This document shows positions 1-64,000 of a stretch of DNA of 64,000 bases, piece after piece (positions within the stretch are counted from its first letter, which is position 1; the number at the start of each line of letters is the position of its first letter). The DNA is from Prevotella melaninogenica (GTDB taxonomy: Bacteria > Bacteroidota > Bacteroidia > Bacteroidales > Bacteroidaceae): positions 1,776,501-1,840,500 of the forward strand of contig NZ_CP072348.1 in NCBI RefSeq assembly GCF_018127925.1, in the 5' to 3' direction. The position numbers and the translations under genes are program-made. The notes under the pieces are model-generated. The model searched no databases. It was not told the origin of the DNA and saw only the letters and a program-made list of their open reading frames with translations.

Positions 1-328
1 GATGATTTGCAAGGGATTTTTTCTTTGTAGGGGTACTTAAAGCGTACTTTGCTATTAATGGATAAAATCAGAACTCACTCAAGCCTTTATTCAGAACTCA
101 CTCCTATCTTTAATCATACTATTAAGTTTAAAATTATTTTCATGGAAATAAATTGATGGTAATGGCTTGTTGTGTCGGTAATGTACTTTATAATAAGTAG
201 CTTTTCTTGCGAATGGGTTGGCTCTTGATTGCTTTTTCGGTTCTTCCTTTAAATATATAACGTGTTGGGAGGATAAAGACTTATACACTTGCATGGTATT
301 ACTATGTCAAATTATACAGGCTTTTTAA

Positions 329-822
329 GGAGGATAAAGTAATCGATAAATGCAAATTGATACTATTTTATCCGTCTTTTACAAACAACTTATTCCTTTG
401 TTATTTGCTATTTGTAAACTCTTTTCATACAACTCAAAACCTATACATGCTCTTTAGGCTTCTTAAAGACGCCTAATTGACTTGCAAAAGGTGCCCTTTT
501 GAGGTCTTACTAACGCCCTTTTGAAGTCCAATTAAGCACCTTTTCTTGTACTACTTTATAACTGATTGATTCTCTGTTGGTTATAGACTTGCTTTTTAGA
601 TGTGATTTTATCCTAATTTATAGATGTTTTATTCGAAATTATGTAATGATTTTTTTCAAAATCTTATCTATATAGTTGAGGTGTTAAAATAAAAGGGTTT
701 TCTATGTCAGAAAGTGATAATAAAGTAGGTAGTATGATAGTCTTAGCTATAATTTTCATTAATGAGTAACTCCGGTTCTTCCGTTAAGGAACCACGAAAA
801 GCATCCACACATTTAACGGAAG
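329..822 (+). repeat. ~580-bp dispersed element, copy 1 (truncated at its left side)
   Basis: This stretch aligns along its length with copy 2 (from 836) and with the reverse complement of copy 3 (34245-34823). It ends in the shared terminus ACATTTAACGGAAG at about 809-822. Its core holds five units with an exact 22-bp period, anchored at G449, G471, G493 and G515 and at the CTTTT of 541. The left end lacks the CTTCCGTTAAATG terminus seen in the other copies, so I call it truncated. I see no convincing gene in 1-328. A 67-codon open frame on the minus strand at 91-294 is K/R-rich and has no recognisable family. Confidence 0.75.
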
Positions 823-835
823 AATCAATAAGGTT

Positions 836-1609
836 CTTCCGTTAAATGCGCAGATTGTTGATAGAATGAGATTAATTCACATAAACGGAATGAATCTCCC
901 CAATTAGATGGTTTTAGGCTGAGGGATAAATTACATAACAGATATAATTAGATGCGATATCTACCTGTCATCTATAAACAACGTATTCCTTCTTTAGCTG
1001 ATATTTGTAAACCATTTTCGTACGGTTCAAATCCAATACATGCTCTTTTGGCTTCTAAAAGACGCCTAATTGACTTGCAAAAGGTGCCCTTTAAGACCCT
1101 TACTAATGCCCTTTTGAAGTTCAATTAAGCATCTTTTACTTTACTACTTTATAACGAATTGATTTTCTTATGGTTACAAACCTGCTTTTTATATGTGTTT
1201 TTGCCGTTATTTATTGATGTTTTATTTGGAATTATGTAATGATTTTTCAAATCCTTATCTGCGGATTTTCGAAGTCTTAAATGAAATGGTTTTCTATGAA
1301 AGAGGATGATAATAGGATAGACACTTGACTGTCATAACTATGTTTTTGATTAATGAGTAACTTCGGTTTATCCGTTATAGCAATACGAAAAGTGTCCACA
1401 CATTTAACCCAAATCGGTCATTAGAGCACAATGTTTCAGGAATTCTTGTTTTTGTGTTGTTTCCTAACATCTTTTATTTTCTTGTCGGCACCTTGCCTGT
1501 CTTTGCAACTTGACGTAGCCCGCTACGCCTGCGTTACAAAGATAGGCAATCTGCTCGACAATAAAATAGAATCTGTTTAGGCTCTAATGAGCGATTTGGG
1601 TTTAACGGA
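836..1609 (+). repeat. ~580-bp dispersed element, copy 2, interrupted by a fold-back element
   Basis: The copy begins with CTTCCGTTAAATGCG at 836 and ends with CACATTTAACGG. The 193-bp fold-back element at 1408-1600 interrupts it next to that right end. With the insert and one copy of the TTTAA duplication removed, it is close to 580 bp and has inverted termini of the form CTTCCGTTAAATGYG. The 22-bp array inside has anchors at 1042, 1064, 1086 and 1108, and the CTTTT of 1134. No transposase is encoded, so it looks like a non-autonomous mobile element or a structured repeat. Confidence 0.75.
1408..1600. mobile_element. 193-bp fold-back (MITE-like) element, copy 1
   Basis: The ends are inverted repeats: CCCAAATCGGTCATTAGAGC on the left, and on the right its near-exact reverse complement ending GCGATTTGGG. 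Most of the two halves are also complementary, and the centre holds GTAGCCCGCTAC, so the whole element can fold into one long imperfect hairpin. It is flanked by TTTAA direct repeats (1403-1407 and 1601-1605) and interrupts a copy of the ~580-bp element. Both points support transposition. A second copy lies at 11485-11676. No protein is encoded, so a transposase must act in trans. The terminal CCCAA is shared with the IS copies in this window, but that link is only a guess. Confidence 0.8.
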
Positions 1610-1766
1610 AAAACTGGAAAATACGCTTAAGATAGTTCGGAATAGGGAGGAAGTATTCTGGTTAATATGGCTTGTTGGGGAATGTGAAAAGGTGCAAATT
1701 GTCACTTATGGATAGCATTTAGATGTAATTTATGTGTATTTTCTTGGCAAATCAACCTTTTTTGCT

Positions 1767-1775
1767 TACCTTTAC
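1767..1775 (+). promoter_or_regulatory. Probable fabI promoter (-7 region)
   Basis: TTACCTTTAC lies about 25-30 bp before the fabI start. It resembles the Bacteroidetes -7 box TAnnTTTG with one mismatch. A TTGG at about 1743 lies at a plausible -33 distance. Confidence 0.45.
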
Positions 1776-1798
1776 ACCAAATTTGAATAACGAACATT

Positions 1799-2656
1799 AT
1801 GAGTTACAACTTATTAAAAGGTAAAAGAGGTATTATTTTTGGAGCCCTCAACGAGATGTCTATCGCATGGAAAGTTGCTGAAAGAGCAGTTGAGGAAGGT
1901 GCAACAATCACTTTGTCAAATACTCCTATCGCAGTAAGAATGGGTACAGTAAATGCACTGTCAGAGAAGTTAAACTGCGAGGTTATTCCTGCTGATGCAA
2001 CTAACGTTGAGGACTTGGAGAACGTATTCAAGCGCTCAATGGAGGTTTTGGGTGGTAAGATTGACTTCGTTCTGCACTCTATCGGTATGTCACCAAACGT
2101 GCGTAAGCACCGTACATACGATGACTTGGACTATAAGATGCTTGATACAACACTTGATATCTCAGCTGTTTCATTCCACAAGATGATTCAGAGTGCTAAG
2201 AAACTTGATGCTATCAATGAGTATGGTTCAATCCTTGCACTCTCTTACGTAGCTGCTCAGCGTACCTTCTACGGTTACAATGATATGGCTGATGCTAAGG
2301 CATTGTTGGAGAGTATCGGTCGTAGCTTCGGTTATATTTATGGTCGTGAGAAGCACGTACGTATCAACACTATTTCTCAGTCACCTACAATGACAACTGC
2401 TGGTTCAGGTGTGAAGGGTATGGATAAGCTCTTCGACTTCGCTGACCGTATGTCTCCATTGGGCAATGCAAGTGCTGCTGAGTGTGCTGACTATTGTATC
2501 GTAATGTTCTCTGACCTCACCCGTAAGGTGACAATGCAGAACCTCTACCACGATGGTGGTTTCTCAAATGTGGGTATGAGTCTCCGTGCTATGGCTACAT
2601 ACGAGAAGGGTCTCGATGAGTATAAGGACGAGAACGGTAATATTATCTACGGATAA
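1799..2656 (+). CDS. fabI: Enoyl-[acyl-carrier-protein] reductase FabI
   Basis: This enzyme reduces the trans-2-enoyl-ACP double bond with NAD(P)H, the last step of each round of fatty-acid elongation, in the cytoplasm. The 285-aa product is a short-chain dehydrogenase of FabI type. It has the atypical dinucleotide-binding start G-A-L-N-E-M-S-I-A (residues 15-23) and the FabI catalytic pair Y150/Y160 with K167 in Y-x6-K spacing. FabI is the triclosan target family; nothing in the sequence bears on resistance. The gene stands alone, with an upstream promoter-like box and the next gene interrupted by an IS. A GC-rich REP-like hairpin begins directly after the stop codon. Identification is firm. 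Confidence 0.96.
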   Translation: MSYNLLKGKRGIIFGALNEMSIAWKVAERAVEEGATITLSNTPIAVRMGTVNALSEKLNCEVIPADATNVEDLENVFKRSMEVLGGKIDFVLHSIGMSPNVRKHRTYDDLDYKMLDTTLDISAVSFHKMIQSAKKLDAINEYGSILALSYVAAQRTFYGYNDMADAKALLESIGRSFGYIYGREKHVRINTISQSPTMTTAGSGVKGMDKLFDFADRMSPLGNASAAECADYCIVMFSDLTRKVTMQNLYHDGGFSNVGMSLRAMATYEKGLDEYKDENGNIIYG

Positions 2657-2717
2657 GTAAAGCCCCACCCCGACCCTCCCCGAAGGGGGAGGGAGGCAAA
2701 TAGGGGAGGGGTAGGAT
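2657..2717 (+). repeat. REP-like GC-rich hairpin after fabI
   Basis: GTAAAGCCCCACCCCGACC is followed by CCTCCCCGAAGGGGGAGG and a second G-rich stretch. It starts at the base after the fabI stop. The same sequence recurs, in the sense orientation relative to the gene, at the ends of the RNase H gene, argS, dgt and the fimbrillin-like gene. It can form a C/G-rich stem and may act as a transcript end or mRNA stabiliser. Confidence 0.75.
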
Positions 2718-2950
2718 AAAGGGGATTGTCTTTATAGATGTAATTCTCTACCACTATCTAATGTAACTCCTCTTTATGCGCTTGTTGAGGAAGGTGCTAA
2801 GCCCAAGTTTAACCGGCAAAATTATTTTTCATAAATTTTCGGGATGTTTTGTGTAGTATCAATTTGAAAAATGATTGATAATCAAGTGTAGAGTATTGTT
2901 GCGAGGAGTAAAATCTGATTTGTAGGACACAGTCATATCAAAATTATTTT

Positions 2951-2959
2951 GTTACTTTG
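2951..2959 (+). promoter_or_regulatory. IS transposase promoter (-7 box)
   Basis: TACTTTGCA (a one-base-shorter TAnnTTTG-like box) lies only about 6 bp before the transposase ATG. Either the transcript is nearly leaderless or a start slightly downstream is used. It is conserved in the second IS copy. Confidence 0.4.
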
Positions 2960-2964
2960 CACTC

Positions 2965-4845
2965 ATGCACGCAAATGTACAGACACGATTCAACCCTGCC
3001 ACAGGGGACATGGCTCCTTATTATCGCATCAAGGAGTCATATCGTGATGTGCAGGGTCATGTACATTCGCTAATTCTGTTGAATATCGGGTTCGAACCTT
3101 CACTTACTGCTGTACAGGTTCGAAAAATTGCATACGCTCTTACCGAACGCTTCAAAAATAGAAGTACACCCTCGCTTTTCAAAGAACATCTTGACGGTCT
3201 TACTCCTATTGAACAGGCAAAGGCTGACGAATGGTGGATCCGTATGGAGAAAGAAGGTGGAATCGATCGATTTAATAAGGAAGAGCAGAAGTCGCTGAGA
3301 AAATATGAGAACTACATAGACCTTGAGACGGCAAACTATACTGACGCAAGGAATGTTGGTGCAGAGTGGCTCTGCAAGCAGACAATAGACAAGCTACAAT
3401 TAGAGGGTTTTCTGCGCAAAAACGGGTGGACGGAGAATGCGATACACACGGCTTTGTCAGCATTGATTGTTCGCACGGTATATGCAGTTTCTGAACGTTC
3501 ATCTTATTATTATTTGCGCGATAACTCGGCTGCCGCTGAACTTTATAGTGGAGTTCCTGGCTGGACACCAGGAATCAATTCTCTGTATAAAATCACTGAT
3601 AAATTATATGAACTAAAGGAACAGTTAGAGCATCATCTGTGCAGCATTACTGACGCTCTCTTTAATATAGACAACAAGTTGATGCTCTTCGACTTAACCA
3701 ACTTCTATTTCGAGGGCAGCAAGCGTAACAGCAACAAGGCCAAGTTCGGTCGTTCAAAAGAAAAACGCTCTGACTGTAAGCTACTTGTACTTGCATTATG
3801 TATCAATAAAGAAGGTTTTATACGTTATTCTTCTATCTTAGAGGGTAATACAGCAGATCCCAAGTCTCTACCCAATATGATTGATACGCTGGCAAAGAGG
3901 AATCCATCAAGAACAAAGGATACGCTCGTTGTCATGGATGCAGGTGTTGCCACGGAAGAGAACTTGGAGTTAATAAAGAAAAAGGGTTACAATTATCTCT
4001 GCGTATCCCGTACGAAAATGAAAGACTATATGCTCAGTGATGATAACAAGAGCGTTACAGTAATGGATGCCCGTCGGCAGAAGATAACGCTGAAAGAGGT
4101 TAAGACAGAGGATGATGAGGATTATTATCTCGAAATAACATCTCCTTCGAAAGCTATGACAGAGTCGTCCATGAACAGGGTTTGGAAAGAGCGTTTTGAG
4201 ATGGAACTGCAGAGGATAAACAATGGAATCTCCAAGAAAGGTGGAACAAAAACCTATGAAAAGGTTGTTGAACGTACAGGACGTGCCATACAGAAGTACC
4301 CTTCTATAGCGAAGTTCTACCAGATAAGCTACATAAAAAATGAGAAGAAGCCCAAGGAGATGCTACGTGTAGACTGGGAGATAAAAGACCTCTCGGCAAT
4401 GGAATCTGGTCATGGAGTCTATTTCCTCCGTAGCAATGTCAGGACACTTTCTGAGTGTGTAACATGGGAATACTACAATCTCATTCGTGAGATAGAATGT
4501 ACGAACAGACAACTAAAGAATGATCTCAACCTCCGTCCAATCTATCATCAGAAAGATGAGCGAAGCGACGCACACCTTTTCTTCGGTTTATTAGCCTACT
4601 GGGTGGTAAACACTATCCGTTGTCAATTAAAACGAGAAGGAGAATCCTGTTACTGGACCGAGATAGTACGACGTATGAGTACCCAAAAGCTCGTCACCAC
4701 AAAAGGGAAGAATCCATTAGGTGAAACCATCGAGATGCGCCAGTGCAGTAGTCCTTCGAAGCAAGCAAAACAGATATACGATAAGTTGAACTTAAAACAC
4801 TCACCATTCAAAAAGAATAAAATTTGTAGGACACAGAGCCCATAA
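2965..4845 (+). CDS. IS1634-family DDE transposase
   Basis: This 626-aa transposase belongs to the IS4 superfamily and moves the surrounding IS. Likely catalytic residues lie in L-F-D-L-T-N-F-Y-F-E-G (near residue 245), in V-V-M-D-A-G (near 325) and in the R-E-I-E-C-T-N-R-Q-L-K segment (near 510), which resembles the YREK signature of the superfamily. The basic N-terminal half (about 1-200) is probably DNA-binding. The frame is uninterrupted, so the copy should be active. The second copy in this window differs by a handful of substitutions and a 1-nt deletion, which points to recent transposition. I assign the family from protein character and length; the exact IS name cannot be given. Confidence 0.88.
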   Translation: MHANVQTRFNPATGDMAPYYRIKESYRDVQGHVHSLILLNIGFEPSLTAVQVRKIAYALTERFKNRSTPSLFKEHLDGLTPIEQAKADEWWIRMEKEGGIDRFNKEEQKSLRKYENYIDLETANYTDARNVGAEWLCKQTIDKLQLEGFLRKNGWTENAIHTALSALIVRTVYAVSERSSYYYLRDNSAAAELYSGVPGWTPGINSLYKITDKLYELKEQLEHHLCSITDALFNIDNKLMLFDLTNFYFEGSKRNSNKAKFGRSKEKRSDCKLLVLALCINKEGFIRYSSILEGNTADPKSLPNMIDTLAKRNPSRTKDTLVVMDAGVATEENLELIKKKGYNYLCVSRTKMKDYMLSDDNKSVTVMDARRQKITLKEVKTEDDEDYYLEITSPSKAMTESSMNRVWKERFEMELQRINNGISKKGGTKTYEKVVERTGRAIQKYPSIAKFYQISYIKNEKKPKEMLRVDWEIKDLSAMESGHGVYFLRSNVRTLSECVTWEYYNLIREIECTNRQLKNDLNLRPIYHQKDERSDAHLFFGLLAYWVVNTIRCQLKREGESCYWTEIVRRMSTQKLVTTKGKNPLGETIEMRQCSSPSKQAKQIYDKLNLKHSPFKKNKICRTQSP

Positions 4846-4920
4846 GAAAAACGAGGAAAGTACGGTGACAGTAACAATTAGGCGAAAGTGGGTGTTAAAC
4901 TTGGGTAAGAGAAATAATAA

Positions 4921-4957
4921 AAAACTCCAGTAAGTGAGAACTTACTGGAGTTTTTTT
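4921..4957 (+). terminator. Rho-independent terminator (probably originally of fabI)
   Basis: A perfect 12-bp stem, ACTCCAGTAAGT / ACTTACTGGAGT (4924-4935 and 4940-4951), has a GAGA loop and is followed by a T run. It starts about 14 bp past the right end of the IS. It probably terminated fabI before the IS separated the two. Confidence 0.85.
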
Positions 4958-5003
4958 ATTTCTATTGTTATTCTCGAAATAACTTATTGTACCAAATCTT
5001 AAG

Positions 5004-5104
5004 CAAGTTTGTCTCCCTCAAATCTTTTTTCTATAGCAAACCATAAGCAAACTTTCCTCCCTCAAATCAGTTTTCATACCAAACCATACGCTAATTTGTC
5101 TCCC
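5004..5104. repeat. Tandem 44/43-bp repeat
   Basis: Three copies of GCAARTTTGTCTCCCTCAAA-like sequence follow each other at offsets of 44 and about 43 bp. The last copy runs into the REP-like hairpin at 5101-5137. The 44-bp spacing is twice the 22-bp period seen elsewhere in this window, but a 22-bp sub-period is not clear here. Confidence 0.55.
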
Positions 5105-5137
5105 TCCCCTTTCGGGGAGGGTCGGGGTGGGGCTTTA
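5101..5137 (-). repeat. REP-like GC-rich hairpin at the end of the RNase H gene
   Basis: Read on the minus strand it is TAAAGCCCCACCCCGACC followed by CTCCCCGAAAGGGGAGGGA. Its first three bases are the stop codon of the RNase H reading frame. It is nearly identical to the element after fabI and argS. Confidence 0.75.
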
Positions 5138-6034
5138 CTTCCTACCAAAGTCGGCAGGAATCTCACCCCACTGCTTGGTTTCCCACTTTATAATAGGTGT
5201 CGTAACCTTATGCGTTTGGAGCCAATGTTCCGCGCGAGCGATGACTTGATGAAGTTGTTCGGTATCTGCATTGCGGACAAAAGTAGTCTTACAACGTTTT
5301 TTATTCACCCATAAGATAGCATTATAAGAGTCGCTATAAATAACTTTATCCTTGATACCTTGCTTCTCCATTAGTGCCAAAGCATGAACAATAGCGAGGA
5401 ACTCACCAATATTGTTTGTTCCCATAACTGGACCAAAATGGAAGACTCTTGCACCAGTTTGTAGGTCAACACATTGATACTCCATCGGTCCCGGATTGCC
5501 AGAACAAGCGGCGTCAACAGCCCAAGCACCAGCCCCCCTCAATCCCCCCGAAAGGGGGGAAGCCCCAGTCTGCTGTGGTTGGATGCCAGACTGAGTATTA
5601 GTTTGAGAACTCGTCTGTGTATTTTGCGGAGAACCACCTGCTTGATTTGTATTCTGTGAGTCTATTGCCATTATAGTTTCTTTAATCTTCTGGATAACTT
5701 CTTCCCTATGGTTGAAGACTTCCTCATTAGTGAATCGGATGACAGTATAACCCCATTGCACAAGGTCACGAGTCCGTTCCTCATCCTTTATAATCTGTTC
5801 ATCATTAAAATGATACTTACCATCAATTTCAACAATAAGTTTATACTTAAGGTTGATGAAGTCGGCAATATATTGTCCGATGATATGTTGTCTACGAAAC
5901 TTGTGACCACTTTGTTTTCCTTTTAGGTATAACCAAAGTAGGTTTTCTGCTTGTGTAGAGTGCTACCTGTTCTTGATAGCATTTGCTTTCAGCAGTTCAT
6001 ACTCTATCTCATCAGCCGTTTCATAGATGTACAT
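5135..6034 (-). pseudogene. DUF559 endonuclease-RNase H fusion with an in-frame stop
   Basis: Reading from ATG at 6034, the frame gives M-Y-I-Y-E-T-A-D-E-I-E-Y-E-L-L-K and then a TAG at 5963-5965. It resumes in the same frame with a DUF559 (Vsr-like nuclease) domain: QAENLLWLYLKGKQ, HKFRRQHIIGQYIADF, KLIVEIDGKYH. After an S/T/Q/N-rich linker comes an RNase H domain, with probable catalytic acids in A-V-D-A-A-C-S-G-N-P-G-P, N-I-G-E-F and Y-S-D-S-Y-N. RNase H removes RNA from RNA-DNA hybrids. A single base change would restore the frame. The RNase H part could still be made from ATG at 5674 or GTG at 5761. The linker includes a translated REP-like repeat (about 5527-5570). Fusion of these two domains is unusual to me. 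Confidence 0.72.
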
Positions 6035-6075
6035 AGCCTAATGTTTTTTACTTTTATCCCACCTTACCCATTTTG

Positions 6076-6114
6076 CCTCCCTCCCCCTTTGGGGAGGGTC
6101 GGGGTGGGGCTTTA
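6076..6114 (-). repeat. REP-like GC-rich hairpin at the end of argS
   Basis: The minus strand reads TAAAGCCCCACCCCGACC then CTCCCCAAAGGGGGAGGG. The TAA is the argS stop codon (6112-6114). This is the third member of the family in the first 6.2 kb. Confidence 0.75.
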
Positions 6115-8307
6115 CATCCTCTCAGGCACCTCAATACCGAGCAATGCCATACCATTCTTGATGACCTTAGCCACGTTCTTGGCAATCATCAGACGGGTAA
6201 TCTTCTCTGCTTCGGTATAAGCGTTGAGGATGCTATAGTCATGATAGAACTGGTTGAACTCCTTAGTCAGCTCATAGCAGTAGTTTGCAATACCACTTGG
6301 GCTATAGTCGATACCAGCCTGTACAACTGCAGCACCGAAGTCATTGAGCTTCTGGATGAGAGCAATCTCCTTGTCATTGAGCGGAGCATTGCCGTTAAGT
6401 GATGCTGGTAAGGTGATGTTCTGTGCCTCAGCCTTACGGAGGATACTACGGATACGTGCGTAAGTGTACTGGATGAATGGTCCTGTATTACCATTAAAGT
6501 CGATAGACTCCTCTGGGTTGAAGAGCATATTCTTGCGCGCATCAACTTTAAGGATGAAGTACTTCAGCGCACCCATACCCACGATACGTGCAATCTCGTT
6601 CTTCTCTCCCTCTGTGATACCTTCCAACTTGTTCACCTTATCCTCGCTAAGACTCTTTGCGTTCTCAATCATTGATGCAACAAGGTCGTCTGCATCGACA
6701 ACTGTTCCCTCACGACTCTTCATCTTACCGTTTGGCAATTCAACCATACCGTATGAGAAGTGTACAAGATCTTTACCCCATTTGAAGCCCAAACGGTCCA
6801 AGAGGATAGAGAGAACTTGGAAGTGGTAGTTCTGCTCGTTACCAACGACATAAATCATCTTGTCGATAGGGAAGTCGTTGAAACGCATCTCTGCAGTACC
6901 AATGTCCTGTGTCATATAAACCGATGTGCCATCCTTACGCAGTAGAAGTTTCTGGTCCAAACCCTCATTTGTGAGGTCAGCCCATACTGAGTTGTCTTCC
7001 TTACGGATGAAGAGTCCCTTCTCAAGACCTTCTTCCACCTTCTTCTTACCAGCGAGATAAGTGCTTGATTCGTAGTAAATCTTATCGAAACCAACGCCCA
7101 ACGCCTTATAAGTCTCATCGAAACCAGCATATACCCAGTTGTTCATCTTCTCCCACAAAGCACGAATCTCTGGGTCGTTAGCTTCCCACTTCACGAGCAT
7201 TTGCTGAGCTTGATACAGGAGACTTCGGTCTATATGTTCTGAAATTTTTTTCTCTAAATGCGTAATTAATAAAATTCTCTCAGGTATCTGTCTCCATAAT
7301 GGACGCTTTATTAGTATTTTTAACAAATCTGAGAATACCTTATACATTCCATAAGAATAATCTTCACTAAATCTGTATTCCTTTTTTTTCTTCTTCTTTA
7401 ATATATGCTTTCCAAGAAGTTTCGAAAACATTTCATACTCACTGGGGTTATTGAAGATAGTAATACTTTCTTTTTTAGAGGAGTAATTCTCTAATGTCTC
7501 TATCATTGTTTCATAAAGCATAGACATATGCCAATTGAAAGAAAAACTACTTCCTGATTGTTTTTTGTACTTGAAATAATCTTTTCTGCTAATTAACAAG
7601 TCAAGCAACTCATCAATATTATATGCTTTTTCTTGATTTGTTGTACCTTTTTTCCAATTTTGTATAAATCTTTTTTCTTGATTTCTAAGTTTTTTGTTGA
7701 ATAGTACATATAGATCCCCAACAAAGTGATCGCCCTTCTTGCCAGCCTGCTCAGGGGTGATACCATTACCCCACTTCAGCCAAGCCAACATAGACTTACA
7801 GATGTGGATACCACGGTCATTAACGATATTTGTCTTTACCACCTTGTTACCATTAGCCTCCATAATCTGTGCCAACGACCAACCGAGGAGGTTGTTACGT
7901 ACGTGACCAAGGTGAAGTGGCTTATTTGTGTTAGGTGAAGAGTATTCAATCATCACCAATGGACTCTCGTCTGTCACACGCTTCTCACCGAACTTCTCGT
8001 CAGCATTGATGTCATTCAGCAGCCCTGTCCATGCAGCCTGCGCAATAACGAGGTTGAGGAAGCCCTTTACGACATTGAAGTCTGCCACAGCCTTGCAGTT
8101 CTTCTTCAGGTATTCACCTAAATCCTGTGCGGTATCTTCAGGCTTCTTGTGTGAAGTCTTCAGCAGTGGGAAAGTGACGAGTGTGAGGTTACCCTCAAAG
8201 TCGCTGCGTGTCTTCTGCAGCTGAATCATCTTTTCAGGAACTTCTGTTCCATACAATTCCTTTACAGCTGCAAGTGCAGCAATGGTAATTTGCTCTTCTA
8301 TCTTCAT
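6112..8307 (-). CDS. argS: Arginyl-tRNA synthetase with a ~160-residue AT-rich insertion
   Basis: This class I synthetase charges tRNA-Arg with arginine. The H-L-G-H form of the HIGH motif is at about residues 132-135, the KMSKS counterpart G-K-M-K-S-R-E-G-T near 524, and the helical anticodon-binding domain is C-terminal. I start at 8307, not the upstream ATG at 8334, because 8334 lies inside the promoter box. The product is 731 aa, whereas Bacteroidales ArgRS is usually near 600. The excess lies at residues ~204-364 (nt 7216-7698), between F-V-G-D-L-Y-V-L-F and Q-A-Q-Q-M-L-V-K-W-E. It is K/L/S-rich, includes a run of six lysines, and by eye is about 30% GC against 45-50% around it. The frame stays open, so the protein is probably functional. 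The insert has no recognisable domain. Confidence 0.93.
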   Translation of the reverse strand: MKIEEQITIAALAAVKELYGTEVPEKMIQLQKTRSDFEGNLTLVTFPLLKTSHKKPEDTAQDLGEYLKKNCKAVADFNVVKGFLNLVIAQAAWTGLLNDINADEKFGEKRVTDESPLVMIEYSSPNTNKPLHLGHVRNNLLGWSLAQIMEANGNKVVKTNIVNDRGIHICKSMLAWLKWGNGITPEQAGKKGDHFVGDLYVLFNKKLRNQEKRFIQNWKKGTTNQEKAYNIDELLDLLISRKDYFKYKKQSGSSFSFNWHMSMLYETMIETLENYSSKKESITIFNNPSEYEMFSKLLGKHILKKKKKKEYRFSEDYSYGMYKVFSDLLKILIKRPLWRQIPERILLITHLEKKISEHIDRSLLYQAQQMLVKWEANDPEIRALWEKMNNWVYAGFDETYKALGVGFDKIYYESSTYLAGKKKVEEGLEKGLFIRKEDNSVWADLTNEGLDQKLLLRKDGTSVYMTQDIGTAEMRFNDFPIDKMIYVVGNEQNYHFQVLSILLDRLGFKWGKDLVHFSYGMVELPNGKMKSREGTVVDADDLVASMIENAKSLSEDKVNKLEGITEGEKNEIARIVGMGALKYFILKVDARKNMLFNPEESIDFNGNTGPFIQYTYARIRSILRKAEAQNITLPASLNGNAPLNDKEIALIQKLNDFGAAVVQAGIDYSPSGIANYCYELTKEFNQFYHDYSILNAYTEAEKITRLMIAKNVAKVIKNGMALLGIEVPERM
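7216..7698 (-). other. AT-rich in-frame insertion inside argS
   Basis: This segment encodes the residues absent from ordinary ArgRS. Its ends lie between two strongly conserved blocks of the catalytic half. Usual family members have only about 25 residues here, so the extra is about 135-160 residues. It contains no stop codon and no IS-like ends. It is neither an intein nor an intron as far as I can see: no splicing Cys/Ser/His-Asn block and no ribozyme core were recognised. Confidence 0.75.
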
Positions 8308-8330
8308 CTTTTGTTTCTTTTTATCTGTCT

Positions 8331-8339
8331 GCAAAGTTA
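8331..8339 (-). promoter_or_regulatory. argS promoter (-7 box TAACTTTGC)
   Basis: The minus strand reads TAACTTTGC, a match to the Bacteroidetes -7 box. Transcription would begin just after it, so the ATG at 8334 cannot be the start and the ATG at 8307 is favoured. A clear -33 TTTG was not seen. Confidence 0.7.
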
Positions 8340-8378
8340 CGGAAAATCAGCCGAATAACGGCAGGAGGAGGGTGGTTA

Positions 8379-8410
8379 ATTCATAATTCATAATTCATAA
8401 TTCATAATTA
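8379..8410. repeat. Short 7-bp tandem repeat AATTCAT
   Basis: Four or five direct copies of AATTCAT are followed by AATTATG. The same simple motif family fills 38784-38910. It lies upstream of argS in a 370-bp stretch without genes. Confidence 0.7.
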
Positions 8411-8535
8411 TGATTAGTTTTGATTCAAAACTTATATCTCATACTTTATAATTTTATTGTTTGTCAGTTGTAATTATGTTTGCCCTTTTATGCAGTCTAA
8501 TAAACAATCTTGTGTAAGCTTTTTAGTAGTGTTTT

Positions 8536-8595
8536 GCGGTGGTGTTGATGCTCAGCACGAGTGGTGTTGTTGGTAAGCACCAATGGTGTTAAGCG
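8536..8595. repeat. 22-bp period array (GCACCAATGGTG type), three units
   Basis: GTGGTGTT or ATGGTGTT recurs with its last base at 8546, 8568 and 8590, which is exactly 22 bp each time. The third unit holds the palindrome CACCAATGGTG. The sequence type matches the arrays at 23862, 37126 and 41596. Confidence 0.75.
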
Positions 8596-8704
8596 CTAAT
8601 CGCCATGCAATATATGATGGGGGAGATATCAACTTGTTGTTAAAAAGAGTCATACTGTCAAAAAGTAATTAATGGTTATTCGATGTAGGGGCTTACTTTC
8701 TTAA

Positions 8705-10807
8705 CCCAAGTTTAATACCCACCTTCGCCTAATTGTTACTGTCACCGTACTTTCCTCATTTTTCTTATGGGCTCTGTGTCCTACAAATTTTATTCTTTTT
8801 GAATGGTGAGTGTTTTAAGTTCAACTTATCGTATATCTGTTTTGCTTGCTTCGAAGGACTACTACATTGGCGCATCTCGATGGTTTCACCTAATGGATTC
8901 TTCCCTTTTGTGGTGACGAGCTTTTGGGTACTCATACGTCGTACAATCTCGGTCCAGTAACAGGATTCTCCTTCTCGTTTTAATTGACAACGGATAGTGT
9001 TTACCACCCAGTAGGCTAATAAACCGAAGAAAAGGTGTGCGTCGCTTCGCTCATCTTTCTGATGATAGATTGGACGGAGGTTGAGATCATTCTTTAGTTG
9101 TCTGTTCGTACATTCTATCTCGCGAATGAGATTGTAGTATTCCCATGTCACACGCTCAGAAAGTGTCCTGACATTGCTGCGGAGGAAATAGACTCCATGA
9201 CCAGATTCCATTGCCGAGAGGTCTTTTATCTCCCAGTCTACACGCAGCATCTCCTTGGGCTTCTTCTCATTTTTTATGTAGCTTATCTGGTAGAACTTCG
9301 CTATAGAAGGGTACTTCTGTATGGCACGTCCTGTACGTTCAACAACCTTTTCATAGGTTTTTGTTCCACCTTTCTTGGAGATTCCTTCGTTTATCCTCTG
9401 CAGTTCCATCTCAAGACGCCCTCTCCAAACCCTGTTCATGGACGACTCTGTCATAGCTTTTGAAGGAGATGTTATTTCGAGATAATAATCCTTATCATCC
9501 TCTGTCTTAACCTCTTTCAGCGTTATCTTCTGCCGACGGGCATCCATTATCGTAACGCTCTTATTATCATCACTGAGCATATAGTCTTTCATTTTCGTAC
9601 GGGATACGCAGAGATAATTGTAACCCTTTTTCTTTATTAACTCCAAGTTCTCTTCCGTGGCAACACCTGCATCCATGACAACGAGCGTATCCTTTGTTCT
9701 TGATGGATTCCTCTTTGCCAGCGTATCAATCATATTGGGTAGAGACTTGGAATCTGCTGTATTACCCTCCAAGATAGAAGAATAACGTATAAAACCTTCT
9801 TTATTGATACATAATGCAAGTACAAGTAGCTTACAATCAGAGCGCTTTTCTTTTGAACGACCGAACTTGGCTTTATCGCTATTACGCTTGCTACCCTCGA
9901 AATAGAAGTTGGTTAAGTCGAAGAGCATCAACTTGTTGTCTATATTAAAGAGAGCGTCAGTAATGCTGCACAGATGATGCTCTAACTGTTCCTTTAGTTC
10001 ATATAATTTGTCAGTGATTTTATACAGAGAATTGATTCCTGGTGTCCAGCCAGGAACTCCACTGTAAAGTTCGCCAGCAGCCGAGTTATCGCGCAAATAA
10101 TAATAAGATGAACGTTCAGAGACAGCATATACCGTACGAACAATCAATGCTGACAAAGCCGTGTGTATTGCATTTCCGTCCACCCATTTTTGCGCAGAAA
10201 ACCCTCTAATTGTAGCTTGTCTATTGTCTGCTTGCAGAGCCACTCTGCACCAACATTCCTTGCGTCAGTATAGTTTGCCGTCTCAAGGTCAATATAGTTC
10301 TCATATTTTCTCAGCGACTTCTGCTCTTCCTTATTAAACCGATCGATTCCACCTTCTTTCTCCATACGGCTCCACCATTCGTCAGCCTTTGCCTGTTCAA
10401 TAGGAGTAAGACCGTCAAGGTATTCTTTGAAAAGCGAGGGTGTACTTCTGTTTTTGAAGCGTTCGGTAAGAGCGTATGCAATTTTTCGAACCTGTACAGC
10501 AGTAAGTGAAGGTTCGAACCCGATGTTCAAAAGAATTAGCGAATGTACATGACCCTGCACATCACGATATGACTCCTTGATGCGATAATAAGGAGCCATG
10601 TCCCCTGTGGCAGGGTTGAATCGTGTCTGTACATTTGCGTGCATGAGTGCAAAGTAACAAAATAATTTTGATATGACTGTGTCCTACAAATCAGATTTTA
10701 CTCCTCGTTACAATACCCTATACTTGATTATCAACCATTTATCAAATTGATACTACACAAAACATCCCGAAAATTTATGAAAAATAATTTTACCGGTTAA
10801 ACTTGGG
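8705..10807 (-). mobile_element. IS1634-like insertion sequence, copy 2 (2103 bp, frameshifted)
   Basis: The same CCCAAGTTTAA ends as copy 1 are present, in opposite orientation. The flanks carry TTAA at 8701-8704 and 10808-10811. The element is 1 bp shorter than copy 1, matching a single-base deletion in the transposase gene. The flanking duplications differ from those of copy 1, so each inserted on its own and the pair is not a composite transposon. Confidence 0.88.
8765..10644 (-). pseudogene. IS1634-family transposase, 1-nt deletion
   Basis: The first 150 or so codons (from 10644) match copy 1 until G-W-T-E, then the frame is lost at about 10172-10178. Copy 1 reads GGACGGAGAATGCGATAC there and this copy lacks one G of that run. 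The remainder continues in another frame to 8765, with only scattered substitutions relative to copy 1. It is probably inactive unless the frameshift is bypassed. Copy 1 could still act on its intact ends in trans. Confidence 0.88.
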
Positions 10808-10954
10808 TTAAGTTTAATACGATGATACATAGAGAATATATGATTTAAATTTTATTGGCTACAATGCTCACTTTTAGTTGTAAAGTCTTGTATTTATGTG
10901 TGTTGAGTTCTGTTTAAAAGTAGTTTATTTCTTGTTTATTTGCAATATTTGCGC

Positions 10955-10962
10955 TATCTTTG
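10955..10962 (+). promoter_or_regulatory. Promoter of the small lipoprotein gene
   Basis: TATCTTTG, followed by CA, matches the -7 box. A TTG near 10932 lies at about -33. The ATG at 10995 follows a leader of about 25 nt. Confidence 0.7.
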
Positions 10963-10994
10963 CAATTAGATTAACTATAAAAAAAATAGATCAT

Positions 10995-11483
10995 ATGCGT
11001 AAAAGTATTCAGAAGTGGACTTATGCCCTTGTAGCCAGTGTATTTGCATTGGTAATGTGTTTTAGCCTTAGTGCTTGTGGTAGTGATGATGATAATGATG
11101 TAAATAATGGGGTAAGTCCTGTTCTTTACAGTGATTTTGGAGGTAGAATCGGTGTTAACTATCCATTGGGTATCTCGGGTAAAATGGTTGCTTTCTTTAT
11201 TCCTAAGAGTCAGGCTGGACAGATTGTTGACTTAACAAAGACCGGTGATTGGGTTGCTGGTGGTTCTGCAGTTGGTGGTCTATACAGCTATGATGATCAT
11301 CTTTTCCAGAAAGGAAGTTATGTTTATCTTCTAAAGACGGGTGCAAATGAGATAGAACTCCGTTATAAATATATTTGGAAAGAAGGTACAGCAACTCGTA
11401 CAATAGAGGGAAGCTATAAGAACGTAAAGATGACAACGCATCAAGGTGCGATTGATTGGGCACATAGGCAGGGCTTGTATTAA
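10995..11483 (+). CDS. Putative lipoprotein of unknown function
   Basis: The 162-aa product has a charged N-terminus, a hydrophobic stretch and the lipobox L-S-A-C near residue 28, followed by a run of acidic residues (G-S-D-D-D-N-D). It is probably anchored in the outer or inner membrane. The rest looks beta-rich and I do not recognise a family. The start at 10995 is preferred over upstream starts because a good -7 box lies at 10955. The stop codon overlaps the 5-bp target duplication of a fold-back element, so the element inserted exactly at the gene's end and may have altered the last codons. Confidence 0.75.
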   Translation: MRKSIQKWTYALVASVFALVMCFSLSACGSDDDNDVNNGVSPVLYSDFGGRIGVNYPLGISGKMVAFFIPKSQAGQIVDLTKTGDWVAGGSAVGGLYSYDDHLFQKGSYVYLLKTGANEIELRYKYIWKEGTATRTIEGSYKNVKMTTHQGAIDWAHRQGLY

Positions 11484-11484
11484 A

Positions 11485-11676
11485 CCCAAATCGGTTATTA
11501 GACCACAATATGTATAATTCTTAACTATGGTATTTTTTCCTAACATATTTTATTTTATTATCGGCATCTTGTCTGTCTTTGTACCTTGACGTAGCCCGCT
11601 ACGCCTGCGTTGCAAAGCCAAACAATCTGCTCGATAATAAAACAAAATATGTTTAGGCTCTAATGACCGATTTGGG
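11485..11676. mobile_element. 192-bp fold-back (MITE-like) element, copy 2
   Basis: The ends read CCCAAATCGGTTATTAGACC and, inverted, GCTCTAATGACCGATTTGGG. Direct TTAAA repeats flank it at 11480-11484 and 11677-11681. The inner arms and the central GTAGCCCGCTAC match copy 1 at 1408-1600. Together the copies show a 5-bp AT-rich target preference. Confidence 0.82.
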
Positions 11677-11710
11677 TTAAAGTCAAATCAGCTTTTCAAA
11701 AGAAAACAGT

Positions 11711-11779
11711 AAAATGAGATTATACCAGAGTATCAGGTTCTACCAATGATATTTCTGGTATAATCTCATTTTATTTTTT
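11711..11779. terminator. Bidirectional terminator hairpin with a 19-bp perfect stem
   Basis: AAAATGAGATTATACCAGA (11711-11729) pairs with TCTGGTATAATCTCATTTT (11754-11772) around a 24-nt loop, followed by T-rich DNA. It sits between the convergent lipoprotein and helicase genes, so it can end both transcripts. Confidence 0.75.
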
Positions 11780-11862
11780 TGTTTCCTCTACTGCGTTAAG
11801 GAGATGATAAGGGAGAAAAGATGAAAACGTGTGTCTTGTTTGTAAATTCCCTCTTGTTCAGA

Positions 11863-14800
11863 TTATGCCTTTTCTGCATAATATCCACCCTTTTCTTTGA
11901 TATAATCAATGAGTTCTGAGAAGATTTGATTTTGTCTTAATGTTGGCTCATTACCAGTAAGAATCAGCTGTTTGCGGGCTCTTGTGATGGCAACATTTAG
12001 TTTACGATCAATAGGTTGACCATCTTCATAGAACGTGTTGGCGGTGAGGAAGTCGAGTTGATAGCGACTTTGAATGGTAAAAGAATAAAGAATGATGTCA
12101 CGTTGGCTACCTTGATAGCGTTCCACAGTGTCAATACTGATTTCTTCCAATTCGGGAATACCAAGTTTCTCAATCTCCTTTCTGATCATTGCAATCTGAT
12201 TGCGGTAAGGTACGATGACACCAACAGACTTCTGTGGGTCGAAGTTATTGCCGAGTTGTCGGTGTAGGCGTCTTAGCAGGTCGGTAATGATACGTGCCTC
12301 CTCCGTGTTTACTTTCTCAGAAATATTCAGTTGTCGACACGGCTTTGAAGGGATGAAAATCATACGATGCGCCTTCAAAACATCATCGGTCTCGTCCTCA
12401 CTCGCTTCGTTATAATTCAATGTCTGCTCTAATTGGTGGGCTAATGGTACACATTCGATTTGTTCGCGTGCATAAAACTTACGATTAGCAAAGTCGGCAA
12501 TGTCTGGGTGCATTCGTCCTTGTTTGTGCAGTGTACCAATGAAATCAGTTCTCCCTGCTGCTCGCTCTGTAAGAATGAGCCGTTCGAAGAGAGAATTAGC
12601 GCAAGAGTTTAGATGAATTGCTTTCAGTGTTTCATTCTCAACAACCACCTCAGCATCACTTTGTTGCACAACTGCTGGCAATTGTTTATGGTCGCCTATT
12701 AATATAAACTGGTCTATCGCACGCCTTTCTGCATGTCGGGCTGTAAGTAAACCAATAATATTTGGCTCTAATATTTGACTTGCTTCATCAATGATAGCGA
12801 GGTCGAAATGTTTGATATTAAAGAGAGCAGCATTGCTGTTCATTGTAGAGGTTGTGGCTACAACGATGCGCGCATCCGCTATGGTAGACTTTATGCTGTT
12901 GAGGGTTGCATTTTCATCTAACACTTCCTTCAACAAATGGTCACTATATTTCGGGTCGCAACTGAACTCATTACCAATGCGGATGTAGTCAAGTTCGTTC
13001 TCTGTCAGCATATTACAAATCTCGTCGACAGCACGATTTGTATAGGCAAGGAGGAGGATTGCCGTCTGGGTGTTGGGTGTTGAGTGTTGGGTGTTGATGG
13101 TTTCTGAAAGTTTGTTGTGCTTAGAATCTTCTGCTGAATAGGCTGAAGATGGTTGTGAATAGATGTTCCCTGCCAACTGTTCACGCACAAGGAATTGCAG
13201 GGCTTGTGAGGTCTTGCCTGTTCCTGGAGGACCGATAAGAAGGAAATAATCCTGTGCCTGCTTTGCTTTCAAGATGATTTCGTCATAATCGGGATGGTAG
13301 CTGCGGGATAAGGTAAGGGACTTATCGATACGTGGTGCCCGCTGTCCCAAAAGCAATTGACGGCGTTCTTCGTTTGAAGTTATGAAGGTATAAAGACTTC
13401 TGATAGCCGAAGTACCACCAATATCACTACCAGCATGCTCAATAGCGAAGTAATCTCCGCTGATAAGGTCAGGGTTTTGCTGTCCATCATTGAGGTGTAC
13501 AACAAGTCTGTCACCATGTATCTCCTGTAGTGAACCTTTGAAAAGAATACTCATTCTCACGTCAGGAGCCTCGTTCTTCTTGTACGCATAGAGGTAAATC
13601 ATATCTCCTCTGCGAAAGTTAGGGAGGAAATCTTCACCCTGTTGGGGTACAGCGAGTGTAATCGTATCATAGCCGTTGAACGAGCTGCTACGCTCTTTCT
13701 CGATGATAGTCAGTCCTGTATAGATGTTTCCTGTCTCTTTCTTCTCCGCAAGAGGCATATTCCAAAGGTCAGCATTACTATTTCCTACACCTTCCTGTAC
13801 ACCCACTTTCGACACTAATTGTTCCTTGATAACAAAGGTCATCATACGTGTGAAATAAGCACGTTCGAGGTCGTTGAGTTGGTGAAGTGGTGCCAGTGTC
13901 TCGGTGAGTTGTGGCAAGAGGTATCTATTGTAGAAGTTATCGTTTTGTTTCTCAACGTTCAATGTCTGCGGTGTGAGCAATGGCAACATCCTGTCAAAGC
14001 CATTATCAGCCATCCAGAACTCCGTTGCCACGGCTTGATTACGGAAGCGGATAGTTTCACGAATCAGCTTTTGTAGTGGCTCCACTTCGAGTAATCCGTC
14101 GGGTAGGGGATATTTAGAATACAACAGTTGGATGTGTGCATTCTTCGGACTAAGCTGAAAGTTATATTGCAAGATACCATAGTAGAGTAACACCTGCACA
14201 TAGTGTTTCTCAACATGGAGTGAGCCATGTGAATTTTTGTATTTGCGTTCAATAAAAGTATTCTTGCCCGACTTCTGCTCAACAAGTAGTTTTAAGTCGG
14301 TTGTCATCAAGTCGACACGACCCTGTATGCCCAATCGTTCGCATACAAAGGAAGGTTCAAGAATCGCTTTCTCACGGTCGAAGGTTTGGAATATTTCGTC
14401 AACAATCCCCTTGATGTTCTCCACCTGTCGTTCTGCATCTTGTTTGAAAGTTGCTGCATCAAAGTCGGGACAAGTCGCATAGTCCAAAGCCTTCTCTCTG
14501 AAGTTAGAACGGAAGGTATCTTTGATGTCGTATTTTGCTGGATGATTGATGATATCATCGAGTGCAGAACCAGCGAAGTTACCCAATACAATGTGTTTAT
14601 TGCTCAGGCGGGGAGTAAGTCTGTTGACGGTGAAAAGCAACGGATGGTGTCCGTATGTTTCAAAACAATTAGCAATGGTAGAGATATCTATCAGGTAGTC
14701 TGGCTCAACGACGATAAGACGTGGTACGACCTTTTTTCGTGTAACAGTACAGTCAAGAAGATTCAGCTGCATCCCTTCGCGTAGCATCGGGCGTAAGTAG

Positions 14801-15309
14801 CTGAAATCAATGTAGTCTGGTGTGTTCATATAGTCCACTAACAAGAGTTCTTCGCTACTGTCTTGATTGGTTACAGCCACCTGAATAGTACTGTCGTCCC
14901 ACTCTCTTACGATACAACGAATGTAACGATAATTCGTAATCAGTATATTCTCCGTTGTGCGTCCACGTGCTGGAATTTTCCCAACAAGGAACGATGGGAT
15001 AGCCTCCTGCACAACAGCAGACACGAAGATAGCCAAGGCACGACAGTCGTAAGCCACGTCTTCTGGGAGAATCGGTGCGTAAGAGTTACTGTGTCGGCGC
15101 ATTTTCTGGATTGCCACAATATCCTGTGGGGCGATGTTATGCTGCCTACAGAGCGACTCCACCTGCGAAGAAAGGTTGCCGAAACCATGTCGGGTGTTTT
15201 TTAATCCTTCATGACAAGCAATGACGAGTGTCTCGTGCATGATGAGTGCCTGTGCTTCAGATGGTGCTGAAAGGATGTCAGCGATACGTGAGAAAAGTTC
15301 GTGTGCCAT
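11863..15309 (-). CDS. Dna2-like nuclease-helicase (SF1)
   Basis: The 1148-aa protein combines a PD-(D/E)xK nuclease-like block (G-R-V-D-L ... L-L-V-E-Q-K-S-G, about residues 328-348) with a C-terminal SF1B helicase. The helicase has Walker A G-P-P-G-T-G-K-T (about 692-699), Walker B I-I-D-E-A-S-Q (about 836), the R-M-H-P motif, V-G-V-I-V-P-Y-R-N-Q, V-E-R-Y-Q-G-S-Q-R-D and V-A-I-T-R-A-R-K. This order is that of the Dna2/AddAB-like proteins that process DNA ends. Role in the cell is inferred, not shown. A low-complexity stretch with N-T-Q-H-S-T-P-N-T-Q-T (about residue 735, nt 13060-13150) is a translated copy of the GGGTGTTGA-type repeat found between genes at 18142-18260. It sits between helicase motifs I and Ia. 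Confidence 0.85.
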   Translation of the reverse strand: MAHELFSRIADILSAPSEAQALIMHETLVIACHEGLKNTRHGFGNLSSQVESLCRQHNIAPQDIVAIQKMRRHSNSYAPILPEDVAYDCRALAIFVSAVVQEAIPSFLVGKIPARGRTTENILITNYRYIRCIVREWDDSTIQVAVTNQDSSEELLLVDYMNTPDYIDFSYLRPMLREGMQLNLLDCTVTRKKVVPRLIVVEPDYLIDISTIANCFETYGHHPLLFTVNRLTPRLSNKHIVLGNFAGSALDDIINHPAKYDIKDTFRSNFREKALDYATCPDFDAATFKQDAERQVENIKGIVDEIFQTFDREKAILEPSFVCERLGIQGRVDLMTTDLKLLVEQKSGKNTFIERKYKNSHGSLHVEKHYVQVLLYYGILQYNFQLSPKNAHIQLLYSKYPLPDGLLEVEPLQKLIRETIRFRNQAVATEFWMADNGFDRMLPLLTPQTLNVEKQNDNFYNRYLLPQLTETLAPLHQLNDLERAYFTRMMTFVIKEQLVSKVGVQEGVGNSNADLWNMPLAEKKETGNIYTGLTIIEKERSSSFNGYDTITLAVPQQGEDFLPNFRRGDMIYLYAYKKNEAPDVRMSILFKGSLQEIHGDRLVVHLNDGQQNPDLISGDYFAIEHAGSDIGGTSAIRSLYTFITSNEERRQLLLGQRAPRIDKSLTLSRSYHPDYDEIILKAKQAQDYFLLIGPPGTGKTSQALQFLVREQLAGNIYSQPSSAYSAEDSKHNKLSETINTQHSTPNTQTAILLLAYTNRAVDEICNMLTENELDYIRIGNEFSCDPKYSDHLLKEVLDENATLNSIKSTIADARIVVATTSTMNSNAALFNIKHFDLAIIDEASQILEPNIIGLLTARHAERRAIDQFILIGDHKQLPAVVQQSDAEVVVENETLKAIHLNSCANSLFERLILTERAAGRTDFIGTLHKQGRMHPDIADFANRKFYAREQIECVPLAHQLEQTLNYNEASEDETDDVLKAHRMIFIPSKPCRQLNISEKVNTEEARIITDLLRRLHRQLGNNFDPQKSVGVIVPYRNQIAMIRKEIEKLGIPELEEISIDTVERYQGSQRDIILYSFTIQSRYQLDFLTANTFYEDGQPIDRKLNVAITRARKQLILTGNEPTLRQNQIFSELIDYIKEKGGYYAEKA
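13060..13112. repeat. GGGTGTTGA-type repeat inside a coding sequence
   Basis: TGGGTGTTGGGTGTTGAGTG and its continuation match the repeats at 18142-18260. They are translated in frame within the helicase gene as T/N/P/Q-rich residues. Confidence 0.65.
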
Positions 15310-15470
15310 AGGATAAAGTCTCCTCAGTCCTCTTGATAAAGAGGTGTTACGTTTTTACAATGCGTGAGGACTAATTCATTGGGTTATGTTTTGAGTGGGT
15401 GTTATTGCTTTGTAGTCAGTTGGTTGTGAGCGTTCTTTATTGCAGAAAGCCTATTGTTGCGAATTATTTT

Positions 15471-15550
15471 CATGAAAAGAAGGATTTATTTACATGAAAA
15501 TAAATATTTCTTTTCACGATGAAAAATATTTCTTTTCATGAAAATAATTC
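15471..15550. repeat. 22-bp period array (TTTTCATGAAAA type), four units
   Basis: CATGAAAA or a near variant starts at 15471, 15493, 15515 and 15537, exactly 22 bp apart. Each unit has the palindrome TTTTCATGAAAA and a weaker AAATATTT palindrome about 11 bp away. It lies in the 266-bp gap between two minus-strand genes. Related arrays are at 23668 and 36842. Confidence 0.85.
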
Positions 15551-15575
15551 ACCGAAGTGAGTCTTTTTTGCCTGC

Positions 15576-16571
15576 TTACTGTCCTCCTAAGCGTTCAAAG
15601 AAAGTGATAATTTCCTCCCAAGTCTTGAACTCTTCGCTACCGAAAAGTAGGCTTGTGCCGAGGAAGTCATCGTGTTCGGTACTATTGATGAAGTAGTCGC
15701 CATAGAGAAGTTGAGGCTGGTTGGTGAAGATCGTATGGTTCCATGCAGGTGCGCTGAAGACATCTTCTATCCATGCCTGCTGTTCAGTGATGGCTGACGG
15801 ATTGTTGGTTGGTGCAGGACACACGAAGAATACGTTGTAGTTATCAAGTAAGAACTCGTAAGCTTTGTTCAAACTTGATTTCGGTTTGCCGTATCCATCA
15901 GCGAGGGTGTTCTGGTCAATGAGTACCGTACGACGCTCGCGCCCTTCCTGTCGGTCGTCAATCCATCGGATAACAGGCATGAGGTAATGGAAAACAGCTT
16001 TCTCGATGAGTCGGTGTTCACCATGAAAACGGATCGCCTGAGGGTAATGTTCGTTGAAAAGGTCGAAGGTGTGGACAACAGGGTCTGCATCACCAAAGAG
16101 TCCGAAGACGCGTTGCTGCTCTTCCTCTGTCACTTGTGAGAAACACTTTTCAGTTATCTCTTTGTATTCCTTTACCAATGCTTTGGTTACGATAACCTCT
16201 TGTACTCCATCTTGTCGTGGATTTTGGAACACCTGTTTGCCCATCATATTCGTCTCGCTGATGGTTGTTCCCATTTGAAAAGCGGGATTCACGCAGATAC
16301 GGTCGACACCATAAAGCATCTCGGTGTACATACCTCCCATTGAAGTACCGATAATAAGGTCGGGCTTTTCGGTATTAACAAGGTTGCGTAATAGTTCCAT
16401 TGCCTCCTCAGGATGTATGGGGAGGTCGGGCGCAATGACTGTAGCTTTGGGCATATAGTCCCTCAGTATCTGTACCGTATGACTTGAACCAGCTGACATA
16501 AAGCCGTGAACGTAGATAATCTTCTTTCCTACCATGAGGTCGGGAAAGGTCTTTTTATATTGATTTTCCAT
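15576..16571 (-). CDS. YqiA-like alpha/beta hydrolase fused to a 5'-nucleotidase-like HAD domain
   Basis: Residues 1-200 resemble YqiA-type esterases: I-I-Y-V-H-G-F near 18-24, nucleophile elbow G-T-S-M-G near 75-79, and a D/H pair further on (F-G-D-A-D-P, H-G-E-H-R). Residues ~215-331 resemble the 5'(3')-deoxyribonucleotidase HAD family. The usual D-x-D nucleophile motif reads I-D-Q-N-T, and the late acidic motif reads G-D-Y-F-I-N, so the second domain is probably non-catalytic. The substrate is unknown. The start region is odd: ATGGAAAATCAATATAAA at 16571 is repeated as a second, upstream copy at 16692, with GGAGTTAAAGGAG-type repeats between. Confidence 0.7.
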   Translation of the reverse strand: MENQYKKTFPDLMVGKKIIYVHGFMSAGSSHTVQILRDYMPKATVIAPDLPIHPEEAMELLRNLVNTEKPDLIIGTSMGGMYTEMLYGVDRICVNPAFQMGTTISETNMMGKQVFQNPRQDGVQEVIVTKALVKEYKEITEKCFSQVTEEEQQRVFGLFGDADPVVHTFDLFNEHYPQAIRFHGEHRLIEKAVFHYLMPVIRWIDDRQEGRERRTVLIDQNTLADGYGKPKSSLNKAYEFLLDNYNVFFVCPAPTNNPSAITEQQAWIEDVFSAPAWNHTIFTNQPQLLYGDYFINSTEHDDFLGTSLLFGSEEFKTWEEIITFFERLGGQ

Positions 16572-16692
16572 TGATTCTGTCTGGGAGTTAAAGGAGTTGA
16601 AGGAGTGAAATGGAGGGAGATGAATCTGGAGTTAAAGGAGTGAAATGGAGTTAAGACAAATGCGTTGTGGGTGTCTTTATATTGATTTTCCA
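16554..16692 (-). repeat. 18-bp start-region duplication flanking an intergenic repeat
   Basis: The 18-bp ATGGAAAATCAATATAAA occurs at the start of the hydrolase gene and again about 121 bp upstream. Between them lie several GGAGTTRAAGGAGTGAAATGG units. This looks like a repeat insertion that duplicated its target, but slippage could also explain it. Confidence 0.6.
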
Positions 16693-16756
16693 TATTAAAA
16701 ACAACTCCAAGTCTTCCCATGTGGCATTCAACTATACCCCCCTCTTTTTCCCTCTT

Positions 16757-16796
16757 TGCCTCCCCTCCCTTCGGAGGGGTCGGGGGAGGCTTTTAT
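16757..16796 (-). repeat. REP-like GC-rich hairpin at the end of dgt
   Basis: The minus strand reads TAAAAGCCTCCCCCGACCCC, then TCCGAAGGGAGGGGAGG. The first TAA is the dgt stop codon. It is a diverged member of the family at 2657, 5101 and 6076. Confidence 0.7.
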
Positions 16797-18130
16797 ATCA
16801 GTGGCAAACTGATACCATTTATCTTCTGATAGATGTCGAGTGCATAGATATCTGTCATTCCACTGATGAAGTCGAGTACTGCCATGATACGTGTTTCAAG
16901 ACAAGGACTTTGGATGTCATACTGGCTTGAGAAACGTCTGATAAGTTGCTGACTGTGGAAGTGTTCAGGCTCAACAGCAGCACCAATGAGTGCTTCCATC
17001 AGTGTTTCCATAATCTTATAGCCTGATAACTCAACGTCGAGGACTGCCTTACTGCGATAAATCCTATCCACTGAAACCTCTGTACAGCGTTTGTAAGCCT
17101 GTCGGGGAAGCTCAGAAATATGCTTGATGAGCGACCCTTCGAAGGTTCCATTGAGTATCTCCTCTTCGTGTTCTACAAAGACATTGACACATTCAGCCTC
17201 CAATAGTCCTACAGCACAGGCACGGAAGTAAACAACTTGTTCGTTTTGGTCGGTCACACCCTCGTCTTCTATGCGCTTTCGAATACTCTTTCTGGTTTCT
17301 TTATCGAAGAAGCCAAGGAGCAAATCGGCTGTCTCCTCAAACGAAAGAAGTTTGAGTTTATGAGAGTCTTCGATATCCATAATCTCGTAACAGATATCGT
17401 CTGCAGCCTCCATAAGATAGGTCAACGGATGACGAACATAACAGATACCAGCCTCAGAGCTATCCTTTTGAATGATACCTAATTCATCAGCAATCTTCTT
17501 ATAGGTTTCTTCTTCCGTTGCAAAGAAGCCAAACTTGCCGTGTTTGCTGGCATAAGTGGAACTGAAAGGATACTTTACGATGCTCGCAAGGGTGGTATAA
17601 GTCATCACGAATCCACCTTCTCTTCGGCCTAAGAAACGATGGGTCAGCAAGCGGAAAGCATTGGCATTGCCCTCAAAGTGGGTAATATCTTCCCAGAAGT
17701 GTGGGCTAACTTTCTCCTTCAAGCTAATCCCTGGACCTTCTGTGAAGAATGCCTGCATAGCCTTTTCGCCACTATGACCGAACGGAGGGTTACCCATGTC
17801 GTGTGCATAACAAGCTGTTTGTACGATGGTTCCAATCTCTTCAAAGAGCGTACCACGCAACTCTGGGTGTATTTCGATGAGTCTTCTTGCAACGTCGTCA
17901 CCCAAAGATTTTCCCAAGGAAGCCACCTCTAACGAGTGGGTTAGGCGGTTGTGCACAAAGACACTGCCTGGTAGAGGGAATACTTGGGTCTTGTTCTGCA
18001 GTCGTCGGAACGGTGCAGAGTAAATCAATCGGTCGCTGTCACGCTTGAATTCAGAGCGATCATCGTGTCGAAGGGCGTGACGCTCTTCCTGTCCGAGACG
18101 CTTGTTGGATATGAGTTGTTGCCAGTTCAT
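16793..18130 (-). CDS. dgt: Deoxyguanosinetriphosphate triphosphohydrolase (dGTPase)
   Basis: This HD-domain enzyme splits dGTP into deoxyguanosine and triphosphate and so tunes dNTP pools. The 445-aa product has the family's opening (F-K-R-D-S-D-R-L-I-Y-S-A-P-F-R-R-L), R-L-T-H-S-L-E-V, and the metal-binding HD block C-Y-A-H-D-M-G-N-P-P-F-G-H-S-G-E. Length is typical. The dut gene lies divergently just upstream, so two nucleotide-pool enzymes share this intergenic region. Confidence 0.93.
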   Translation of the reverse strand: MNWQQLISNKRLGQEERHALRHDDRSEFKRDSDRLIYSAPFRRLQNKTQVFPLPGSVFVHNRLTHSLEVASLGKSLGDDVARRLIEIHPELRGTLFEEIGTIVQTACYAHDMGNPPFGHSGEKAMQAFFTEGPGISLKEKVSPHFWEDITHFEGNANAFRLLTHRFLGRREGGFVMTYTTLASIVKYPFSSTYASKHGKFGFFATEEETYKKIADELGIIQKDSSEAGICYVRHPLTYLMEAADDICYEIMDIEDSHKLKLLSFEETADLLLGFFDKETRKSIRKRIEDEGVTDQNEQVVYFRACAVGLLEAECVNVFVEHEEEILNGTFEGSLIKHISELPRQAYKRCTEVSVDRIYRSKAVLDVELSGYKIMETLMEALIGAAVEPEHFHSQQLIRRFSSQYDIQSPCLETRIMAVLDFISGMTDIYALDIYQKINGISLPLI

Positions 18131-18141
18131 TGCGGAAGTTG

Positions 18142-18317
18142 TTGGGTGATGGGTGTTGAATATTGGGTGTTGATGATTTCTGTTTATTACTTGCTACGGG
18201 CTTAAAAGCCATACACAAAAGTGTTGTTGTTGAGTGTTGGATGTTGAATATTGGGTGTTGATGAATTCTGTTTATGATTTATTGGGGGCTTGAAAGCTAC
18301 ACACAAAAGTAATTAAA
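18142..18317. repeat. 88-bp tandem duplication with GGGTGTTGA units
   Basis: TGTTGAATATTGGGTGTTGA starts at 18154 and again at 18242, an 88-bp step. The following sequence is shared up to ACACAAAAGT. The step is four times 22, though I see no clear 22-bp sub-period. It lies between dgt and dut. Confidence 0.7.
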
Positions 18318-18374
18318 ATTGGCTAAAAACAAGTTTTTTACTTCATAAAATGTATGAATGTGGCTTTAAATGCT

Positions 18375-18382
18375 TAATTTTG
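18375..18382 (+). promoter_or_regulatory. dut promoter (-7 box)
   Basis: TAATTTTG lies about 12 bp before the ATG at 18394. It rules out the upstream in-frame ATG at 18370. Confidence 0.6.
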
Positions 18383-18393
18383 TACCTTATTAT

Positions 18394-18837
18394 ATGGCAA
18401 TGATACAGATAAAAGTAATTAATAAAGGGCATCAGCAGCTTCCTGCTTATGCAACTTCACAGAGTGCGGGGATGGACCTCCGCGCTAATATCGATGCACC
18501 TATCGTACTGCAACCCATGGAGAGAAGACTTATTCCAACAGGTCTTCATATCGCACTTCCAGTGGGGTTTGAAGCACAGGTGCGCCCTCGTAGTGGTCTT
18601 GCTTTGAAGCATGGACTTACTGTTCTCAACTCTCCTGGTACGATTGATGCCGACTATCGTGGTGAAATCATGGTACTACTCATTAACTTCTCAGATGAAC
18701 CTTTTACCATCAATGATGGTGAACGCATTGCTCAGATGGTCATTGCACGTCACGAACAAGCAGAGTTTGTTGAGGTAGAAGAACTCGATGAGACCGAACG
18801 TGGTGAAGGCGGATATGGCCATACGGGCGTGAAGTAA
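18394..18837 (+). CDS. dut: dUTP diphosphatase
   Basis: The enzyme hydrolyses dUTP to dUMP and pyrophosphate, keeping uracil out of DNA and feeding dTMP synthesis. The 147-aa product carries all five dUTPase motifs: [29 protein letters not shown] and the C-terminal [10 protein letters not shown]. The start at 18394 is chosen because the -7 box at 18375 overlaps the upstream ATG. It is the first gene of a tightly packed group with the TPR, DUF4292 and EnvC-like genes. Confidence 0.94.
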
Positions 18838-18891
18838 AGACAAAGAAAGAAACGATAAATGTTCAATAACGTTATATTGAAAGTCACAAAG

Positions 18892-20595
18892 ATGCGCCGT
18901 ACCCTCCTTGCTCTTGCTTTGTTGGGCGGCTCTTTGGCGATGCATGCTGATCGAGAGGATAGCCTTCAAAGTTATAACTACTTCTTCCTTGAGGCGATAC
19001 GGCAACAAGAAATGGGCAACCTTACGGCTGCTTTCGACCTTCTGTGCCATGCACGCGACCTCAATCCACAAGCTCCAGAGGTTTATTATCAGTTAGCTGC
19101 TTTTTATGTGGATATGAAGAAGGATGCGGTGGCACGTGAATACTTCGAGAAGGCTGCAAGTCTTGACCCCGAAAACTCAGCTTATCAAGAGAAATTAGGA
19201 AAGCTTTATGTGTCACAGAAAGACTATCCTAATGCCATCAATGCCTTTGAGCGGCTTTATGAGTCCAATAAGACACGCTCAGATGTACTACAAATTCTAT
19301 ATCAGCTCTATGGTTCTCAGAATGAATACAAGATGATGATTAAATGCTTGGAACGTCTGGAAACACTGGAAGGAACTAATGAGCAGATTTCACTTAGTAA
19401 GATGCAAATCTACGAACAGATGGGGGAAAAGCGCAAAGAGTACGACGAGTTGAAGGCACTCGTTGACAGTCATCCGCTCGACCTCAACTATCGTGTGATG
19501 TTCGGAAACTGGCTTTTGCAGAATGGAAAGAAGAAGGAAGCACTTCAAAAGTATCGTGATGTACTGAAAGAAGACCCTGATAACTCGCTTGCCAAGCTTT
19601 CCATGATGGATTATTATAATAATATTGGAGACAAGGCAACCGTAAAAACAATCCTACAGGAACTGTTGCAATCGCCAAAAACAGAAAAGGAAGCGAAGTT
19701 AGAGTTACTCCGTCAGGTCATTACAAGCAGTCAGAAAGATAATACTCCAGATAGTACTGAGGTGATGAGGCTCTTCTCTGTAGCCTTAGCTGTTCCTCAA
19801 GAAGATGCCGATATCTATATGCTTAAAGCCGCATATATGACACTTCGCAAGCAACCAAAGGCTGCTGTCAATCGCGTTTATGAGCAAGCTCTTGAGGTAG
19901 AACCCGATAATTCGCGTGCAAGAATAGCATTGATACAGAATATTTGGGACACACAAGACTACGATAAGGTCATCGCTATTTGCCGACCAGCCATAGAATA
20001 CAACCCAGATGAGATGGCATTCTATTACTTCCAAGGTATGGCTCAGTTCCAAAAGCACGACGGTGACGCGGCACTGGAGACCTTCCGCAAGGGAGTTGGG
20101 CAGATAAAGCCAGACAGTGATCCAGGTATTGTGTCAGACTTCTACGGTATCATGGGTGATATCCTGCATGAGAAAGGACTCAATAAAGAAGCTTTTCAAG
20201 CCTATGACAGCTGTTTGCAGTGGAAAGCAGACAATGTGGCTGCGTTGAATAACTATGCCTATTACCTCAGTGAGGCGAATGAAAACCTCACAAAGGCAGA
20301 GCAGATGAGCTATAAGACCATTAAGGCTGAGCCAAATAATAGTACTTATCTTGACACCTACGCATGGATTCTTTTCCAGCAAAAGCGCTACGAAGAGGCA
20401 AAGATATATATCGAACAAGCGATTCGTAATGACTCTACACTGAGCAACGTCGTCAAGGAACACGCTGGTGATATCTATGCACAGACAGGCGATATAGAGA
20501 AAGCTATTGAGTTCTGGAGGAAAGCGCTCGAAGGAAATAAGGAGAATGCGACATTGAGAAAGAAGATAGAACTAAAGAAATACATAGCAGAATGA
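18892..20595 (+). CDS. TPR-repeat protein, probably periplasmic
   Basis: The product is about 567 aa if the start M-R-R-T-L-L-A-L-A-L-L is used, which gives a signal peptide ending near M-H-A. An ATG at 18859 would add 11 residues. Many tetratricopeptide units follow, such as A-P-E-V-Y-Y-Q-L-A-A-F-Y, N-S-A-Y-Q-E-K-L-G-K-L-Y and V-A-A-L-N-N-Y-A-Y-Y-L. The protein is a scaffold for protein-protein contacts with no enzymatic motif. It overlaps the next gene by 4 nt, so it is co-translated with the DUF4292 lipoprotein and probably works with it and the EnvC-like protein at the envelope. Confidence 0.85.
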   Translation: MRRTLLALALLGGSLAMHADREDSLQSYNYFFLEAIRQQEMGNLTAAFDLLCHARDLNPQAPEVYYQLAAFYVDMKKDAVAREYFEKAASLDPENSAYQEKLGKLYVSQKDYPNAINAFERLYESNKTRSDVLQILYQLYGSQNEYKMMIKCLERLETLEGTNEQISLSKMQIYEQMGEKRKEYDELKALVDSHPLDLNYRVMFGNWLLQNGKKKEALQKYRDVLKEDPDNSLAKLSMMDYYNNIGDKATVKTILQELLQSPKTEKEAKLELLRQVITSSQKDNTPDSTEVMRLFSVALAVPQEDADIYMLKAAYMTLRKQPKAAVNRVYEQALEVEPDNSRARIALIQNIWDTQDYDKVIAICRPAIEYNPDEMAFYYFQGMAQFQKHDGDAALETFRKGVGQIKPDSDPGIVSDFYGIMGDILHEKGLNKEAFQAYDSCLQWKADNVAALNNYAYYLSEANENLTKAEQMSYKTIKAEPNNSTYLDTYAWILFQQKRYEEAKIYIEQAIRNDSTLSNVVKEHAGDIYAQTGDIEKAIEFWRKALEGNKENATLRKKIELKKYIAE

Positions 20596-21503
20596 AAAAA
20601 ACAAAGATATTACTTGTAAGCATGACTGCCCTGCTGTTGGCATCATGTGGTACAAAGAAAGCTGTGATTCAACAGAAACCAGTGCAGGATAACAAGGTTG
20701 CACAGCAGATAGCACCTGCTACAAAGGATAGCAAGATGCAGAGTGTTGTTGTCATGCAGCGTGTTGCAGACAATGCACTTTACCAAAAGAACCTTGTTTC
20801 AAATCTTACTTTTACGCTCAATGATGGGCATAAGGACATTACCGTACCAGGTATTCTGCGTATGCGTAAAGATGAGGTTATCCGTCTACAGTTGCTTATT
20901 CCGATTCTTCGTAGTGAGGTGGGACGCATCGAGTTTGCAAAGGATTATGTCCTCTTCATCGATCGCATCCATAAGCAGTATGTAAAGGCAAGCTATGATG
21001 AGGTAGGATTCTTGCGTGATAATGGAATCAACTTCTATTCACTCCAGTCGCTTTTCTGGAATCAAGTGTTCATCCCTCGTCAGCAAAAGGTGAGTGAAGC
21101 AGACCTCTCACAGTTTGCTGTTGATGAAAGCAAAGCACAGTCAGAAGGCTCAACCCTGATAAGTCTTAAAGACGGAAAGATGGATTATAAGTGGTCTGTT
21201 AATCCTAAGAGCAATCAGATTGTCCTAACAACTGTTACTTATAATAGCAATACGCATGGTGCTTCAAAGCTCTCATGGAGTTATGATGACTTTAAAGCGT
21301 TTGGCTCTAAACTCTTCCCTGCAAGTCAGCTATTGACAATCAATACACCAAAGTTTGGACAGAAGCCAGCAAAGACACTTAAGGCAAGCTTCGATCTTGA
21401 GAGCTTCAGCGATGCCAGCGATTGGGAAGTCTTTACCACACCATCTGATAAGTATACAAAAGTAAGCGTAGAGGATATCCTCGGCAAACTAATGAACTTT
21501 TAA
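20592..21503 (+). CDS. DUF4292 outer-membrane-type lipoprotein
   Basis: The 303-aa protein starts with a lipoprotein signal (L-L-L-A-S-C near residue 19). The body resembles DUF4292, a LolA/LolB-like fold family of Bacteroidetes with no proven function; that fold link comes from family knowledge and is not tested here. The start ATG overlaps the stop of the TPR gene (ATGA). The next gene starts at the base after its stop. The tight packing argues for one envelope operon. Confidence 0.82.
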   Translation: MKKTKILLVSMTALLLASCGTKKAVIQQKPVQDNKVAQQIAPATKDSKMQSVVVMQRVADNALYQKNLVSNLTFTLNDGHKDITVPGILRMRKDEVIRLQLLIPILRSEVGRIEFAKDYVLFIDRIHKQYVKASYDEVGFLRDNGINFYSLQSLFWNQVFIPRQQKVSEADLSQFAVDESKAQSEGSTLISLKDGKMDYKWSVNPKSNQIVLTTVTYNSNTHGASKLSWSYDDFKAFGSKLFPASQLLTINTPKFGQKPAKTLKASFDLESFSDASDWEVFTTPSDKYTKVSVEDILGKLMNF

Positions 21504-23549
21504 ATGAAACGTCTTTCTTTATTATTCATATTGTCAATAATGTGTATGCTGAGTGTTTCTGCGCAGCATTCACGTAAGCATAGAAAACAGCAAAAAACAG
21601 CTGTGCGTCAAGCCGTTGAGCCCCAAACTACCGTAAAAGGTAAGGGTAAGAAAGCTGTAAATGCGATTAATAACAACCACGCTGTAGCACCTGCTACTCC
21701 TGTAAAAGGGCAGAAGCCAATAGTTGAGAAATTGCAAACGCAACCCCAACCGAAGGGCAAACAGCAGCAGGGTAAGTTACAACAGCAGCAACAACTCAAG
21801 GGACAACAACCTCAAGCGAAGGGACAACAGACTCAACTCAAGGGTCAAGCTGCTCAAGTGAAGGGTCAACAAGTTGTCCGTGGTAAGGGTGCTGTAGGCA
21901 ACGCTCATGTTGGTAAGAAAGGAGCAAAGGGTCCTGCATACGTGACGACAGAGGAAATCAAAGGCTTGCAACAGCAAAACCTGAAGTTGCAAAAAGAGAT
22001 TTCAGAGCACGAAGAGGAAATGAAAGTAAAGCAGAAGGACGTTGATGACCGTTTGCAGAAGATTGTACGCCTTGATACTGAAATCGGTCAGCACCAAAGA
22101 ACGATTGATACAATCGCCACAGATATCAAGGGATTAGATTCAAATATCGGTATTCTGAAAGGTCAGTTGGCTTCTCTTGAGTCACAGTTGGGCGAGCGTC
22201 GTGCTCGTTTCATCCGTTCTATGCGTTACATGGCACGTCATCGTAGTATTCAAGACAAGCTGATGTTCGTTTTCTCTGCAAAGAACTTGACGCAGATGTA
22301 TCGTCGTCTTCGTTTCGTACGTGAGTATGCTGCCTACCAGCGTGCGCAGGGTGAACAGCTCAAGGCCAAGCAGATGCAGGTAGATGAGAAGCATACACAG
22401 CTGAAACAGGTGCGTGTCAATAAGAGTAATCTTCTCTATAAAGACCGTCAGGTACATGCTCAGATGGAGCGTAAGCGTGTTGAACAGCAGACGGTTGTAA
22501 ACTCTCTGCAGAACGACCAGAAGGTGTTGCAGGGTGTTATCGCACAGCGTCGTCAGCAGCAACAGGCTCTGAATGCGCAGATTGACCGACTTATTCAGAT
22601 TGAAATACAGAAGGCGCGCGAACGTGCTATTGCAGAAGCAAAGGCGCAGGCTGCCGCTCGTGCCGCTGCTGCTAAGAAGCGTGCAGAAGAATTGGCACGT
22701 AAGAAAGCTGCTGCAGAGGCTGCTGCCCGAGAGAATGCGCGTCGTATTGCAGAGGCAAAAGAACGTGAGGAAAAAGCAAAGGCTGCCGCTCGTGCTGCTG
22801 CTGAGGCTGCCGAGAAGGCTCGTCAGGAAGCTGCTGCTCGTGCTGCTGCAGCTAAGGCTGCTGCAGAAAAGGCACGTCAAGAGGCTTTGCAGAAGGAACG
22901 TGCTGCTGCTCGTGAGCGTGCTATTCGTAAGGCAGAAGAGCAGGAAGCTGCTGCTAAGGCTGCACAGGAAAAGGCTGAGGCTCGTGCCGCTGCTGAGAAG
23001 GCTCGTGCCGACCAGATGGCGCGTGAGGCTGAGGCAAATCGTGTGGCTGCCGAACGCAAGGCTGATGCTGACCGTGAGCGTGCTGCTCGTGAGGCTGAAG
23101 CTGCAAGAGCATCTGCTGCTGAAAGCAATGATATGCTCAGTTCTGCCGACCGTGCGATAACGGGTAACTTTGCCAATAACCGTGGTAGATTGCCAATGCC
23201 ATTGTCGGGTCAGATCGTTAGCCACTTTGGTCAGTACAATGTGGCTGGTATGTCAAATATTCGCTTGAACAATGATGGTATCAATATCAAGGGTGCTCCT
23301 GGCAGTGCTGTTCGCAGTGTCTTTATGGGCGAGGTGAGCGGTGTCTTCATGGCAGGCGGTATGAGTGTCGTGATGATTCGTCATGGTATTTACATCACTG
23401 TTTATGCTAATTTGGGTTCTGTCGGTGTCAGCAAAGGACAGAAGGTTGGTACGGGACAGACCATCGGAACCGTTGGTAGGACTGGTATTCTTCAGTTCCA
23501 GTTGCGTAAGGAGACAGCAAAACTGAATCCAGAGCAGTGGTTGCGCTAA
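21504..23549 (+). CDS. EnvC-like murein hydrolase activator with a degenerate LytM domain
   Basis: The 681-aa protein has a signal peptide (about 1-20), a Q/K/G-rich stretch (about 70-135), coiled-coil regions (about 150-360), a very A/R/E/K-rich helix (about 370-540) and a C-terminal LytM/M23 domain (about 555-681). The zinc ligands of active M23 peptidases are lost: the H-x-G-x-D block reads N-D-G-I-N-I and the H-x-H block reads Q-F-Q. This is the EnvC pattern, in which the domain activates an amidase rather than cutting peptidoglycan. It likely acts in cell separation. The partner amidase is not in this window. Confidence 0.85.
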   Translation: MKRLSLLFILSIMCMLSVSAQHSRKHRKQQKTAVRQAVEPQTTVKGKGKKAVNAINNNHAVAPATPVKGQKPIVEKLQTQPQPKGKQQQGKLQQQQQLKGQQPQAKGQQTQLKGQAAQVKGQQVVRGKGAVGNAHVGKKGAKGPAYVTTEEIKGLQQQNLKLQKEISEHEEEMKVKQKDVDDRLQKIVRLDTEIGQHQRTIDTIATDIKGLDSNIGILKGQLASLESQLGERRARFIRSMRYMARHRSIQDKLMFVFSAKNLTQMYRRLRFVREYAAYQRAQGEQLKAKQMQVDEKHTQLKQVRVNKSNLLYKDRQVHAQMERKRVEQQTVVNSLQNDQKVLQGVIAQRRQQQQALNAQIDRLIQIEIQKARERAIAEAKAQAAARAAAAKKRAEELARKKAAAEAAARENARRIAEAKEREEKAKAAARAAAEAAEKARQEAAARAAAAKAAAEKARQEALQKERAAARERAIRKAEEQEAAAKAAQEKAEARAAAEKARADQMAREAEANRVAAERKADADRERAAREAEAARASAAESNDMLSSADRAITGNFANNRGRLPMPLSGQIVSHFGQYNVAGMSNIRLNNDGINIKGAPGSAVRSVFMGEVSGVFMAGGMSVVMIRHGIYITVYANLGSVGVSKGQKVGTGQTIGTVGRTGILQFQLRKETAKLNPEQWLR

Positions 23550-23667
23550 TAAGCATCTTATCTTATATATTAATAATGTGGGCTTATTGAGTTGAAAGTG
23601 ACGATAATTCGCTTCGTGTTTTAGCGTCTTTCTAAGTTCAATAAGTACGTTATAACTAAATTATCTT

Positions 23668-23750
23668 CATGAGAAGGAATATTTCTTTTCATGAAGATAA
23701 TTCTTTTTTATCATGAAGAAGAATGTTTTTTATCATGAAGAAAAACCTTC
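23668..23750. repeat. 22-bp period array (TTTTCATGAAGA type), four units
   Basis: CATGA recurs at 23668, 23690, 23712 and 23734, exactly 22 bp apart. It resembles the arrays at 15471 and 36842 but with CATGAAGA. It lies in the 720-bp gap between the EnvC-like gene and the acyl-CoA ligase. A second array of another type follows at 23862. Confidence 0.85.
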
Positions 23751-23861
23751 TTCGGCAGCTGTCAGGTAAATCTTTTCCTTCTATTAGTTAGCTATTTGCC
23801 TCTTATTCCCCTTGTTATAATGGGTTTAATGCCCCTTTCTTCTCATCTTTAGCTGATGTGT

Positions 23862-23927
23862 TGATGCTTCGCACATATCGTGCTAATGCTTCGCACATAT
23901 TGTGCTGATGGTAAACACCAATGGTGC
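23862..23927. repeat. 22-bp period array (GCACATATTGTGC type), three units
   Basis: The three consecutive 22-bp units start at 23862, 23884 and 23906. The first two are almost identical (TGATGCTTCGCACATATCGTGC-like). The third carries CACCAATGGTGC, the motif of the arrays at 8536 and 37126. Confidence 0.85.
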
Positions 23928-24173
23928 GGAGTGCTAAACACATTGAAATATGTTATGTAAATGGACTCAACTAATTGATGAAAATTGCATAGAAGATATT
24001 ATTGTGGATTCTTATCGTAGACTTTTAGCTTTCTAATAGGTACTCATGTGGAATTCGTTTTGTTCTATAAAAGAAAATAATTGTCCTGTTCTTCTCTGTT
24101 TGGTAGATGAAAAGCAAAAGGGTAAAATTGCAATTTAATATCTAATTTATTTTTTGCTTTGCGGATAAATGTT

Positions 24174-24181
24174 TATATTTG
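24174..24181 (+). promoter_or_regulatory. Promoter of the acyl-CoA ligase gene
   Basis: TATATTTG followed by CA fits the -7 box. A TTTTTTG about 17 bp upstream is a possible -33 element. The leader would be about 80 nt. Confidence 0.6.
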
Positions 24182-24269
24182 CAGAAAATAAAGTACAATC
24201 AGCTATTTGAATAAAAGACTTTCAGGCTTTTTTATATGTGCTGATTGGTCGAAGATAAATTAGGAAACA

Positions 24270-26078
24270 ATGCAGACAATCGGACATCTCTCTGTTCTTA
24301 TTCACGAACAAGCAAAAAAATACGGAGCAAAATCAGCAATCACTTTCCGTAACTTTGGCAGTCTGGACTGGAAGACAGTGTCATGGAACCAGTTCTCAAT
24401 GCGCGTAAAGGAAGTGTCAAATGCGCTCTTGAACCTCGGAATGAAGCCACAAGAGACTATTGCTGTGTTCTCACAAAACTGTATTCATCATCTCTATACA
24501 GATTATGGTGCATACGGAGTACGCGTGATTAGCATTCCGTTCTATGCAACAAGTTCTGAACAACAGATACAGTATATGATTCAAGATGCCAATGTAAAGT
24601 TTCTTTTCGTTGGCGAACAGGAGCAATATGACAAGGCGCGTCGTATTCAATCCCTTTGTCCTACATTGGAACGTATTATTGTCTTCGACTCAAGTGTACG
24701 CCTCAGTCAGCATGACCCAAACTCTATCTATTTCGCAGACTTCTTAAAGTTAGGTGAAGGTTTTCCACGTGAAGCAGAGGTAGAAGAGCGTTTGGCACAG
24801 GCGAGCTATGATGATATTTGTAATATTCTTTACACAAGTGGTACTACAGGTGAGAGCAAGGGAGTTATCTTGACTTATAAGATGTATCAGGCTGCTATGG
24901 ATGCCAATAGAAAGAGTGTGCCTGTAAATGAAAAAGACCGTGTTATCAACTTCCTGCCGTTCAGTCATGTCTTCGAGCGTGGTTGGGCTTGTTTGTCTCT
25001 CGCTGCGGGTGCAGAATTGATTGTAAACACTTATCCAAAGGAGATTCAGCAGAGTATGCGTGAGACGCATCCAACAAGTATGGCTTCCGTACCTCGTTTC
25101 TGGGAGAAGGTTTATGTTGCTGTAAAGGAGCGCATGGATAAGTCAAGCATCGTTCAGCGTAAGCTTTTCTATCATGCTTTGAATGTTGGAAGAAAACGCA
25201 ATATACAGTATCTTGCACGTGGGAAGCGTGTTCCTTTGACGTTGGAGATGGAGTATAAGTTTGTTAATAAGACTGTTTTGAGTCTTGTTCGCAAACAGTT
25301 AGGCTTGGAAAATCCACATCTCTTCCCAACAGCTGGAGCCTATGTTTCTCCAGAGGTAGAGGAGTTTGTACATAGCATCGGTATTAACATGATTGTTGGT
25401 TATGGCTTGACTGAGAGCTTGGCAACCGTTACCTGTGACCATGTAGGACAGCCTTATACCGTTGGTTCTGTGGGAAGACCGCTTGAGGGTATTGATATAA
25501 AGATTAGCGATGAGGGTGAAGTAATGCTGAAAGGTCCAACGATTATGCCAGGTTACTTCCGTCGTGATACTGCTAATGCAGAGGCATTTGATAAGGATGG
25601 TTACTTCCATACTGGTGATGCCGGTTATATGAAGGATGGTGAATTATTCTTAAAAGAGCGTATCAAGGACCTCTTCAAGACTTCTAATGGTAAGTATATT
25701 GCACCACAGATGGTGGAGGCGATGCTGTTAGTAGATAAGTTTATTGAGCAGGTTTCAGTGATTGCTGACCAGCGTAAGTTTGTTTCTGCTCTGATTGTTC
25801 CAGAATATTCTGTATTGGAAGAGTGGGCAAGAGAGAATCACATAGAGTTCAAAGATCGTGAGGAGTTATGCCAAGATAAGCGTGTAAACGAGATGATGCA
25901 TGAGCGTATCGAAACCTTACAGCAGCGTTTGGCATCATACGAGAAGATTAAACGTTTCACCCTTCTCGCTCACCATTTCTCAATGGAAAACGGAGAGTTA
26001 ACGAATACGTTGAAGCTAAAGCGTTCGGTTGTAAACCGCCGCTATCATGATGTGATAGAAAAGATGTACGAGGAGTAG
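24270..26078 (+). CDS. Long-chain acyl-CoA synthetase (AMP-forming)
   Basis: The 602-aa enzyme belongs to the ANL superfamily and activates fatty acids to acyl-CoA through an acyl-AMP. It has the P-loop-like Y-T-S-G-T-T-G-E-S-K-G-V (about 188-199), the F-L-P-F-S-H-V-F-E-R motif, V-G-Y-G-L-T-E-S, the Y-F-H-T-G-D-A-G core and the lysine-bearing K-E-R-I-K-D-L-F-K-T-S-N-G-K block. This architecture is the FadD/eukaryote-like long-chain ligase type common in Bacteroidetes. It is a single gene with its own promoter. Confidence 0.92.
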   Translation: MQTIGHLSVLIHEQAKKYGAKSAITFRNFGSLDWKTVSWNQFSMRVKEVSNALLNLGMKPQETIAVFSQNCIHHLYTDYGAYGVRVISIPFYATSSEQQIQYMIQDANVKFLFVGEQEQYDKARRIQSLCPTLERIIVFDSSVRLSQHDPNSIYFADFLKLGEGFPREAEVEERLAQASYDDICNILYTSGTTGESKGVILTYKMYQAAMDANRKSVPVNEKDRVINFLPFSHVFERGWACLSLAAGAELIVNTYPKEIQQSMRETHPTSMASVPRFWEKVYVAVKERMDKSSIVQRKLFYHALNVGRKRNIQYLARGKRVPLTLEMEYKFVNKTVLSLVRKQLGLENPHLFPTAGAYVSPEVEEFVHSIGINMIVGYGLTESLATVTCDHVGQPYTVGSVGRPLEGIDIKISDEGEVMLKGPTIMPGYFRRDTANAEAFDKDGYFHTGDAGYMKDGELFLKERIKDLFKTSNGKYIAPQMVEAMLLVDKFIEQVSVIADQRKFVSALIVPEYSVLEEWARENHIEFKDREELCQDKRVNEMMHERIETLQQRLASYEKIKRFTLLAHHFSMENGELTNTLKLKRSVVNRRYHDVIEKMYEE

Positions 26079-26249
26079 GGAAGTAAATGAGTTGATGGGT
26101 AGACGTGTCGACGAGTTGACAGGTTAGTTGTTAAGATGAATTAGACTGGTTTTTATGATCTTCACTGGACTCGCCAGTCTTATTACTTCTGTCAGTTTTA
26201 CTCGTTCTATCAACGTTCATAATCCCACTCCAACGATAAAAGAATAAAG

Positions 26250-27365
26250 ATGATAACAGCAGATCAGCTAAAAGATATTCAAGAACGCACTGAAGCGTTG
26301 CACCGTTATCTTGATATTGACAAGAAACGAATAGAGTTTGAGGAGGAACAACTCCGTACACAAGCCCCAGACTTTTGGGATGACCCAGCTCGTGCGCAGG
26401 AGCAGATGAAGAAGGTTAAGGATATCGAGAAATGGGTTAAAGACTATGATAAGGCACGTGCGTTGGCTGATGAAGTACAGTTGGCGTTCGATTTCTATAA
26501 AGATGAACTTGTCACTGAGGAGGAAGTTGATGCCGCATACGCTAAGGTTCTTAAGGTAATCGAAGGATTAGAGCTTAAGAATATGCTACGTCAGGAGGAG
26601 GATCCGATGGAGTGTGTGATGAAAATTAACTCTGGAGCGGGCGGTACTGAGAGTCAAGACTGGGCTTCTATGCTGATGCGTATGTATATGCGTTGGGGTG
26701 AAGCACAGGGATATAGAGTTACTATCTCTGATATACAGGAAGGCGATGAGGCTGGTATTAAGAGTGTGACAATGAAGTTTGAGGGTGGAGAATATGCTTA
26801 TGGCTATTTGAAGAGTGAGAATGGTGTGCACCGTTTAGTACGTGTTAGTCCGTTCAATGCCCAAGGTAAGCGTATGACAAGCTTTGCCAGCGTCTTCGTT
26901 ACGCCATTGGTTGATGATACGATAGAGGTATATGTTGACCCTGCTCGCGTTAGTTGGGATACCTTCCGTTCGAGTGGTGCGGGTGGACAGAACGTCAACA
27001 AGGTGGAATCGGGTGTACGTTTGCGCTATCAATATGAAGACCCTGACACTGGAGAACAGGAGGAAATCCTCATTGAAAATACGGAAACTCGCGACCAGCC
27101 AAAGAACCGTGCTAAGGCTATGCAGCTCTTGAAGTCGCAGTTGTATGACCGTGCAATGAAGAAACGCATGGAAGAACAGGCTAAGATTGAGGCTGGTAAG
27201 AAGAAGATTGAGTGGGGAAGTCAGATTCGAAGTTACGTCTTTGATGACCGTCGTGTGAAGGATCACCGCACTAATTATCAGACTTCTGATGTGGATGGTG
27301 TGATGGATGGTAAGATTGATGACTTCATTAAGGCTTATCTGATGGAGTTTCCAACGGAGGAATAA
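26250..27365 (+). CDS. prfB: Peptide chain release factor 2
   Basis: RF2 ends translation at UGA and UAA. The 371-aa product has the stop-codon-reading S-P-F motif (R-V-S-P-F-N) and the peptidyl-hydrolysis G-G-Q motif (S-G-A-G-G-Q-N-V-N-K). The frame is continuous through R-Y-L-D-I-D (codons CTT GAT), where E. coli and many other bacteria have an in-frame UGA and a programmed +1 shift (CTT TGA). This copy therefore lacks the autoregulatory frameshift. The stretch D-P-D-T-G-E-Q-E-E after the GGQ is longer than in E. coli. Confidence 0.95.
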   Translation: MITADQLKDIQERTEALHRYLDIDKKRIEFEEEQLRTQAPDFWDDPARAQEQMKKVKDIEKWVKDYDKARALADEVQLAFDFYKDELVTEEEVDAAYAKVLKVIEGLELKNMLRQEEDPMECVMKINSGAGGTESQDWASMLMRMYMRWGEAQGYRVTISDIQEGDEAGIKSVTMKFEGGEYAYGYLKSENGVHRLVRVSPFNAQGKRMTSFASVFVTPLVDDTIEVYVDPARVSWDTFRSSGAGGQNVNKVESGVRLRYQYEDPDTGEQEEILIENTETRDQPKNRAKAMQLLKSQLYDRAMKKRMEEQAKIEAGKKKIEWGSQIRSYVFDDRRVKDHRTNYQTSDVDGVMDGKIDDFIKAYLMEFPTEE

Positions 27366-27550
27366 ATAGTCGTTTTCGTCCTCTCTGAGGGGAGGAAAGA
27401 GCCTAATGGGGAATGATTTGGATAAGGGTTATCAAAGGAAAAACCTGCAATTATCCCACTGTAATCCAATATTTCTCCTCCTTTTGCGGAACTTGGGGAG
27501 GTTTCTTCCCTTATTAATAATGATATACAACCTTTTAAAATAATATAACT

Positions 27551-27688
27551 ATGAGTGAAAGAAGTAAAGTAAATCGCAAGGAAAGAGAGCTTAAACAAGA
27601 AAAGCAGGCTAATCGTGTCGTTGCTTGGTTGGCTGTGATTTTAGTCGCTTTGGGCGTTCTTACAATCATTATAGCATCAAATAGCTAA
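27551..27688 (+). CDS. 45-aa single-span membrane peptide
   Basis: ATG at 27551 gives M-S-E-R-S-K-V-N-R-K-E-R-E-L-K-Q-E-K, a strongly basic cytoplasmic tail. Next come V-V-A-W-L-A-V-I-L-V-A-L-G-V-L-T-I-I-I, a good transmembrane helix, and a stop at 27688. The clear topology and codon pattern suggest a real small protein. No family is recognised. It lies alone between prfB and the CYTH gene. Confidence 0.6.
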   Translation: MSERSKVNRKERELKQEKQANRVVAWLAVILVALGVLTIIIASNS

Positions 27689-27769
27689 TAGTAAACAAGA
27701 CATAGATGATGCGCGACTGTTATCTATTAGATCGTAACAGTCGCTTACTATATTTACAATAAGAGTCTC

Positions 27770-28267
27770 ATGAGTGGATTAGAGATTGAAAGAAAGTTCT
27801 TAGTTCATAAGAATATGGACTGGAAAAAGCATGCAAGTAGTTGTAGTCACATACAACAAGGATATTTTGCAGCTGTCAATACCGTTCGTGTTCGTATCAG
27901 GGATGATAAGGGATATCTGACAATCAAAGGTCCATCACGTACAGGTGGGCTATCACGTTATGAGTTTGAGAAAGAGATTACACTGGAGGAAGCACAGCAA
28001 TTAATGCTTTTATGCGAGCCAGGTATGATTGATAAGCATCGCTATCTTGTCCCTTTTAGAGGTCATACCTTTGAGATAGATGAGTTTCATGGTGATAATG
28101 ATGGACTCGTCTTGGCTGAAGTGGAGTTAGGAAGTGAGGATGAATCGTATGATAAGCCAGACTTTATTGGCTTAGAAGTGACGGGTAATCGCCACTTCTA
28201 TAATTCCCAGATACGTCGCAACCCATTTAAGCTTTGGCGCGATATCGTACCAGAAGAATACCGATAA
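27770..28267 (+). CDS. CYTH-domain (triphosphate tunnel metalloenzyme) protein
   Basis: The 165-aa protein opens with the CYTH signature E-I-E-R-K-F-L-V (ExExK at residues 5-9), followed by the charged beta-strand pattern of the tunnel (V-R-V-R-I, L-T-I-K-G, R-Y-E-F-E-K-E-I, H-R-Y-L-V, F-E-I-D-E-F). Bacterial members mostly hydrolyse inorganic tripolyphosphate or thiamine triphosphate; the substrate here is not decided by the sequence. Its last 41 bp overlap the end of the convergent VanZ gene. Confidence 0.88.
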   Translation: MSGLEIERKFLVHKNMDWKKHASSCSHIQQGYFAAVNTVRVRIRDDKGYLTIKGPSRTGGLSRYEFEKEITLEEAQQLMLLCEPGMIDKHRYLVPFRGHTFEIDEFHGDNDGLVLAEVELGSEDESYDKPDFIGLEVTGNRHFYNSQIRRNPFKLWRDIVPEEYR

Positions 28268-28619
28268 GCATGGCTATTGTCGAGCCAATAGCATCTGCGA
28301 AGAAGTCGAGCCATTCACCACTTCGATTCCCATTCGTACAGTAGGATTGAAGAACTTCAATGAGTCCTCCCATGATAATAGGCATCAACCAGACCCATAC
28401 AACGATGAATTTGGGGCTGGCGTGCTTTGTATTGCGTAAGTATTCGAGGCTTATACTTAGGCCTAAAACTAAGTAAATAAGGCTATGTGTCCACTTGTCT
28501 ATAAACCGAACAGAACTCAGTGGCGTTTCTGGAATAGTCATAAAACACAATATCCAAGTTCCGATTACAATAATACAACTAAATGGGTATTTAGTTAAGA
28601 TGTGTTTTGTTATGCTCAT
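28227..28619 (-). CDS. VanZ-family membrane protein
   Basis: The 130-aa protein has four hydrophobic segments and the VanZ-like pattern D-K-W-T-H-S-L-I-Y-L-V-L-G and G-G-L-I-E-V-L-Q-S-Y ... S-G-E-W-L-D-F-F-A-D-A-I-G. VanZ of enterococci lowers teicoplanin susceptibility, but chromosomal homologues such as this one have no assigned role. It is tail-to-tail with the CYTH gene. Confidence 0.82.
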   Translation of the reverse strand: MSITKHILTKYPFSCIIVIGTWILCFMTIPETPLSSVRFIDKWTHSLIYLVLGLSISLEYLRNTKHASPKFIVVWVWLMPIIMGGLIEVLQSYCTNGNRSGEWLDFFADAIGSTIAMLIGILLVRYRAKA

Positions 28620-28659
28620 ATTTTACTTCTAATTTGACACAAAAGTAGATATTTTTTCG

Positions 28660-28667
28660 TAAATTTG
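28660..28667 (+). promoter_or_regulatory. Promoter of the NSS transporter gene
   Basis: TAAATTTG followed by CG matches the -7 box. It overlaps an in-frame ATG at 28665, so the ATG at 28692 is the likely start. Confidence 0.7.
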
Positions 28668-28691
28668 CGCATATATTCAAATCAAATTTAT

Positions 28692-30053
28692 ATGAGTGAG
28701 CAAAAAAGAGCGAAGTTTGGAAGCAAGTTAGGTATGATTCTTGCCACTGCAGGCGGTGCTGTTGGTTTGGGTAATGTATGGCGTTTCCCTTATATGACAG
28801 GTCAGAATGGTGGTGCTGCTTTCATTCTTATTTATATTGGTTGTATCTTGTTATTGGGCTTGCCTTGTATGATCAGCGAGTTCATTATCGGTCGTCATGC
28901 AGCCTCAAATACGGCACGAGCCTATACAAAGTTATCTAATGGGAGTGCTTGGAAGTGGGTAGGTTACTTAGGAGTGCTCACTGGTTTCCTCATTACGGGC
29001 TATTACGCTGTCGTTTCGGGTTGGTGTTTGCAATATGGGGCAGCCTCTGTCCTGAATCATCTGCATGGTACACCAGATTATTTCAAGTCTTATTTTACAG
29101 ACTTCTCTACCAATCCTTGGAAGCCTGTTTTATGGACCGTAGCTATTCTGTTTCTCACCCACTACATTATTATTCATGGTGTTAGGAATGGTATTGAGCG
29201 TGCATCAAAGATTATGATGCCAGCCCTCTTTGTGCTTTTGGTGGCTATTGTCGTTGCATCTTGCCTTCTTCCAGGCGCAAGTAAGGGCGTAGAATTCCTA
29301 TTGAAGCCCGACTTCAGTAAGGTAACAGGCGATGTATTCTTGGGCGCTTTAGGGCAATCATTCTATTCGATGAGTATTGCGATGGGATGTATCTGTACAT
29401 ACGCCTCTTATTATAGTCGTCATACAAAGTTGTTGAACTCAGCTGTACAGATTGGTGTCATTGACACCTGCGTTGCTATTCTTGCTGGTTTGATGATTTT
29501 CCCAGCTGCATTCTCAGTGGGAGTAAGTCCTGATAGCGGACCATCTCTCATCTTCATCACCCTTCCAAATGTCTTTGAGCAGGCCTTTGCGAGTATGCCT
29601 ATAGTTGGTTATATCATTTCGATGGCATTCTATCTGCTGCTTTCTATGGCAGCGTTGACCTCTTTGATATCCCTACACGAAGTGAGTACAGCCTTCTTCC
29701 AAGAGGAGTTGCATATTAGTCGTCCACGTGCTGCAATGATTGTTACGGCTGCTTGTTCGCTTATCGGTGCTGTCTGTTCGTTATCATTGGGCGAATGGAG
29801 TTTCCTCAAAGTGGCAGGTGTCGACCTTTTTGATGTCTTCGACTTTGTGACAGGACAAATCTTCCTCCCCGTAGGTGGACTCCTTACTTGTCTGTTCATA
29901 GGCTGGTATGTACCGAAAAAGTTGGTTAAGGACGAGTTTACTAACTGGGGAACCACACGTGGTATCTTCTTTGGTACTTACTATTTCCTTATCCGTTTCG
30001 TCTGTCCGCTGGCTATTCTTGCCATCTTCCTACATCAGTTAGGAGTATTCTAA
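28692..30053 (+). CDS. Sodium-dependent transporter, NSS (SNF) family
   Basis: The 453-aa protein (start M-S-E-Q-K-R-A-K-F-G-S) has about 11-12 membrane spans. It has the first-helix signature G-G-A-V-G-L-G-N-V-W-R-F-P-Y of neurotransmitter:sodium symporters, a LeuT-like sodium and substrate site. Members import amino acids or amines with sodium; the substrate is not predictable from sequence alone. The start is set by the promoter box at 28660, which excludes the ATG at 28665. Confidence 0.92.
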   Translation: MSEQKRAKFGSKLGMILATAGGAVGLGNVWRFPYMTGQNGGAAFILIYIGCILLLGLPCMISEFIIGRHAASNTARAYTKLSNGSAWKWVGYLGVLTGFLITGYYAVVSGWCLQYGAASVLNHLHGTPDYFKSYFTDFSTNPWKPVLWTVAILFLTHYIIIHGVRNGIERASKIMMPALFVLLVAIVVASCLLPGASKGVEFLLKPDFSKVTGDVFLGALGQSFYSMSIAMGCICTYASYYSRHTKLLNSAVQIGVIDTCVAILAGLMIFPAAFSVGVSPDSGPSLIFITLPNVFEQAFASMPIVGYIISMAFYLLLSMAALTSLISLHEVSTAFFQEELHISRPRAAMIVTAACSLIGAVCSLSLGEWSFLKVAGVDLFDVFDFVTGQIFLPVGGLLTCLFIGWYVPKKLVKDEFTNWGTTRGIFFGTYYFLIRFVCPLAILAIFLHQLGVF

Positions 30054-30138
30054 TCCGTGGGACAAGTGCTTCTCTCCATCTTTTCGTTCCTAAGCTTCTA
30101 TAAAAGGATGCTTTGCTAAAACTTAAACTCTACGTACT

Positions 30139-31110
30139 ATGAACCTAAAATCGATTTTTTATCTCCATCGTTCCGACCGAAAAGTAATTCTTATACTGTT
30201 GCTGTTTATTGCTGGCTGTATTGGTTTGATAATCTTTGTCGGTAATCAAACAACGGAAACATTTGATGTAAAAAACGACAGTATAGTCAGCCGTAAAGGT
30301 ACATCTTATGCTCATAAAGAATCTTTGCCCGAAGTTGTAACGCCAGAAGGAAGACACTTGTTCTCTTTCGATCCGAACACAGCTACGGCGGAAGAGTTGC
30401 AACAATTAGGTTTAGCTCCTTTCCAAGTGCGCAATATCCTCAAGTATCGTTCTAAAGGCGGAGTCTATCATTCACCGATGGACTTTGCCCGACTCTATGG
30501 CCTTACACGCAAACAGTATCGGGAGTTAGAGCCTTATATAACGATAGGCGACGATTACGAACCAGCCTCCACACTTGCTTCCGTACAAGCTTATATTGCT
30601 CAAAAGGAAGTTGATAAGCAGGCTGCCCATGCGGCTTACGAAGCTTATAAGGCGCAAAATACCTATAAACCTTATAAGGGTAATGATCGCGATACCCTCC
30701 GTTACCCATTAAAACTGAAGGTGGGCGAGCATGTTAACCTCGCAACAGCTGATACAACCCAGCTAAAGAAGGTGCCCGGTATTGGCTCTGGCTGGGCGCG
30801 AGCTATTCTTAACTACGGCAAACGATTAGGCGGATATGTTGCCGTGGGACAGTTGCAAGAGATAGAGGGTTTTCCAGAGGAAGCTCTGCCTTACTTCTCA
30901 ATCGCTAATCCACAGACGGAGAAGATAAATCTTAATACTGCAACCCTCACACAGCTTCGTAAGCATCCTTATATGAATTTCTATCAAGCAAGGGCCATCT
31001 GTGACTATCGAAGGCTGAAAGGGAAACTTTCTAATCTCTCACAACTCCATCTTTTAAAGGATTTCACGCCCGAAGTAATCGAGCGTTTACGTCCGTATGT
31101 TGAGTTTTAA
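30139..31110 (+). CDS. ComEA-like helix-hairpin-helix membrane protein
   Basis: The 323-aa protein has an N-terminal membrane span (about 17-36) followed by an exported region with three helix-hairpin-helix modules: D-P-N-T-A-T-A-E-E-L-Q-Q-L-G (about 75), L-A-T-A-D-T-T-Q-L-K-K-V-P-G-I-G (about 200) and L-N-T-A-T-L-T-Q-L-R-K-H (about 275). Such modules bind DNA non-specifically. ComEA is the DNA receptor of natural transformation, but many Bacteroidetes have such proteins without known competence, so the role is open. A Q/Y/K-rich spacer lies at about 150-185. Confidence 0.82.
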   Translation: MNLKSIFYLHRSDRKVILILLLFIAGCIGLIIFVGNQTTETFDVKNDSIVSRKGTSYAHKESLPEVVTPEGRHLFSFDPNTATAEELQQLGLAPFQVRNILKYRSKGGVYHSPMDFARLYGLTRKQYRELEPYITIGDDYEPASTLASVQAYIAQKEVDKQAAHAAYEAYKAQNTYKPYKGNDRDTLRYPLKLKVGEHVNLATADTTQLKKVPGIGSGWARAILNYGKRLGGYVAVGQLQEIEGFPEEALPYFSIANPQTEKINLNTATLTQLRKHPYMNFYQARAICDYRRLKGKLSNLSQLHLLKDFTPEVIERLRPYVEF

Positions 31111-31324
31111 TTTATTATCAAAGCTCTTTTATCGTTAATAACAGAAGTTTAATAATCGTCCCTTTTAGCTGCTTAAGAAAAGGGAGGCGATGAATATAAA
31201 GGAAGGCTATCAATGCAAAGATAGTCTTCCTACAGATTTATATTTGACATACAATCATTTTCCTTATACTTCTTCTTTACACGAAAGCGTATTTTGTTAT
31301 ATCTTTGTCCTAGTCCCGTTATTC

Positions 31325-31531
31325 TATCACCATGGTGATACACCTTTATCACCGTGGTGATAGACTATTATCTCCATGGTGATAGATAGCTATCTCCATG
31401 GTGATAGAATGACGGGAATAGGACTACAGTATGACGGGAATAGGTTTAAAGTGTAGCGGGACTAGGATTAAAATGTAACGGGAATAGGACTAAATCATAA
31501 CGGAACTAGGACTGAAATGTAACGGAATAGG
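31325..31531. repeat. 22-bp period array, ten units of two types
   Basis: Four units carry the palindrome TATCACCATGGTGATA (or close variants) starting at 31325, 31347, 31369 and 31391. Six more carry ACGGGAATAGG-like sequence, with the C of CGG at 31413, 31435, 31457, 31479, 31501 and 31523. Every step is exactly 22 bp and the two types join in phase. Weaker palindromes (TAGCTA) sit 11 bp from the main centres. It fills most of the 527-bp gap before murF. Confidence 0.9.
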
Positions 31532-31583
31532 AAAAAAGACAGCTAGTGGCATGATTTCTGACAATAAAAAAAGGCATTCAAGG

Positions 31584-31615
31584 TTTTGCATTGTCTTTCA
31601 TTTAGCTTACCTTTG
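31584..31615 (+). promoter_or_regulatory. murF promoter
   Basis: TTTG at 31585-31588, a 19-bp spacer and TACCTTTG at 31608-31615 give a full Bacteroidetes promoter. It rules out the in-frame ATG at 31551. Confidence 0.8.
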
Positions 31616-31637
31616 CACAAAGAATAAAGTAAACGCA

Positions 31638-32960
31638 ATGGATATACAGGAGATTTACAAGATTTACCAAGCGCACCCTGTTGTGACCACAGATAGCCGT
31701 AACTGTCCTGAAGGAAGTATTTTCGTGGCATTGAAGGGAGCATCATTCGATGGTAATAAGTTTGCAGAAGCTGCTTTAGAAAAGGGCTGTAGCTATGCGA
31801 TCATTGACGAAAAAGAATATGCAAAGGCAGGCGACGAGCGTTATATCCTCGTTGATGATGCCCTTGTTACATATAAGGAACTGGCACGTGAGCATCGTCG
31901 TCAGTTCTCAATCCCTGTGATTGGTATTACAGGAACAAACGGAAAGACGACAAGCAAAGAACTTATCTCTGCCGTTTTGGCTGAGAAGTTTAATGTACAT
32001 CATACCGAGGCGAATTATAATAACGACGTGGGTGTGCCTCGTACGTTGTTAGGTATTCGTCCAGAACATGAGATTGCGGTTATTGAGATGGGTGCTTCTC
32101 ACCCTGGTGACATTGAGAAGTTGGTTACATATGTAGAGCCAACTTGCGGTTTGATTACTAATGTTGGTCGTGCACATCTTCAGGGTTTTGGTAGTTTTGA
32201 GGGCGTAAAGAAGACCAAGGGTGAACTTTATGATTTCCTAAAAGCTCATGGTTGTTTACTGTTCCTCAACGAGAGCAATCCCGATTTGACGGAAATGGCA
32301 GAGCAGCGAGCGTTTGATCGTATCATAACTTACGGACAAGATGAAACCGCTGATGTGCAAGGTTATGTTGTTAGCTGTGCTCCATGTTTGAAGTTTGAGT
32401 GGCAGTCATCAAGCCTTAACACCCATCACCCATCACCCACCATCTACGAAGTGCAAACCCATCTCATTGGCTCTTACAACTTAGATAATATGCTGGCAGC
32501 CATTGCTATTGGTCTTCACTTTGGTGTTACGCCACAGCAAATCAACTATGCTCTGGAGAATTATGTGCCTCATAACAATCGTTCTCAGCTCACTGAGACA
32601 GCGCATAACAAGCTTATTGTGGATGCTTACAATGCCAATCCATCCAGTATGGCTGCTGCGATAGAGAACTTCCAACTGATGGAAGTAGAGAATAAGATGG
32701 CTATCCTCGGTGATATGCGTGAGCTTGGAGATGCGTCTGCAGAAGAACATCAGAAGGTTGTGGAATTGCTTAAGGCTACAGACATTCGTAATGTGTGGCT
32801 TGTTGGAGAGGAGTTTGGAAAGACACAAACCGATTTCCGCAAGTTTCGCGACATTGATGAGGTGAAAAAGGAGATAGCTCTTCATCGTCCAGAAGATCAT
32901 TATATCTTGATAAAAGGTAGTAATGGCATCAAGCTTTTTGAGCTTCCAGCCTTGCTCTAA
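31638..32960 (+). CDS. murF: UDP-N-acetylmuramoyl-tripeptide--D-alanyl-D-alanine ligase
   Basis: MurF adds D-Ala-D-Ala to the peptidoglycan precursor in the cytoplasm using ATP. The 440-aa product has the Mur-ligase P-loop G-I-T-G-T-N-G-K-T-T (about 96-105), E-M-G-A-S-H-P-G-D-I (about 151-160) and the C-terminal V-D-A-Y-N-A-N-P. The start at 31638 is set by the promoter at 31584-31615. A short insertion S-S-S-L-N-T-H-H-P-S-P-T-I (about residues 257-269, nt 32406-32447) encodes the AACACCCATCACCC form of the intergenic GGGTGTTGA-type repeat. The frame is retained, so the enzyme is probably active. Confidence 0.92.
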   Translation: MDIQEIYKIYQAHPVVTTDSRNCPEGSIFVALKGASFDGNKFAEAALEKGCSYAIIDEKEYAKAGDERYILVDDALVTYKELAREHRRQFSIPVIGITGTNGKTTSKELISAVLAEKFNVHHTEANYNNDVGVPRTLLGIRPEHEIAVIEMGASHPGDIEKLVTYVEPTCGLITNVGRAHLQGFGSFEGVKKTKGELYDFLKAHGCLLFLNESNPDLTEMAEQRAFDRIITYGQDETADVQGYVVSCAPCLKFEWQSSSLNTHHPSPTIYEVQTHLIGSYNLDNMLAAIAIGLHFGVTPQQINYALENYVPHNNRSQLTETAHNKLIVDAYNANPSSMAAAIENFQLMEVENKMAILGDMRELGDASAEEHQKVVELLKATDIRNVWLVGEEFGKTQTDFRKFRDIDEVKKEIALHRPEDHYILIKGSNGIKLFELPALL

Positions 32961-33009
32961 CAAGAAAGAAAAACGGCGAGAAAGTTTGTGTTAGTTCCGA
33001 GAAAATAAT

Positions 33010-33017
33010 TAACTTTG
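33010..33017 (+). promoter_or_regulatory. tRNA-Pro promoter
   Basis: TTTG at 32985 and TAACTTTG at 33010-33017, 21 bp apart, form a standard promoter about 18 bp before the tRNA. Confidence 0.75.
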
Positions 33018-33035
33018 CACTTACTTTTAAGCTAT

Positions 33036-33108
33036 CGGGATGTAGCGCAGTTGGTAGCGCACTACGTTCGGGACGTAGGGGTCGCCAGTTCGACTCTGGT
33101 CATCCCGA
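33036..33108 (+). tRNA. tRNA-Pro (anticodon CGG)
   Basis: The 7-bp acceptor stem CGGGATG / CATCCCG, a D arm, the anticodon stem CTACG / CGTAG with loop TTCGGGA (anticodon CGG, reading CCG) and a T arm with GTTCGAC make a complete 73-nt cloverleaf. The full CCA end is not encoded. It is transcribed alone between its own promoter and a strong terminator. Confidence 0.92.
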
Positions 33109-33111
33109 CAG

Positions 33112-33147
33112 AAAAAGGGAAGAAGCCGTTTGGTTTCTTCCCTTTTT
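33112..33147 (+). terminator. Terminator of tRNA-Pro
   Basis: AAAAAGGGAAGAAGCC pairs with GGTTTCTTCCCTTTTT (one G-T pair), with a short loop and a final T run. It sits directly after the tRNA and could also serve the convergent dusB. Confidence 0.85.
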
Positions 33148-33206
33148 GGTTTTATTGGGCTAATTAGCCTTATTAGCTTAATTAGGCCTATAAGCCTTAT
33201 TAATTA

Positions 33207-34163
33207 TCATTCCCTTAGTTTTTCTCTGCAATCTTCAAGGATAGCCATCAGGTCGTTCATCTTTGTTGTGCGTAACATAGCGATGCGTGTCTTCTTAAAA
33301 TCGGGGATTCCTTTGAAGATTGGTGATGCAGCTAAGTGTCGGCGGGTATGTAGAATACCACGATGCTCGTCGATACGTTCCACGTTAATGCGTAGCATTT
33401 CTTCAAGAATGTCAATCTTGTCATCGATAGTTAGCTGCTTCTCACCTTGATTAAAGAGCCACGGACAGCCGAAGGTTGCACGACCAATCATCACCGCATC
33501 AACACCATAACGGTCGAACTTCTCGTGCGCTTCTTCAATACTTGTAACATCACCATTGCCAATGATGGGGATATGAATACGTGGATTGTTCTTCACCTCA
33601 CCAATCAATGTCCAGTCAGCTTCGCCTGTATACATCTGTGCGCGAGTACGTCCATGAATGGTTAATGCCTGTATACCACAGTCTTGTAGCTGTTCTGCAA
33701 GGTCGGTAATAATCAAGTTATCGTTGTCCCAACCTAATCGAGTCTTCACTGTGACAGGTGTGTTGACAGCCTTTACGACCTCTCTTGTGATGTCAAGTAG
33801 CAGTGGGATGTTCTTCAACATACCAGAGCCAGCACCCTTGTTTGCCACCTTCTTCACTGGACAACCAAAGTTAATGTCAATCACATCGGGCTTTACCTGT
33901 TCTACAATCTTAGCTGCTTCAACCATTGAAGCTACATCCCTGCCATATATCTGTATTCCTACAGGACGCTCACTATCGTCAATGACTAATTTTGAAAGTG
34001 TCGACTTGATACTACGGATGACGGCATCAGCCGACACAAACTCCGTATATACCATGGCTGCACCGAAGCGTTTACACATCTTGCGGAAGCCAATATCTGT
34101 CACATCTTCCATTGGAGCCAAGAATAGTGGGCGTTCCCCCAAATCTATTGTTCCTATTTTCAT
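33207..34163 (-). CDS. dusB: tRNA-dihydrouridine synthase
   Basis: This FMN enzyme reduces uridine to dihydrouridine in the tRNA D loop. The 318-aa product has L-A-P-M-E-D-V-T-D at the start of the barrel, N-F-G-C-P-V-K-K-V with the catalytic cysteine, K-T-R-L-G-W-D, and I-T-I-H-G-R-T-R-A-Q (reads L-T-I-H-G). The start at 34163 (M-K-I-G-T-I-D-L) is chosen because the promoter box at 34168-34177 lies between it and the upstream ATG. I give dusB as the nearest branch; assignment among DUS subfamilies is less sure. Confidence 0.88.
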   Translation of the reverse strand: MKIGTIDLGERPLFLAPMEDVTDIGFRKMCKRFGAAMVYTEFVSADAVIRSIKSTLSKLVIDDSERPVGIQIYGRDVASMVEAAKIVEQVKPDVIDINFGCPVKKVANKGAGSGMLKNIPLLLDITREVVKAVNTPVTVKTRLGWDNDNLIITDLAEQLQDCGIQALTIHGRTRAQMYTGEADWTLIGEVKNNPRIHIPIIGNGDVTSIEEAHEKFDRYGVDAVMIGRATFGCPWLFNQGEKQLTIDDKIDILEEMLRINVERIDEHRGILHTRRHLAASPIFKGIPDFKKTRIAMLRTTKMNDLMAILEDCREKLRE

Positions 34164-34167
34164 AGGT

Positions 34168-34177
34168 GCAAAGGTAA
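34168..34177 (-). promoter_or_regulatory. dusB promoter (-7 box)
   Basis: The minus strand reads TACCTTTGCA, 5 bp before the ATG at 34163. The transcript would have almost no leader. Confidence 0.65.
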
Positions 34178-34244
34178 CGAAAAGGCTTTGAATAGTAAAG
34201 GAGTAAGAAGGCAAAAAAGTAAAAGGAGGGAAAGTTTTAATGTC

Positions 34245-34823
34245 CTTCCGTTAAATGTGTAGACGCTTTTCGTATTGCTTTAACGTAAGAGCCGAGGTTG
34301 CTCATTAAACAAAAATATGGCTAAGACAGTCAGCATTCTATCCTATTATCATCCTCTGATATTGAAAATCATTTCTTTTTGGACTTCGAAAATAGGTAGA
34401 CAGTGATTTGAAAAATTATTACATAATTCCAAAGAAAATGTCTATAAATAACGGCAAAACCACATACAAAAAGCAGGTTTGCAATTAACAGAGAATCAGA
34501 TAGTTATCAAGTGGTAAAATAAAAGGTGCTTAATTGGACTTTAAAAGGGCGTTAGTAAGGGTCTTAAAGGGCACCTTTTGCAAGCCAATTGGGCGTCTTT
34601 TAGAAGCCAAAAGAGCATGTGTTGGTTTTGAGTCGCACGAAAATAATTTACAAACTTCAACTGATAAGGGAATGCGTTGATAGTAGAAGACAGATAGACA
34701 TTGCAGCTAATTACGTTTATTATGTAGTTTATCCCCCTTTGTAAAACCATCTAATTAGAGGCAATCATATCCATGTATGCGGATGAATCTCATTCTATTA
34801 ACAATCTACGCATTTAACGGAAG
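34245..34823 (-). repeat. ~580-bp dispersed element, copy 3 (complete, 579 bp)
   Basis: It is bounded by CTTCCGTTAAATGTGTAGAC on the left and by an inverted CTACGCATTTAACGGAAG on the right, so it has terminal inverted repeats of about 17-19 bp. It aligns as the reverse complement of copies 1 and 2. The 22-bp array sits at about 34530-34620. Flanks share no obvious direct repeat. It takes up most of the 775-bp gap between dusB and the metal ATPase gene. Confidence 0.8.
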
Positions 34824-34895
34824 AACCTTTATTAAAACGATTATCTAAATTTAATTTACAGGCATCTTTGCAACCGAGTTGCAAAACATAATCTT

Positions 34896-34903
34896 TATCT
34901 TTG
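34896..34903 (+). promoter_or_regulatory. Promoter of the heavy-metal ATPase gene
   Basis: TATCTTTG followed by CAG matches the -7 box, about 35 bp before the ATG. No metal-regulator site was recognised. Confidence 0.65.
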
Positions 34904-34938
34904 CAGCAGAATATTAATGCAGTAACAGGTTTTAGATT

Positions 34939-36816
34939 ATGAAAAAGAAACTTATAAGAATCATTCTTACGGCTGTACTCCTCGCTGGAGCATGGTTAGT
35001 AGAGCATTTCGCAGCACTTCCAATGTGGCAGGTGCTGCTTGTTTATTTGGTCCCTTATCTGGTTGTCAGTTATGATGTATTAGGTGAAGCGGTTGAGGGA
35101 ATCATGGAAGGCGATCCTTTTGACGAGAATTTCCTTATGAGTATTGCGACTATCGGAGCATTGCTCATCGGTTTCCTTCCTGGTGCCGAACCACAGTTTA
35201 TCGAAGGAGTCTTCGTGATGTTGTTCTTCCAATTAGGCGAACTCTTTGAGCACTATGCGGAAGATAAGGCGTGCGACTCCATCTCTGAGCTGATGGACAT
35301 CCGTCCCGATGTAGCCAACGTGGAGCGAAACGGAGTGGTAGCGAGCGTAAGTCCAGAGGAAGTGATGATTGGTGAGACTGTGATTGTTAAGCCGGGAGAG
35401 AAGATACCATTAGATGGAAGGGTGCTTGAGGGCAGTTCCAGCTTGAATACCGTAGCCCTTACGGGTGAGAGTATGCCACGTGATGTAAGTGCAGGCATGG
35501 AAGTTATCTCTGGTTGTGTTAATCTTTCGGGTGTGTTGAAAGTTCAAGTTGAAAAGGCATATAGCGAGTCTACCGCTGCAAAGATTATCCAACTCGTTGA
35601 AGAGGCAGGTGATAACAAGTCACGCAGTGAGTCGTTCATTCGTCGTTTTGCACGTGTCTATACGCCTATCGTGGTGATTGCTGCCCTTGCTTTGGCTGTT
35701 ATTCCTCCGTTCTTCTATGATAGTTACGCACCAGCCTTTGGTGTTTGGCTCTATCGTGCATTGACCTTCTTGGTTGTAAGTTGCCCATGTGCTTTGGTTA
35801 TTTCTATTCCTCTTACCTTCTTTGCGGGCATCGGTGGGGCTTCTCATAAGGGAATCCTCATTAAGGGTGGTAACTATATGGATGCTTTGGCAAAGCTCTC
35901 TACGGTAGTATTCGATAAGACTGGAACATTGACACGTGGTACTTTTGATGTTGAGGCTATCCACCCAGAGAAACTCTCTGAGCATGAGTTGCTCCATTTA
36001 GCAGCCCATGTTGAACGTTATTCTACCCATCCAATCGCCCTTGCTCTCCGTATGGCATATGCGAATGAAAAGGATAACTGCACTGTTGAAGATATACAAG
36101 AAACAGCGGGACAGGGCATTACGGCTACTGTTAATAATCAGAAAGTAAGTGTTGGTAACAACCGCTTAATGGCAACATTAGGTATTACAATCCCTACCTG
36201 TAAGCGTTGTACGAGCCATGCGGGTACGATTGTTCACGTTGCGATTGATGGTGAATATGCAGGTCATATCGTTATTTCTGACCAGTTGAAGGCTGATGCT
36301 GTGAAGGCTATAGAGTCTCTGAAGCAGTTGGGGGTTAGTAAGACAGTGATGCTGAGCGGCGACAAGAGGGAAGTTGTTGAGCAAGTTGCCGAGCAGACAA
36401 AGGTGACGGAATACTATGCCGAACTGCTCCCTACTGACAAAGTAAAGCATGTTGAGCGGCTCATTGCAGAGAAAAATGCAGGTGAAACAATCGCCTTTGT
36501 TGGTGATGGAATCAATGATGCACCAGTGTTGGCACGTGCTGATGTGGGCATTGCTATGGGTGCTTTGGGAAGTGATGCAGCTATCGAGGCAGCCGATGTT
36601 GTACTGATGGACGATAAACCTTCGAAGATAGCACTTGCCATAGAACTCTCATGTCGTACTATTTTCATAGCAAAGGAGAACGCATGGTTCGCTATCGGTA
36701 TTAAGGTCGCTGTCCTTCTTCTTGCCACCTTTGGAATGGCAAGCATGGGATTAGCTGTCTTTGCTGATGTCGGTGTGATGGTTCTTGCCGTTCTTAATGC
36801 GATGAGAGCAAGATAG
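34939..36816 (+). CDS. Heavy-metal P1B-type ATPase (Zn/Cd/Pb class)
   Basis: The 625-aa pump exports soft metal cations using ATP. It has C-P-C in the transport helix (S-C-P-C-A-L-V, about 285), the phosphorylation site D-K-T-G-T-L-T (about 326), the S-T-H-P-I-A-L dipeptide HP motif and G-D-G-I-N-D-A-P-V near the C-terminus. The actuator loop has T-G-E-S-M-P. There is no N-terminal CxxC metal-binding domain, making it shorter than E. coli ZntA. The K-G-G and C-terminal asparagine/aspartate pattern suits zinc/cadmium rather than copper, but this is an inference. Confidence 0.9.
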   Translation: MKKKLIRIILTAVLLAGAWLVEHFAALPMWQVLLVYLVPYLVVSYDVLGEAVEGIMEGDPFDENFLMSIATIGALLIGFLPGAEPQFIEGVFVMLFFQLGELFEHYAEDKACDSISELMDIRPDVANVERNGVVASVSPEEVMIGETVIVKPGEKIPLDGRVLEGSSSLNTVALTGESMPRDVSAGMEVISGCVNLSGVLKVQVEKAYSESTAAKIIQLVEEAGDNKSRSESFIRRFARVYTPIVVIAALALAVIPPFFYDSYAPAFGVWLYRALTFLVVSCPCALVISIPLTFFAGIGGASHKGILIKGGNYMDALAKLSTVVFDKTGTLTRGTFDVEAIHPEKLSEHELLHLAAHVERYSTHPIALALRMAYANEKDNCTVEDIQETAGQGITATVNNQKVSVGNNRLMATLGITIPTCKRCTSHAGTIVHVAIDGEYAGHIVISDQLKADAVKAIESLKQLGVSKTVMLSGDKREVVEQVAEQTKVTEYYAELLPTDKVKHVERLIAEKNAGETIAFVGDGINDAPVLARADVGIAMGALGSDAAIEAADVVLMDDKPSKIALAIELSCRTIFIAKENAWFAIGIKVAVLLLATFGMASMGLAVFADVGVMVLAVLNAMRAR

Positions 36817-36841
36817 AAAGGCGTTCTTCTCAATTTATTTT

Positions 36842-36920
36842 CATGAAAATAAATATTTTTCTTCATGAACGTAAATATTTATTTTCGTGAAAATAATTTC
36901 TTTTTTACATGAAAGTAATT
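36842..36920. repeat. 22-bp period array (TTTTCATGAAAA type), four units
   Basis: CATGA or CGTGA starts at 36842, 36864, 36886 and 36908, exactly 22 bp apart. AAATATTT palindromes alternate at about 11 bp. The first unit begins about 25 bp after the metal ATPase stop. Confidence 0.88.
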
Positions 36921-37125
36921 TGGTATCTGTCGTAAAGTAGCTACGCAGATGCCATTTTTAATAGTGTGAAAAGCATGTTTTGATAAAGTAATAGAGTGTT
37001 CTCTTTCGGCTTATCTGACATTCCGAGTGATACTACTATTGGTCTTTGTGATGCAAGCCTATGATTCCCTTTGAGCTATTGAGTTATTAATAAGGTTTCT
37101 TTTGCTTAGTGATTCGGTGTGACAT

Positions 37126-37213
37126 CGCTGTCCGCACTATTGGTGTTCAGCGTCCGCACCATTGGTGCTCATCATCCGCACCATTGGTGCTGAGCCTTCG
37201 CACGTTGATAAAA
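37126..37213. repeat. 22-bp period array (CCGCACCATTGGTGC type), three full units
   Basis: Units at 37126, 37148 and 37170 have the same form (CGTCCGCACCATTGGTGCTC-like) at exactly 22 bp. A decayed fourth unit ends at about 37213. The main palindrome is GCACCATTGGTGC. It follows the 36842 array in the same 515-bp gap. Confidence 0.88.
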
Positions 37214-37304
37214 CATGAACTCTTTCATTCTTAAACAATGTTACTACCATATGTTTTTACGATAAAAATAATTACGAAAAAAGCCAAATAAGAAAACTTT
37301 TATG

Positions 37305-37312
37305 TAAGTTTG
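37305..37312 (+). promoter_or_regulatory. Promoter of the carboxypeptidase-regulatory-like gene
   Basis: TAAGTTTG followed by CA lies 20 bp before the ATG at 37332 and fits the -7 box. Confidence 0.65.
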
Positions 37313-37331
37313 CAGTAGAGAGTTGAGTGCT

Positions 37332-37925
37332 ATGCAGATACGAATAGTCCTATTTTTCTTGTGGCTTTTGCTACCCCTCTCGCCACTTCAAGCACAGAAA
37401 GTGCTGGTTTGTGATGGGGCAACACGCTTTCCGATACGTGATGTATTGGTCAGTGTGGATGGGAAGAATGTGGGACTAACTACATGGCAAGGAATCATTA
37501 ACCTACCTGATTCATTCCAAACAGCTACCTTTAAAAAGAAAGGTTATGCACCAGAGAAGTTGTTTCGGAGTGAGGTTTTGCGTGATACTGTCTTCCTTTT
37601 CCCTGCAGAACATTATTTGGATGAGGTAGTGGTAATAGGAAAGCAAGTTGTTGATGGGCGTGAACTGTTGAAGAAGATGCCGAAGCGAGACATCTTAGAA
37701 AAGAAGCCAGCCCATTCCCTATTAGAGTTTGATGTTGGGCTTATGCTTGATAAACGGCTACGTAGAGACCGTAAGCATGTTGAGAAGCTACGTGAAGTTT
37801 TCAAGAAAATGGACGGTTTAGAGGATAAGGAAGACCCTATCCTCAAGGCCTATCGACAGACACAGTTGGAACTAAAAGCTGATTCTATCCAGAAAAAGAA
37901 TGAGCAAAAAGAACTGAAGAAATAG
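37332..37925 (+). CDS. Secreted protein with a carboxypeptidase-regulatory-like domain
   Basis: The product is about 197 aa from ATG 37332. It has a signal peptide (L-F-F-L-W-L-L-L-P-L-S-P-L-Q-A-Q), then a short beta domain (V-L-V-C-D-G-A-T-R-F-P-I-R-D-V-L-V-S-V-D-G), as in CarboxypepD_reg-like modules of TonB-dependent receptors. Y-L-D-E-V-V-V-I-G recalls the end of such a module before a receptor plug, but no receptor follows. The C-terminal third is charged and helical. No exact function is known to me. Confidence 0.72.
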   Translation: MQIRIVLFFLWLLLPLSPLQAQKVLVCDGATRFPIRDVLVSVDGKNVGLTTWQGIINLPDSFQTATFKKKGYAPEKLFRSEVLRDTVFLFPAEHYLDEVVVIGKQVVDGRELLKKMPKRDILEKKPAHSLLEFDVGLMLDKRLRRDRKHVEKLREVFKKMDGLEDKEDPILKAYRQTQLELKADSIQKKNEQKELKK

Positions 37926-38009
37926 CTTTTAATGTGAATATAGGTTAATTGTGAGGCTGTTAAAGCAATCTTTTTGTATAGTTTACTTGACTTTTAGAAA
38001 AGTAAGTGT

Positions 38010-38017
38010 TACTTTTG
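38010..38017 (+). promoter_or_regulatory. Promoter of the membrane protein-XRE pair
   Basis: TACTTTTG lies 45 bp before the ATG at 38062 and matches the -7 box. Confidence 0.6.
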
Positions 38018-38061
38018 TGGTGTGATAGATATCTTTACTTATTAATTAAAAAAGCTACTTT

Positions 38062-38553
38062 ATGAAAACAGATTATCTTTTACCCCACATCTTTAGGAAG
38101 GTTGGTTGGTTTATTTTTATCCCTTGTAGTGTCATGATTATGGTTTCTTGGTTAGGTATTAATGACTGGTTTAATGATGACAGACTGAGTTTTATTACCT
38201 TACACATTGGAAACCTGAATTTCTTTGCTTCTGAACAAGAGGGGCGTTCTTTCTTCTATTTTGCGCAGGAAGACATGTTCTCGGAATTTGTCTACTGCTT
38301 GACCTTTATCTCTCTTTATATGATAGCATTTTCAAAGGAAAGAGTTGAGGATGAATATGTTGAACATCTCCGCATGCGTTCATTGGTATGGGCACTGAAA
38401 GTAAATACTATTTTCTTTGTAATCTTCACGTGGTTCTGTTTTGGTATGGTTTACATCACGTTGTTAATGCTATCAATGTTCAGTATATTTCTGCTGTTTC
38501 ACTTCCGTTTTCTTTACGAATTACATAAAAGGAGAATAGATAATGAAGAATAG
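38062..38553 (+). CDS. Four-span membrane protein (DUF2975-like)
   Basis: The 163-aa protein has about four hydrophobic segments (about 15-32, 70-92, 108-130, 132-152). DUF2975-type proteins often sit directly before an XRE regulator, as here, where the next gene overlaps by 11 nt. I infer that the two act together, but the role is unknown. The family call rests on size, topology and context rather than on a motif. Confidence 0.65.
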   Translation: MKTDYLLPHIFRKVGWFIFIPCSVMIMVSWLGINDWFNDDRLSFITLHIGNLNFFASEQEGRSFFYFAQEDMFSEFVYCLTFISLYMIAFSKERVEDEYVEHLRMRSLVWALKVNTIFFVIFTWFCFGMVYITLLMLSMFSIFLLFHFRFLYELHKRRIDNEE

Positions 38554-38743
38554 TATAAGGGTAGAACGAGCAATAAAGCGTATGACCCAAGCGCAATTAG
38601 CAGAACTTATTGGGGTGTCCCGGCAAACGATTGTCGCTATCGAAAGCGAGAAGTATGTTCCCTCAACAGTTCTCAGTCTGAAGATAGCACGTGTTTTCGA
38701 TAAGCGTGTAGATGATATTTTTGAATTGGAAGAAGGCGATTAA
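38543..38743 (+). CDS. XRE-family (Cro/CI-like) transcription regulator
   Basis: The 66-aa protein is a single helix-turn-helix of the short YozG-like kind: R-V-E-R-A-I-K-R-M-T-Q-A-Q-L-A-E-L-I-G-V-S-R-Q-T-I. The last part (F-E-L-E-E-G-D) is acidic. It overlaps the membrane-protein gene and is probably co-translated. The regulated genes are not evident. Confidence 0.88.
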   Translation: MKNSIRVERAIKRMTQAQLAELIGVSRQTIVAIESEKYVPSTVLSLKIARVFDKRVDDIFELEEGD

Positions 38744-38783
38744 AGCCTTGTATTTATAACCTATACTTTTCAATATCATCAGT

Positions 38784-38910
38784 AATCATAATTATGAATT
38801 ATGAATTATGAATTTTGAATTAAGGCTAATCATAATTATGAATTTTGAATTATGCATTATGAATTATTAAAGTAATCATAATTATGAATTCTGAATTGTG
38901 AATTTAGAAT
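38784..38910. repeat. AATTATG-type simple repeat block
   Basis: AATCATAATTATGAATT recurs at about 38784, 38828 and 38874, with AATTATG and AATTTTG units between. It resembles the shorter block at 8379. It fills the gap before the ahpF terminator. The spacing 44 then 46 bp is close to but not a clean 22-bp series. Confidence 0.65.
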
Positions 38911-38916
38911 TAACCG

Positions 38917-38968
38917 AAAAAGGCCCGATGGACAAGGTGAAGAAATATCACACTTGCCTCATCGGGCT
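38917..38968 (-). terminator. ahpF terminator
   Basis: On the minus strand GCCCGATGAGGCAAGTGTG pairs with a matching CACCTTGTCCATCGGGC segment around a short loop, and a TTTTT run follows. It sits just past the ahpF stop. Confidence 0.78.
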
Positions 38969-39001
38969 CAACATATACTCAAGTCAGAGAAGATTTTATT
39001 A

Positions 39002-40555
39002 TTATATCACGCCACGGATACGGTCGTCAAAGGCTGAAAGGGCAGCCTTAGCACCTTCTCCCATAGCGATTGTAATCTGTTTGTAAGGTACCGTTGTAAC
39101 GTCACCAGCAGCATATACGCCACTTAGATTAGTGCGGTTGGTTGCATCAACGATAATCTCATTGCGAGGAGTAACCTCTACTTGATCCTTGAAAGCATCG
39201 CTGTTTGGCGACAAGCCAATCTGAACAAAGACACCATCTAAGGCTATATCGCGCTCCTCATCATTGGTGCGGTCCTTCACTCTGATACCCGATAGCTTCT
39301 GACCATCACCCAAGAGGGCTGTTGTCTGGGTAGAAAGGAACACCTCAACATTAGGCAGACTGGCTACTTTCTGTTGTAAAACCTCATCGGCACGCATAGC
39401 ATCAGCGAACTCAAGTACTGTCACGTGGCGGCAGATACCAGCCAAGTCAATGGCTGCTTCGATACCAGAGTTACCTCCACCGATGACTGCTACGTCCTTA
39501 CCTTTGTAGAAAGGACCATCGCAATGAGGGCAGAAGTGTTCACCATGACCGATGTATTTCTCCTCATCTGGCAGACCAAGACGGCGCCAGCTTGCACCTG
39601 TTGCAATCACAACAGCTGGTGCGGTGAAGGTTTCTCCACCACGAACAGAAACAGTCTTCACAGCCTCTTTCAGGTTGGTTGATACCACTTTACGATTGTC
39701 GAATACATCTATTGAATATTCATTGATATGGGTGCGGAGGTCAGCAGCAAGTTGTGTACCTGTCGTTTTGGTGACAGAGATAAGGTTCTCGATACCTGTT
39801 GTGTCGTTTACCTGTCCTCCAATGCGCTCTGCAACGATAGCTACGCGTAAGCCTTTGCGGGCAGAATAGATAGCAGAAGATGCTCCAGCAGGGCCACCAC
39901 CGAGTACGATGACATCATATTCACGTACGGTCTGCACCGCGTTTTCATCATGGTCGGTGCCAACTTTGTCCTCCAACTCCTGCAGAAGGATTCCGAGATC
40001 GCCACGACCAGTATGCAATGGCTCCCCATTAACGTACACAGAAGGTACGCCTTGTATGTTCAAACGTTGTATTTCATCCTGACAAAGACCGCCATCAACC
40101 ATCTCATTGCTAATATTTGGGTTGATAAGCGCCATTACGTTGAGTGCCTGAACAACGTCAGGACAGTTTGTACAGGTGAGTGATACGTAGGTCTGAAGGC
40201 GGATTTCACCCTTCAGCGACTTGATACGTGCAGCTATCGCCTCGTCAGGAAGGTTCTTACCCTGTCCGTCAGAGTTAAGGATAGCAAGGAGCAACGAGGT
40301 AAACTCGTGACCATTTGGTATACCACGGAAGCTGATACCAGTCTCTTCACCATTGCAAAGAATACTGAATGAGAACTGTTCTCCTTCCAGATAAACTGTC
40401 TTTATCTTGTCAGAAGTAGAGGCAATATCCTCTACGAAAGACGAAAACTCTGCTGAGTTCTCATCATTACTATTGCGAGTAACGCTAAGGGTTATATCAG
40501 ATGAGAGCGAAGCAAAGACGCCCTTCACCTGTTCGAGTATGCTTGAATCTAACAT
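39002..40555 (-). CDS. ahpF: Alkyl hydroperoxide reductase subunit F
   Basis: This NADH-dependent flavoprotein reduces AhpC, which detoxifies peroxides. The 517-aa product has the N-terminal thioredoxin-like pair with redox C-T-N-C-P (about 131-136), the FAD-binding V-L-G-G-G-P-A-G-A (about 214), the C-P-H-C-D-G disulfide (about 340), the NAD-binding G-G-G-N-S-G and the flavin-binding G-V-Y-A-A-G-D-V. It is downstream of ahpC, separated by 116 nt holding a terminator-like hairpin. OxyR is encoded close by. Confidence 0.96.
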   Translation of the reverse strand: MLDSSILEQVKGVFASLSSDITLSVTRNSNDENSAEFSSFVEDIASTSDKIKTVYLEGEQFSFSILCNGEETGISFRGIPNGHEFTSLLLAILNSDGQGKNLPDEAIAARIKSLKGEIRLQTYVSLTCTNCPDVVQALNVMALINPNISNEMVDGGLCQDEIQRLNIQGVPSVYVNGEPLHTGRGDLGILLQELEDKVGTDHDENAVQTVREYDVIVLGGGPAGASSAIYSARKGLRVAIVAERIGGQVNDTTGIENLISVTKTTGTQLAADLRTHINEYSIDVFDNRKVVSTNLKEAVKTVSVRGGETFTAPAVVIATGASWRRLGLPDEEKYIGHGEHFCPHCDGPFYKGKDVAVIGGGNSGIEAAIDLAGICRHVTVLEFADAMRADEVLQQKVASLPNVEVFLSTQTTALLGDGQKLSGIRVKDRTNDEERDIALDGVFVQIGLSPNSDAFKDQVEVTPRNEIIVDATNRTNLSGVYAAGDVTTVPYKQITIAMGEGAKAALSAFDDRIRGVI

Positions 40556-40583
40556 GGGGCTTGTAAATTTCTCTATATATTAT

Positions 40584-40623
40584 AAAAAAATGGAGAGACA
40601 AAGTCCGAAGACTTATCTCTCCA
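40584..40623 (-). terminator. Attenuator-like hairpin between ahpC and ahpF
   Basis: On the minus strand GGAGAGATAAGTC-TTCG-GACTTTGTCTCTCC is a near-perfect stem with a UUCG tetraloop, followed by A and then TTTTTTT. It should end part of the transcripts leaving ahpC and so give more AhpC than AhpF. Confidence 0.8.
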
Positions 40624-40671
40624 CCATAACTTCTATGACACTTTTATGTCTGTTATTACAGAAACTAAGTC

Positions 40672-41238
40672 TTAGAGCTTACCAACAAGGTCGATGCTTG
40701 GCTTCAATGTCTCGCCGCCCTGCTTCCACTTAGCTGGGCAAACCTCACCCTCGTGAGAAGCAACGAACAACGCAGCCTCAACCTTACGAACGAGCTCATC
40801 AGCATTACGACCGATGCTGTTATCCTGGATTTCAGCAATCTTAACGAGACCCTCTGGGTTTACGAGGAATGTACCACGGTAAGCTAAACCCTCGTCCTCT
40901 TTGTATACACCGAAGCCACGGCTCAATACGCCAGTTGGGTCAGCAAGCATAGTGTACTTAATCTTCTTGATTCTATCAGAAGCATCGTGCCATGCCTTGT
41001 GTACGAAGTGAGTATCAGTACTTACTGAGAAAACCTCTACGCCAAGACTCTTGAGCTGCTCGTACTTGTCAGCCAAATCCTCCAACTCTGTAGGACATAC
41101 GAAAGTGAAGTCAGCTGGATAGAAGAAGAAGAGTGCCCATTTGCCCTCGATATCCTTGCTTGAAACGGTCTTAAACTGTCCGTCCTGGAAAGCCTGAACG
41201 GTAAACTCTGGTGCGTGTGCATTAATAATTGGTTCCAT
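40672..41238 (-). CDS. ahpC: Peroxiredoxin, alkyl hydroperoxide reductase subunit C
   Basis: AhpC reduces hydrogen peroxide and organic peroxides to water or alcohols. The 188-aa typical 2-Cys peroxiredoxin has the peroxidatic cysteine in D-F-T-F-V-C-P-T-E (about 48) and the resolving cysteine in G-E-V-C-P-A-K-W (about 167). The start at 41238 is followed upstream by a clear promoter at 41285. Together with ahpF and the divergent oxyR it forms the peroxide response module. Confidence 0.97.
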   Translation of the reverse strand: MEPIINAHAPEFTVQAFQDGQFKTVSSKDIEGKWALFFFYPADFTFVCPTELEDLADKYEQLKSLGVEVFSVSTDTHFVHKAWHDASDRIKKIKYTMLADPTGVLSRGFGVYKEDEGLAYRGTFLVNPEGLVKIAEIQDNSIGRNADELVRKVEAALFVASHEGEVCPAKWKQGGETLKPSIDLVGKL

Positions 41239-41284
41239 ATCTTACTTAAAACTATTTATGTGATTAAATCTTTTTGTTTTGTAA

Positions 41285-41294
41285 TGCAAAGATA
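41285..41294 (-). promoter_or_regulatory. ahpC promoter (-7 box)
   Basis: The minus strand reads TATCTTTGCA, about 46 bp before the ahpC ATG. The OxyR site would lie upstream of it, within 41300-41600, but I cannot point to it. Confidence 0.7.
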
Positions 41295-41595
41295 GTATTT
41301 GTAATTATTACAGCCAATAGATAAAATCTATATGCTGATTAATAAAATCTATCAAGCTTATCACCAGTGCTGATTATCAACAAGTTGCACTCATTTATTT
41401 GGTAAATTAAAAGATTACCTTCAACTAAAAAATATATTAAACATATACCTATACAATGCAATACTGAATCGAAAACGCTCGTGTTGCCTTTGAAAAGCAA
41501 GATGAATAAGAAAAGAACAACTCTTACTTCATAACAAGTTGTTGTCAATAGAATCATATATAATAAGGTTGTTAACCTTTAATATGCTTGGTGTT

Positions 41596-41661
41596 CAGCC
41601 TCCGCACGCTTGGTGTTCAGCCTCCGCACCACATGTGCGGGGCGTTAACACACTTGGTGGG
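41596..41661. repeat. 22-bp period array (CCTCCGCAC type), between ahpC and oxyR
   Basis: Units start at 41596, 41618 and 41640, and the 12 bases before 41596 fit a preceding unit. The first two open with CAGCCTCCGCAC. The array belongs with those at 8536, 23862 and 37126 (CACCAATGGTG type). A GTTGGTTGTTGGTG low-complexity stretch follows. No gene lies in the 646-bp gap. Confidence 0.8.
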
Positions 41662-41849
41662 TGGTGGCTTGTTGGTTGTTGGTGATGGTTGTTAGGTGTT
41701 GAAGAAGACTGGTATGAAACTTATAAGGTGGTGAAAAATAATACTTATTTATAGTGATTGGAGGTGTATACACTCACTATAAAGGATGAAAAAGACGAGT
41801 ATAAAGCATAAAAACAGGATGATAAGACGGCTATTTGGCTTTTTTTATC

Positions 41850-41857
41850 TATTTTTG
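41850..41857 (+). promoter_or_regulatory. oxyR promoter (-7 box)
   Basis: TATTTTTG lies 27 bp before the oxyR ATG and fits the -7 box. Confidence 0.5.
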
Positions 41858-41884
41858 TCATAGTCTATACATGGTATTAGAAGA

Positions 41885-42787
41885 ATGACACTACAACAAT
41901 TAGAATATGTAATGGCAGTTTATCGGCTCAAGCATTTTGCAAAGGCAGCCGATGACTGCAATGTTACACAGCCTACACTTAGTTCGATGATTCAAAAGTT
42001 AGAAGACGAATTAGGTGTGAAAATCTTTGACCGTAAGCGTCAACCGATACAGCCAACACAAGCGGGTATGAAGGTGATTGAGGAGGCTTGGAGGGTGCTT
42101 AATCGTGCAAAGAAACTCAAGCAGATTGTTGACGAGGAACGTCAGGTGCTTACTGGTACCTTTGAGGTGGGTGTGCTACCGACGATTGCACCTTATCTTA
42201 TTCCGCGATTCTTCCCGCAGTTAATGAACGAACACCCAGAGATGGATGTGAGGATTACGGAGATGAAAACCGAGGATATGCGCAGGGCACTTCGTCGGGG
42301 CGATATAGATGCTGGTATCTTGGCACGTGTCGACGGACTGGAGGAGATGTCGTGTACACCGCTTTATCGTGAACAGTTCTTCGGTTATGTAGCAGAAGGC
42401 GACCCATTGTTTGAAAAGGAGTTTATTCGTCCTGCTGACTTGTCGGGAGAGTACTTGTGGTTGCTGGACGAAGGACATTGTTTCCGTGACCAGTTGGTGA
42501 AGTTCTGCCAGCTGAAGTCGGCTGCTTTAAGCAAGAAGAGTTATAACTTAGGAAGCATAGAGACCTTTATGCGTATCGTAGAGAATGGTAAGGGAGTAAC
42601 CTTTATACCCCAGCTTGCACTCTCACAACTCACAAAGGAACAGCATCGTTTGGTACGTCCTTTCGCCCATCCTGTTCCTTCTCGTGAGATAATACTGATG
42701 ACATCGCCTAACTTCATTCGTCATACGTTGCTTCGTTTGCTTTCAGAGAGAATCAAGGAATCCTTACCTGATAATCTTCATGGCTAA
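41885..42787 (+). CDS. oxyR: Hydrogen peroxide sensor OxyR (LysR family)
   Basis: The 300-aa regulator has the LysR winged helix at the N-terminus (L-Q-Q-L-E-Y-V-M-A-V ... T-Q-P-T-L-S-S-M-I) and the effector domain. The redox pair sits in D-E-G-H-C-F-R-D-Q-L-V-K-F-C. The two cysteines fall at residues 199 and 208, exactly as in E. coli OxyR. Oxidation of this pair by peroxide activates target genes. The divergent ahpC-ahpF operon is the obvious target. Confidence 0.95.
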   Translation: MTLQQLEYVMAVYRLKHFAKAADDCNVTQPTLSSMIQKLEDELGVKIFDRKRQPIQPTQAGMKVIEEAWRVLNRAKKLKQIVDEERQVLTGTFEVGVLPTIAPYLIPRFFPQLMNEHPEMDVRITEMKTEDMRRALRRGDIDAGILARVDGLEEMSCTPLYREQFFGYVAEGDPLFEKEFIRPADLSGEYLWLLDEGHCFRDQLVKFCQLKSAALSKKSYNLGSIETFMRIVENGKGVTFIPQLALSQLTKEQHRLVRPFAHPVPSREIILMTSPNFIRHTLLRLLSERIKESLPDNLHG

Positions 42788-42834
42788 TCTTCAATAACTT
42801 CTCTTTGAGAAGTAATAGAGAAAGTAAAAATAGG

Positions 42835-42893
42835 TGGGTGTGCTAAAACACTAAACTTAGAAATACCATCTATCTTCTATTTTGGCACACCCT
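42835..42893 (+). terminator. Inverted repeat after oxyR
   Basis: GGGTGTGCTAAAA pairs with TTTTGGCACACCC across about 31 nt. There is no T run after it, so it may be a weak terminator or a mRNA 3' structure. Confidence 0.45.
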
Positions 42894-42953
42894 TATCTAG
42901 ACTGTGAAGACAAGTTTTTTCTCAGTTTATTCTTCTATTTCACTTTTTCTTCT

Positions 42954-42961
42954 TACCTTTG
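42954..42961 (+). promoter_or_regulatory. Promoter of a leader with an AC microsatellite
   Basis: TACCTTTG followed by CG fits the -7 box. It would transcribe the short frame at 42982 and, unless ended by the hairpin at 43174-43204, the downstream lipoprotein locus. Confidence 0.55.
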
Positions 42962-42981
42962 CGCCCGTGAACAAATTAGCA

Positions 42982-43119
42982 ATGACATATCCAGCCAATC
43001 CAGCACAGCAAAGAAACTTTGATTTCTTTGCCTTTTTTAGTGCTTTATATTTGGTAGTTTCAGATATTTTGCTAACACACACACACACACACACACACAC
43101 AGGCGCACCTAGCGTTTAA
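42982..43119 (+). CDS. 45-aa peptide containing an (AC)n tract
   Basis: From ATG 42982 the frame gives M-T-Y-P-A-N-P-A-Q-Q-R-N-F-D-F-F-A-F-F and a hydrophobic stretch. It then reads L-T-H-T-H-T-H-T-H-T, the translation of a 27-nt AC tract at 43075-43101, and ends G-A-P-S-V. A change in tract length by 2 or 4 bp would shift the frame, so it could act as a phase-variable leader. No family is recognised. The peptide could be only a reading frame across a non-coding leader. Confidence 0.35.
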   Translation: MTYPANPAQQRNFDFFAFFSALYLVVSDILLTHTHTHTHTGAPSV

Positions 43120-43173
43120 TCATACTTTTTTTCTTCCATCCTACGCGCGCGCGAAGCGTGGCGTAACCCTTGT

Positions 43174-43204
43174 AAACAAAGGACTTCTAGGAGTTTCCTT
43201 TGTT
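43174..43204 (+). terminator. Hairpin after the AC-tract frame
   Basis: AACAAAGGA pairs with TCCTTTGTT around CTTCTAGGAGT, followed by CACTTTTTC. It could stop transcription from the 42954 promoter. Beyond it, to 43490, I see only a small CAGGCAG / CTGCCTG inverted repeat. Confidence 0.5.
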
Positions 43205-43490
43205 CACTTTTTCGTGTCCGTTTGCGAACTGTTTAAAACGCAAATTAAGACAGTTTTAACCACTAATTTTACAGCAAAAGATAATTGTAATTTTCTAGTA
43301 ATAGTTTGTTTTCTCTCGTTGATTTCTCAGGCAGGCGGTGGTAATGCGCTGTCTGCCTGTAGGGAGGGAGAACGAACGGTTAGAAGATTTATATAATGAG
43401 TTCATCAGGATGTATATAATAAAAGGTGAGCAACGAAGCCACATAATAGAGAGTAGATAACAACTATTTTTAATCAAATCAAAAAAAGCA

Positions 43491-43697
43491 ATGAGAAAGA
43501 AACAAGAAAAGAAGGATTATTCTGCACCACGTTGCATGATAATCCAAGTAAGCGAAACCACTTATTTGATGGACACGTCTTACCCCGGTCAGCACAACCC
43601 AGCCCAGTCAGGCGGAACCTTTGGTGATGCCAAGCAGGCTCCAAGCTGGATGTCTGAAAGCGAAGAAGCAACCGAGCATTCTTCATGGGAAGACTAA
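43491..43697 (+). CDS. Small hypothetical protein upstream of the fimbrillin-like gene
   Basis: The 68-aa frame reads M-R-K-K-Q-E-K-K-D-Y-S-A-P-R-C-M-I-I-Q-V and has an acidic C-terminus (W-M-S-E-S-E-E-A-T). Its stop at 43697 lies about 57 nt before the lipoprotein start, so co-transcription is likely. It has a plausible start after an A-rich leader. I do not recognise a family. Confidence 0.55.
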   Translation: MRKKQEKKDYSAPRCMIIQVSETTYLMDTSYPGQHNPAQSGGTFGDAKQAPSWMSESEEATEHSSWED

Positions 43698-43753
43698 CAG
43701 AGAGAGTTATTAACCAAGTAAAGAAAACAAAATCAAAAAAGAAGAAACAGACA

Positions 43754-45310
43754 ATGAAAAAGAAATTATTCAAGACCCGCCTGCTTTCATTCGCAGCTTT
43801 CTGCGGGCTCACATTAGCGTTTGCATCCTGTGCCAATGAAGACGTAGCGCAGAACCCAAACAACACAGATAACGACAAGAACCTGACAACCTTCACAGCA
43901 GGTGACCCAACGACACGCACTTCAATGGAAAGCGACGGCAAGTTCTTTTGGGAAGCAGGCGACAAGATTTGGGTAAAAGATGATAACGGCACATGGAATG
44001 CAAGTAGCAATTCGCCAACAAGCAAGACTGCTTACTTTAAGTTTAAAGTGCCAGGCACTTACACAGCCCACATGTCATACAAAGTTTATTACCCTGGTCA
44101 GAATGGTAATCAAGACCAAGTAACCATCTCTGCAAGCCAGAGTCAATCAGAGCCAAACACAACTACTCACTTTGGCACATCAGGTGACTGTGGTATGGCA
44201 ACAGCAACGCGCATAACAGGTGAGCGTAATTTTAACTTTACGCTCGATCACAAGGCCGCTTACTTGCTCTTCTTACCTCGTACAACCAATACTATCTTAC
44301 AGAATTGTTACTTGACTAAAGTAGAGATAAATTCAGATAACGACATTACCAGTACATATACCCTCGACCCAGTGACAGGCGAACTAACAGGCACTGGTAC
44401 AGGCAAACAGATTACAGTTTCAACAGGTGGTAGCGGAACATACGCTAACGGTTTCCCTTTAACCAACACTTCCACAAGTGCCGCTACAAATGGTGCTTAC
44501 GTTGTTATAAAGCCGGGCACCCATACACTCAAGATACGTTATTGGGTGAAGGACATTGTAACAAACGTGGAGGGAACTATAACCAAGACATTGTCCTCAG
44601 CTACCTACGACCAGAACAAGTATTATAATATCACTGCCAACCTTAATGTAAAGGATTACGATGGCGACCATTATTACATGTGGGATGCTCAGGAACAATA
44701 TTGGAAAGGTCACGAATGGAATCAGGGTGGCAGCCAGCCAACACTTAGTATTTGGTTTCCAGGTGGAACATCTTCCAGCGATTACCCCCAGAACAACAGT
44801 GACCCACGTTACTGGAACGAAAGTGATCTAGGTTACGGCATAAGCAACCCCGCTACTCACACACCATGTAAAGACCTTCCTAACGTAAACGAGATGACGT
44901 GGTACGCTGCTAAGGGTAATCCTCGTTGGGATGCAGACGAGTTATGGACAACTATGGGTCATTTATATAAAGGTGGTATGTGGTTTAAGAAGAAAGCAAA
45001 CATAAGCGGATACAACCCTAACACCGCAGTAGACGGAACCGATTGGCGAACAAATGACAATGGAAATAGCTGGTCCGTATCTCAGACTCTCCCTTCCGCA
45101 GCCGATGCAAACAATTACTTCTACCTGCCCGCCTTGGGTTCCTACAGCTCTGGTTATCTGAATAGCGTTGGCGACAACGGCAGCTATTGGTCGTCGAGTG
45201 CTAGATCGAAGAACAGCGGCGGCGCGAACGGCCTGAGCTTCGACAGTGGTTACGTCAGCGTGGGCCTCGGCAACCGCAGTGAGGGATTCAGGATCGACGG
45301 GTTCGAGTAG
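43754..45310 (+). CDS. Fimbrillin-like (FISUMP-type) lipoprotein with a variable-region-like C-terminus
   Basis: The 518-aa product begins with a lipoprotein signal (L-A-F-A-S-C at residue 26). Residues 40-300 resemble fimbrillin/Mfa-like adhesins of Bacteroidales. The C-terminal ~120 residues resemble the C-type-lectin-like ends of Bacteroidetes FISUMP proteins and of targets of diversity-generating retroelements: L-P-A-L-G ... G-S-Y-W-S-S-S ... G-L-S-F-D-S-G-Y-V ... N-R-S-E-G-F. The last ~42 codons (45184-45307) are GC-rich and full of NNC codons where such proteins often have Asn (AAC): AGC, GGC, GAC, TAC, CTC. It is likely a surface adhesin. The start at 43754 is preferred over 43685, which would hide the signal peptide. 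Confidence 0.78.
   Translation: MKKKLFKTRLLSFAAFCGLTLAFASCANEDVAQNPNNTDNDKNLTTFTAGDPTTRTSMESDGKFFWEAGDKIWVKDDNGTWNASSNSPTSKTAYFKFKVPGTYTAHMSYKVYYPGQNGNQDQVTISASQSQSEPNTTTHFGTSGDCGMATATRITGERNFNFTLDHKAAYLLFLPRTTNTILQNCYLTKVEINSDNDITSTYTLDPVTGELTGTGTGKQITVSTGGSGTYANGFPLTNTSTSAATNGAYVVIKPGTHTLKIRYWVKDIVTNVEGTITKTLSSATYDQNKYYNITANLNVKDYDGDHYYMWDAQEQYWKGHEWNQGGSQPTLSIWFPGGTSSSDYPQNNSDPRYWNESDLGYGISNPATHTPCKDLPNVNEMTWYAAKGNPRWDADELWTTMGHLYKGGMWFKKKANISGYNPNTAVDGTDWRTNDNGNSWSVSQTLPSAADANNYFYLPALGSYSSGYLNSVGDNGSYWSSSARSKNSGGANGLSFDSGYVSVGLGNRSEGFRIDGFE
45184..45310 (+). other. Putative diversified region (VR-like) of the lipoprotein gene
   Basis: This segment starts at TAT TGG TCG TCG and ends at the stop. 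Of the roughly 41 sense codons, over half end in C and most of these are NNC at positions where homologues have Asn or Ser. GC is far above that of the preceding 1.4 kb. No template repeat or reverse transcriptase was found in this window, so any retroelement must lie elsewhere. Confidence 0.5.
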
Positions 45311-45346
45311 TAAAGCCCCGTCCCTCCCCGAAAGGGGAGGGAGCCT
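45311..45346 (+). repeat. REP-like GC-rich hairpin after the fimbrillin-like gene
   Basis: TAAAGCCCCGTCCCTCCCCG and AAAGGGGAGGGAG begin at the base after the TAG stop. It is the same family as at 2657, 5101 and 6076. Confidence 0.7.
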
Positions 45347-45380
45347 AATGGGATAAAGGAGGATGAGAGATAGGAGAAAA

Positions 45381-45556
45381 TCTAACCCATTGGAAGTAAA
45401 TTTCTAACCTGTCAGAAATTTACGGGAAACGGGTTAGCGAGAAATTTCTAACGGGTCGGAAGAAAATTTCTCTACGGTGAGAAATTTACGTACCTACGGT
45501 TGGAAAGAAATTTTTCACAAAGGAAAATTTTCTTCTGACCGTAGAAAAATTTAAAG
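45381..45556. repeat. 22-bp period array (TCTAACGGGTCGGAAG type), eight units
   Basis: Eight consecutive units begin at 45381, 45403, 45425, 45447, 45469, 45491, 45513 and 45535. They share AAATT or TTTC edges with variable centres such as TAACCCATTGGAAG, TAACCTGTCAGAAA and TAACGGGTCGGAAG. Spacing is exactly 22 bp throughout. It fills much of the gap before the HU-like gene. Confidence 0.88.
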
Positions 45557-45796
45557 CCCTCCTTTGTCTCTGAAAATAGATGACTGGAAGTTACAATTTT
45601 CTATAAACGGAAATGCTATTATCTTGAGGACAAAGAAGGTTTCTAACCGGAAAAACAAAGAGAAAAACATTGACACAACAAACTGGATAAAACCTTATTC
45701 AGACGAGAACATGAAAAACGGAGAATAAACCATGGAACAAACCAAGGTGTAAATGCCGTAAAAACTTAAATATTTACTTTTAAAAACAAAACAATT

Positions 45797-46222
45797 ATGA
45801 AGATTAAACTCCAAAAGAAAAAGAATCCGCAGAAGCGGACGGAGGAAAAGTATTATGCTAATCCTGTAAATCTTGGTAAGAAGACCTTGCGAGACATTGC
45901 ACGCGACATTGCGGGGCGTTCTTCGCTCACACGTGGCGATATTGAGAACGTGCTGTCAAACTTTATAGACTGTTTGCCTCATTACCTCCGCGATGGCTTT
46001 AGCGTGCAATTAGGAGAATTTGGCACGATGCGCCTGACACTTTCAAGCGAGGGAGCTGCAACGGAAAAGGCCTTTAAGACCGAGACGATTAAGCCACGCG
46101 TAACGTTTACGCCAGGTGTAGAACTGAAGGCTGCGCTGCGCGAGAACTCGTATGAAACAGTGAAGGAGGAAGAGAAAAAGACGAAAGAAGGTTCTGGTGG
46201 TTCTCTGGGCCCATCGGTTTAA
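45797..46222 (+). CDS. HU-like DNA-binding protein
   Basis: The 141-aa protein resembles the HU-related DNA-binding family of Bacteroidales: L-R-D-I-A-R-D-I-A-G-R-S-S-L-T-R-G-D-I-E, then L-G-E-F-G-T-M-R-L-T-L-S-S-E-G-A in the beta arm region. The C-terminal tail is K/E- and then G/S-rich. These proteins bend DNA and compact the nucleoid. It lies between two 22-bp arrays (45381 and 46344), which is noteworthy but not proof of a link. Confidence 0.85.
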   Translation: MKIKLQKKKNPQKRTEEKYYANPVNLGKKTLRDIARDIAGRSSLTRGDIENVLSNFIDCLPHYLRDGFSVQLGEFGTMRLTLSSEGAATEKAFKTETIKPRVTFTPGVELKAALRENSYETVKEEEKKTKEGSGGSLGPSV

Positions 46223-46343
46223 GTAAGTCTTTTAAGCTCCTCTTCTAAAGTGAAAGTAAGAAGAGCGAGGAAGGCCTTAAGCTAGTTGCTGAAGCGTAAT
46301 GATTCGGAGGCTGTTAGCTAGGTTAAGGATATGGTCGAAAGAG

Positions 46344-46425
46344 TTCGCGAACAAATCGAAAATTGTTCGCGAACTTTTTTAAGATTCTTCGCGAACAAAA
46401 TGGAAATTCTTCGCGAACAATTTTT
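46344..46425. repeat. 22-bp period array (GTTCGCGAAC type), four units
   Basis: TTCGCGAAC recurs with the C at 46346, 46368, 46390 and 46412, exactly 22 bp apart. The centre is the perfect palindrome TTCGCGAA, extended to GTTCGCGAAC in two units. AAATT-like sequence lies between. It is in the 270-bp gap between the convergent HU-like and glpC genes. Confidence 0.9.
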
Positions 46426-46492
46426 TGTGTTTCTTTTGGAAGAGTAATCGTTGGGGGGGCTTACTTGTCTGGAAGTAATCAGTAGAATCTGC

Positions 46493-47749
46493 CTATTCTA
46501 TGCCATTTAACTTCCTTGTTTCCTCAATATCTAAGGCTTCGGCAAGGATAGAGATAGGGTTCTTTACATCATATCCTGTTGACATTTCAATCTGCCATTT
46601 ACAGGTTTCGCAGTCGGTAGTAACGAAGTCTGGGTTTACTTCCTTTATCTGTTTGAAGACTCCAGAACCAATCTGCTGTGAGCGTTCATAGTTCTCTTTC
46701 TTGAATCCGTAAGTACCAGCAATACCGCAACATTGGGAGTCGAGCATTGTAAGCTGTAGTCTCGGAATCATCTTCAGTAGCTCTGTACTATAGATAACCC
46801 AGCCCATCTTCTCCATATGACAAGCTGAATGGTAGGCTGCATGCATCTTGAAGTCCTCACGGAAAGCAAGCTTTACGTCGCCACTTTCTATCAGACGATA
46901 GAGGAAGCGGGTAGCAAGTGTGATGTTCTCTTTGACATCATCAGCCTTTATATCAAGCAGGTGCTCATATTCGTCACGCATGGTAAAGGTGCATGTAGAG
47001 CTTGTTGTGAGGACAATTCGGCTTTCCTTTGCTGCCTTACGAATTGAGTTGATGTTCACTTCTCCCTGCCTGCGCGCTTGATTACTGAGTCCATTGGCTA
47101 TCAATGCGACACCGCAACATTTCTCTTTCTCCAACAAATGGACACCATAACCGACCGCATTCATAATCTTTACGAGGTCTTTGCCCAACTGTGGGAAGTT
47201 ATAATTGACGTAACAGCCGTGGAAGTAGCTTACATGTTTCTTATACTTGTCTTGCTCTTTGGCTGCATTGCGCTTGAACCATGTCTCAAACTTCTGGCTG
47301 CTATAGGCTGGGAAACTACGATGTTTGTCAACACCCATCACGCTGTGGAGCACAGCCTTAACTGGCTTCAGTCCCAAGGTGATGTTGACAATCGGTGCAA
47401 CCATATTCGCCATCGTACCCACGAAGTCGGTATTTGCCAACATTCTATCACGCAGGATAGGTCCATGTGTACTATATTTGATGCGTGAAGCCTGAATGAT
47501 GTCAGCAATGCGAACACCAGAAGGACAGGCAACTTCACAACGTTTACAGTTCAGACACATCTTCAACGCATTGTCAAAGAACTTCTTATCCTTGAGGCGG
47601 TAGCGTTCCAAATCTGGTCCTGAATGTTTCGGTCCGGGATATTCTGGTTCCACAGCAGACACTGGGCAGTAGGCAGTACAGATAGAACACTTTAAGCATT
47701 GTTCCAAGTTATTACCGCTGATATTCTTTAGTTGTATTCCTTCTGGCAT
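46493..47749 (-). CDS. glpC: Anaerobic glycerol-3-phosphate dehydrogenase subunit C
   Basis: GlpC is the iron-sulfur membrane subunit that passes electrons from GlpAB to menaquinone. The 418-aa product has two 4Fe-4S ferredoxin motifs, C-L-K-C-S-I-C-T-A-Y-C-P (about 18-29) and C-L-N-C-K-R-C-E-V-A-C-P (about 65-76). It also has two CCG-type domains (E-K-C-C-G and S-Q-C-C-G). It is the third gene of glpABC, 4 bp after glpB. Confidence 0.94.
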   Translation of the reverse strand: MPEGIQLKNISGNNLEQCLKCSICTAYCPVSAVEPEYPGPKHSGPDLERYRLKDKKFFDNALKMCLNCKRCEVACPSGVRIADIIQASRIKYSTHGPILRDRMLANTDFVGTMANMVAPIVNITLGLKPVKAVLHSVMGVDKHRSFPAYSSQKFETWFKRNAAKEQDKYKKHVSYFHGCYVNYNFPQLGKDLVKIMNAVGYGVHLLEKEKCCGVALIANGLSNQARRQGEVNINSIRKAAKESRIVLTTSSTCTFTMRDEYEHLLDIKADDVKENITLATRFLYRLIESGDVKLAFREDFKMHAAYHSACHMEKMGWVIYSTELLKMIPRLQLTMLDSQCCGIAGTYGFKKENYERSQQIGSGVFKQIKEVNPDFVTTDCETCKWQIEMSTGYDVKNPISILAEALDIEETRKLNGIE

Positions 47750-47753
47750 GACC

Positions 47754-49004
47754 TTATTTCCTTTCTTTTATTGTTTCGGCTACCTGAAGGGCAGTCAAAA
47801 GTGAAACACCAGTACCATCAGCGAGTTTAATGTTATTATGTCCGCTCAAGAGGGAACCAATGACAAAGAGGTTGCTGATAGTTTTTCCGTCTTTTATAGC
47901 GTGGAAGTCTTTGTCTGTCTGCACACCATATTCCATGTAAGGCTGTGCTTCGAACGAGTCTTCCTTTGTCCATTCGCTTCGTGCTTCTGCAGCATCAACA
48001 TCAAGGTTGAATACTGGTTCGAATACGTGTTGATAATTACTCTGCAGTCCGTGGCTCATGAATGAACCCGAAGCGAGGATGAATTCGTCTGCATAAAGTG
48101 TCTCATCAGGGAGGTTTTCGGTTGTGATAGAGATGAGACGGTTACCCTCAAAGACACCATTATTGGCTGTATCATCCACCAATATCGTTCCACCTAAACG
48201 AGTGAAGTGTTGTTTCAAGAGGTGAGTTGTGCGAACGCCCGATACTGATGGAGGAAGGGTTGCGAGAAACTCAATAGGCTTCTTGACCATATTCTTTAGT
48301 TCGTTGAGGCTCTCATTATCGCTGAAACCCAAGACTGCAGGTAGCAAGAGTGCTTCTGCCTCTCCACTGATAGCATTGATACGGTCGGCAACTTTGTGCA
48401 AAGCAACCTTGTCTGACAGTACTTTTGCGATGTTAGTAGCACGCATCTCAGTAGGACTTTTCCTCACATGGCTCAACTCTTCAGTTGTAAAAGACTTCAC
48501 CTGACAAGTCACTCCATTCTTCTTAAGGTTCGCAGCGATGAAGGCTGTGGGTAAATCTAAGAAGCCTTGGATGTTCAAGAGTTCTACACTTTTCCAAGGG
48601 AGGGAGTCTTTCTGCTGGCTTATAGCATAGCCTTCCGTAGTCAACCATGCAGGTTTTGTGGTTCCTAATGGGGTGAAACGATAATGATTCTGTGCGCTAT
48701 CGCCAATCGTTTTTACGCCAGCTTCATTCAATAAAGCCTTTGCCTTATCAGCAAGGAGTGCGATTTTCTCTGTGCCAATCTTCTTGTAAGGATGCTGGTC
48801 GTTCAGTGTTGCAATCGCTTCCAACGGATGTTCAACCACCTTTCCATTGTTATCATAGCCCAGTAAGTCGAACGAACCCGAATTAAAGTGCAGACTACTC
48901 TGTCCCGCTGACACGATGCAAACACGTTTGCCTGCGCTTGCCAGTGTGATACCAGCAGTGAGTCCGCTGAGTCCGCCACCTATTATAATAGTATCGTATC
49001 TCAT
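47754..49004 (-). CDS. glpB: Anaerobic glycerol-3-phosphate dehydrogenase subunit B
   Basis: GlpB is a flavin-binding subunit of the GlpABC complex. The 416-aa product opens with T-I-I-I-G-G-G-L-S-G-L-T-A-G (FAD-binding Rossmann fold) and ends with a second FAD-contact region (N-L-F-V-I-G-S-L-L-S-G-H-N). It lies between glpA and glpC, with 116 nt to glpA and 4 nt to glpC, as in the E. coli operon. Confidence 0.93.
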   Translation of the reverse strand: MRYDTIIIGGGLSGLTAGITLASAGKRVCIVSAGQSSLHFNSGSFDLLGYDNNGKVVEHPLEAIATLNDQHPYKKIGTEKIALLADKAKALLNEAGVKTIGDSAQNHYRFTPLGTTKPAWLTTEGYAISQQKDSLPWKSVELLNIQGFLDLPTAFIAANLKKNGVTCQVKSFTTEELSHVRKSPTEMRATNIAKVLSDKVALHKVADRINAISGEAEALLLPAVLGFSDNESLNELKNMVKKPIEFLATLPPSVSGVRTTHLLKQHFTRLGGTILVDDTANNGVFEGNRLISITTENLPDETLYADEFILASGSFMSHGLQSNYQHVFEPVFNLDVDAAEARSEWTKEDSFEAQPYMEYGVQTDKDFHAIKDGKTISNLFVIGSLLSGHNNIKLADGTGVSLLTALQVAETIKERK

Positions 49005-49120
49005 TGTCGATTGTCTTTGATTGTGATAGATTGTTTGAAATCTTTGGTCTTTATAGAGCCATTTATACGTCTATATGATTTAGACTGATAAGAACTTCTC
49101 TTTCTGTCCAATGTCTTTTA

Positions 49121-50719
49121 TCAGTTGCCCAGTCCTAACAAGCCCTGATAGATAGCTGCAGTGAGCTGTGCTTCGTCAAGTGTGCTACCCCAAGCAACGG
49201 GTTGCATACCTTTCCACCGTTCGTTGATGAAGTCGTGGAGATCGGTTAATGTTTTCTCTGCCTCATCTCCTGCATCACACATTACACCAGCAGCACGACA
49301 AGCACAGAGTTCTCCTTGACAGGTTCCCATGCCCACTCGGGTACGGCGGCGCAGGTTGAGGAGGTCGTGGACGTGCAACTTTTCCATTGCATATTTTACT
49401 TCACCGACACTCACTTCCTCACATTCGCAAACTAAGGAGCGGTCTTCTACGCTTTGAGTGGATATCTCTTGAACACGATAGCCTTGTCTACCTTTAGCCG
49501 CATTGTGTGCTGTTGAATACGTATGATGTTTGCTGTCTGTGTCTTTTCCTTCGCTTCCCGGAAGAGGGCGGTTAGCTGTTTGACAAACAGCTTTTATATC
49601 TAATTTCTTGCAAGCCAAGTCGGTTGCTATTTCAGCCATGAGTCGGTAGGTCATCATCTTACCACCTGTAATCGTGATAAGTCCTGCCAATCCATCTCGT
49701 TTCTCATGGTCTAAGCAGATGATTCCACGGCTGATACTGCGCCCTGATGGGTCATTATCGGCTGCAACAAGTGGTCTAACGCCAGCATAAGCACGTAGGA
49801 TACGAGTTGTCGCAAGGCTCGGAGCAAGTTTCTCTCCCTCCTTTATCAATATGTCTACCTCTTCTTGTGTAATCTTTAGGTCGTCAATTGTGTCATAAGC
49901 TACGCGGTCGCTGGTGGTTCCAATGACGCATACAGCATCGTCTGGAACGAGGATATCAGCGTTTGCAGGCTTACGGCAACGATTGATAACCATGTTGTTA
50001 ACGCGATGACCGAAGATGAGAAGCGTACCTTTCGCAGGAAACATATTAACCTTGATACCTGCCATCTTGACAATGTCATGTCCCCAAATGCCAGCTGCAT
50101 TGATAACGATACGACTGTGAACTTCGCTTTCTTCGCCGGTATGATTATTGCGGAGGCGAACGCCTTCCACACGACCATTGCTTAAAACGAGTCCTACCAC
50201 CTGCTGATAGGTTAGAATATCAGCTCCATGACGACGAGCATCAAGGACATTAGCCGTCGTAAGATGGAAGGGATCAATGGAAGCATCTGGCACTCGCACA
50301 GCGCCAATCAAGTCGGGATTGACTGATGGCTCTATGCGACGCGCTTCTTCAGGTGAAATAATGTTAGCACTTATGCCTGCTTCTTGGCAGGACTCTACGA
50401 ATGTTTTCTGGTATTGTATGTCGTCTTCTGGCAGCGTAATAAACAGTCCATCAGTTGCTTCTATGCAATGATGAGCAATCCGACGGAGTATCATATTCTC
50501 TTTGATGCACTCTGAAGCTGACTCTGGGTCGGTCACTGCATAGCGTGCTCCGCTGTGGAGTAAGCCATGATTGCGACCTGTAGCACCATTGCTGAAGTCA
50601 TATTTCTCTACAAGAAGCACACGCAGCCCACGCATAGCACAGTCGCGTGCAGTGCCTGCGCCTGTAACACCTCCTCCGATGATAATCACATCGTAATCCT
50701 TGTTTAATACTCTGCTCAT
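49121..50719 (-). CDS. glpA: Anaerobic glycerol-3-phosphate dehydrogenase subunit A
   Basis: GlpA is the catalytic flavoprotein that oxidises sn-glycerol 3-phosphate to dihydroxyacetone phosphate without oxygen. The 532-aa product has I-I-I-G-G-G-V-T-G-A-G (about 12-22), the DAO-fold R-N-H-G-L-L-H-S-G-A-R-Y and a C-terminal BFD-type 2Fe-2S domain with C-E-C (about 425) and G-T-C-Q-G-E-L-C. The promoter box lies about 110 bp upstream. A glycerol regulator (GlpR) or glpF/glpK was not found nearby. Confidence 0.95.
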   Translation of the reverse strand: MSRVLNKDYDVIIIGGGVTGAGTARDCAMRGLRVLLVEKYDFSNGATGRNHGLLHSGARYAVTDPESASECIKENMILRRIAHHCIEATDGLFITLPEDDIQYQKTFVESCQEAGISANIISPEEARRIEPSVNPDLIGAVRVPDASIDPFHLTTANVLDARRHGADILTYQQVVGLVLSNGRVEGVRLRNNHTGEESEVHSRIVINAAGIWGHDIVKMAGIKVNMFPAKGTLLIFGHRVNNMVINRCRKPANADILVPDDAVCVIGTTSDRVAYDTIDDLKITQEEVDILIKEGEKLAPSLATTRILRAYAGVRPLVAADNDPSGRSISRGIICLDHEKRDGLAGLITITGGKMMTYRLMAEIATDLACKKLDIKAVCQTANRPLPGSEGKDTDSKHHTYSTAHNAAKGRQGYRVQEISTQSVEDRSLVCECEEVSVGEVKYAMEKLHVHDLLNLRRRTRVGMGTCQGELCACRAAGVMCDAGDEAEKTLTDLHDFINERWKGMQPVAWGSTLDEAQLTAAIYQGLLGLGN

Positions 50720-50825
50720 TGTATAGGTAGTTCTAATCGGTCAAAAGTTATTTGCGAAGTTTCGTAACGAAAGTTTGGTTAAGTGTGCAAGCTGTCGTTC
50801 AAAATCTTTTGTATTTCATTCCGCA

Positions 50826-50834
50826 GCAAAGTTA
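50826..50834 (-). promoter_or_regulatory. glpABC promoter (-7 box)
   Basis: The minus strand reads TAACTTTGC, about 107 bp before the glpA ATG. No operator was identified. Confidence 0.6.
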
Positions 50835-50994
50835 TATAAAATAGATGAAAGTTCCAAAAAGTCTTAACAACTTTTATATCTTTTATTTCGTTTGGAAAGA
50901 TAATCGCTTTCGTTTTATTATCTTTTAGTTTCTTTGTTATGATGTTTTTGCTAAAGCTAAACACTCTTTTCTTCTGATTAAGTTTGTAGATAAT

Positions 50995-51215
50995 GTTTTG
51001 AAAAATCATTACATAATTTCGTGTAAAACATCTATAAGTAAGGATAAAAACACTTGTAAAAAGTGGGTTTGTAACCAACAGGGAATCAGTTAGTTATAAA
51101 GTAGTAAAAGAAAAGGTGCTTAATAAGACTTCAAAAGGGCGTTAGTTGGACTTCAAAAGGGCACCTTTTGCAAGCCTATCGGGCGTCTTTTAGAAGCCAA
51201 AAGAGCATGTATTCA
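50995..51215 (-). repeat. ~580-bp dispersed element, copy 4 (partial)
   Basis: The sequence from AAAATCATTACATAATTTCG to AAGCCAAAAGAGCATGT aligns as the reverse complement of copies 1 and 2 and in the same orientation as copy 3. The 22-bp anchors are at 51140, 51162, 51184 and 51206. Both outer parts of the element are missing or diverged. A 9-bp repeat AATTAGCCT-like block follows at 51252-51305. Confidence 0.72.
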
Positions 51216-51251
51216 AAATCATGATGTGAAAAAATAGGACAAAATAATAAG

Positions 51252-51305
51252 CAATTAGTCCAATTGGACCAATTAGCCTAATTAGCCTAATTAGGCTAAT
51301 TAGGC
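51252..51305. repeat. 9-bp period AATTAGSCT repeat
   Basis: AATT occurs at 51253, 51262, 51271, 51280, 51289 and 51298, exactly 9 bp apart, in CCTAATTAG or GGCTAATTAG contexts. A looser form lies at 33154-33185. It is a simple repeat distinct from the 22-bp arrays. Confidence 0.75.
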
Positions 51306-51456
51306 TAATAGGAATAAGTTGTTTGTAGAGGATAATATCAATATAGTATCTATTTGCATTTCTTGTATAGCTTACAAATGTATTGTAAGCTCTTTTAAAA
51401 CATTCTATAGGTACTACTTATACAATGTTTTGTTTGTCACATATTATATTTTTTAT

Positions 51457-51658
51457 TATCTTTGCAGCATGAAGTTACGAAAAGAGTGTAATTTATTGGA
51501 AATGAGCATTGGGTAATCGCTCATAATAGTAATAGGTTACGAATTAGTTAGTTATCTACTGCATTATTCTTCTGTGCGTTGCGTAACCTTCAAAGAACTC
51601 TTCGTATGCAAAAGTAACAATAAAACGGGAGATTTAGAAATGAATCTCCTGATTTTTT
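51457..51658 (+). ncRNA. Candidate small transcript near the ICE left end
   Basis: A good promoter (TTTG 51433-51436, 20-bp spacer, TATCTTTG 51457-51464) is followed 5 bp later by ATG. It reads a 15-codon frame (M-K-L-R-K-E-C-N-L-L-E-M-S-I-G). A hairpin GGAGATT / AATCTCC with T6 (51628-51658) would end it. The transcript would be about 190 nt. Whether the RNA or the peptide matters is unknown. It contains the candidate att core at 51604. Confidence 0.4.
51604..51618. other. Candidate attachment core of the ICE (inferred)
   Basis: GTATGCAAAAGTAAC (reverse complement GTTACTTTTGCATAC) contains a 9/10 match to the GTANNTTTGC core used by CTnDOT-type elements. It lies between chromosome-like AT-rich DNA and the GC-richer ICE DNA. 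The second copy at the other end would be outside the window, so this is unproven. Confidence 0.3.
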
Positions 51659-51757
51659 CTTCTCACACAAGTTTTTCCGTAAAAGCGATTTTATCCGTCA
51701 GCACACCATCGCCCAAAAAGATTTTGAACGAACGTGTGCCGACTGCCGCATAAGCGG

Positions 51758-51818
51758 AGAAAAGGGCTTTGCCTCACGCCTAAACAATAGTTTAGACTGA
51801 TGAGACAAGGCCCCTTTC
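51758..51818 (-). promoter_or_regulatory. Long imperfect hairpin at the ICE left end
   Basis: AGAAAAGGGCTTTGCCTCA pairs with TGAGACAAGGCCCCTTTC across about 25 nt, with a few G-T pairs, and is followed by TTTTG. A minus-strand promoter box (TACCTTTGCA, 52198-52207) faces it. From 51660 to 52469 I see no convincing gene; open frames there look like chance. Confidence 0.5.
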
Positions 51819-52197
51819 TTTTGTGCTTATGCCAAAGAGGTGCTTTTACGGGGTTTTGACGATTTTTCTTTTTTCGTTGTCCTTTTGAGCCGGAAGCGGA
51901 AAGCCGTGTATGACCGCACATTCCATAAATGGAACAAGCCGTCACTCACGGCAGACAAACCGGGAAGAATGATTTTATCCATCCGACCAAACACGTTTGG
52001 CCAAACAGATAAAAACATACTTCCTTGCCGATGGTTTGCTCGGTTTCACGCTACCGGCTATGTTCTTTTCTGTTGGGGATGTCTTTTTCACGGATTTCTC
52101 TTTTGAAGTTTTCCTGTCTAATCTGCCTCCACTTCCGTTTACCTCCATTTTCGCGCCTTTCAGTGAGCCGCATCAGGCAGTCATTTTCGTGCTGGGT

Positions 52198-52207
52198 GCA
52201 AAGGTAA
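52198..52207 (-). promoter_or_regulatory. Promoter box reading toward the ICE left end
   Basis: The minus strand reads TACCTTTGCA. It points toward the hairpin at 51758-51818. No gene with clear coding character lies between, so the transcript may be non-coding. Confidence 0.4.
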
Positions 52208-52469
52208 CTCCGGGATTGTACGGGAAAGCAAGGTCAAGCCTCCTGTTTTCTGGAAAAATCTCCAGCCTTTCGGGTAGTATTTTTCCGAAAAACCTTGCAT
52301 TCCCTAATCCCTACCTTTTTAAGCACCCGAAACGAAAACGACCGATGCGACAGAAAGACGCATTAAAAAAAATGTCGGATAAACGAGAAGCAGATAAGAT
52401 AGTTTGAAACTCAACTCCCTCAGCTCTTGAATCCGCATTAAAAAACAAAAAATCAAAAACAAAACGGAT

Positions 52470-52805
52470 ATGAGAACGGCAATAGCAACAAAATTCGTGG
52501 CATGGGAAGTACCAAGTTTGGAGAACCTGCAAGGCAGCAAGGTGTACGGACTTCGCACCAAACTGAACAATGGTGAGAAATTGAGCCGAGAGGAAAAGGA
52601 TTGGCTTACACGCAACGTGAACAGCAACACCTATTTCAAGAGCGCAGTACCCTTGCAAGGTTGGATGTTTGACTTTTCCGACATTCTCCGAACCTACATT
52701 GTAAAGCAGTATGGACATTGGGCGGAATACAAGGCTACCGACAAGACCGCACTCCGCAGTTTCCTATACGGCAGGATAGACAGCATCGTGGAACTTAACA
52801 AATGA
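52470..52805 (+). CDS. ICE accessory protein of unknown function
   Basis: The 111-aa product is M-R-T-A-I-A-T-K-F-V-A-W-E-V-P-S-L-E-N at its start. It has no signal peptide, no membrane span and no motif known to me. It is the first of a run of small genes on the plus strand in the left part of the ICE, a place where CTnDOT-like elements usually have conserved hypotheticals. Codon use is like the rest of the ICE and unlike the chromosome. Confidence 0.75.
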   Translation: MRTAIATKFVAWEVPSLENLQGSKVYGLRTKLNNGEKLSREEKDWLTRNVNSNTYFKSAVPLQGWMFDFSDILRTYIVKQYGHWAEYKATDKTALRSFLYGRIDSIVELNK

Positions 52806-52812
52806 TACGGCT

Positions 52813-53028
52813 ATGACAGCAACGGTAAATTTCAGACAAATGGCGCAATACATAGGGCTTGCGATATGCACCCTAATCATGCGCACCGCCTTTTGGGTGT
52901 CCGGCATCCTTTGGTACATCGTCAGAGAGATAATAAACGGAGTGTTCCGAGTGGCAATAGGGGTAATCGTGGCTATTCTTTCCGTTATCCTGTTCTTCGG
53001 CTTCATTCTTTGGTTATTCACCCTTTAA
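52813..53028 (+). CDS. Small ICE membrane protein
   Basis: The 71-aa product has two hydrophobic spans (about 12-32 and 44-70). It starts 7 nt after the previous stop and is followed 11 nt later by the next gene, so it belongs to the same transcript. No family is recognised. Confidence 0.7.
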   Translation: MTATVNFRQMAQYIGLAICTLIMRTAFWVSGILWYIVREIINGVFRVAIGVIVAILSVILFFGFILWLFTL

Positions 53029-53039
53029 TCCCTACCGAC

Positions 53040-53261
53040 ATGGCAAAGAGAAGAAGCAAGACAGTGGAGCAACAATGCAGATACTACGAGGTGGGCAACA
53101 TCTTCGAGTACATGGTGGAAACATACCTCAACGGCAATATGTCCGTGTTCCGTGGACTCTACCACGAACTGAACAAGGACGCACGGAAGGACTTTATAGA
53201 CTTCCTATTGAGCGAGGTTGAGCCGATTTATTGGAGGGAGATTTTGAAACATACTATTTGA
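53040..53261 (+). CDS. Small soluble ICE protein
   Basis: The frame from ATG 53040 gives M-A-K-R-R-S-K-T-V-E-Q-Q-C-R-Y-Y-E-V and runs 73 codons. It has a basic start and an acidic helical body. Its position between the membrane protein and the pcfK-like gene is consistent with an accessory ICE gene. No family is recognised. Confidence 0.65.
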   Translation: MAKRRSKTVEQQCRYYEVGNIFEYMVETYLNGNMSVFRGLYHELNKDARKDFIDFLLSEVEPIYWREILKHTI

Positions 53262-53284
53262 CAACTCATAAAAACGACAGCGAT

Positions 53285-53704
53285 ATGAAAGGAACAGACC
53301 ATTTCAAGAGAACGATACAGATGTATTTGGAACAACGTGCGGAGGAAGACACGCTCTTTGCGAAGAACTACCGCAATCCAGCCAAGAACATTGACGATTG
53401 CGTAACCTACATTCTGAACTATGTGCAGAAAAGCGGTTGTAACGGCTTCACGGACGGAGAGATATACGGACAAGCAGTACACTACTATGACGAGAACGAG
53501 ATTGAGGTGGGCAAGCCTATCCAATGCCAAGTGGCGGTGAACCACATTGTGGAACTCACGGCAGAGGAAAAAGCAGAAGCACGTCAGCAGGCAGTCCGCA
53601 GATACCAAGACGAGGAACTCCGCAAGTTGCAGAACCGCACCAAGCCGACAAAGGCGAAAACAGAAACCCAAGTTCAACCCTCATTATTTGATTTTGGCTT
53701 ATGA
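53285..53704 (+). CDS. PcfK-like protein
   Basis: The 139-aa product (start M-K-G-T-D-H-F-K-R-T-I) is helical and charged, with a C-terminal K/T/Q-rich tail ending P-S-L-F-D-F-G-L. It matches the PcfK-like family found before pcfJ in conjugative elements; the function is unknown. It overlaps the next gene by 4 nt (ATGA). The start at 53285 is preferred to 53231, which lies inside the previous gene. Confidence 0.75.
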   Translation: MKGTDHFKRTIQMYLEQRAEEDTLFAKNYRNPAKNIDDCVTYILNYVQKSGCNGFTDGEIYGQAVHYYDENEIEVGKPIQCQVAVNHIVELTAEEKAEARQQAVRRYQDEELRKLQNRTKPTKAKTETQVQPSLFDFGL

Positions 53705-54966
53705 AACCGAGAAACAAATTTGAAAAAGCAGTTCTTGCCCAAAGCAAGAAACTACGCCCGATAACCCCGATACAGATAAATTGGGCATTCCGTAATTGCG
53801 TGGAGCATTATGCACACCGCTTGCCGAAAGGTCGTACCACTTGTATGGATTGCGGTCATAGTTGGGTAATGACGGAGCAGACCGAGCATTGTACGTGTCC
53901 CGAATGTGGAGCAAGTTTGAAAGTCTGCCTCACCTATCAGCGCAAGGTAAGACAAAAGCAGTATTTCACAACCCTTACCACAAGCGGAGAATACCAAGTG
54001 CTACGAATGTTCTTGCTTGTCGTGGGTATGGAGAAAGGGGTTAATGCCAAGTCCTATGCCCTTGAAATCGGGCAGTATTGGTGGAATGAACAAGGGCGTA
54101 AGGCTGTTGTTGCCATTCCACGCACATTGGGATGCTACATCGACACGTTCTCATTCGCTTCTCCTTTTGCTATCCGCAATGACAATGAAGCGTACCGCCA
54201 TATCTCATATTCCCCGATATATCCAAGATATAAGGTGTTGCCGACGCTCCGCAGAAACGGCTTTAACGGCAATTTCCACGACATTGTACCCACCAAACTA
54301 ATACCGGCATTATTGTCGGACAGCCGTGCGGAAACGCTGTTGAAGGCAGGGCAATATCCCATGTTGCGCTACTATCTGTACCACTCTTTCAATATTGGAG
54401 AGTATTGGGCTTCAATCAAGATATGTATCCGCAACGGCTATACTATTGAGGACGGCTCAATGTGGCGTGACACCATAGACCTCCTGCGTCATTTCGGCAA
54501 GGACACAAACAGCCCGAAATACGTTTGCCCTGCCGACCTCAAAGTTGAACACGACAAGTTGGTGGCAAAGCGCAACCTGCAAAGGAAACATGAGCGGACT
54601 GAACAGCAACGCAGGAAAGCGATTGAGGACGAGAAACAATATCTGAAAGCTAAGGGCATATTCTTCGGACTTGCCTTTACCGACAGCCTTATTTGCGTCA
54701 AAGTCATAGAGAGCGTGGAAGAAATGGCAGAGGAAGGAAGGACGATGCACCATTGTGTGGGCGGTTACCACAAACGAAAAGACTCCCTTATCCTATCCGC
54801 CACCATTGACGGAAAACGAATTGAAACGATAGAGGTGTCACTAAAAACTTTTGAGGTGGTGCAGTGTCGTGGCGTATGCAACGAGAACTCCGAATACCAC
54901 GACCGCATCATCGCCCTTGTGAACAAGAACGCCAACCTTATCCGCCAGCGGATGAAAGCGGCATAA
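53701..54966 (+). CDS. PcfJ-like protein
   Basis: The 421-aa product has a zinc-ribbon-like pair of C-x2-C motifs (C-M-D-C near 48 and C-P-E-C near 66). Near the C-terminus it has the block M-H-H-C-V-G-G-Y, followed by S-L-I-L-S-A-T-I-D-G. PcfJ was named in the plasmid pCF10 of Enterococcus; homologues are common in Bacteroidales conjugative elements, with no clear role. The tight overlap with the pcfK-like gene supports a common transcript. Confidence 0.8.
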   Translation: MKPRNKFEKAVLAQSKKLRPITPIQINWAFRNCVEHYAHRLPKGRTTCMDCGHSWVMTEQTEHCTCPECGASLKVCLTYQRKVRQKQYFTTLTTSGEYQVLRMFLLVVGMEKGVNAKSYALEIGQYWWNEQGRKAVVAIPRTLGCYIDTFSFASPFAIRNDNEAYRHISYSPIYPRYKVLPTLRRNGFNGNFHDIVPTKLIPALLSDSRAETLLKAGQYPMLRYYLYHSFNIGEYWASIKICIRNGYTIEDGSMWRDTIDLLRHFGKDTNSPKYVCPADLKVEHDKLVAKRNLQRKHERTEQQRRKAIEDEKQYLKAKGIFFGLAFTDSLICVKVIESVEEMAEEGRTMHHCVGGYHKRKDSLILSATIDGKRIETIEVSLKTFEVVQCRGVCNENSEYHDRIIALVNKNANLIRQRMKAA

Positions 54967-54990
54967 TATCGACATCTAACAACTAACATT

Positions 54991-55248
54991 ATGGAAGTAA
55001 GATTTGAAAGCATGGTTTTCCTATGGGATGATAAAATCCCCACGATGTTCCTTGAATTTATGAACCTCCTCACTCTTTGTCAGAGTGAGGAGCAATTAAG
55101 GGCGAGCGTCAAGGACTTTGCCGAGAAACACGAACTTGACAAGTTCTTCCTTTACGGCTTCGGCTCTCATCATTTCTACCTGCACCAACGCTACACGAGC
55201 GACCCCGAAATGGTGATGCAACACAGAGTGCTGTCTGTACATTTCTAA
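54991..55248 (+). CDS. Hypothetical ICE protein
   Basis: The 85-aa product (M-E-V-R-F-E-S-M-V-F-L-W-D-D-K) is soluble and without recognised motifs. It lies 24 nt after the pcfJ-like gene, on the same strand, in the same block of small ICE genes. Confidence 0.65.
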   Translation: MEVRFESMVFLWDDKIPTMFLEFMNLLTLCQSEEQLRASVKDFAEKHELDKFFLYGFGSHHFYLHQRYTSDPEMVMQHRVLSVHF

Positions 55249-55279
55249 TCATCTAAATAACAACGACTATGGCAACAAA

Positions 55280-55498
55280 ATGACAATTAACGGAGTAAGC
55301 ACCTGCCAATCGGCAGGAACGGAGAACTACGAGAAATTCCAAACGGGTATCGACAGACGCAAACGCACCCTTGTGCAATACGACTACCGCCACACGGACG
55401 GGGAACTTTTCTCTTGTGTCAAACCCACATTAGACGAATGTCGAGCCGCACGGGACAAGTGGCTAACGGCAAAGGAAAGGAAGGAGGAGAAGCGATGA
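55280..55498 (+). CDS. DUF3873 family protein
   Basis: The 72-aa product has the DUF3873 pattern N-G-V-S-T-C-Q-S-A-G-T-E-N-Y-E-K-F and V-Q-Y-D-Y-R-H-T-D-G-E-L-F-S-C-V. The family is typical of Bacteroidales conjugative elements and has no known function. An earlier ATG at 55269 exists but is out of frame; the start at 55280 is the frame's own. It overlaps the next gene by 4 nt. Confidence 0.78.
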   Translation: MTINGVSTCQSAGTENYEKFQTGIDRRKRTLVQYDYRHTDGELFSCVKPTLDECRAARDKWLTAKERKEEKR

Positions 55499-55743
55499 AC
55501 GAAGCAGGCTACCAAACGCTGATAGTCAAATTCAGCGAACCCATTACGGCATTGGACGGCATCTTTGACGATGCCGAAGCGTGGGGAGTTGATACCCTAA
55601 AGGGGTGGATAGACAGCTATGAAAGCAGCCGTTTCACTGCCATTGACAGCCATACGGCAGTCATCACGAGCGAGTATAGCATGGAATGTCTGAAAGAGTG
55701 GCTGGAAAAATGCACACCCATAACCGAGAAAACAGAATTTTGA
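55495..55743 (+). CDS. Hypothetical ICE protein (co-translated with DUF3873)
   Basis: The start ATG at 55495 overlaps the DUF3873 stop (ATGA). The 82-aa product (M-N-E-A-G-Y-Q-T-L-I-V-K) is acidic and soluble. No family is recognised. Translational coupling suggests it works with DUF3873. Confidence 0.65.
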   Translation: MNEAGYQTLIVKFSEPITALDGIFDDAEAWGVDTLKGWIDSYESSRFTAIDSHTAVITSEYSMECLKEWLEKCTPITEKTEF

Positions 55744-55796
55744 ACATTGGGGCGGTGTCCGCACCGCCCGAACCATAAACCTAAAAGACAACGGAT

Positions 55797-56105
55797 ATGA
55801 TAGCAAAGACAATTTTAGAGCAGATTGGCGGCAGACGCTTTGCCGCCATGACGGGAAGCAAAGACTTCACAGACATGGGCAACGGCTTGCGCATGAGCCT
55901 TGCGAGGAACAAGACCAGTGCCAACCGCCTTGACATCATCTATGACGGAGGGGCAGACCTATACAATATGCGTTTCTACCGCAAGACGTTCAGCAAAAAG
56001 ACATTCGAGAGCAGGACGAAGGACATTGAAACGCACGAGGGGATATATTGCGATATGCTGGAGGAAATGTTCACGATGGTAACGGGACTTTACACCCGCT
56101 TTTGA
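55797..56105 (+). CDS. Conserved-looking ICE protein
   Basis: The 102-aa product reads M-I-A-K-T-I-L-E-Q-I-G-G-R-R-F-A-A-M-T-G and later Y-D-G-G-A-D-L-Y-N-M-R-F-Y-R-K. It looks like a small DNA- or RNA-interacting protein, judged only from its basic patches. Its position and strand match the other accessory genes. No firm family. Confidence 0.65.
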   Translation: MIAKTILEQIGGRRFAAMTGSKDFTDMGNGLRMSLARNKTSANRLDIIYDGGADLYNMRFYRKTFSKKTFESRTKDIETHEGIYCDMLEEMFTMVTGLYTRF

Positions 56106-56124
56106 GGGGTGGGCGGCAAAAGCC

Positions 56125-56168
56125 GCCTACTTTCTTTCATGAGCATGATGGCGGATAAGAAAGTAGGC
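56125..56168. repeat. 12-bp inverted repeat between ICE genes
   Basis: GCCTACTTTCTT (56125-56136) and AAGAAAGTAGGC (56157-56168) form a perfect 12-bp inverted repeat with a 20-nt loop. A GGCGGCAAAAGCCGCC hairpin precedes it. It may be a terminator of the upstream genes or a protein-binding site. Confidence 0.65.
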
Positions 56169-56221
56169 AAAGAAACCTTTGTACCAATCTACGATAGTAT
56201 TCACAAAAACAAGTTTTAATC

Positions 56222-56443
56222 ATGGAAACAATCAGACAGAACGGAAAAACCATCTTGTACAGCAACGACGGCATAAGCATAAAGATGGTTTTCAAGAACC
56301 TTACGGGCAGGAATTTTCAAGGTCAGGAATATACAGACTATATCCGGCATATCGCAATCGGCAGCATGGGATTTTCACCCGGTATCATAGAGCATTGCAG
56401 GGACGGTGAGGTTGCAGGCAAAGGGACAATCCCGAATGTATGA
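56222..56443 (+). CDS. Last plus-strand ICE gene, unknown function
   Basis: The 73-aa product (M-E-T-I-R-Q-N-G-K-T-I-L-Y-S-N-D-G) has no known motif. Another frame (56179-56409) overlaps it, but the ATG at 56222 follows an A/T-rich leader and has the better coding character. It ends 6 nt before a bidirectional terminator. Confidence 0.55.
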   Translation: METIRQNGKTILYSNDGISIKMVFKNLTGRNFQGQEYTDYIRHIAIGSMGFSPGIIEHCRDGEVAGKGTIPNV

Positions 56444-56449
56444 AAACTG

Positions 56450-56488
56450 AAACTCCGATGAAGTTGGCGGCTTCATCGGAGTTTCTTT
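56450..56488. terminator. Bidirectional terminator between convergent ICE operons
   Basis: AAACTCCGATGAAG (56450-56463) pairs with CTTCATCGGAGTTT (56471-56484) around TTGGCGG. It has a T-rich right side and an A-rich left side, so it works for both the plus-strand block and the tra operon. Confidence 0.85.
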
Positions 56489-56505
56489 CGTCAGACACTT
56501 ATTCT

Positions 56506-57033
56506 TTATGGTACATACAGCAGCGCAAACTCAGCCTTCCTTCGTTTGAGCAGCATGGCGTGGCGTTTCCCCTTATAGTTACAGAAAGCGATATACTCCC
56601 GGTAGATGTTCCTGTCACCCGCCTCCAGCTTTCGGATTAGCGTGCTTTTGGGTATCTTCCCACTCCCCAAAAGACGGTACGGACCGACATTGTAGGCGAG
56701 CGTGGCAAGCAGAAGCGAATCCTTCCCGAACTGCTGGAACATCGCGCAGAACTTCCGCAGGTCTTTTCGCAGAAGCGCGTCCGCCTGCCGCTTCGTCATG
56801 GTGCGTGCCGAATACCTTTCCCCCGGCTGCAACCGATGTCCATATCCTACATACGGGTGATGTTTTTCCGAATGCCAGCCCTCAAAATACTTCGTGCATC
56901 GCACCGCCCTCTCAAATGGTGGCAGCCGGTAGATAGCCGCCTGCCCGTCCGTTCCCTCATGGCGTCTGTTCCGTGCGGACACGGAACAGACCGCCAGAAG
57001 CGAACAGAGGATAGCCATGAATACACGCATCAT
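56506..57033 (-). CDS. Lysozyme-like muramidase of the conjugation locus
   Basis: The 175-aa exported protein has a signal peptide (about 1-20) and a T4-type lysozyme signature: Y-F-E-G-W-H-S-E, then Y-V-G-Y-G-H and L-A-Y-N-V-G-P. It likely opens peptidoglycan so the transfer channel can pass. It overlaps traQ by 4 nt (ATGA) and is the last gene of the tra operon. ATG at 57030 could also be the start. Confidence 0.82.
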   Translation of the reverse strand: MMRVFMAILCSLLAVCSVSARNRRHEGTDGQAAIYRLPPFERAVRCTKYFEGWHSEKHHPYVGYGHRLQPGERYSARTMTKRQADALLRKDLRKFCAMFQQFGKDSLLLATLAYNVGPYRLLGSGKIPKSTLIRKLEAGDRNIYREYIAFCNYKGKRHAMLLKRRKAEFALLYVP

Positions 57034-57536
57034 CGTGTAAAGGGCTTGAAGTTCCCGATGGGGACAACAGTGATAACCCCGTCATCCTTCACGTTTCGGT
57101 TGTTGAAGTCAAATTCCAACTCATAGGAGTTGCCGAAATTGTCCTCCACTACCACGATGAAGTTGTGCGCCTCGTCACCTTGCGCCGTGTAGTACAGCCG
57201 GAACTTCTCGTTTTCGAGCAGGTAGCGGTCATTGGGCAGGAAAGTGATGCCGTTGTCCATTTTCAGTGTGCCCTCACCCTCGAACTGGAAATACCGGATG
57301 GTATAGAGGGTATTGGCGAAATCGCCCGTTTTCTTCAGCTCACAGCGGATTTCCACCGTCTGCCCCTTTGTGACCTTGTTCGGCACGGGCATGGTTTCCA
57401 CCGTGAAGGGATAGGATTGCTGGATGTCCATATCGTCGTCGCACGATACGAATGTGAATGACACTGCGGCGAACAGGCAGAGTGCCAACGCCTTGAAGAT
57501 TGATGTTCTCTTGTTCTTGTTGTTCAGTATGTTCAT
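57030..57536 (-). CDS. traQ: Conjugative transposon protein TraQ (DUF3872)
   Basis: The 168-aa lipoprotein has a lipobox V-S-C-D near residue 32 and a beta-sandwich-like body (DUF3872). It is in the usual last tra position. Its start overlaps the traP stop (TAATG). Its exact role in mating is unknown in the family. Confidence 0.85.
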   Translation of the reverse strand: MNILNNKNKRTSIFKALALCLFAAVSFTFVSCDDDMDIQQSYPFTVETMPVPNKVTKGQTVEIRCELKKTGDFANTLYTIRYFQFEGEGTLKMDNGITFLPNDRYLLENEKFRLYYTAQGDEAHNFIVVVEDNFGNSYELEFDFNNRNVKDDGVITVVPIGNFKPFTR

Positions 57537-58435
57537 TATTCTTTGATTTTTAGATTGTTGTTCTTTTGTTGTTTTCTTGATACTTGTTGCAGGTACTCGT
57601 TCAAGTCCTTGCAGCCTTGATAGATGCCGGAACGGTCTGTCACCTTTCCTCCGTAGCGTGTCCGCAGGGCTTCCATTGCCCTGCGTCCGGCTTCGTCTCG
57701 GTCGAGGTAACAGTCGATGCGCTCGTACCCGTCCAGATGTTTCAAAGCCTTTTCCACGTTGGCGACGGAGTTCAGCACAAGGCAGTCACCCGTTGCCAAA
57801 CCGAGCGTGACGGCGGACAGGAAGTCCATAAAGCCCTCGAACACGCTGCACACGTCCGCCGGGATGTCCCCCGCCTTGACCAGCGACACGTCCTTTGGTG
57901 GTACGCAACCCTTGAAACGGCGGCTTCGGGTTTCATAGCCGCCCGACACGTTCGGAAAGCCGACGGCAAAGTACCGCTTACCACGCACGCCGTAGTTCAG
58001 GCGGCAGCAGTGGCGGGATGCAACGGCATAAGGGATGCCTCTTTCCTTCAAATACTCCGTCAGCGGAGAGCGGAGCAGCGGGACGGCTTCCACTCCCTCA
58101 AAGGCAGGTTCGGACGGTTCCGGCAGGTACAACGGCTTTTCTGCTGCGGCAAGCGGCATACGGGCGGTTTCCGCTATGAATCTCGCCTGCGCCATGAAAT
58201 CCCCGCTTCGGGTAAACTCCCCGACAAGCGTGAAGATGTCGCCGCCCTTGCCCAAGCCGAAGTCGTACCAGAGCTGTTTCGCCACGTTCACACGGAAGGA
58301 GGGCGTGCGTTCACTGCGGTATGGCGCACGATACCACAGCTCGTTTCCGCTCCTTCGGACAGGCTCATGTCCCAGCCGTGCGAGAAAGTCCGCAATGGGT
58401 ATCTGCCTCATATTCTCAATGTCCGTCCGTTCCAT
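57536..58435 (-). CDS. traP: TraP, primase-like TOPRIM protein
   Basis: The 299-aa protein has an N-terminal region like the DnaG zinc-finger domain (Y-R-S-E-R-T-P-S-F ... F-G-L-G-K-G-G-D-I-F-T-L-V) and a TOPRIM domain (S-V-F-E-G-F-M-D-F ... D-R-D-E-A-G). The N-terminal domain lacks all zinc-ligating Cys/His residues. It probably binds DNA ends or primes at entry; no evidence here of activity. The start at 58435 (M-E-R-T-D-I-E-N-M-R) leaves a short gap to traO, whereas the upstream frame would overlap traO. Confidence 0.82.
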   Translation of the reverse strand: MERTDIENMRQIPIADFLARLGHEPVRRSGNELWYRAPYRSERTPSFRVNVAKQLWYDFGLGKGGDIFTLVGEFTRSGDFMAQARFIAETARMPLAAAEKPLYLPEPSEPAFEGVEAVPLLRSPLTEYLKERGIPYAVASRHCCRLNYGVRGKRYFAVGFPNVSGGYETRSRRFKGCVPPKDVSLVKAGDIPADVCSVFEGFMDFLSAVTLGLATGDCLVLNSVANVEKALKHLDGYERIDCYLDRDEAGRRAMEALRTRYGGKVTDRSGIYQGCKDLNEYLQQVSRKQQKNNNLKIKE

Positions 58436-58443
58436 GCGACGTG

Positions 58444-59019
58444 TCAGTTGATGATTATCTTGACGCCCGCCCCGAACTGCGTATGGAACTTCCGTGTGTC
58501 GCCACCCCACAGCAGGCGCTCCCGGAGGTTGGCGAGCAGGGCGATACGGTCAGCCACGTAAAACTCCACATCGAGCGTCAGCGCACCGCCGTAGATGAAG
58601 GCGTCCCGGTCATGGAGCGTGGAGCCGTCATGCAGCACTTTCTCGCCCCAATTCACCGACTCATATCCGGCGAGAGCCGAAGCCCCCGCATAGACGAACA
58701 CTATTTTACGGGCGTCGGAGAGTATCTTGAAATAATAACCGCCCTCCGCCGTGAACTGCGCCACAGGTATGGCGGTATCCTTGTACGGGTTGTTCTTCAA
58801 GAGGTATTCGCCACCGAACACCCACTTGTTACCGTTCTTCGTGTAGGTGGAGAGAGCCGCCCCGAAACTGTAACCGCCATTGTTGCCACTTAAACGCATA
58901 CCGTCCACAAGGTTAGCTCTCAATTCGATGCCCTGCATCTTCGGCAGGCATCGCTGGGCGTGCGCCTGCCCCGTGAACAGGGCAAGCGACACGATGATTA
59001 TTGCGATGTACTTTCTCAT
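58444..59019 (-). CDS. traO: Conjugative transposon protein TraO
   Basis: The 191-aa product begins with a signal peptide (Y-I-A-I-I-I-V-S-L-A-L-F-T-G-Q-A-H-A). It has the beta-barrel-like pattern of outer-membrane proteins, ending H-T-Q-F-G-A-G-V-K-I-I-I-N. The TraO family is a channel component in Bacteroidales conjugation. It sits between traN and traP with 2-8 nt gaps. Confidence 0.85.
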   Translation of the reverse strand: MRKYIAIIIVSLALFTGQAHAQRCLPKMQGIELRANLVDGMRLSGNNGGYSFGAALSTYTKNGNKWVFGGEYLLKNNPYKDTAIPVAQFTAEGGYYFKILSDARKIVFVYAGASALAGYESVNWGEKVLHDGSTLHDRDAFIYGGALTLDVEFYVADRIALLANLRERLLWGGDTRKFHTQFGAGVKIIIN

Positions 59020-59021
59020 GG

Positions 59022-60080
59022 TCAGCGCACTTGAAGTTCGTTGATGGTATTGGCACGTACCAAGTCCTCGTTTTCAATCACGAAAGACTGGTGACGCCCC
59101 CCGTTCTTCTCGTTGAGTTCCACCACGAGGCATTTGTCGTCGGGAATGGTGAACTTCGCCATCGTGAATACCGTGCGCTCGCTCTTCTTGCCCGGCACGA
59201 GTGTGGCGTAATTCTGCGCACGGAGCGGCAGGATAATCTGCTCCTGCACGGCGGTACGCTTCGCCACCTTCTTGTCCACGATTTTCCATGTGATGTAGTC
59301 CACATCGAAAGGCACGTTGCTCTGGTTCTTTATCTCCGTGTGGAAATAGAGTAACCCATTATGCGTGTAGATACCTTTCAGCAGGTACTGGATGCCGAAT
59401 CGCTTGCAGCCGATGTGCTTCACCTCACGCTTGTTCTGCTTGTGGATGGACTTCATGATAAGGCGCACCAGCATCGGGCTTTCGCTGCCCAGTTCCTTCA
59501 GGTAGATTTCCTGCGCGTTGTTCGGGCGGTTCACCTTCTCGCCGTCATGGATGAAGTCGCACATCTCCACGTTGAGAAGCAGCGGTTCGGAGGCGTACTT
59601 CACGTTAAAAGTATAGAAACTCCCGTCCTCCGTGATTACCGACATATTGGTTTCGTTCGGGAAGTTACGCACGGTAGCTTTCACGCGGATGACGTTCTCC
59701 GCTCCGTCGGCTTTACCCGCAATCAGGTCGGGCGAGCCTAAATCGACGTAGCGCACCTCCGAGGGGAAAATGACGTGGACGGTCTTGTCGTAGGTCACTT
59801 CCAATCCGTGCGGGGGAACCATGCGGTCGAAGGTCAGCTTCTTTGTCAGCCCGTGATACAGATCGCCGTCCGCCTCCTTCTGCGGATAGACCTCCTTTGT
59901 CAAGGTCGGTTGTTGGCTTTGCCTTCCTCCTCCTTGCGAGGCATAGTCAAGCGAGCTTGTCTCTGCTCTCGCTTCGTTCGTCGGTTCACTTCCGTTGTTC
60001 TCTCCAACGGTTACGTTCTCCTGCGCGTTGGCAGTTATGATGCCCATAGCGAGGGCAAACATGATGATTACTTTTTTCAT
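59022..60080 (-). CDS. traN: Conjugative transposon protein TraN
   Basis: The 352-aa exported protein has a signal peptide (residues 1-19). Its beta-rich body (V-H-V-I-F-P-S-E-V-R-Y-V-D-L-G-S) resembles the TraN/VirB9-like component of Bacteroidales type IV secretion. It is in frame and intact, lying 2 nt before traO. The segment N-E-A-R-A-E-T-S-S-L-D-Y-A-S-Q-G-G-G is a low-complexity linker. Confidence 0.87.
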   Translation of the reverse strand: MKKVIIMFALAMGIITANAQENVTVGENNGSEPTNEARAETSSLDYASQGGGRQSQQPTLTKEVYPQKEADGDLYHGLTKKLTFDRMVPPHGLEVTYDKTVHVIFPSEVRYVDLGSPDLIAGKADGAENVIRVKATVRNFPNETNMSVITEDGSFYTFNVKYASEPLLLNVEMCDFIHDGEKVNRPNNAQEIYLKELGSESPMLVRLIMKSIHKQNKREVKHIGCKRFGIQYLLKGIYTHNGLLYFHTEIKNQSNVPFDVDYITWKIVDKKVAKRTAVQEQIILPLRAQNYATLVPGKKSERTVFTMAKFTIPDDKCLVVELNEKNGGRHQSFVIENEDLVRANTINELQVR

Positions 60081-60149
60081 TCTACTTTGGATTTTAGTGG
60101 TAAATAAAAATTTGGTTGTTGTTTTTTTAGTCGTTGATTGTTATTGTTT

Positions 60150-61505
60150 TCAATCTCTGTCCTGATATAGCATGACCTTGTATCCGGATTTCAGATGCAC
60201 CTTGACGGTACGCATCTTCTTGGCGATATACTGGCTCGTGCCTTGTATCAGCCCCTTGCCCAAGTCGGAGGCGAGCTGCGCCCCTGCGTTGGTGGAGATA
60301 TTAATGCTGCTGCCCAGCGAGCCGCCCATGTTGGCGGCAACCTCCCTGACGGCGTTCATCTCCATCGAGTTTGGAATGAAGATGCCGGGCTGTCCGTCCG
60401 TGTCATACACCGCCAGTTCTACCGGGATAATCGTACCTGCGTACTCCAGCGAAGTAATTTCAATATCGAGTCGTTCGCCCTGAATCTTTGCCGTGCCTAC
60501 CACCACTGCATTGCGGGGTATGATTTTGTCCGCCACTGCCATCGGCTCCAGCAGCCGTAATCTTACCGCCTGCCCGTCAGTCACACTCTGCGCCCCATAG
60601 ACACACGCCGATATGGTGTTCCTGTCCGATACAGTCGTGACACCCACCGCCGTATTGAAACTGCGGTTGCGCTCCTGCGAGAAGGAGGCGACAAACTCAG
60701 CGTTGCTCATCGGCTGTGAGAGCGAAGATACCACCTGATGCGTTACCTGCCTGACAGGTGCAGCCGTGTTCTTTCCGGCTTTCTGCACGGGGTAAGGCTC
60801 TGCCGCCTGTCCGACAGGTGGCTGTGTGCCGTTCTGCCCGCCCATGTACTTCGCCGCCAGTTCATAGGACTTCTCCATGAGTGCCACTTGGTCATCCATA
60901 GCGGATGCCTTGCCTTTCTCGGTTTCCAGTTCCGATTCCAGCGAGGCGATACGCTCTAACAGTTCGTCCATTTCCGCGTTGTCGTTCTTCGGCTGCTCAT
61001 AGAAGTTGCCGAGCGTGGTATTGAGGTCGCGGTAGGCAGCTGCGGAGGATTGGATGGTTTTCGGAGCGGATGATTTTGCTGTTGCATCTTCCGCATTTCC
61101 GGGATTAGCAAGGTCGAAGTCCCTGCCGCCGTCCGTTTCCGCCACCTCGCGGTCGAACATATCGCCCAGTTCCTGCATGGCGCGGCTGCGGTTCTCCTGC
61201 CGTTCCTCCATTGCTCCCTGTTCGTAGGCTTTCGCCTTGTCGCCGATGATCTGGCGGTTCGCCTTGTCAGCGTCGGGCATTTCGATGTTGTAACCACCCG
61301 TTCCCGGTTGCTGCTCCTTGTCGGAAGACGGGGCGAATATCAGCCACATAGCACCGATGAATACCAGCACTATAGCGGGCAGCACTATCATTTTCTGACG
61401 TTTCAGCCTTTGGGCTTCGGTCAGCGGCTTGCGCTCCTTCTTCGGTTTCCCGTTGTCGGGAGCCGCCTTGTTCTCGTTTTTAGGTTCATTCTTCGTCTGT
61501 TCCAT
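60150..61505 (-). CDS. traM: Conjugative transposon protein TraM
   Basis: The 451-aa product has a membrane span (about 35-58), a long acidic helical middle and a C-terminal VirB10/TrbI-like beta region (T-A-K-I-Q-G-E-R-L-D-I-E, V-E-L-A-V-Y-D-T-D-G). It bridges the inner and outer membranes of the mating channel. It overlaps traL by 20 nt, so the two are co-translated. Confidence 0.88.
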   Translation of the reverse strand: MEQTKNEPKNENKAAPDNGKPKKERKPLTEAQRLKRQKMIVLPAIVLVFIGAMWLIFAPSSDKEQQPGTGGYNIEMPDADKANRQIIGDKAKAYEQGAMEERQENRSRAMQELGDMFDREVAETDGGRDFDLANPGNAEDATAKSSAPKTIQSSAAAYRDLNTTLGNFYEQPKNDNAEMDELLERIASLESELETEKGKASAMDDQVALMEKSYELAAKYMGGQNGTQPPVGQAAEPYPVQKAGKNTAAPVRQVTHQVVSSLSQPMSNAEFVASFSQERNRSFNTAVGVTTVSDRNTISACVYGAQSVTDGQAVRLRLLEPMAVADKIIPRNAVVVGTAKIQGERLDIEITSLEYAGTIIPVELAVYDTDGQPGIFIPNSMEMNAVREVAANMGGSLGSSINISTNAGAQLASDLGKGLIQGTSQYIAKKMRTVKVHLKSGYKVMLYQDRD

Positions 61506-61794
61506 ATAAATAAGGTATTACATTATGATTGTTGTCCGGCTTTATGGACAGTTCCACCTGTCCGGCATGGTCTGTTACCATCCGGCTGCCGTCATTCCTG
61601 CCGATTTCATAGACGGCTTTGCCGAAGGTGTAGAGGGCAAGCACCGCAAAGGCGGCGAGCATCGCCAGCACGATGCGCCTGCGTGTCTTCGGGGGCAAAC
61701 CGTCCAGATAGCCTTTGAGCCTTGCCACCAGCATTTTCTTTTTGTCGTGGAGCTTCCAGTACGCACGCCAAAATGATTTTTTGATTTTCTTCAT
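61486..61794 (-). CDS. traL: Conjugative transposon protein TraL (DUF3989)
   Basis: The 102-aa product has a basic N-terminus and one membrane span (about 41-60). DUF3989 members are TraL of Bacteroidales ICEs. It overlaps traM and sits 6 nt after traK. Confidence 0.85.
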   Translation of the reverse strand: MKKIKKSFWRAYWKLHDKKKMLVARLKGYLDGLPPKTRRRIVLAMLAAFAVLALYTFGKAVYEIGRNDGSRMVTDHAGQVELSIKPDNNHNVIPYLYGTDEE

Positions 61795-61800
61795 GTCCGT

Positions 61801-62424
61801 TTACCTTTTGATGGTTTGTAAATCCTTGTTCTCGATGATGGTGAATCCCTCGATGGTGAAACCGTTGGGATTGTCGTCCGAACGGGACGAGTTCAAGAGG
61901 CGGCACGTAGTCACGAGGCTGCGCTCGGTGACGTTGCTCTGCCGGATGATCTTCTGCGTGGCGTAGGTCACGGCACGGTAGGGATAGCCGTTGAAATCGC
62001 ACACCACGCTGTCCACCTTCAACACCTGATTGATGTTCCCGGCGATGATGCGGTTGTAGTACCCCTTCTCGGCAAAGTCCGAATAGTAGTTGTACACGCT
62101 TTTGTCCGCTAATAGCAGGGCGCGTTTCACGTTATGCTCTATCGCGCTCTTTTCGGGTGAGAGCGTGAAGAACAGCTCGTGGAAACGGCGCACGTGTTCC
62201 CTCGCTTCTGCCGGACGGTTCTGCGACAAGTCTTGCGAGAGAGCCAGCATCAGCGACTTGCCGTTGTCCAGCACGTAAATCTTTTCCCGTTGCCGCTCCG
62301 CGAAGCGGTAGGAACTCCACACGCTCCATACCGTTATTACGGCACACAACGAGAGGAAGACGATACCGAACAGGCGTATCTGCCTGAACGATGATTCGAT
62401 GTTTTTAAGTGACTTAAATTCCAT
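61801..62424 (-). CDS. traK: Conjugative transposon protein TraK
   Basis: The 207-aa product has an N-terminal membrane span (about 17-36) and a soluble periplasmic body with V-L-D-N-G-K-S-L-M-L-A. It is a VirB8-like scaffold by family. Length and place between traJ and traL fit the standard tra order. Confidence 0.88.
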   Translation of the reverse strand: MEFKSLKNIESSFRQIRLFGIVFLSLCAVITVWSVWSSYRFAERQREKIYVLDNGKSLMLALSQDLSQNRPAEAREHVRRFHELFFTLSPEKSAIEHNVKRALLLADKSVYNYYSDFAEKGYYNRIIAGNINQVLKVDSVVCDFNGYPYRAVTYATQKIIRQSNVTERSLVTTCRLLNSSRSDDNPNGFTIEGFTIIENKDLQTIKR

Positions 62425-62455
62425 TGTTGTTTATTCGTTTTTAATTGTCAGTTGA

Positions 62456-63460
62456 TTATTTCAGCAGCTTCCCGACACGTCCGACCACGTTTCCTGCGGC
62501 TGCGCCCGCCACGCTGCCCGCCATACTTCCGGCTCGTCCTGCCGTCTGGTTCACGTTGCGACCGTAGCTTCCCATGCCTCCGGCTTGGATAATCCAGCCT
62601 GCTACCGTGGGGATGGTGAAGTAACCAATGATGCCGATTATCATGAAGACGATGTACACCCCGTCGCTCGAATCCAGCGAGAAGTTCGGGTCAGCCTGCA
62701 TCCGTTCGATGTCGCTTTGCAGCATCAGCACTTGTATCTTCGCCAGTATGGTGCTGAACATATCCGACACGGGCAGCCACAGATAGACCTGTATGTAGCG
62801 GCATATCCACTGTGTAAGCGTGCTTTGGAAGCCGTCCCACACCGATATGGCGAAGGCTATCGGACCGAGTATCGCCAGCACCACGAGGAAGAACGTGCGG
62901 ATGGTGTCTATCACGAGGGCGGCGGCTTGGAACATCAGTTCCAGTATCTCGCGGAAGAAGTCGCGGATGCCCTTCTTCATGTTGTACATCCCGCGCTCGA
63001 TGTACATCCCCGCCATCGTCACCATGTCGCCGGGCGACCAGCCCAGTTCTTCCAGTTGTTTGTCAAACTCCTCATTTGACACGAGGTAGGCGGTTTCGGG
63101 ATTGCGCATCATCGCTTCGTACTCCAGTTTGTCCTTCTGCTCACGGTATCGGTTCATGTCCAGCGTTTCCGCCTCCAGCATCTTTGCCGTACCCTGCACG
63201 ACGGGCGACATGATGCTGTTTATCGTACCCAGTACCACCGTCGGAAAGAACATGATGCACAGACCGATAGCGAACGGGCGGAGCATAGGGAACACGTCTA
63301 TCGGTTCGGCTCTCGCCAGCGACTGCCATACCCGGTAGGCCACATAAAAGAGTGCGCCCAGCCCGGCGATGCCTTTCGCCACGCCCGCCATGTCCCCGCA
63401 TAGCGGCATCATCTGTTCGTAGAGCGAGCGCAGAATTTGGTGAAGGTTGTCGAAATTCAT
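62456..63460 (-). CDS. traJ: Conjugative transposon protein TraJ
   Basis: The 334-aa product has several membrane spans (about 25-45, 80-105, 185-225, 285-310) and a C-terminal G/A-rich tail. TraJ is a VirB6-like inner membrane component of the channel. It is flanked by traI and traK at gaps of 3 and 31 nt. Confidence 0.88.
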   Translation of the reverse strand: MNFDNLHQILRSLYEQMMPLCGDMAGVAKGIAGLGALFYVAYRVWQSLARAEPIDVFPMLRPFAIGLCIMFFPTVVLGTINSIMSPVVQGTAKMLEAETLDMNRYREQKDKLEYEAMMRNPETAYLVSNEEFDKQLEELGWSPGDMVTMAGMYIERGMYNMKKGIRDFFREILELMFQAAALVIDTIRTFFLVVLAILGPIAFAISVWDGFQSTLTQWICRYIQVYLWLPVSDMFSTILAKIQVLMLQSDIERMQADPNFSLDSSDGVYIVFMIIGIIGYFTIPTVAGWIIQAGGMGSYGRNVNQTAGRAGSMAGSVAGAAAGNVVGRVGKLLK

Positions 63461-63463
63461 AGG

Positions 63464-64000
63464 CTACCAATATCTTTCGTTCATGTTCCCGTACAGCCCC
63501 ATGATGCGGTCAAGGTCGTTTTTCTTCTTCGCACGCAGGTAACTCACGCTAATGTTCTTGTTGGTGTAGTAGCTCACGAGGTTGCGGTAACGCTTCATTT
63601 TGGAGTAGCAGCGTTCCACCACGTCCATGCGCTCCTTGTCCGTCATGGAGAGCGTGGTGATATTCACCACATTCTTCAGTTCCGTCAGCACATCGTTGGA
63701 TTCCTCCAATAACTTGGTGTAGCCAAAGGCGATGGCTCCCAGTTCCTCCACCGTGAAGTTGTCGTCACGCATCATCTTCTGGAAACTGGTCACATAGGTG
63801 TCGGTGATGTCACCCACCATCAGAATGGTCTGCTGCACCTTCCGGGCGTCCTTTACCAGATTGTTCACGGATTTGAGTGCGTCGTAATACTTCTTGCCCT
63901 GTTCGTAAATCTTCACGGTCTCTTGAAAATTTTTTATCATATTCTGGGCGGTCGTGGAAGTGTGTACCACGTTCTTCGAGGTGTTCACGATGCTCTGCGC
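63464..64000 (-). CDS. traI: Conjugative transposon protein TraI (DUF4141), partial
   Basis: The frame continues past the right edge: upstream of the GTG at 63988 the codons A-Q-S-I are still open. The visible part has a long helical segment (I-Y-E-Q-G-K-K-Y-Y-D-A-L-K-S-V-N-N-L) and N-M-N-E-R-Y-W at the end, matching the DUF4141/TraI family of Bacteroidales ICEs. The true start and signal peptide are outside this window. Confidence 0.85.
   Translation of the reverse strand, partial: AQSIVNTSKNVVHTSTTAQNMIKNFQETVKIYEQGKKYYDALKSVNNLVKDARKVQQTILMVGDITDTYVTSFQKMMRDDNFTVEELGAIAFGYTKLLEESNDVLTELKNVVNITTLSMTDKERMDVVERCYSKMKRYRNLVSYYTNKNISVSYLRAKKKNDLDRIMGLYGNMNERYW

Follow-up and report, generated by a model that had tools for sequence, protein, structure and literature searches.

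Intergenic arrays of 22-bp units in Prevotella melaninogenica and their linkage to HU-HIG genes

Background

The sites matS, SBS, NBS and parS are dispersed palindromes that act as chromosome-domain sites. Subirana and Messeguer reportedly described repeats of '22/44 or 52 nt' in the Journal of Bacteriology in 2020. Tandem repeats of constant size and variable sequence, 20–23 nt long, occur in many groups of bacteria (Subirana and Messeguer, PMC8161180). In the available text of that report these repeats share several properties with the arrays described here – they are non-coding, fixed in length, clade-specific and suspected of protein binding, and several unrelated sequence families are found in one species (here A, B, C, D, E and others). 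The first-pass annotation of this DNA knew of no described family with such a design; the constant-size, variable-sequence repeats of PMC8161180 are one, as far as the available text goes. For them that text reports neither a partner protein nor a promoter position nor a selection test; for the arrays here there are a candidate protein family, agreement between local and distal copies, and constraint. It also requires at least four repeats, and many arrays here have fewer: family B has three units in 45 of 62 arrays and two in 17, while family A has four in 30 of 34 sample arrays.

Within the same order, the BrickBuilt MITE of Porphyromonas gingivalis contains an intergenic tandem repeat whose unit is of almost the same length (PMC4596501, available text). 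Its 23-nt unit lies inside a leader and a tail with terminal inverted repeats. Family D is similar in having a 22-bp core inside a dispersed element; family A differs, with neither leader nor tail. The flanks of 16 family A arrays are unrelated by eye, and a BrickBuilt-type MITE was rejected for this family. REP or BIME elements were rejected for it as well, with no significant covariation at the palindromes, and a CRISPR array does not fit because whole 22-bp units are repeated and diverged, without unique spacers. Like matS, SBS, NBS and parS, family A consists of dispersed palindromes biased to one chromosome region; unlike them, it has four dyads at a fixed pitch, its sequence varies between species, and the bias is moderate.

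HU-HIG proteins (PF18291) are said to have been predicted by Burroughs et al. in 2017 to act in partition or against invasive DNA, and we know of no array, operator or target for them. Searches of the open-licence literature returned no paper on HU-HIG and no report of 22-bp tandem repeats in Prevotella, which does not show that none exists. Constant-size, variable-sequence repeats were already known (PMC8161180, available text); what is new here is their link, as 22-bp arrays, to HU-HIG genes. The link joins a repeat class described in that text without known function or partner to a large Bacteroidetes protein family without known target.

Period and position of the arrays

The window, the whole stretch of 64,000 nucleotides analysed, was scanned for self-matches of at least 17 in 22 at lags of 4–60. 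Lag 22 was found at 270 of 12,372 intergenic positions and at 0 of 47,957 coding positions. The second intergenic lag was 44, a multiple of 22, with 147 positions; every other lag had at most 59. Intergenic DNA from 464 kb of this genome, scanned at lags 10–60, had 1015 positions at lag 22, 563 at lag 44 and at most 266 at any other lag; a masked N stretch, L020:1-2506, distorted the coding counts of this sample, which were set aside, and was excluded afterwards. Counted as arrays over 568 kb, microsatellites and N removed, there were 62 at lag 22, 37 at lag 44 and 13 at lag 21.

Ten arrays had first been listed with 22-bp spacing, and units lie 22 bp apart at all ten coordinates, the array at 45381 being irregular. 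The anticipated lag-22 peak confined to intergenic DNA is present in the window, and the excess is repeated in the 464-kb sample. The suggestion that the arrays might prove to have many other periods was checked and not borne out; the exceptions are 23 bp in two HU-HIG subgroups and 21 bp in three of 36 related loci.

The arrays and genes mapped in the window are as follows.

444..544, no strand: family D, 22-bp core of a dispersed element of ca. 580 bp
Near 1037-1137, 34515-34625 and 51103-51208: further family D cores
8533..8600, no strand: family B array (GCACN5GTGC)
15459..15552, no strand: family A array, 4 units near TTTTCRYGAAAA; orthologous in genomes G132 and G146
23656..23749, no strand: family A array, 4 units; G132 shorter by exactly one 22-bp unit
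23850..23935, no strand: family B array, 3 full units
31325..31408, no strand: family F array, 4 units TATCACCATGGTGATA, preceded by a TAnnTTTG match
31412..31532, + strand: second array (ACGGGAATAGGACTAAA), 5-6 units, adjoining F and upstream of a Mur ligase gene (31551-32960)
36830..36923, no strand: family A array, 4 units
37121..37207, no strand: family B array, 3 full units; G146 shorter by exactly one 22-bp unit
41575..41665, no strand: family B array
43685..45310, + strand: gene before the HU-HIG gene, without Pfam family; C-terminus similar to a retroelement-diversified region
45375..45560, + strand: upstream of the HU-HIG gene, family E array with irregular 22-bp units and a palindrome near TTTCTAACCGGTTAGAAA
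45797..46222, + strand: gene for a 141-aa DNA-binding protein of the HU-HIG family (PF18291); Pfam E 2.9e-26, above the cut-off of NCBIfam HU_rel
46338..46428, + strand: downstream of the HU-HIG gene, family C array with 4 GTTCGCGAAC units

Families A, B and D are dispersed. Family B is the commonest, with at least 102 loci listed from the best 150 of 866 candidates; family A has ca. 50 loci in the genome (in the list of 50, two long arrays are counted twice and three weak matches are left out). The unit had been thought to differ at each locus, and it does not: 157 of 170 arrays in 1.21 Mb group into eight sequence clusters, and family A alone occupies its ca. 50 loci. Nearly all arrays are intergenic, as proposed, with 3 of 96 family A or B arrays overlapping a called ORF. 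The 22-bp period ascribed to the 580-bp element was recovered at three of the four places named, which reach 15 of 22 matches at lag 22; the one at 1042 falls below. The weaker dyad seen about 11 bp away is, by reasoning, an automatic outcome of repeating a palindrome every 22 bp.

HU-HIG genes and the arrays beside them

PF18291 has 65 matches in this genome. Protein P0001 scores 92.4 bits against a curated cut-off of 26.2 and the HU-winged-helix gene 89.2 bits; ordinary HU proteins are matched by this model too, in 9 of 14 control genomes. HU-winged-helix is the name given here to one subgroup, represented in G000 by C2:1662253; a protein of this subgroup has 198 aa. Some linked HU-HIG genes have a conserved C-terminal extension. 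The C-terminal segment of the HU-winged-helix protein is conserved and, by eye only, winged-helix-like; no HTH family was over cut-off. HU-HIG lengths of 385 aa and 374 aa are set by stretch ends.

Linkage was counted over 63 of the 65 loci, three of them partly covered and the frames of 100 and 461 aa left out. A 22-bp array lies within 250 bp upstream of 31 of 63 HU-HIG loci and 51 of 720 other genes (p = 1e-16, with recent paralogues that are not independent). In the 420 bp upstream, at 17 of 22 matches, lag 22 was found in 29 of the 63 loci, lag 23 in 11, and other lags in at most one. Among relatives the same 420 bp had lag 22 in 17 of 40 HU-HIG loci, the 40 coming from 71 PF18291 loci. 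Controls gave 66 of 759 and 7 of 138. Sixteen of the 63 loci have no lag-22 array within 500 bp; 11 of these, in clusters 3 and 5, have 23-bp arrays. At least three of the 47 loci with a lag-22 array owe it to low-complexity DNA or to family D, and an array is present within 500 bp on either side of 213 of 720 ordinary genes.

The first-pass annotation had seen no fixed relation to gene direction. For the HU-linked arrays there is one, in group-specific distances upstream of the gene, or, for family C, downstream of its HU-HIG genes and outside the promoter. HU cluster 3 has several different palindromes beside close paralogues, which suggests either that structure plays some part in recognition or that palindromes are often swapped. 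The core of family F, ACCATGGT, is that of the array before an HU-winged-helix gene of Prevotella vespertina (G003).

Across 36 related loci in 22 organisms, lag 22 was found in 23 of 35 upstream regions (one locus is too short upstream), or in 19 of 28 once seven loci seen before are removed, and in none of the control regions, four for each locus. Species that differ in the array beside the gene differ correspondingly in the distal arrays sampled. In G017, with four units the best fit in all 15 arrays examined, distal units are AC..GT in 60 of 60 (15 of ca. 36 arrays) and the operator is also AC..GT. In G000, distal units are TC..GA in 50 of 58 and the operator is also TC..GA, an agreement partly built in by collecting these arrays with the TTTTCATGAAAA core, which was not so for G017. 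G124, with two HU-winged-helix genes, has distal arrays of each type.

Proposed explanation

From these sequence comparisons we propose, with a probability of roughly 0.7, that arrays of 22-bp pitch are docking strips – operators and distal strips – on which DNA-binding proteins sit, chiefly HU-HIG proteins. Each unit would be a dyad read by one protein dimer. A repeat of 22 bp is about two helical turns, so that successive dimers would lie on nearly one face and could bind cooperatively, with four a common number of units per strip. The HU-winged-helix array, following a Bacteroidetes-type TAnnTTTG promoter box, would serve as an operator for autoregulation. In some lineages this array would also have spread to tens of intergenic sites (ca. 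50 for family A, denser towards the large-chromosome origin), and the distal sites may serve nucleoid organisation or the tuning of neighbouring genes. The pitch would be set by the protein subfamily – 22 bp, or 23 or 21 in some groups – and the sequence that is recognised would diverge between paralogues and between species, which would explain a fixed period with changing sequence. If this is true, a whole protein family can keep its operator spacing as the sequence it recognises drifts, constant-length bacterial repeats gain a first concrete job, and the linked genes and arrays are candidate orthogonal protein-site pairs. The original guess of a single family of DNA-binding proteins with a 22-bp pitch stands in part: HU-HIG genes lie beside several array families in several species, and no HU-HIG partner was found for families B and D.

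A more ambitious version, which we consider rather unlikely, is an HU-HIG superstructure in which paralogues polymerise on their own four-dyad strips, providing self-addressed control or insulation of surface genes, with family A as an origin-side chromosome organiser. The 22-nt satellites of Bacteroidetes would be its footprint, with the pitch fixed by the protein and the sequence free to evolve, and the amplified HU-HIG genes, many just after a hypervariable surface-protein gene, would each sit beside their own strip. As a source of variation in the surface genes, a reverse transcriptase or template repeat was looked for with a crude pattern in the stretches examined, and none was found; a pattern scan of genome contigs, possibly lacking this genome, had 0 matches. 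Family A has 43 of its 50 loci on the large chromosome and a median distance to the skew origin of ca. 240 kb, vs ca. 424 kb for family B (p = 0.012). The superstructure is rated lower because family B shares part of this bias: 73 of its 102 listed loci are on the large chromosome (p = 0.003), and the difference between A and B in chromosome is not significant (p = 0.067). Strict restriction of family A to the origin or to one chromosome was rejected, the position bias being moderate.

Returning to the docking strips, the same adjacency could arise if the arrays were operators or architectural sites of other proteins and sat beside HU-HIG genes through duplication of gene-plus-array cassettes. 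A copied cassette is what HU cluster 1 would lead one to expect, with 28 paralogues, many of them flanked by array E or J on the upstream side and by C on the downstream side. The lack of an HU-HIG partner for B and D points the same way, as does sister species G146, which has family A arrays without a linked HU-winged-helix gene. That gene is not among the six PF18291 matches of G146 and was not found by tblastn around the syntenic place, while 92 model matches over both strands, ca. 46 loci, remain, undecayed: 13 of 564 sites differ from G000, vs 22 of 635 in G132. Against this, the HU-HIG link recurs in diverged HU subgroups, the HU-winged-helix link is found in most of the 22 organisms with unrelated array sequences, and local half-sites vary between species in step with those of the distal arrays sampled. 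We regard this alternative as improbable.

Constraint on families A and B

Between sister species, family A arrays changed at 31 of 1106 sites vs 175 of 2877 in the flanks (p = 1e-5), and family B arrays at 34 of 662 vs 197 of 2397 (p = 0.008). These sums omit rows whose flank identity is at most 0.85; the position classes of B retain them, and in those classes the CAC/GTG core is nearly frozen – 1 of 219 sites changed, vs 18 of 183 in the middle five bases (p = 5e-6). For family A, conserved and tolerant positions did not differ significantly in rate (7/470 vs 13/470, p = 0.26). A profile of 56 family A units has its tolerant positions symmetric about the dyad. In 14 arrays, half-site complementarity did not significantly exceed that of shuffles at any of the seven dyads: it was below them at five and on the whole-array axis, and slightly above at two, at values reached by 224 and 52 of 500 shuffles. 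Family A therefore looks more like a protein site than like an RNA hairpin, since it changes more slowly than its flanks and has a symmetric profile without significant covariation.

These rates bear on the view that the arrays are neutral or selfish minisatellites, or MITE-like dispersed repeats, whose period comes from their manufacture and not from a bound protein. Dispersal of A, B and D, with A in unrelated flanks, would fit, as would the frequent shifts of unit number by whole 22-bp steps between sister species and the precedent of BrickBuilt, a 23-nt minisatellite in a MITE in Porphyromonas (PMC4596501, available text). However, the arrays change more slowly than their flanks, with the B core almost frozen; units are no more alike within an array than between loci (5.46 vs 5.32 mismatches per 22 in 14 family A arrays); and this view does not predict the HU-HIG link. 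It seems quite improbable to us. Local slippage as the source of family A was rejected on the same comparison of units, and unit-position identity is weak (0.63 vs 0.08 ± 0.12 in shuffles, 14 arrays).

Co-directional gaps have the array closer to the 3' end of the upstream gene in 14 of 19 cases for A and 21 of 26 for B, and gene-orientation classes, assigned for 31 A and 53 B arrays, are close to background; on both counts distal arrays were rejected as classical promoter operators. A role for the arrays at the RNA level, as tandem hairpins, as terminators or as small RNAs, is very improbable: the palindromic units could fold, this position near gene ends would suit, and 52-nt satellites of Bacillus coagulans are reported as transcribed (PMC8625621, available text), but the 14 family A arrays have no sign of compensatory change at the seven dyads or the whole-array axis, and hairpin or cruciform selection was rejected for them.

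At C2:1703675, a stretch of ca. 240 bp with a family A array is missing from both sister species. Transposition with target duplication was rejected there, as the borders of the stretch do not match the array and no duplication was seen. Unit number shifts between sister species often, but not always, in whole 22-bp steps.

Periodicity and sequence families of the arrays

The Prevotella melaninogenica genome (G000, GCF_018127925.1; 3.36 Mb, two contigs) carries intergenic arrays of tandem units 22 bp apart. Within the window, which spans C2:1776501–1840500, lag 22 at 17 of 22 matches was found at 270 intergenic and 0 coding positions, bearing out the suggestion of the first-pass annotation that the period is confined to intergenic DNA. 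The runner-up intergenic lag was 44 (147 positions), and every other lag from 4 to 60 had at most 59. A wider sample of 568 kb had 62 arrays at lag 22, 37 at lag 44 and 13 at lag 21. Lag-22 arrays were also found in the sister species G132 (26 per 216 kb) and G146 (30 per 201 kb), and in the further relatives G124 (7 per 108 kb) and Prevotella vespertina (G003; 5 per 54 kb); 20-kb samples of two other relatives, G016 and G010, had none.

At 16 of 22 matches, 170 lag-22 arrays from 1.21 Mb of G000 were clustered by single linkage, so a few members of each family may be stray.

Sequence families among 170 lag-22 arrays of P. melaninogenica
Family B, GCACN5GTGC: 54 arrays
Family D, core of a ~580-bp dispersed element: 46 arrays
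Family A, TTTTCATGAAAA: 35 arrays
Family C, GTTCGCGAAC: 8 arrays
Family E, near TTTCTAACCGGTTAGAAA: 7 arrays
Minor groups: three clusters of 2–3 arrays and 13 singletons

The same annotation held that the unit differs at each locus. Most of the 170 arrays group into recurring sequence families, and the sequence therefore does not change at every locus.

About 50 family A loci occur genome-wide; 30 of the 34 arrays sampled have four units, and the flanks are unrelated between loci. The family is clade-limited. Among 150 genomes of the genus, its exact two-unit pattern occurs at least 21 times only in G000, G132 and G146, and singly in five others. A model of the family has matches in G124 and, in altered form, in the relative G017, and zero or one weak partial match in each of eight further genomes.

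The ~580-bp element resembles a MITE, and its core repeats inverted AAAAG/CTTTT half-sites with a 22-bp period. Copies recur in G000 (in the window near 449, 1042, 34240–34830 and 51140) and number in the dozens in G132, G146 and G124.

Association with HU-HIG genes

One gene in the window encodes a DNA-binding protein of HU-HIG, a named Pfam family (PF18291):

45797–46222, HU-HIG gene (PF18291, E 2.9e-26), flanked by arrays of families E and C

In G000 PF18291 has 65 matches; the seven relatives that were searched have 6 to 30. Three or more of the 65, with lengths of 91, 100 and 461 aa, resemble HU proteins of the ordinary or another kind, and 9 of 14 control genomes also match the model. 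The close relatives G132 and G146 have 9 and 6 matches.

A lag-22 array lies within 500 bp of 47 of the 63 G000 loci examined (37 upstream, 18 downstream), the signal at three or more of the 47 coming from low-complexity DNA or family D. Upstream arrays within 250 bp are present at 31 of 63 HU-HIG loci and at 51 of 720 genes of other kinds; the resulting p = 1e-16 is too small a value, because many loci are recent paralogues. The 420 bp upstream of the 63 loci have lag 22 in 29 cases, lag 23 in 11 and any other lag in at most one, against lag 22 in 66 of 759 controls. Among 40 sampled of 71 known loci in relatives, 17 have lag 22 in this interval (controls, 7/138), and an array lies within 500 bp of 25.

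HU-HIG loci of relatives with an array within 500 bp
G003: 15/20
G124: 4/6
G017: 3/7
G016: 1/3
G010: 1/2
G146: 1/2

Array type and distance vary with the HU-HIG group. Cluster 2 has an upstream array in 11/11 cases, 75–122 bp from the gene; cluster 4 has family C downstream at 141–150 bp in 6/8; and clusters 3 and 5 have upstream 23-bp arrays in 9/9 and 2/2.

Relatives of one subgroup, here termed HU-winged-helix, comprise 36 loci in 22 organisms, eight of them in genomes already analysed and seven already in the 40-locus set. Lag 22 was found in the 330 bp upstream of 23 of the 35 testable loci (19/28 without the seven seen before), with lag 21 in 4, lag 23 in 2 and lag 17 in 1. Control regions gave lag 22 in 0/36 cases within the gene, 0/36 downstream, and 0/34 and 0/36 in two far regions. 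At 16 of 22 matches, the best upstream lag across the 36 loci was 22 in 25, 21 in 3, 23 in 1 and 17 in 1 (H. oralis); six had no best lag (P. falsenii b, P. vespertina c, two A. tannerae, a Phocaeicola MAG and Bacteroidales SW299). The array sequences diverge widely (TTTTCATGAAAA to CCCAACGGGTTGGG) while the pitch is constant. A match to TAnnTTTG, the usual Bacteroidetes promoter element, is found within 32 of the 36 upstream regions, and the array, judged by eye, is located after it.

Agreement of local and distal arrays

One trans-acting reader per array type would produce agreement between the array beside an HU-HIG gene (local) and arrays of the same family at other intergenic sites (distal). 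The local array at the HU-winged-helix gene is TTCRYGAA in both G000 and G132, as are 50/58 and 22/23 distal units, respectively, in arrays gathered by means of such a core. G017 has TACRYGTA as its local array and in 60/60 distal units from 15 arrays, although these had been located with a model of the other type (TTCRYGAA). G124 has two HU-winged-helix genes, one per type, and four distal arrays, two per type. The exception is G146. Its distal arrays match the G000 type in 28/32 units and are undecayed, but the HU-winged-helix gene is absent among its six PF18291 matches; recent gene loss, an assembly gap or a different reader may account for this. HU-HIG proteins are candidate array readers, with predicted binding.

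Arrays F and G lie at window 31319–31532, between a TATATCTTTG stretch and a Mur ligase gene downstream. Because array F matches the array preceding a P. vespertina HU-winged-helix gene, this interval may be a remnant of a lost HU locus.

Across 56 units the family A profile shows symmetry: a purine-pyrimidine pair lies between fixed C and G, tolerant positions are mirrored on both sides, and the outer contacts are AT-rich. Complementarity of the half-sites was in none of seven family A dyads significantly greater than in shuffles (five below, two slightly above). Reading by a dimer on double-stranded DNA would fit this combination better than a hairpin.

Evolution and constraint

Seven of eight G000 family A arrays in a 190-kb block were found in at least one sister species. 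Unit number often shifts by exactly 22 bp between these species, and other length differences were also seen. One locus has families F and G in G000 and a B array in both sister species.

Family A orthologues differ at 31/1106 array sites versus 175/2877 flank sites (p = 1e-5), and whole family B arrays at 34/662 versus 197/2397. By position, the CAC/GTG core of family B was changed at 1/219 sites, the middle five bases at 18/183 and the linker at 42/448. Because the G000 core served to select the compared arrays, changes on the G000 branch are masked; this could explain a bias of about twofold, but not the twentyfold difference in family B. Change rates at conserved and tolerant positions of family A did not differ significantly (7/470 versus 13/470).

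Repeats of constant length (20–23 nt) and variable sequence are described from many bacterial groups, with a polymerising protein suspected to bind them (PMC8161180). Joining such repeats to HU-HIG proteins, with constraint and local/distal agreement, appears to be new, judged by the open-licence literature searched.

Chromosomal distribution

Of the 50 family A loci, 43 lie on the large chromosome, which by its length would carry 57% (p = 2e-5); the same bias is seen in G132 (42/49). Family B, among the loci listed, has 73 of 102 there (p = 0.003), and the difference in bias between A and B was not significant (p = 0.067). The median distance to the skew-inferred origin of the large chromosome (about 1.5–1.6 Mb) is ~240 kb for A versus ~424 kb for B (p = 0.012); the dnaA gene is on the other chromosome. 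The placement of family A suggests a role in chromosome organisation. On the smaller chromosome, five of seven family A loci lie within ~160 kb (G000 C1:809562–967025), and G132 has a similar cluster of five (C2:844136–953668).

Neighbouring variable genes and mobile elements

Of 60 G000 HU-HIG loci with an upstream ORF of at least 80 aa, 39 have in it a W[SA]SS motif close to an end resembling GFRVGGFE; window gene 43685–45310 is one of the ORFs preceding HU-HIG genes. In the 23 ORFs of equal length, the variable codons have hypervariable first and second bases and C as the third, a pattern that is a signature of the variable regions of diversity-generating retroelements. Neither a reverse transcriptase nor a template repeat was seen in the G000 stretches examined.

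A ~200-bp dispersed element lies at window ~11480–11681. Orthologous sites of both G132 and G146 are apparently empty, with flank matches that overlap briefly, and the element looks like an insertion with target duplication.

A ~2.1-kb segment (window ~8700–10815) contains one transposase gene:

8765–10243, minus strand, DDE transposase gene

In G132 this segment is matched at 96–97%, almost in full at 14 sites and in part at one, suggestive of recent insertion-sequence activity in that genome.
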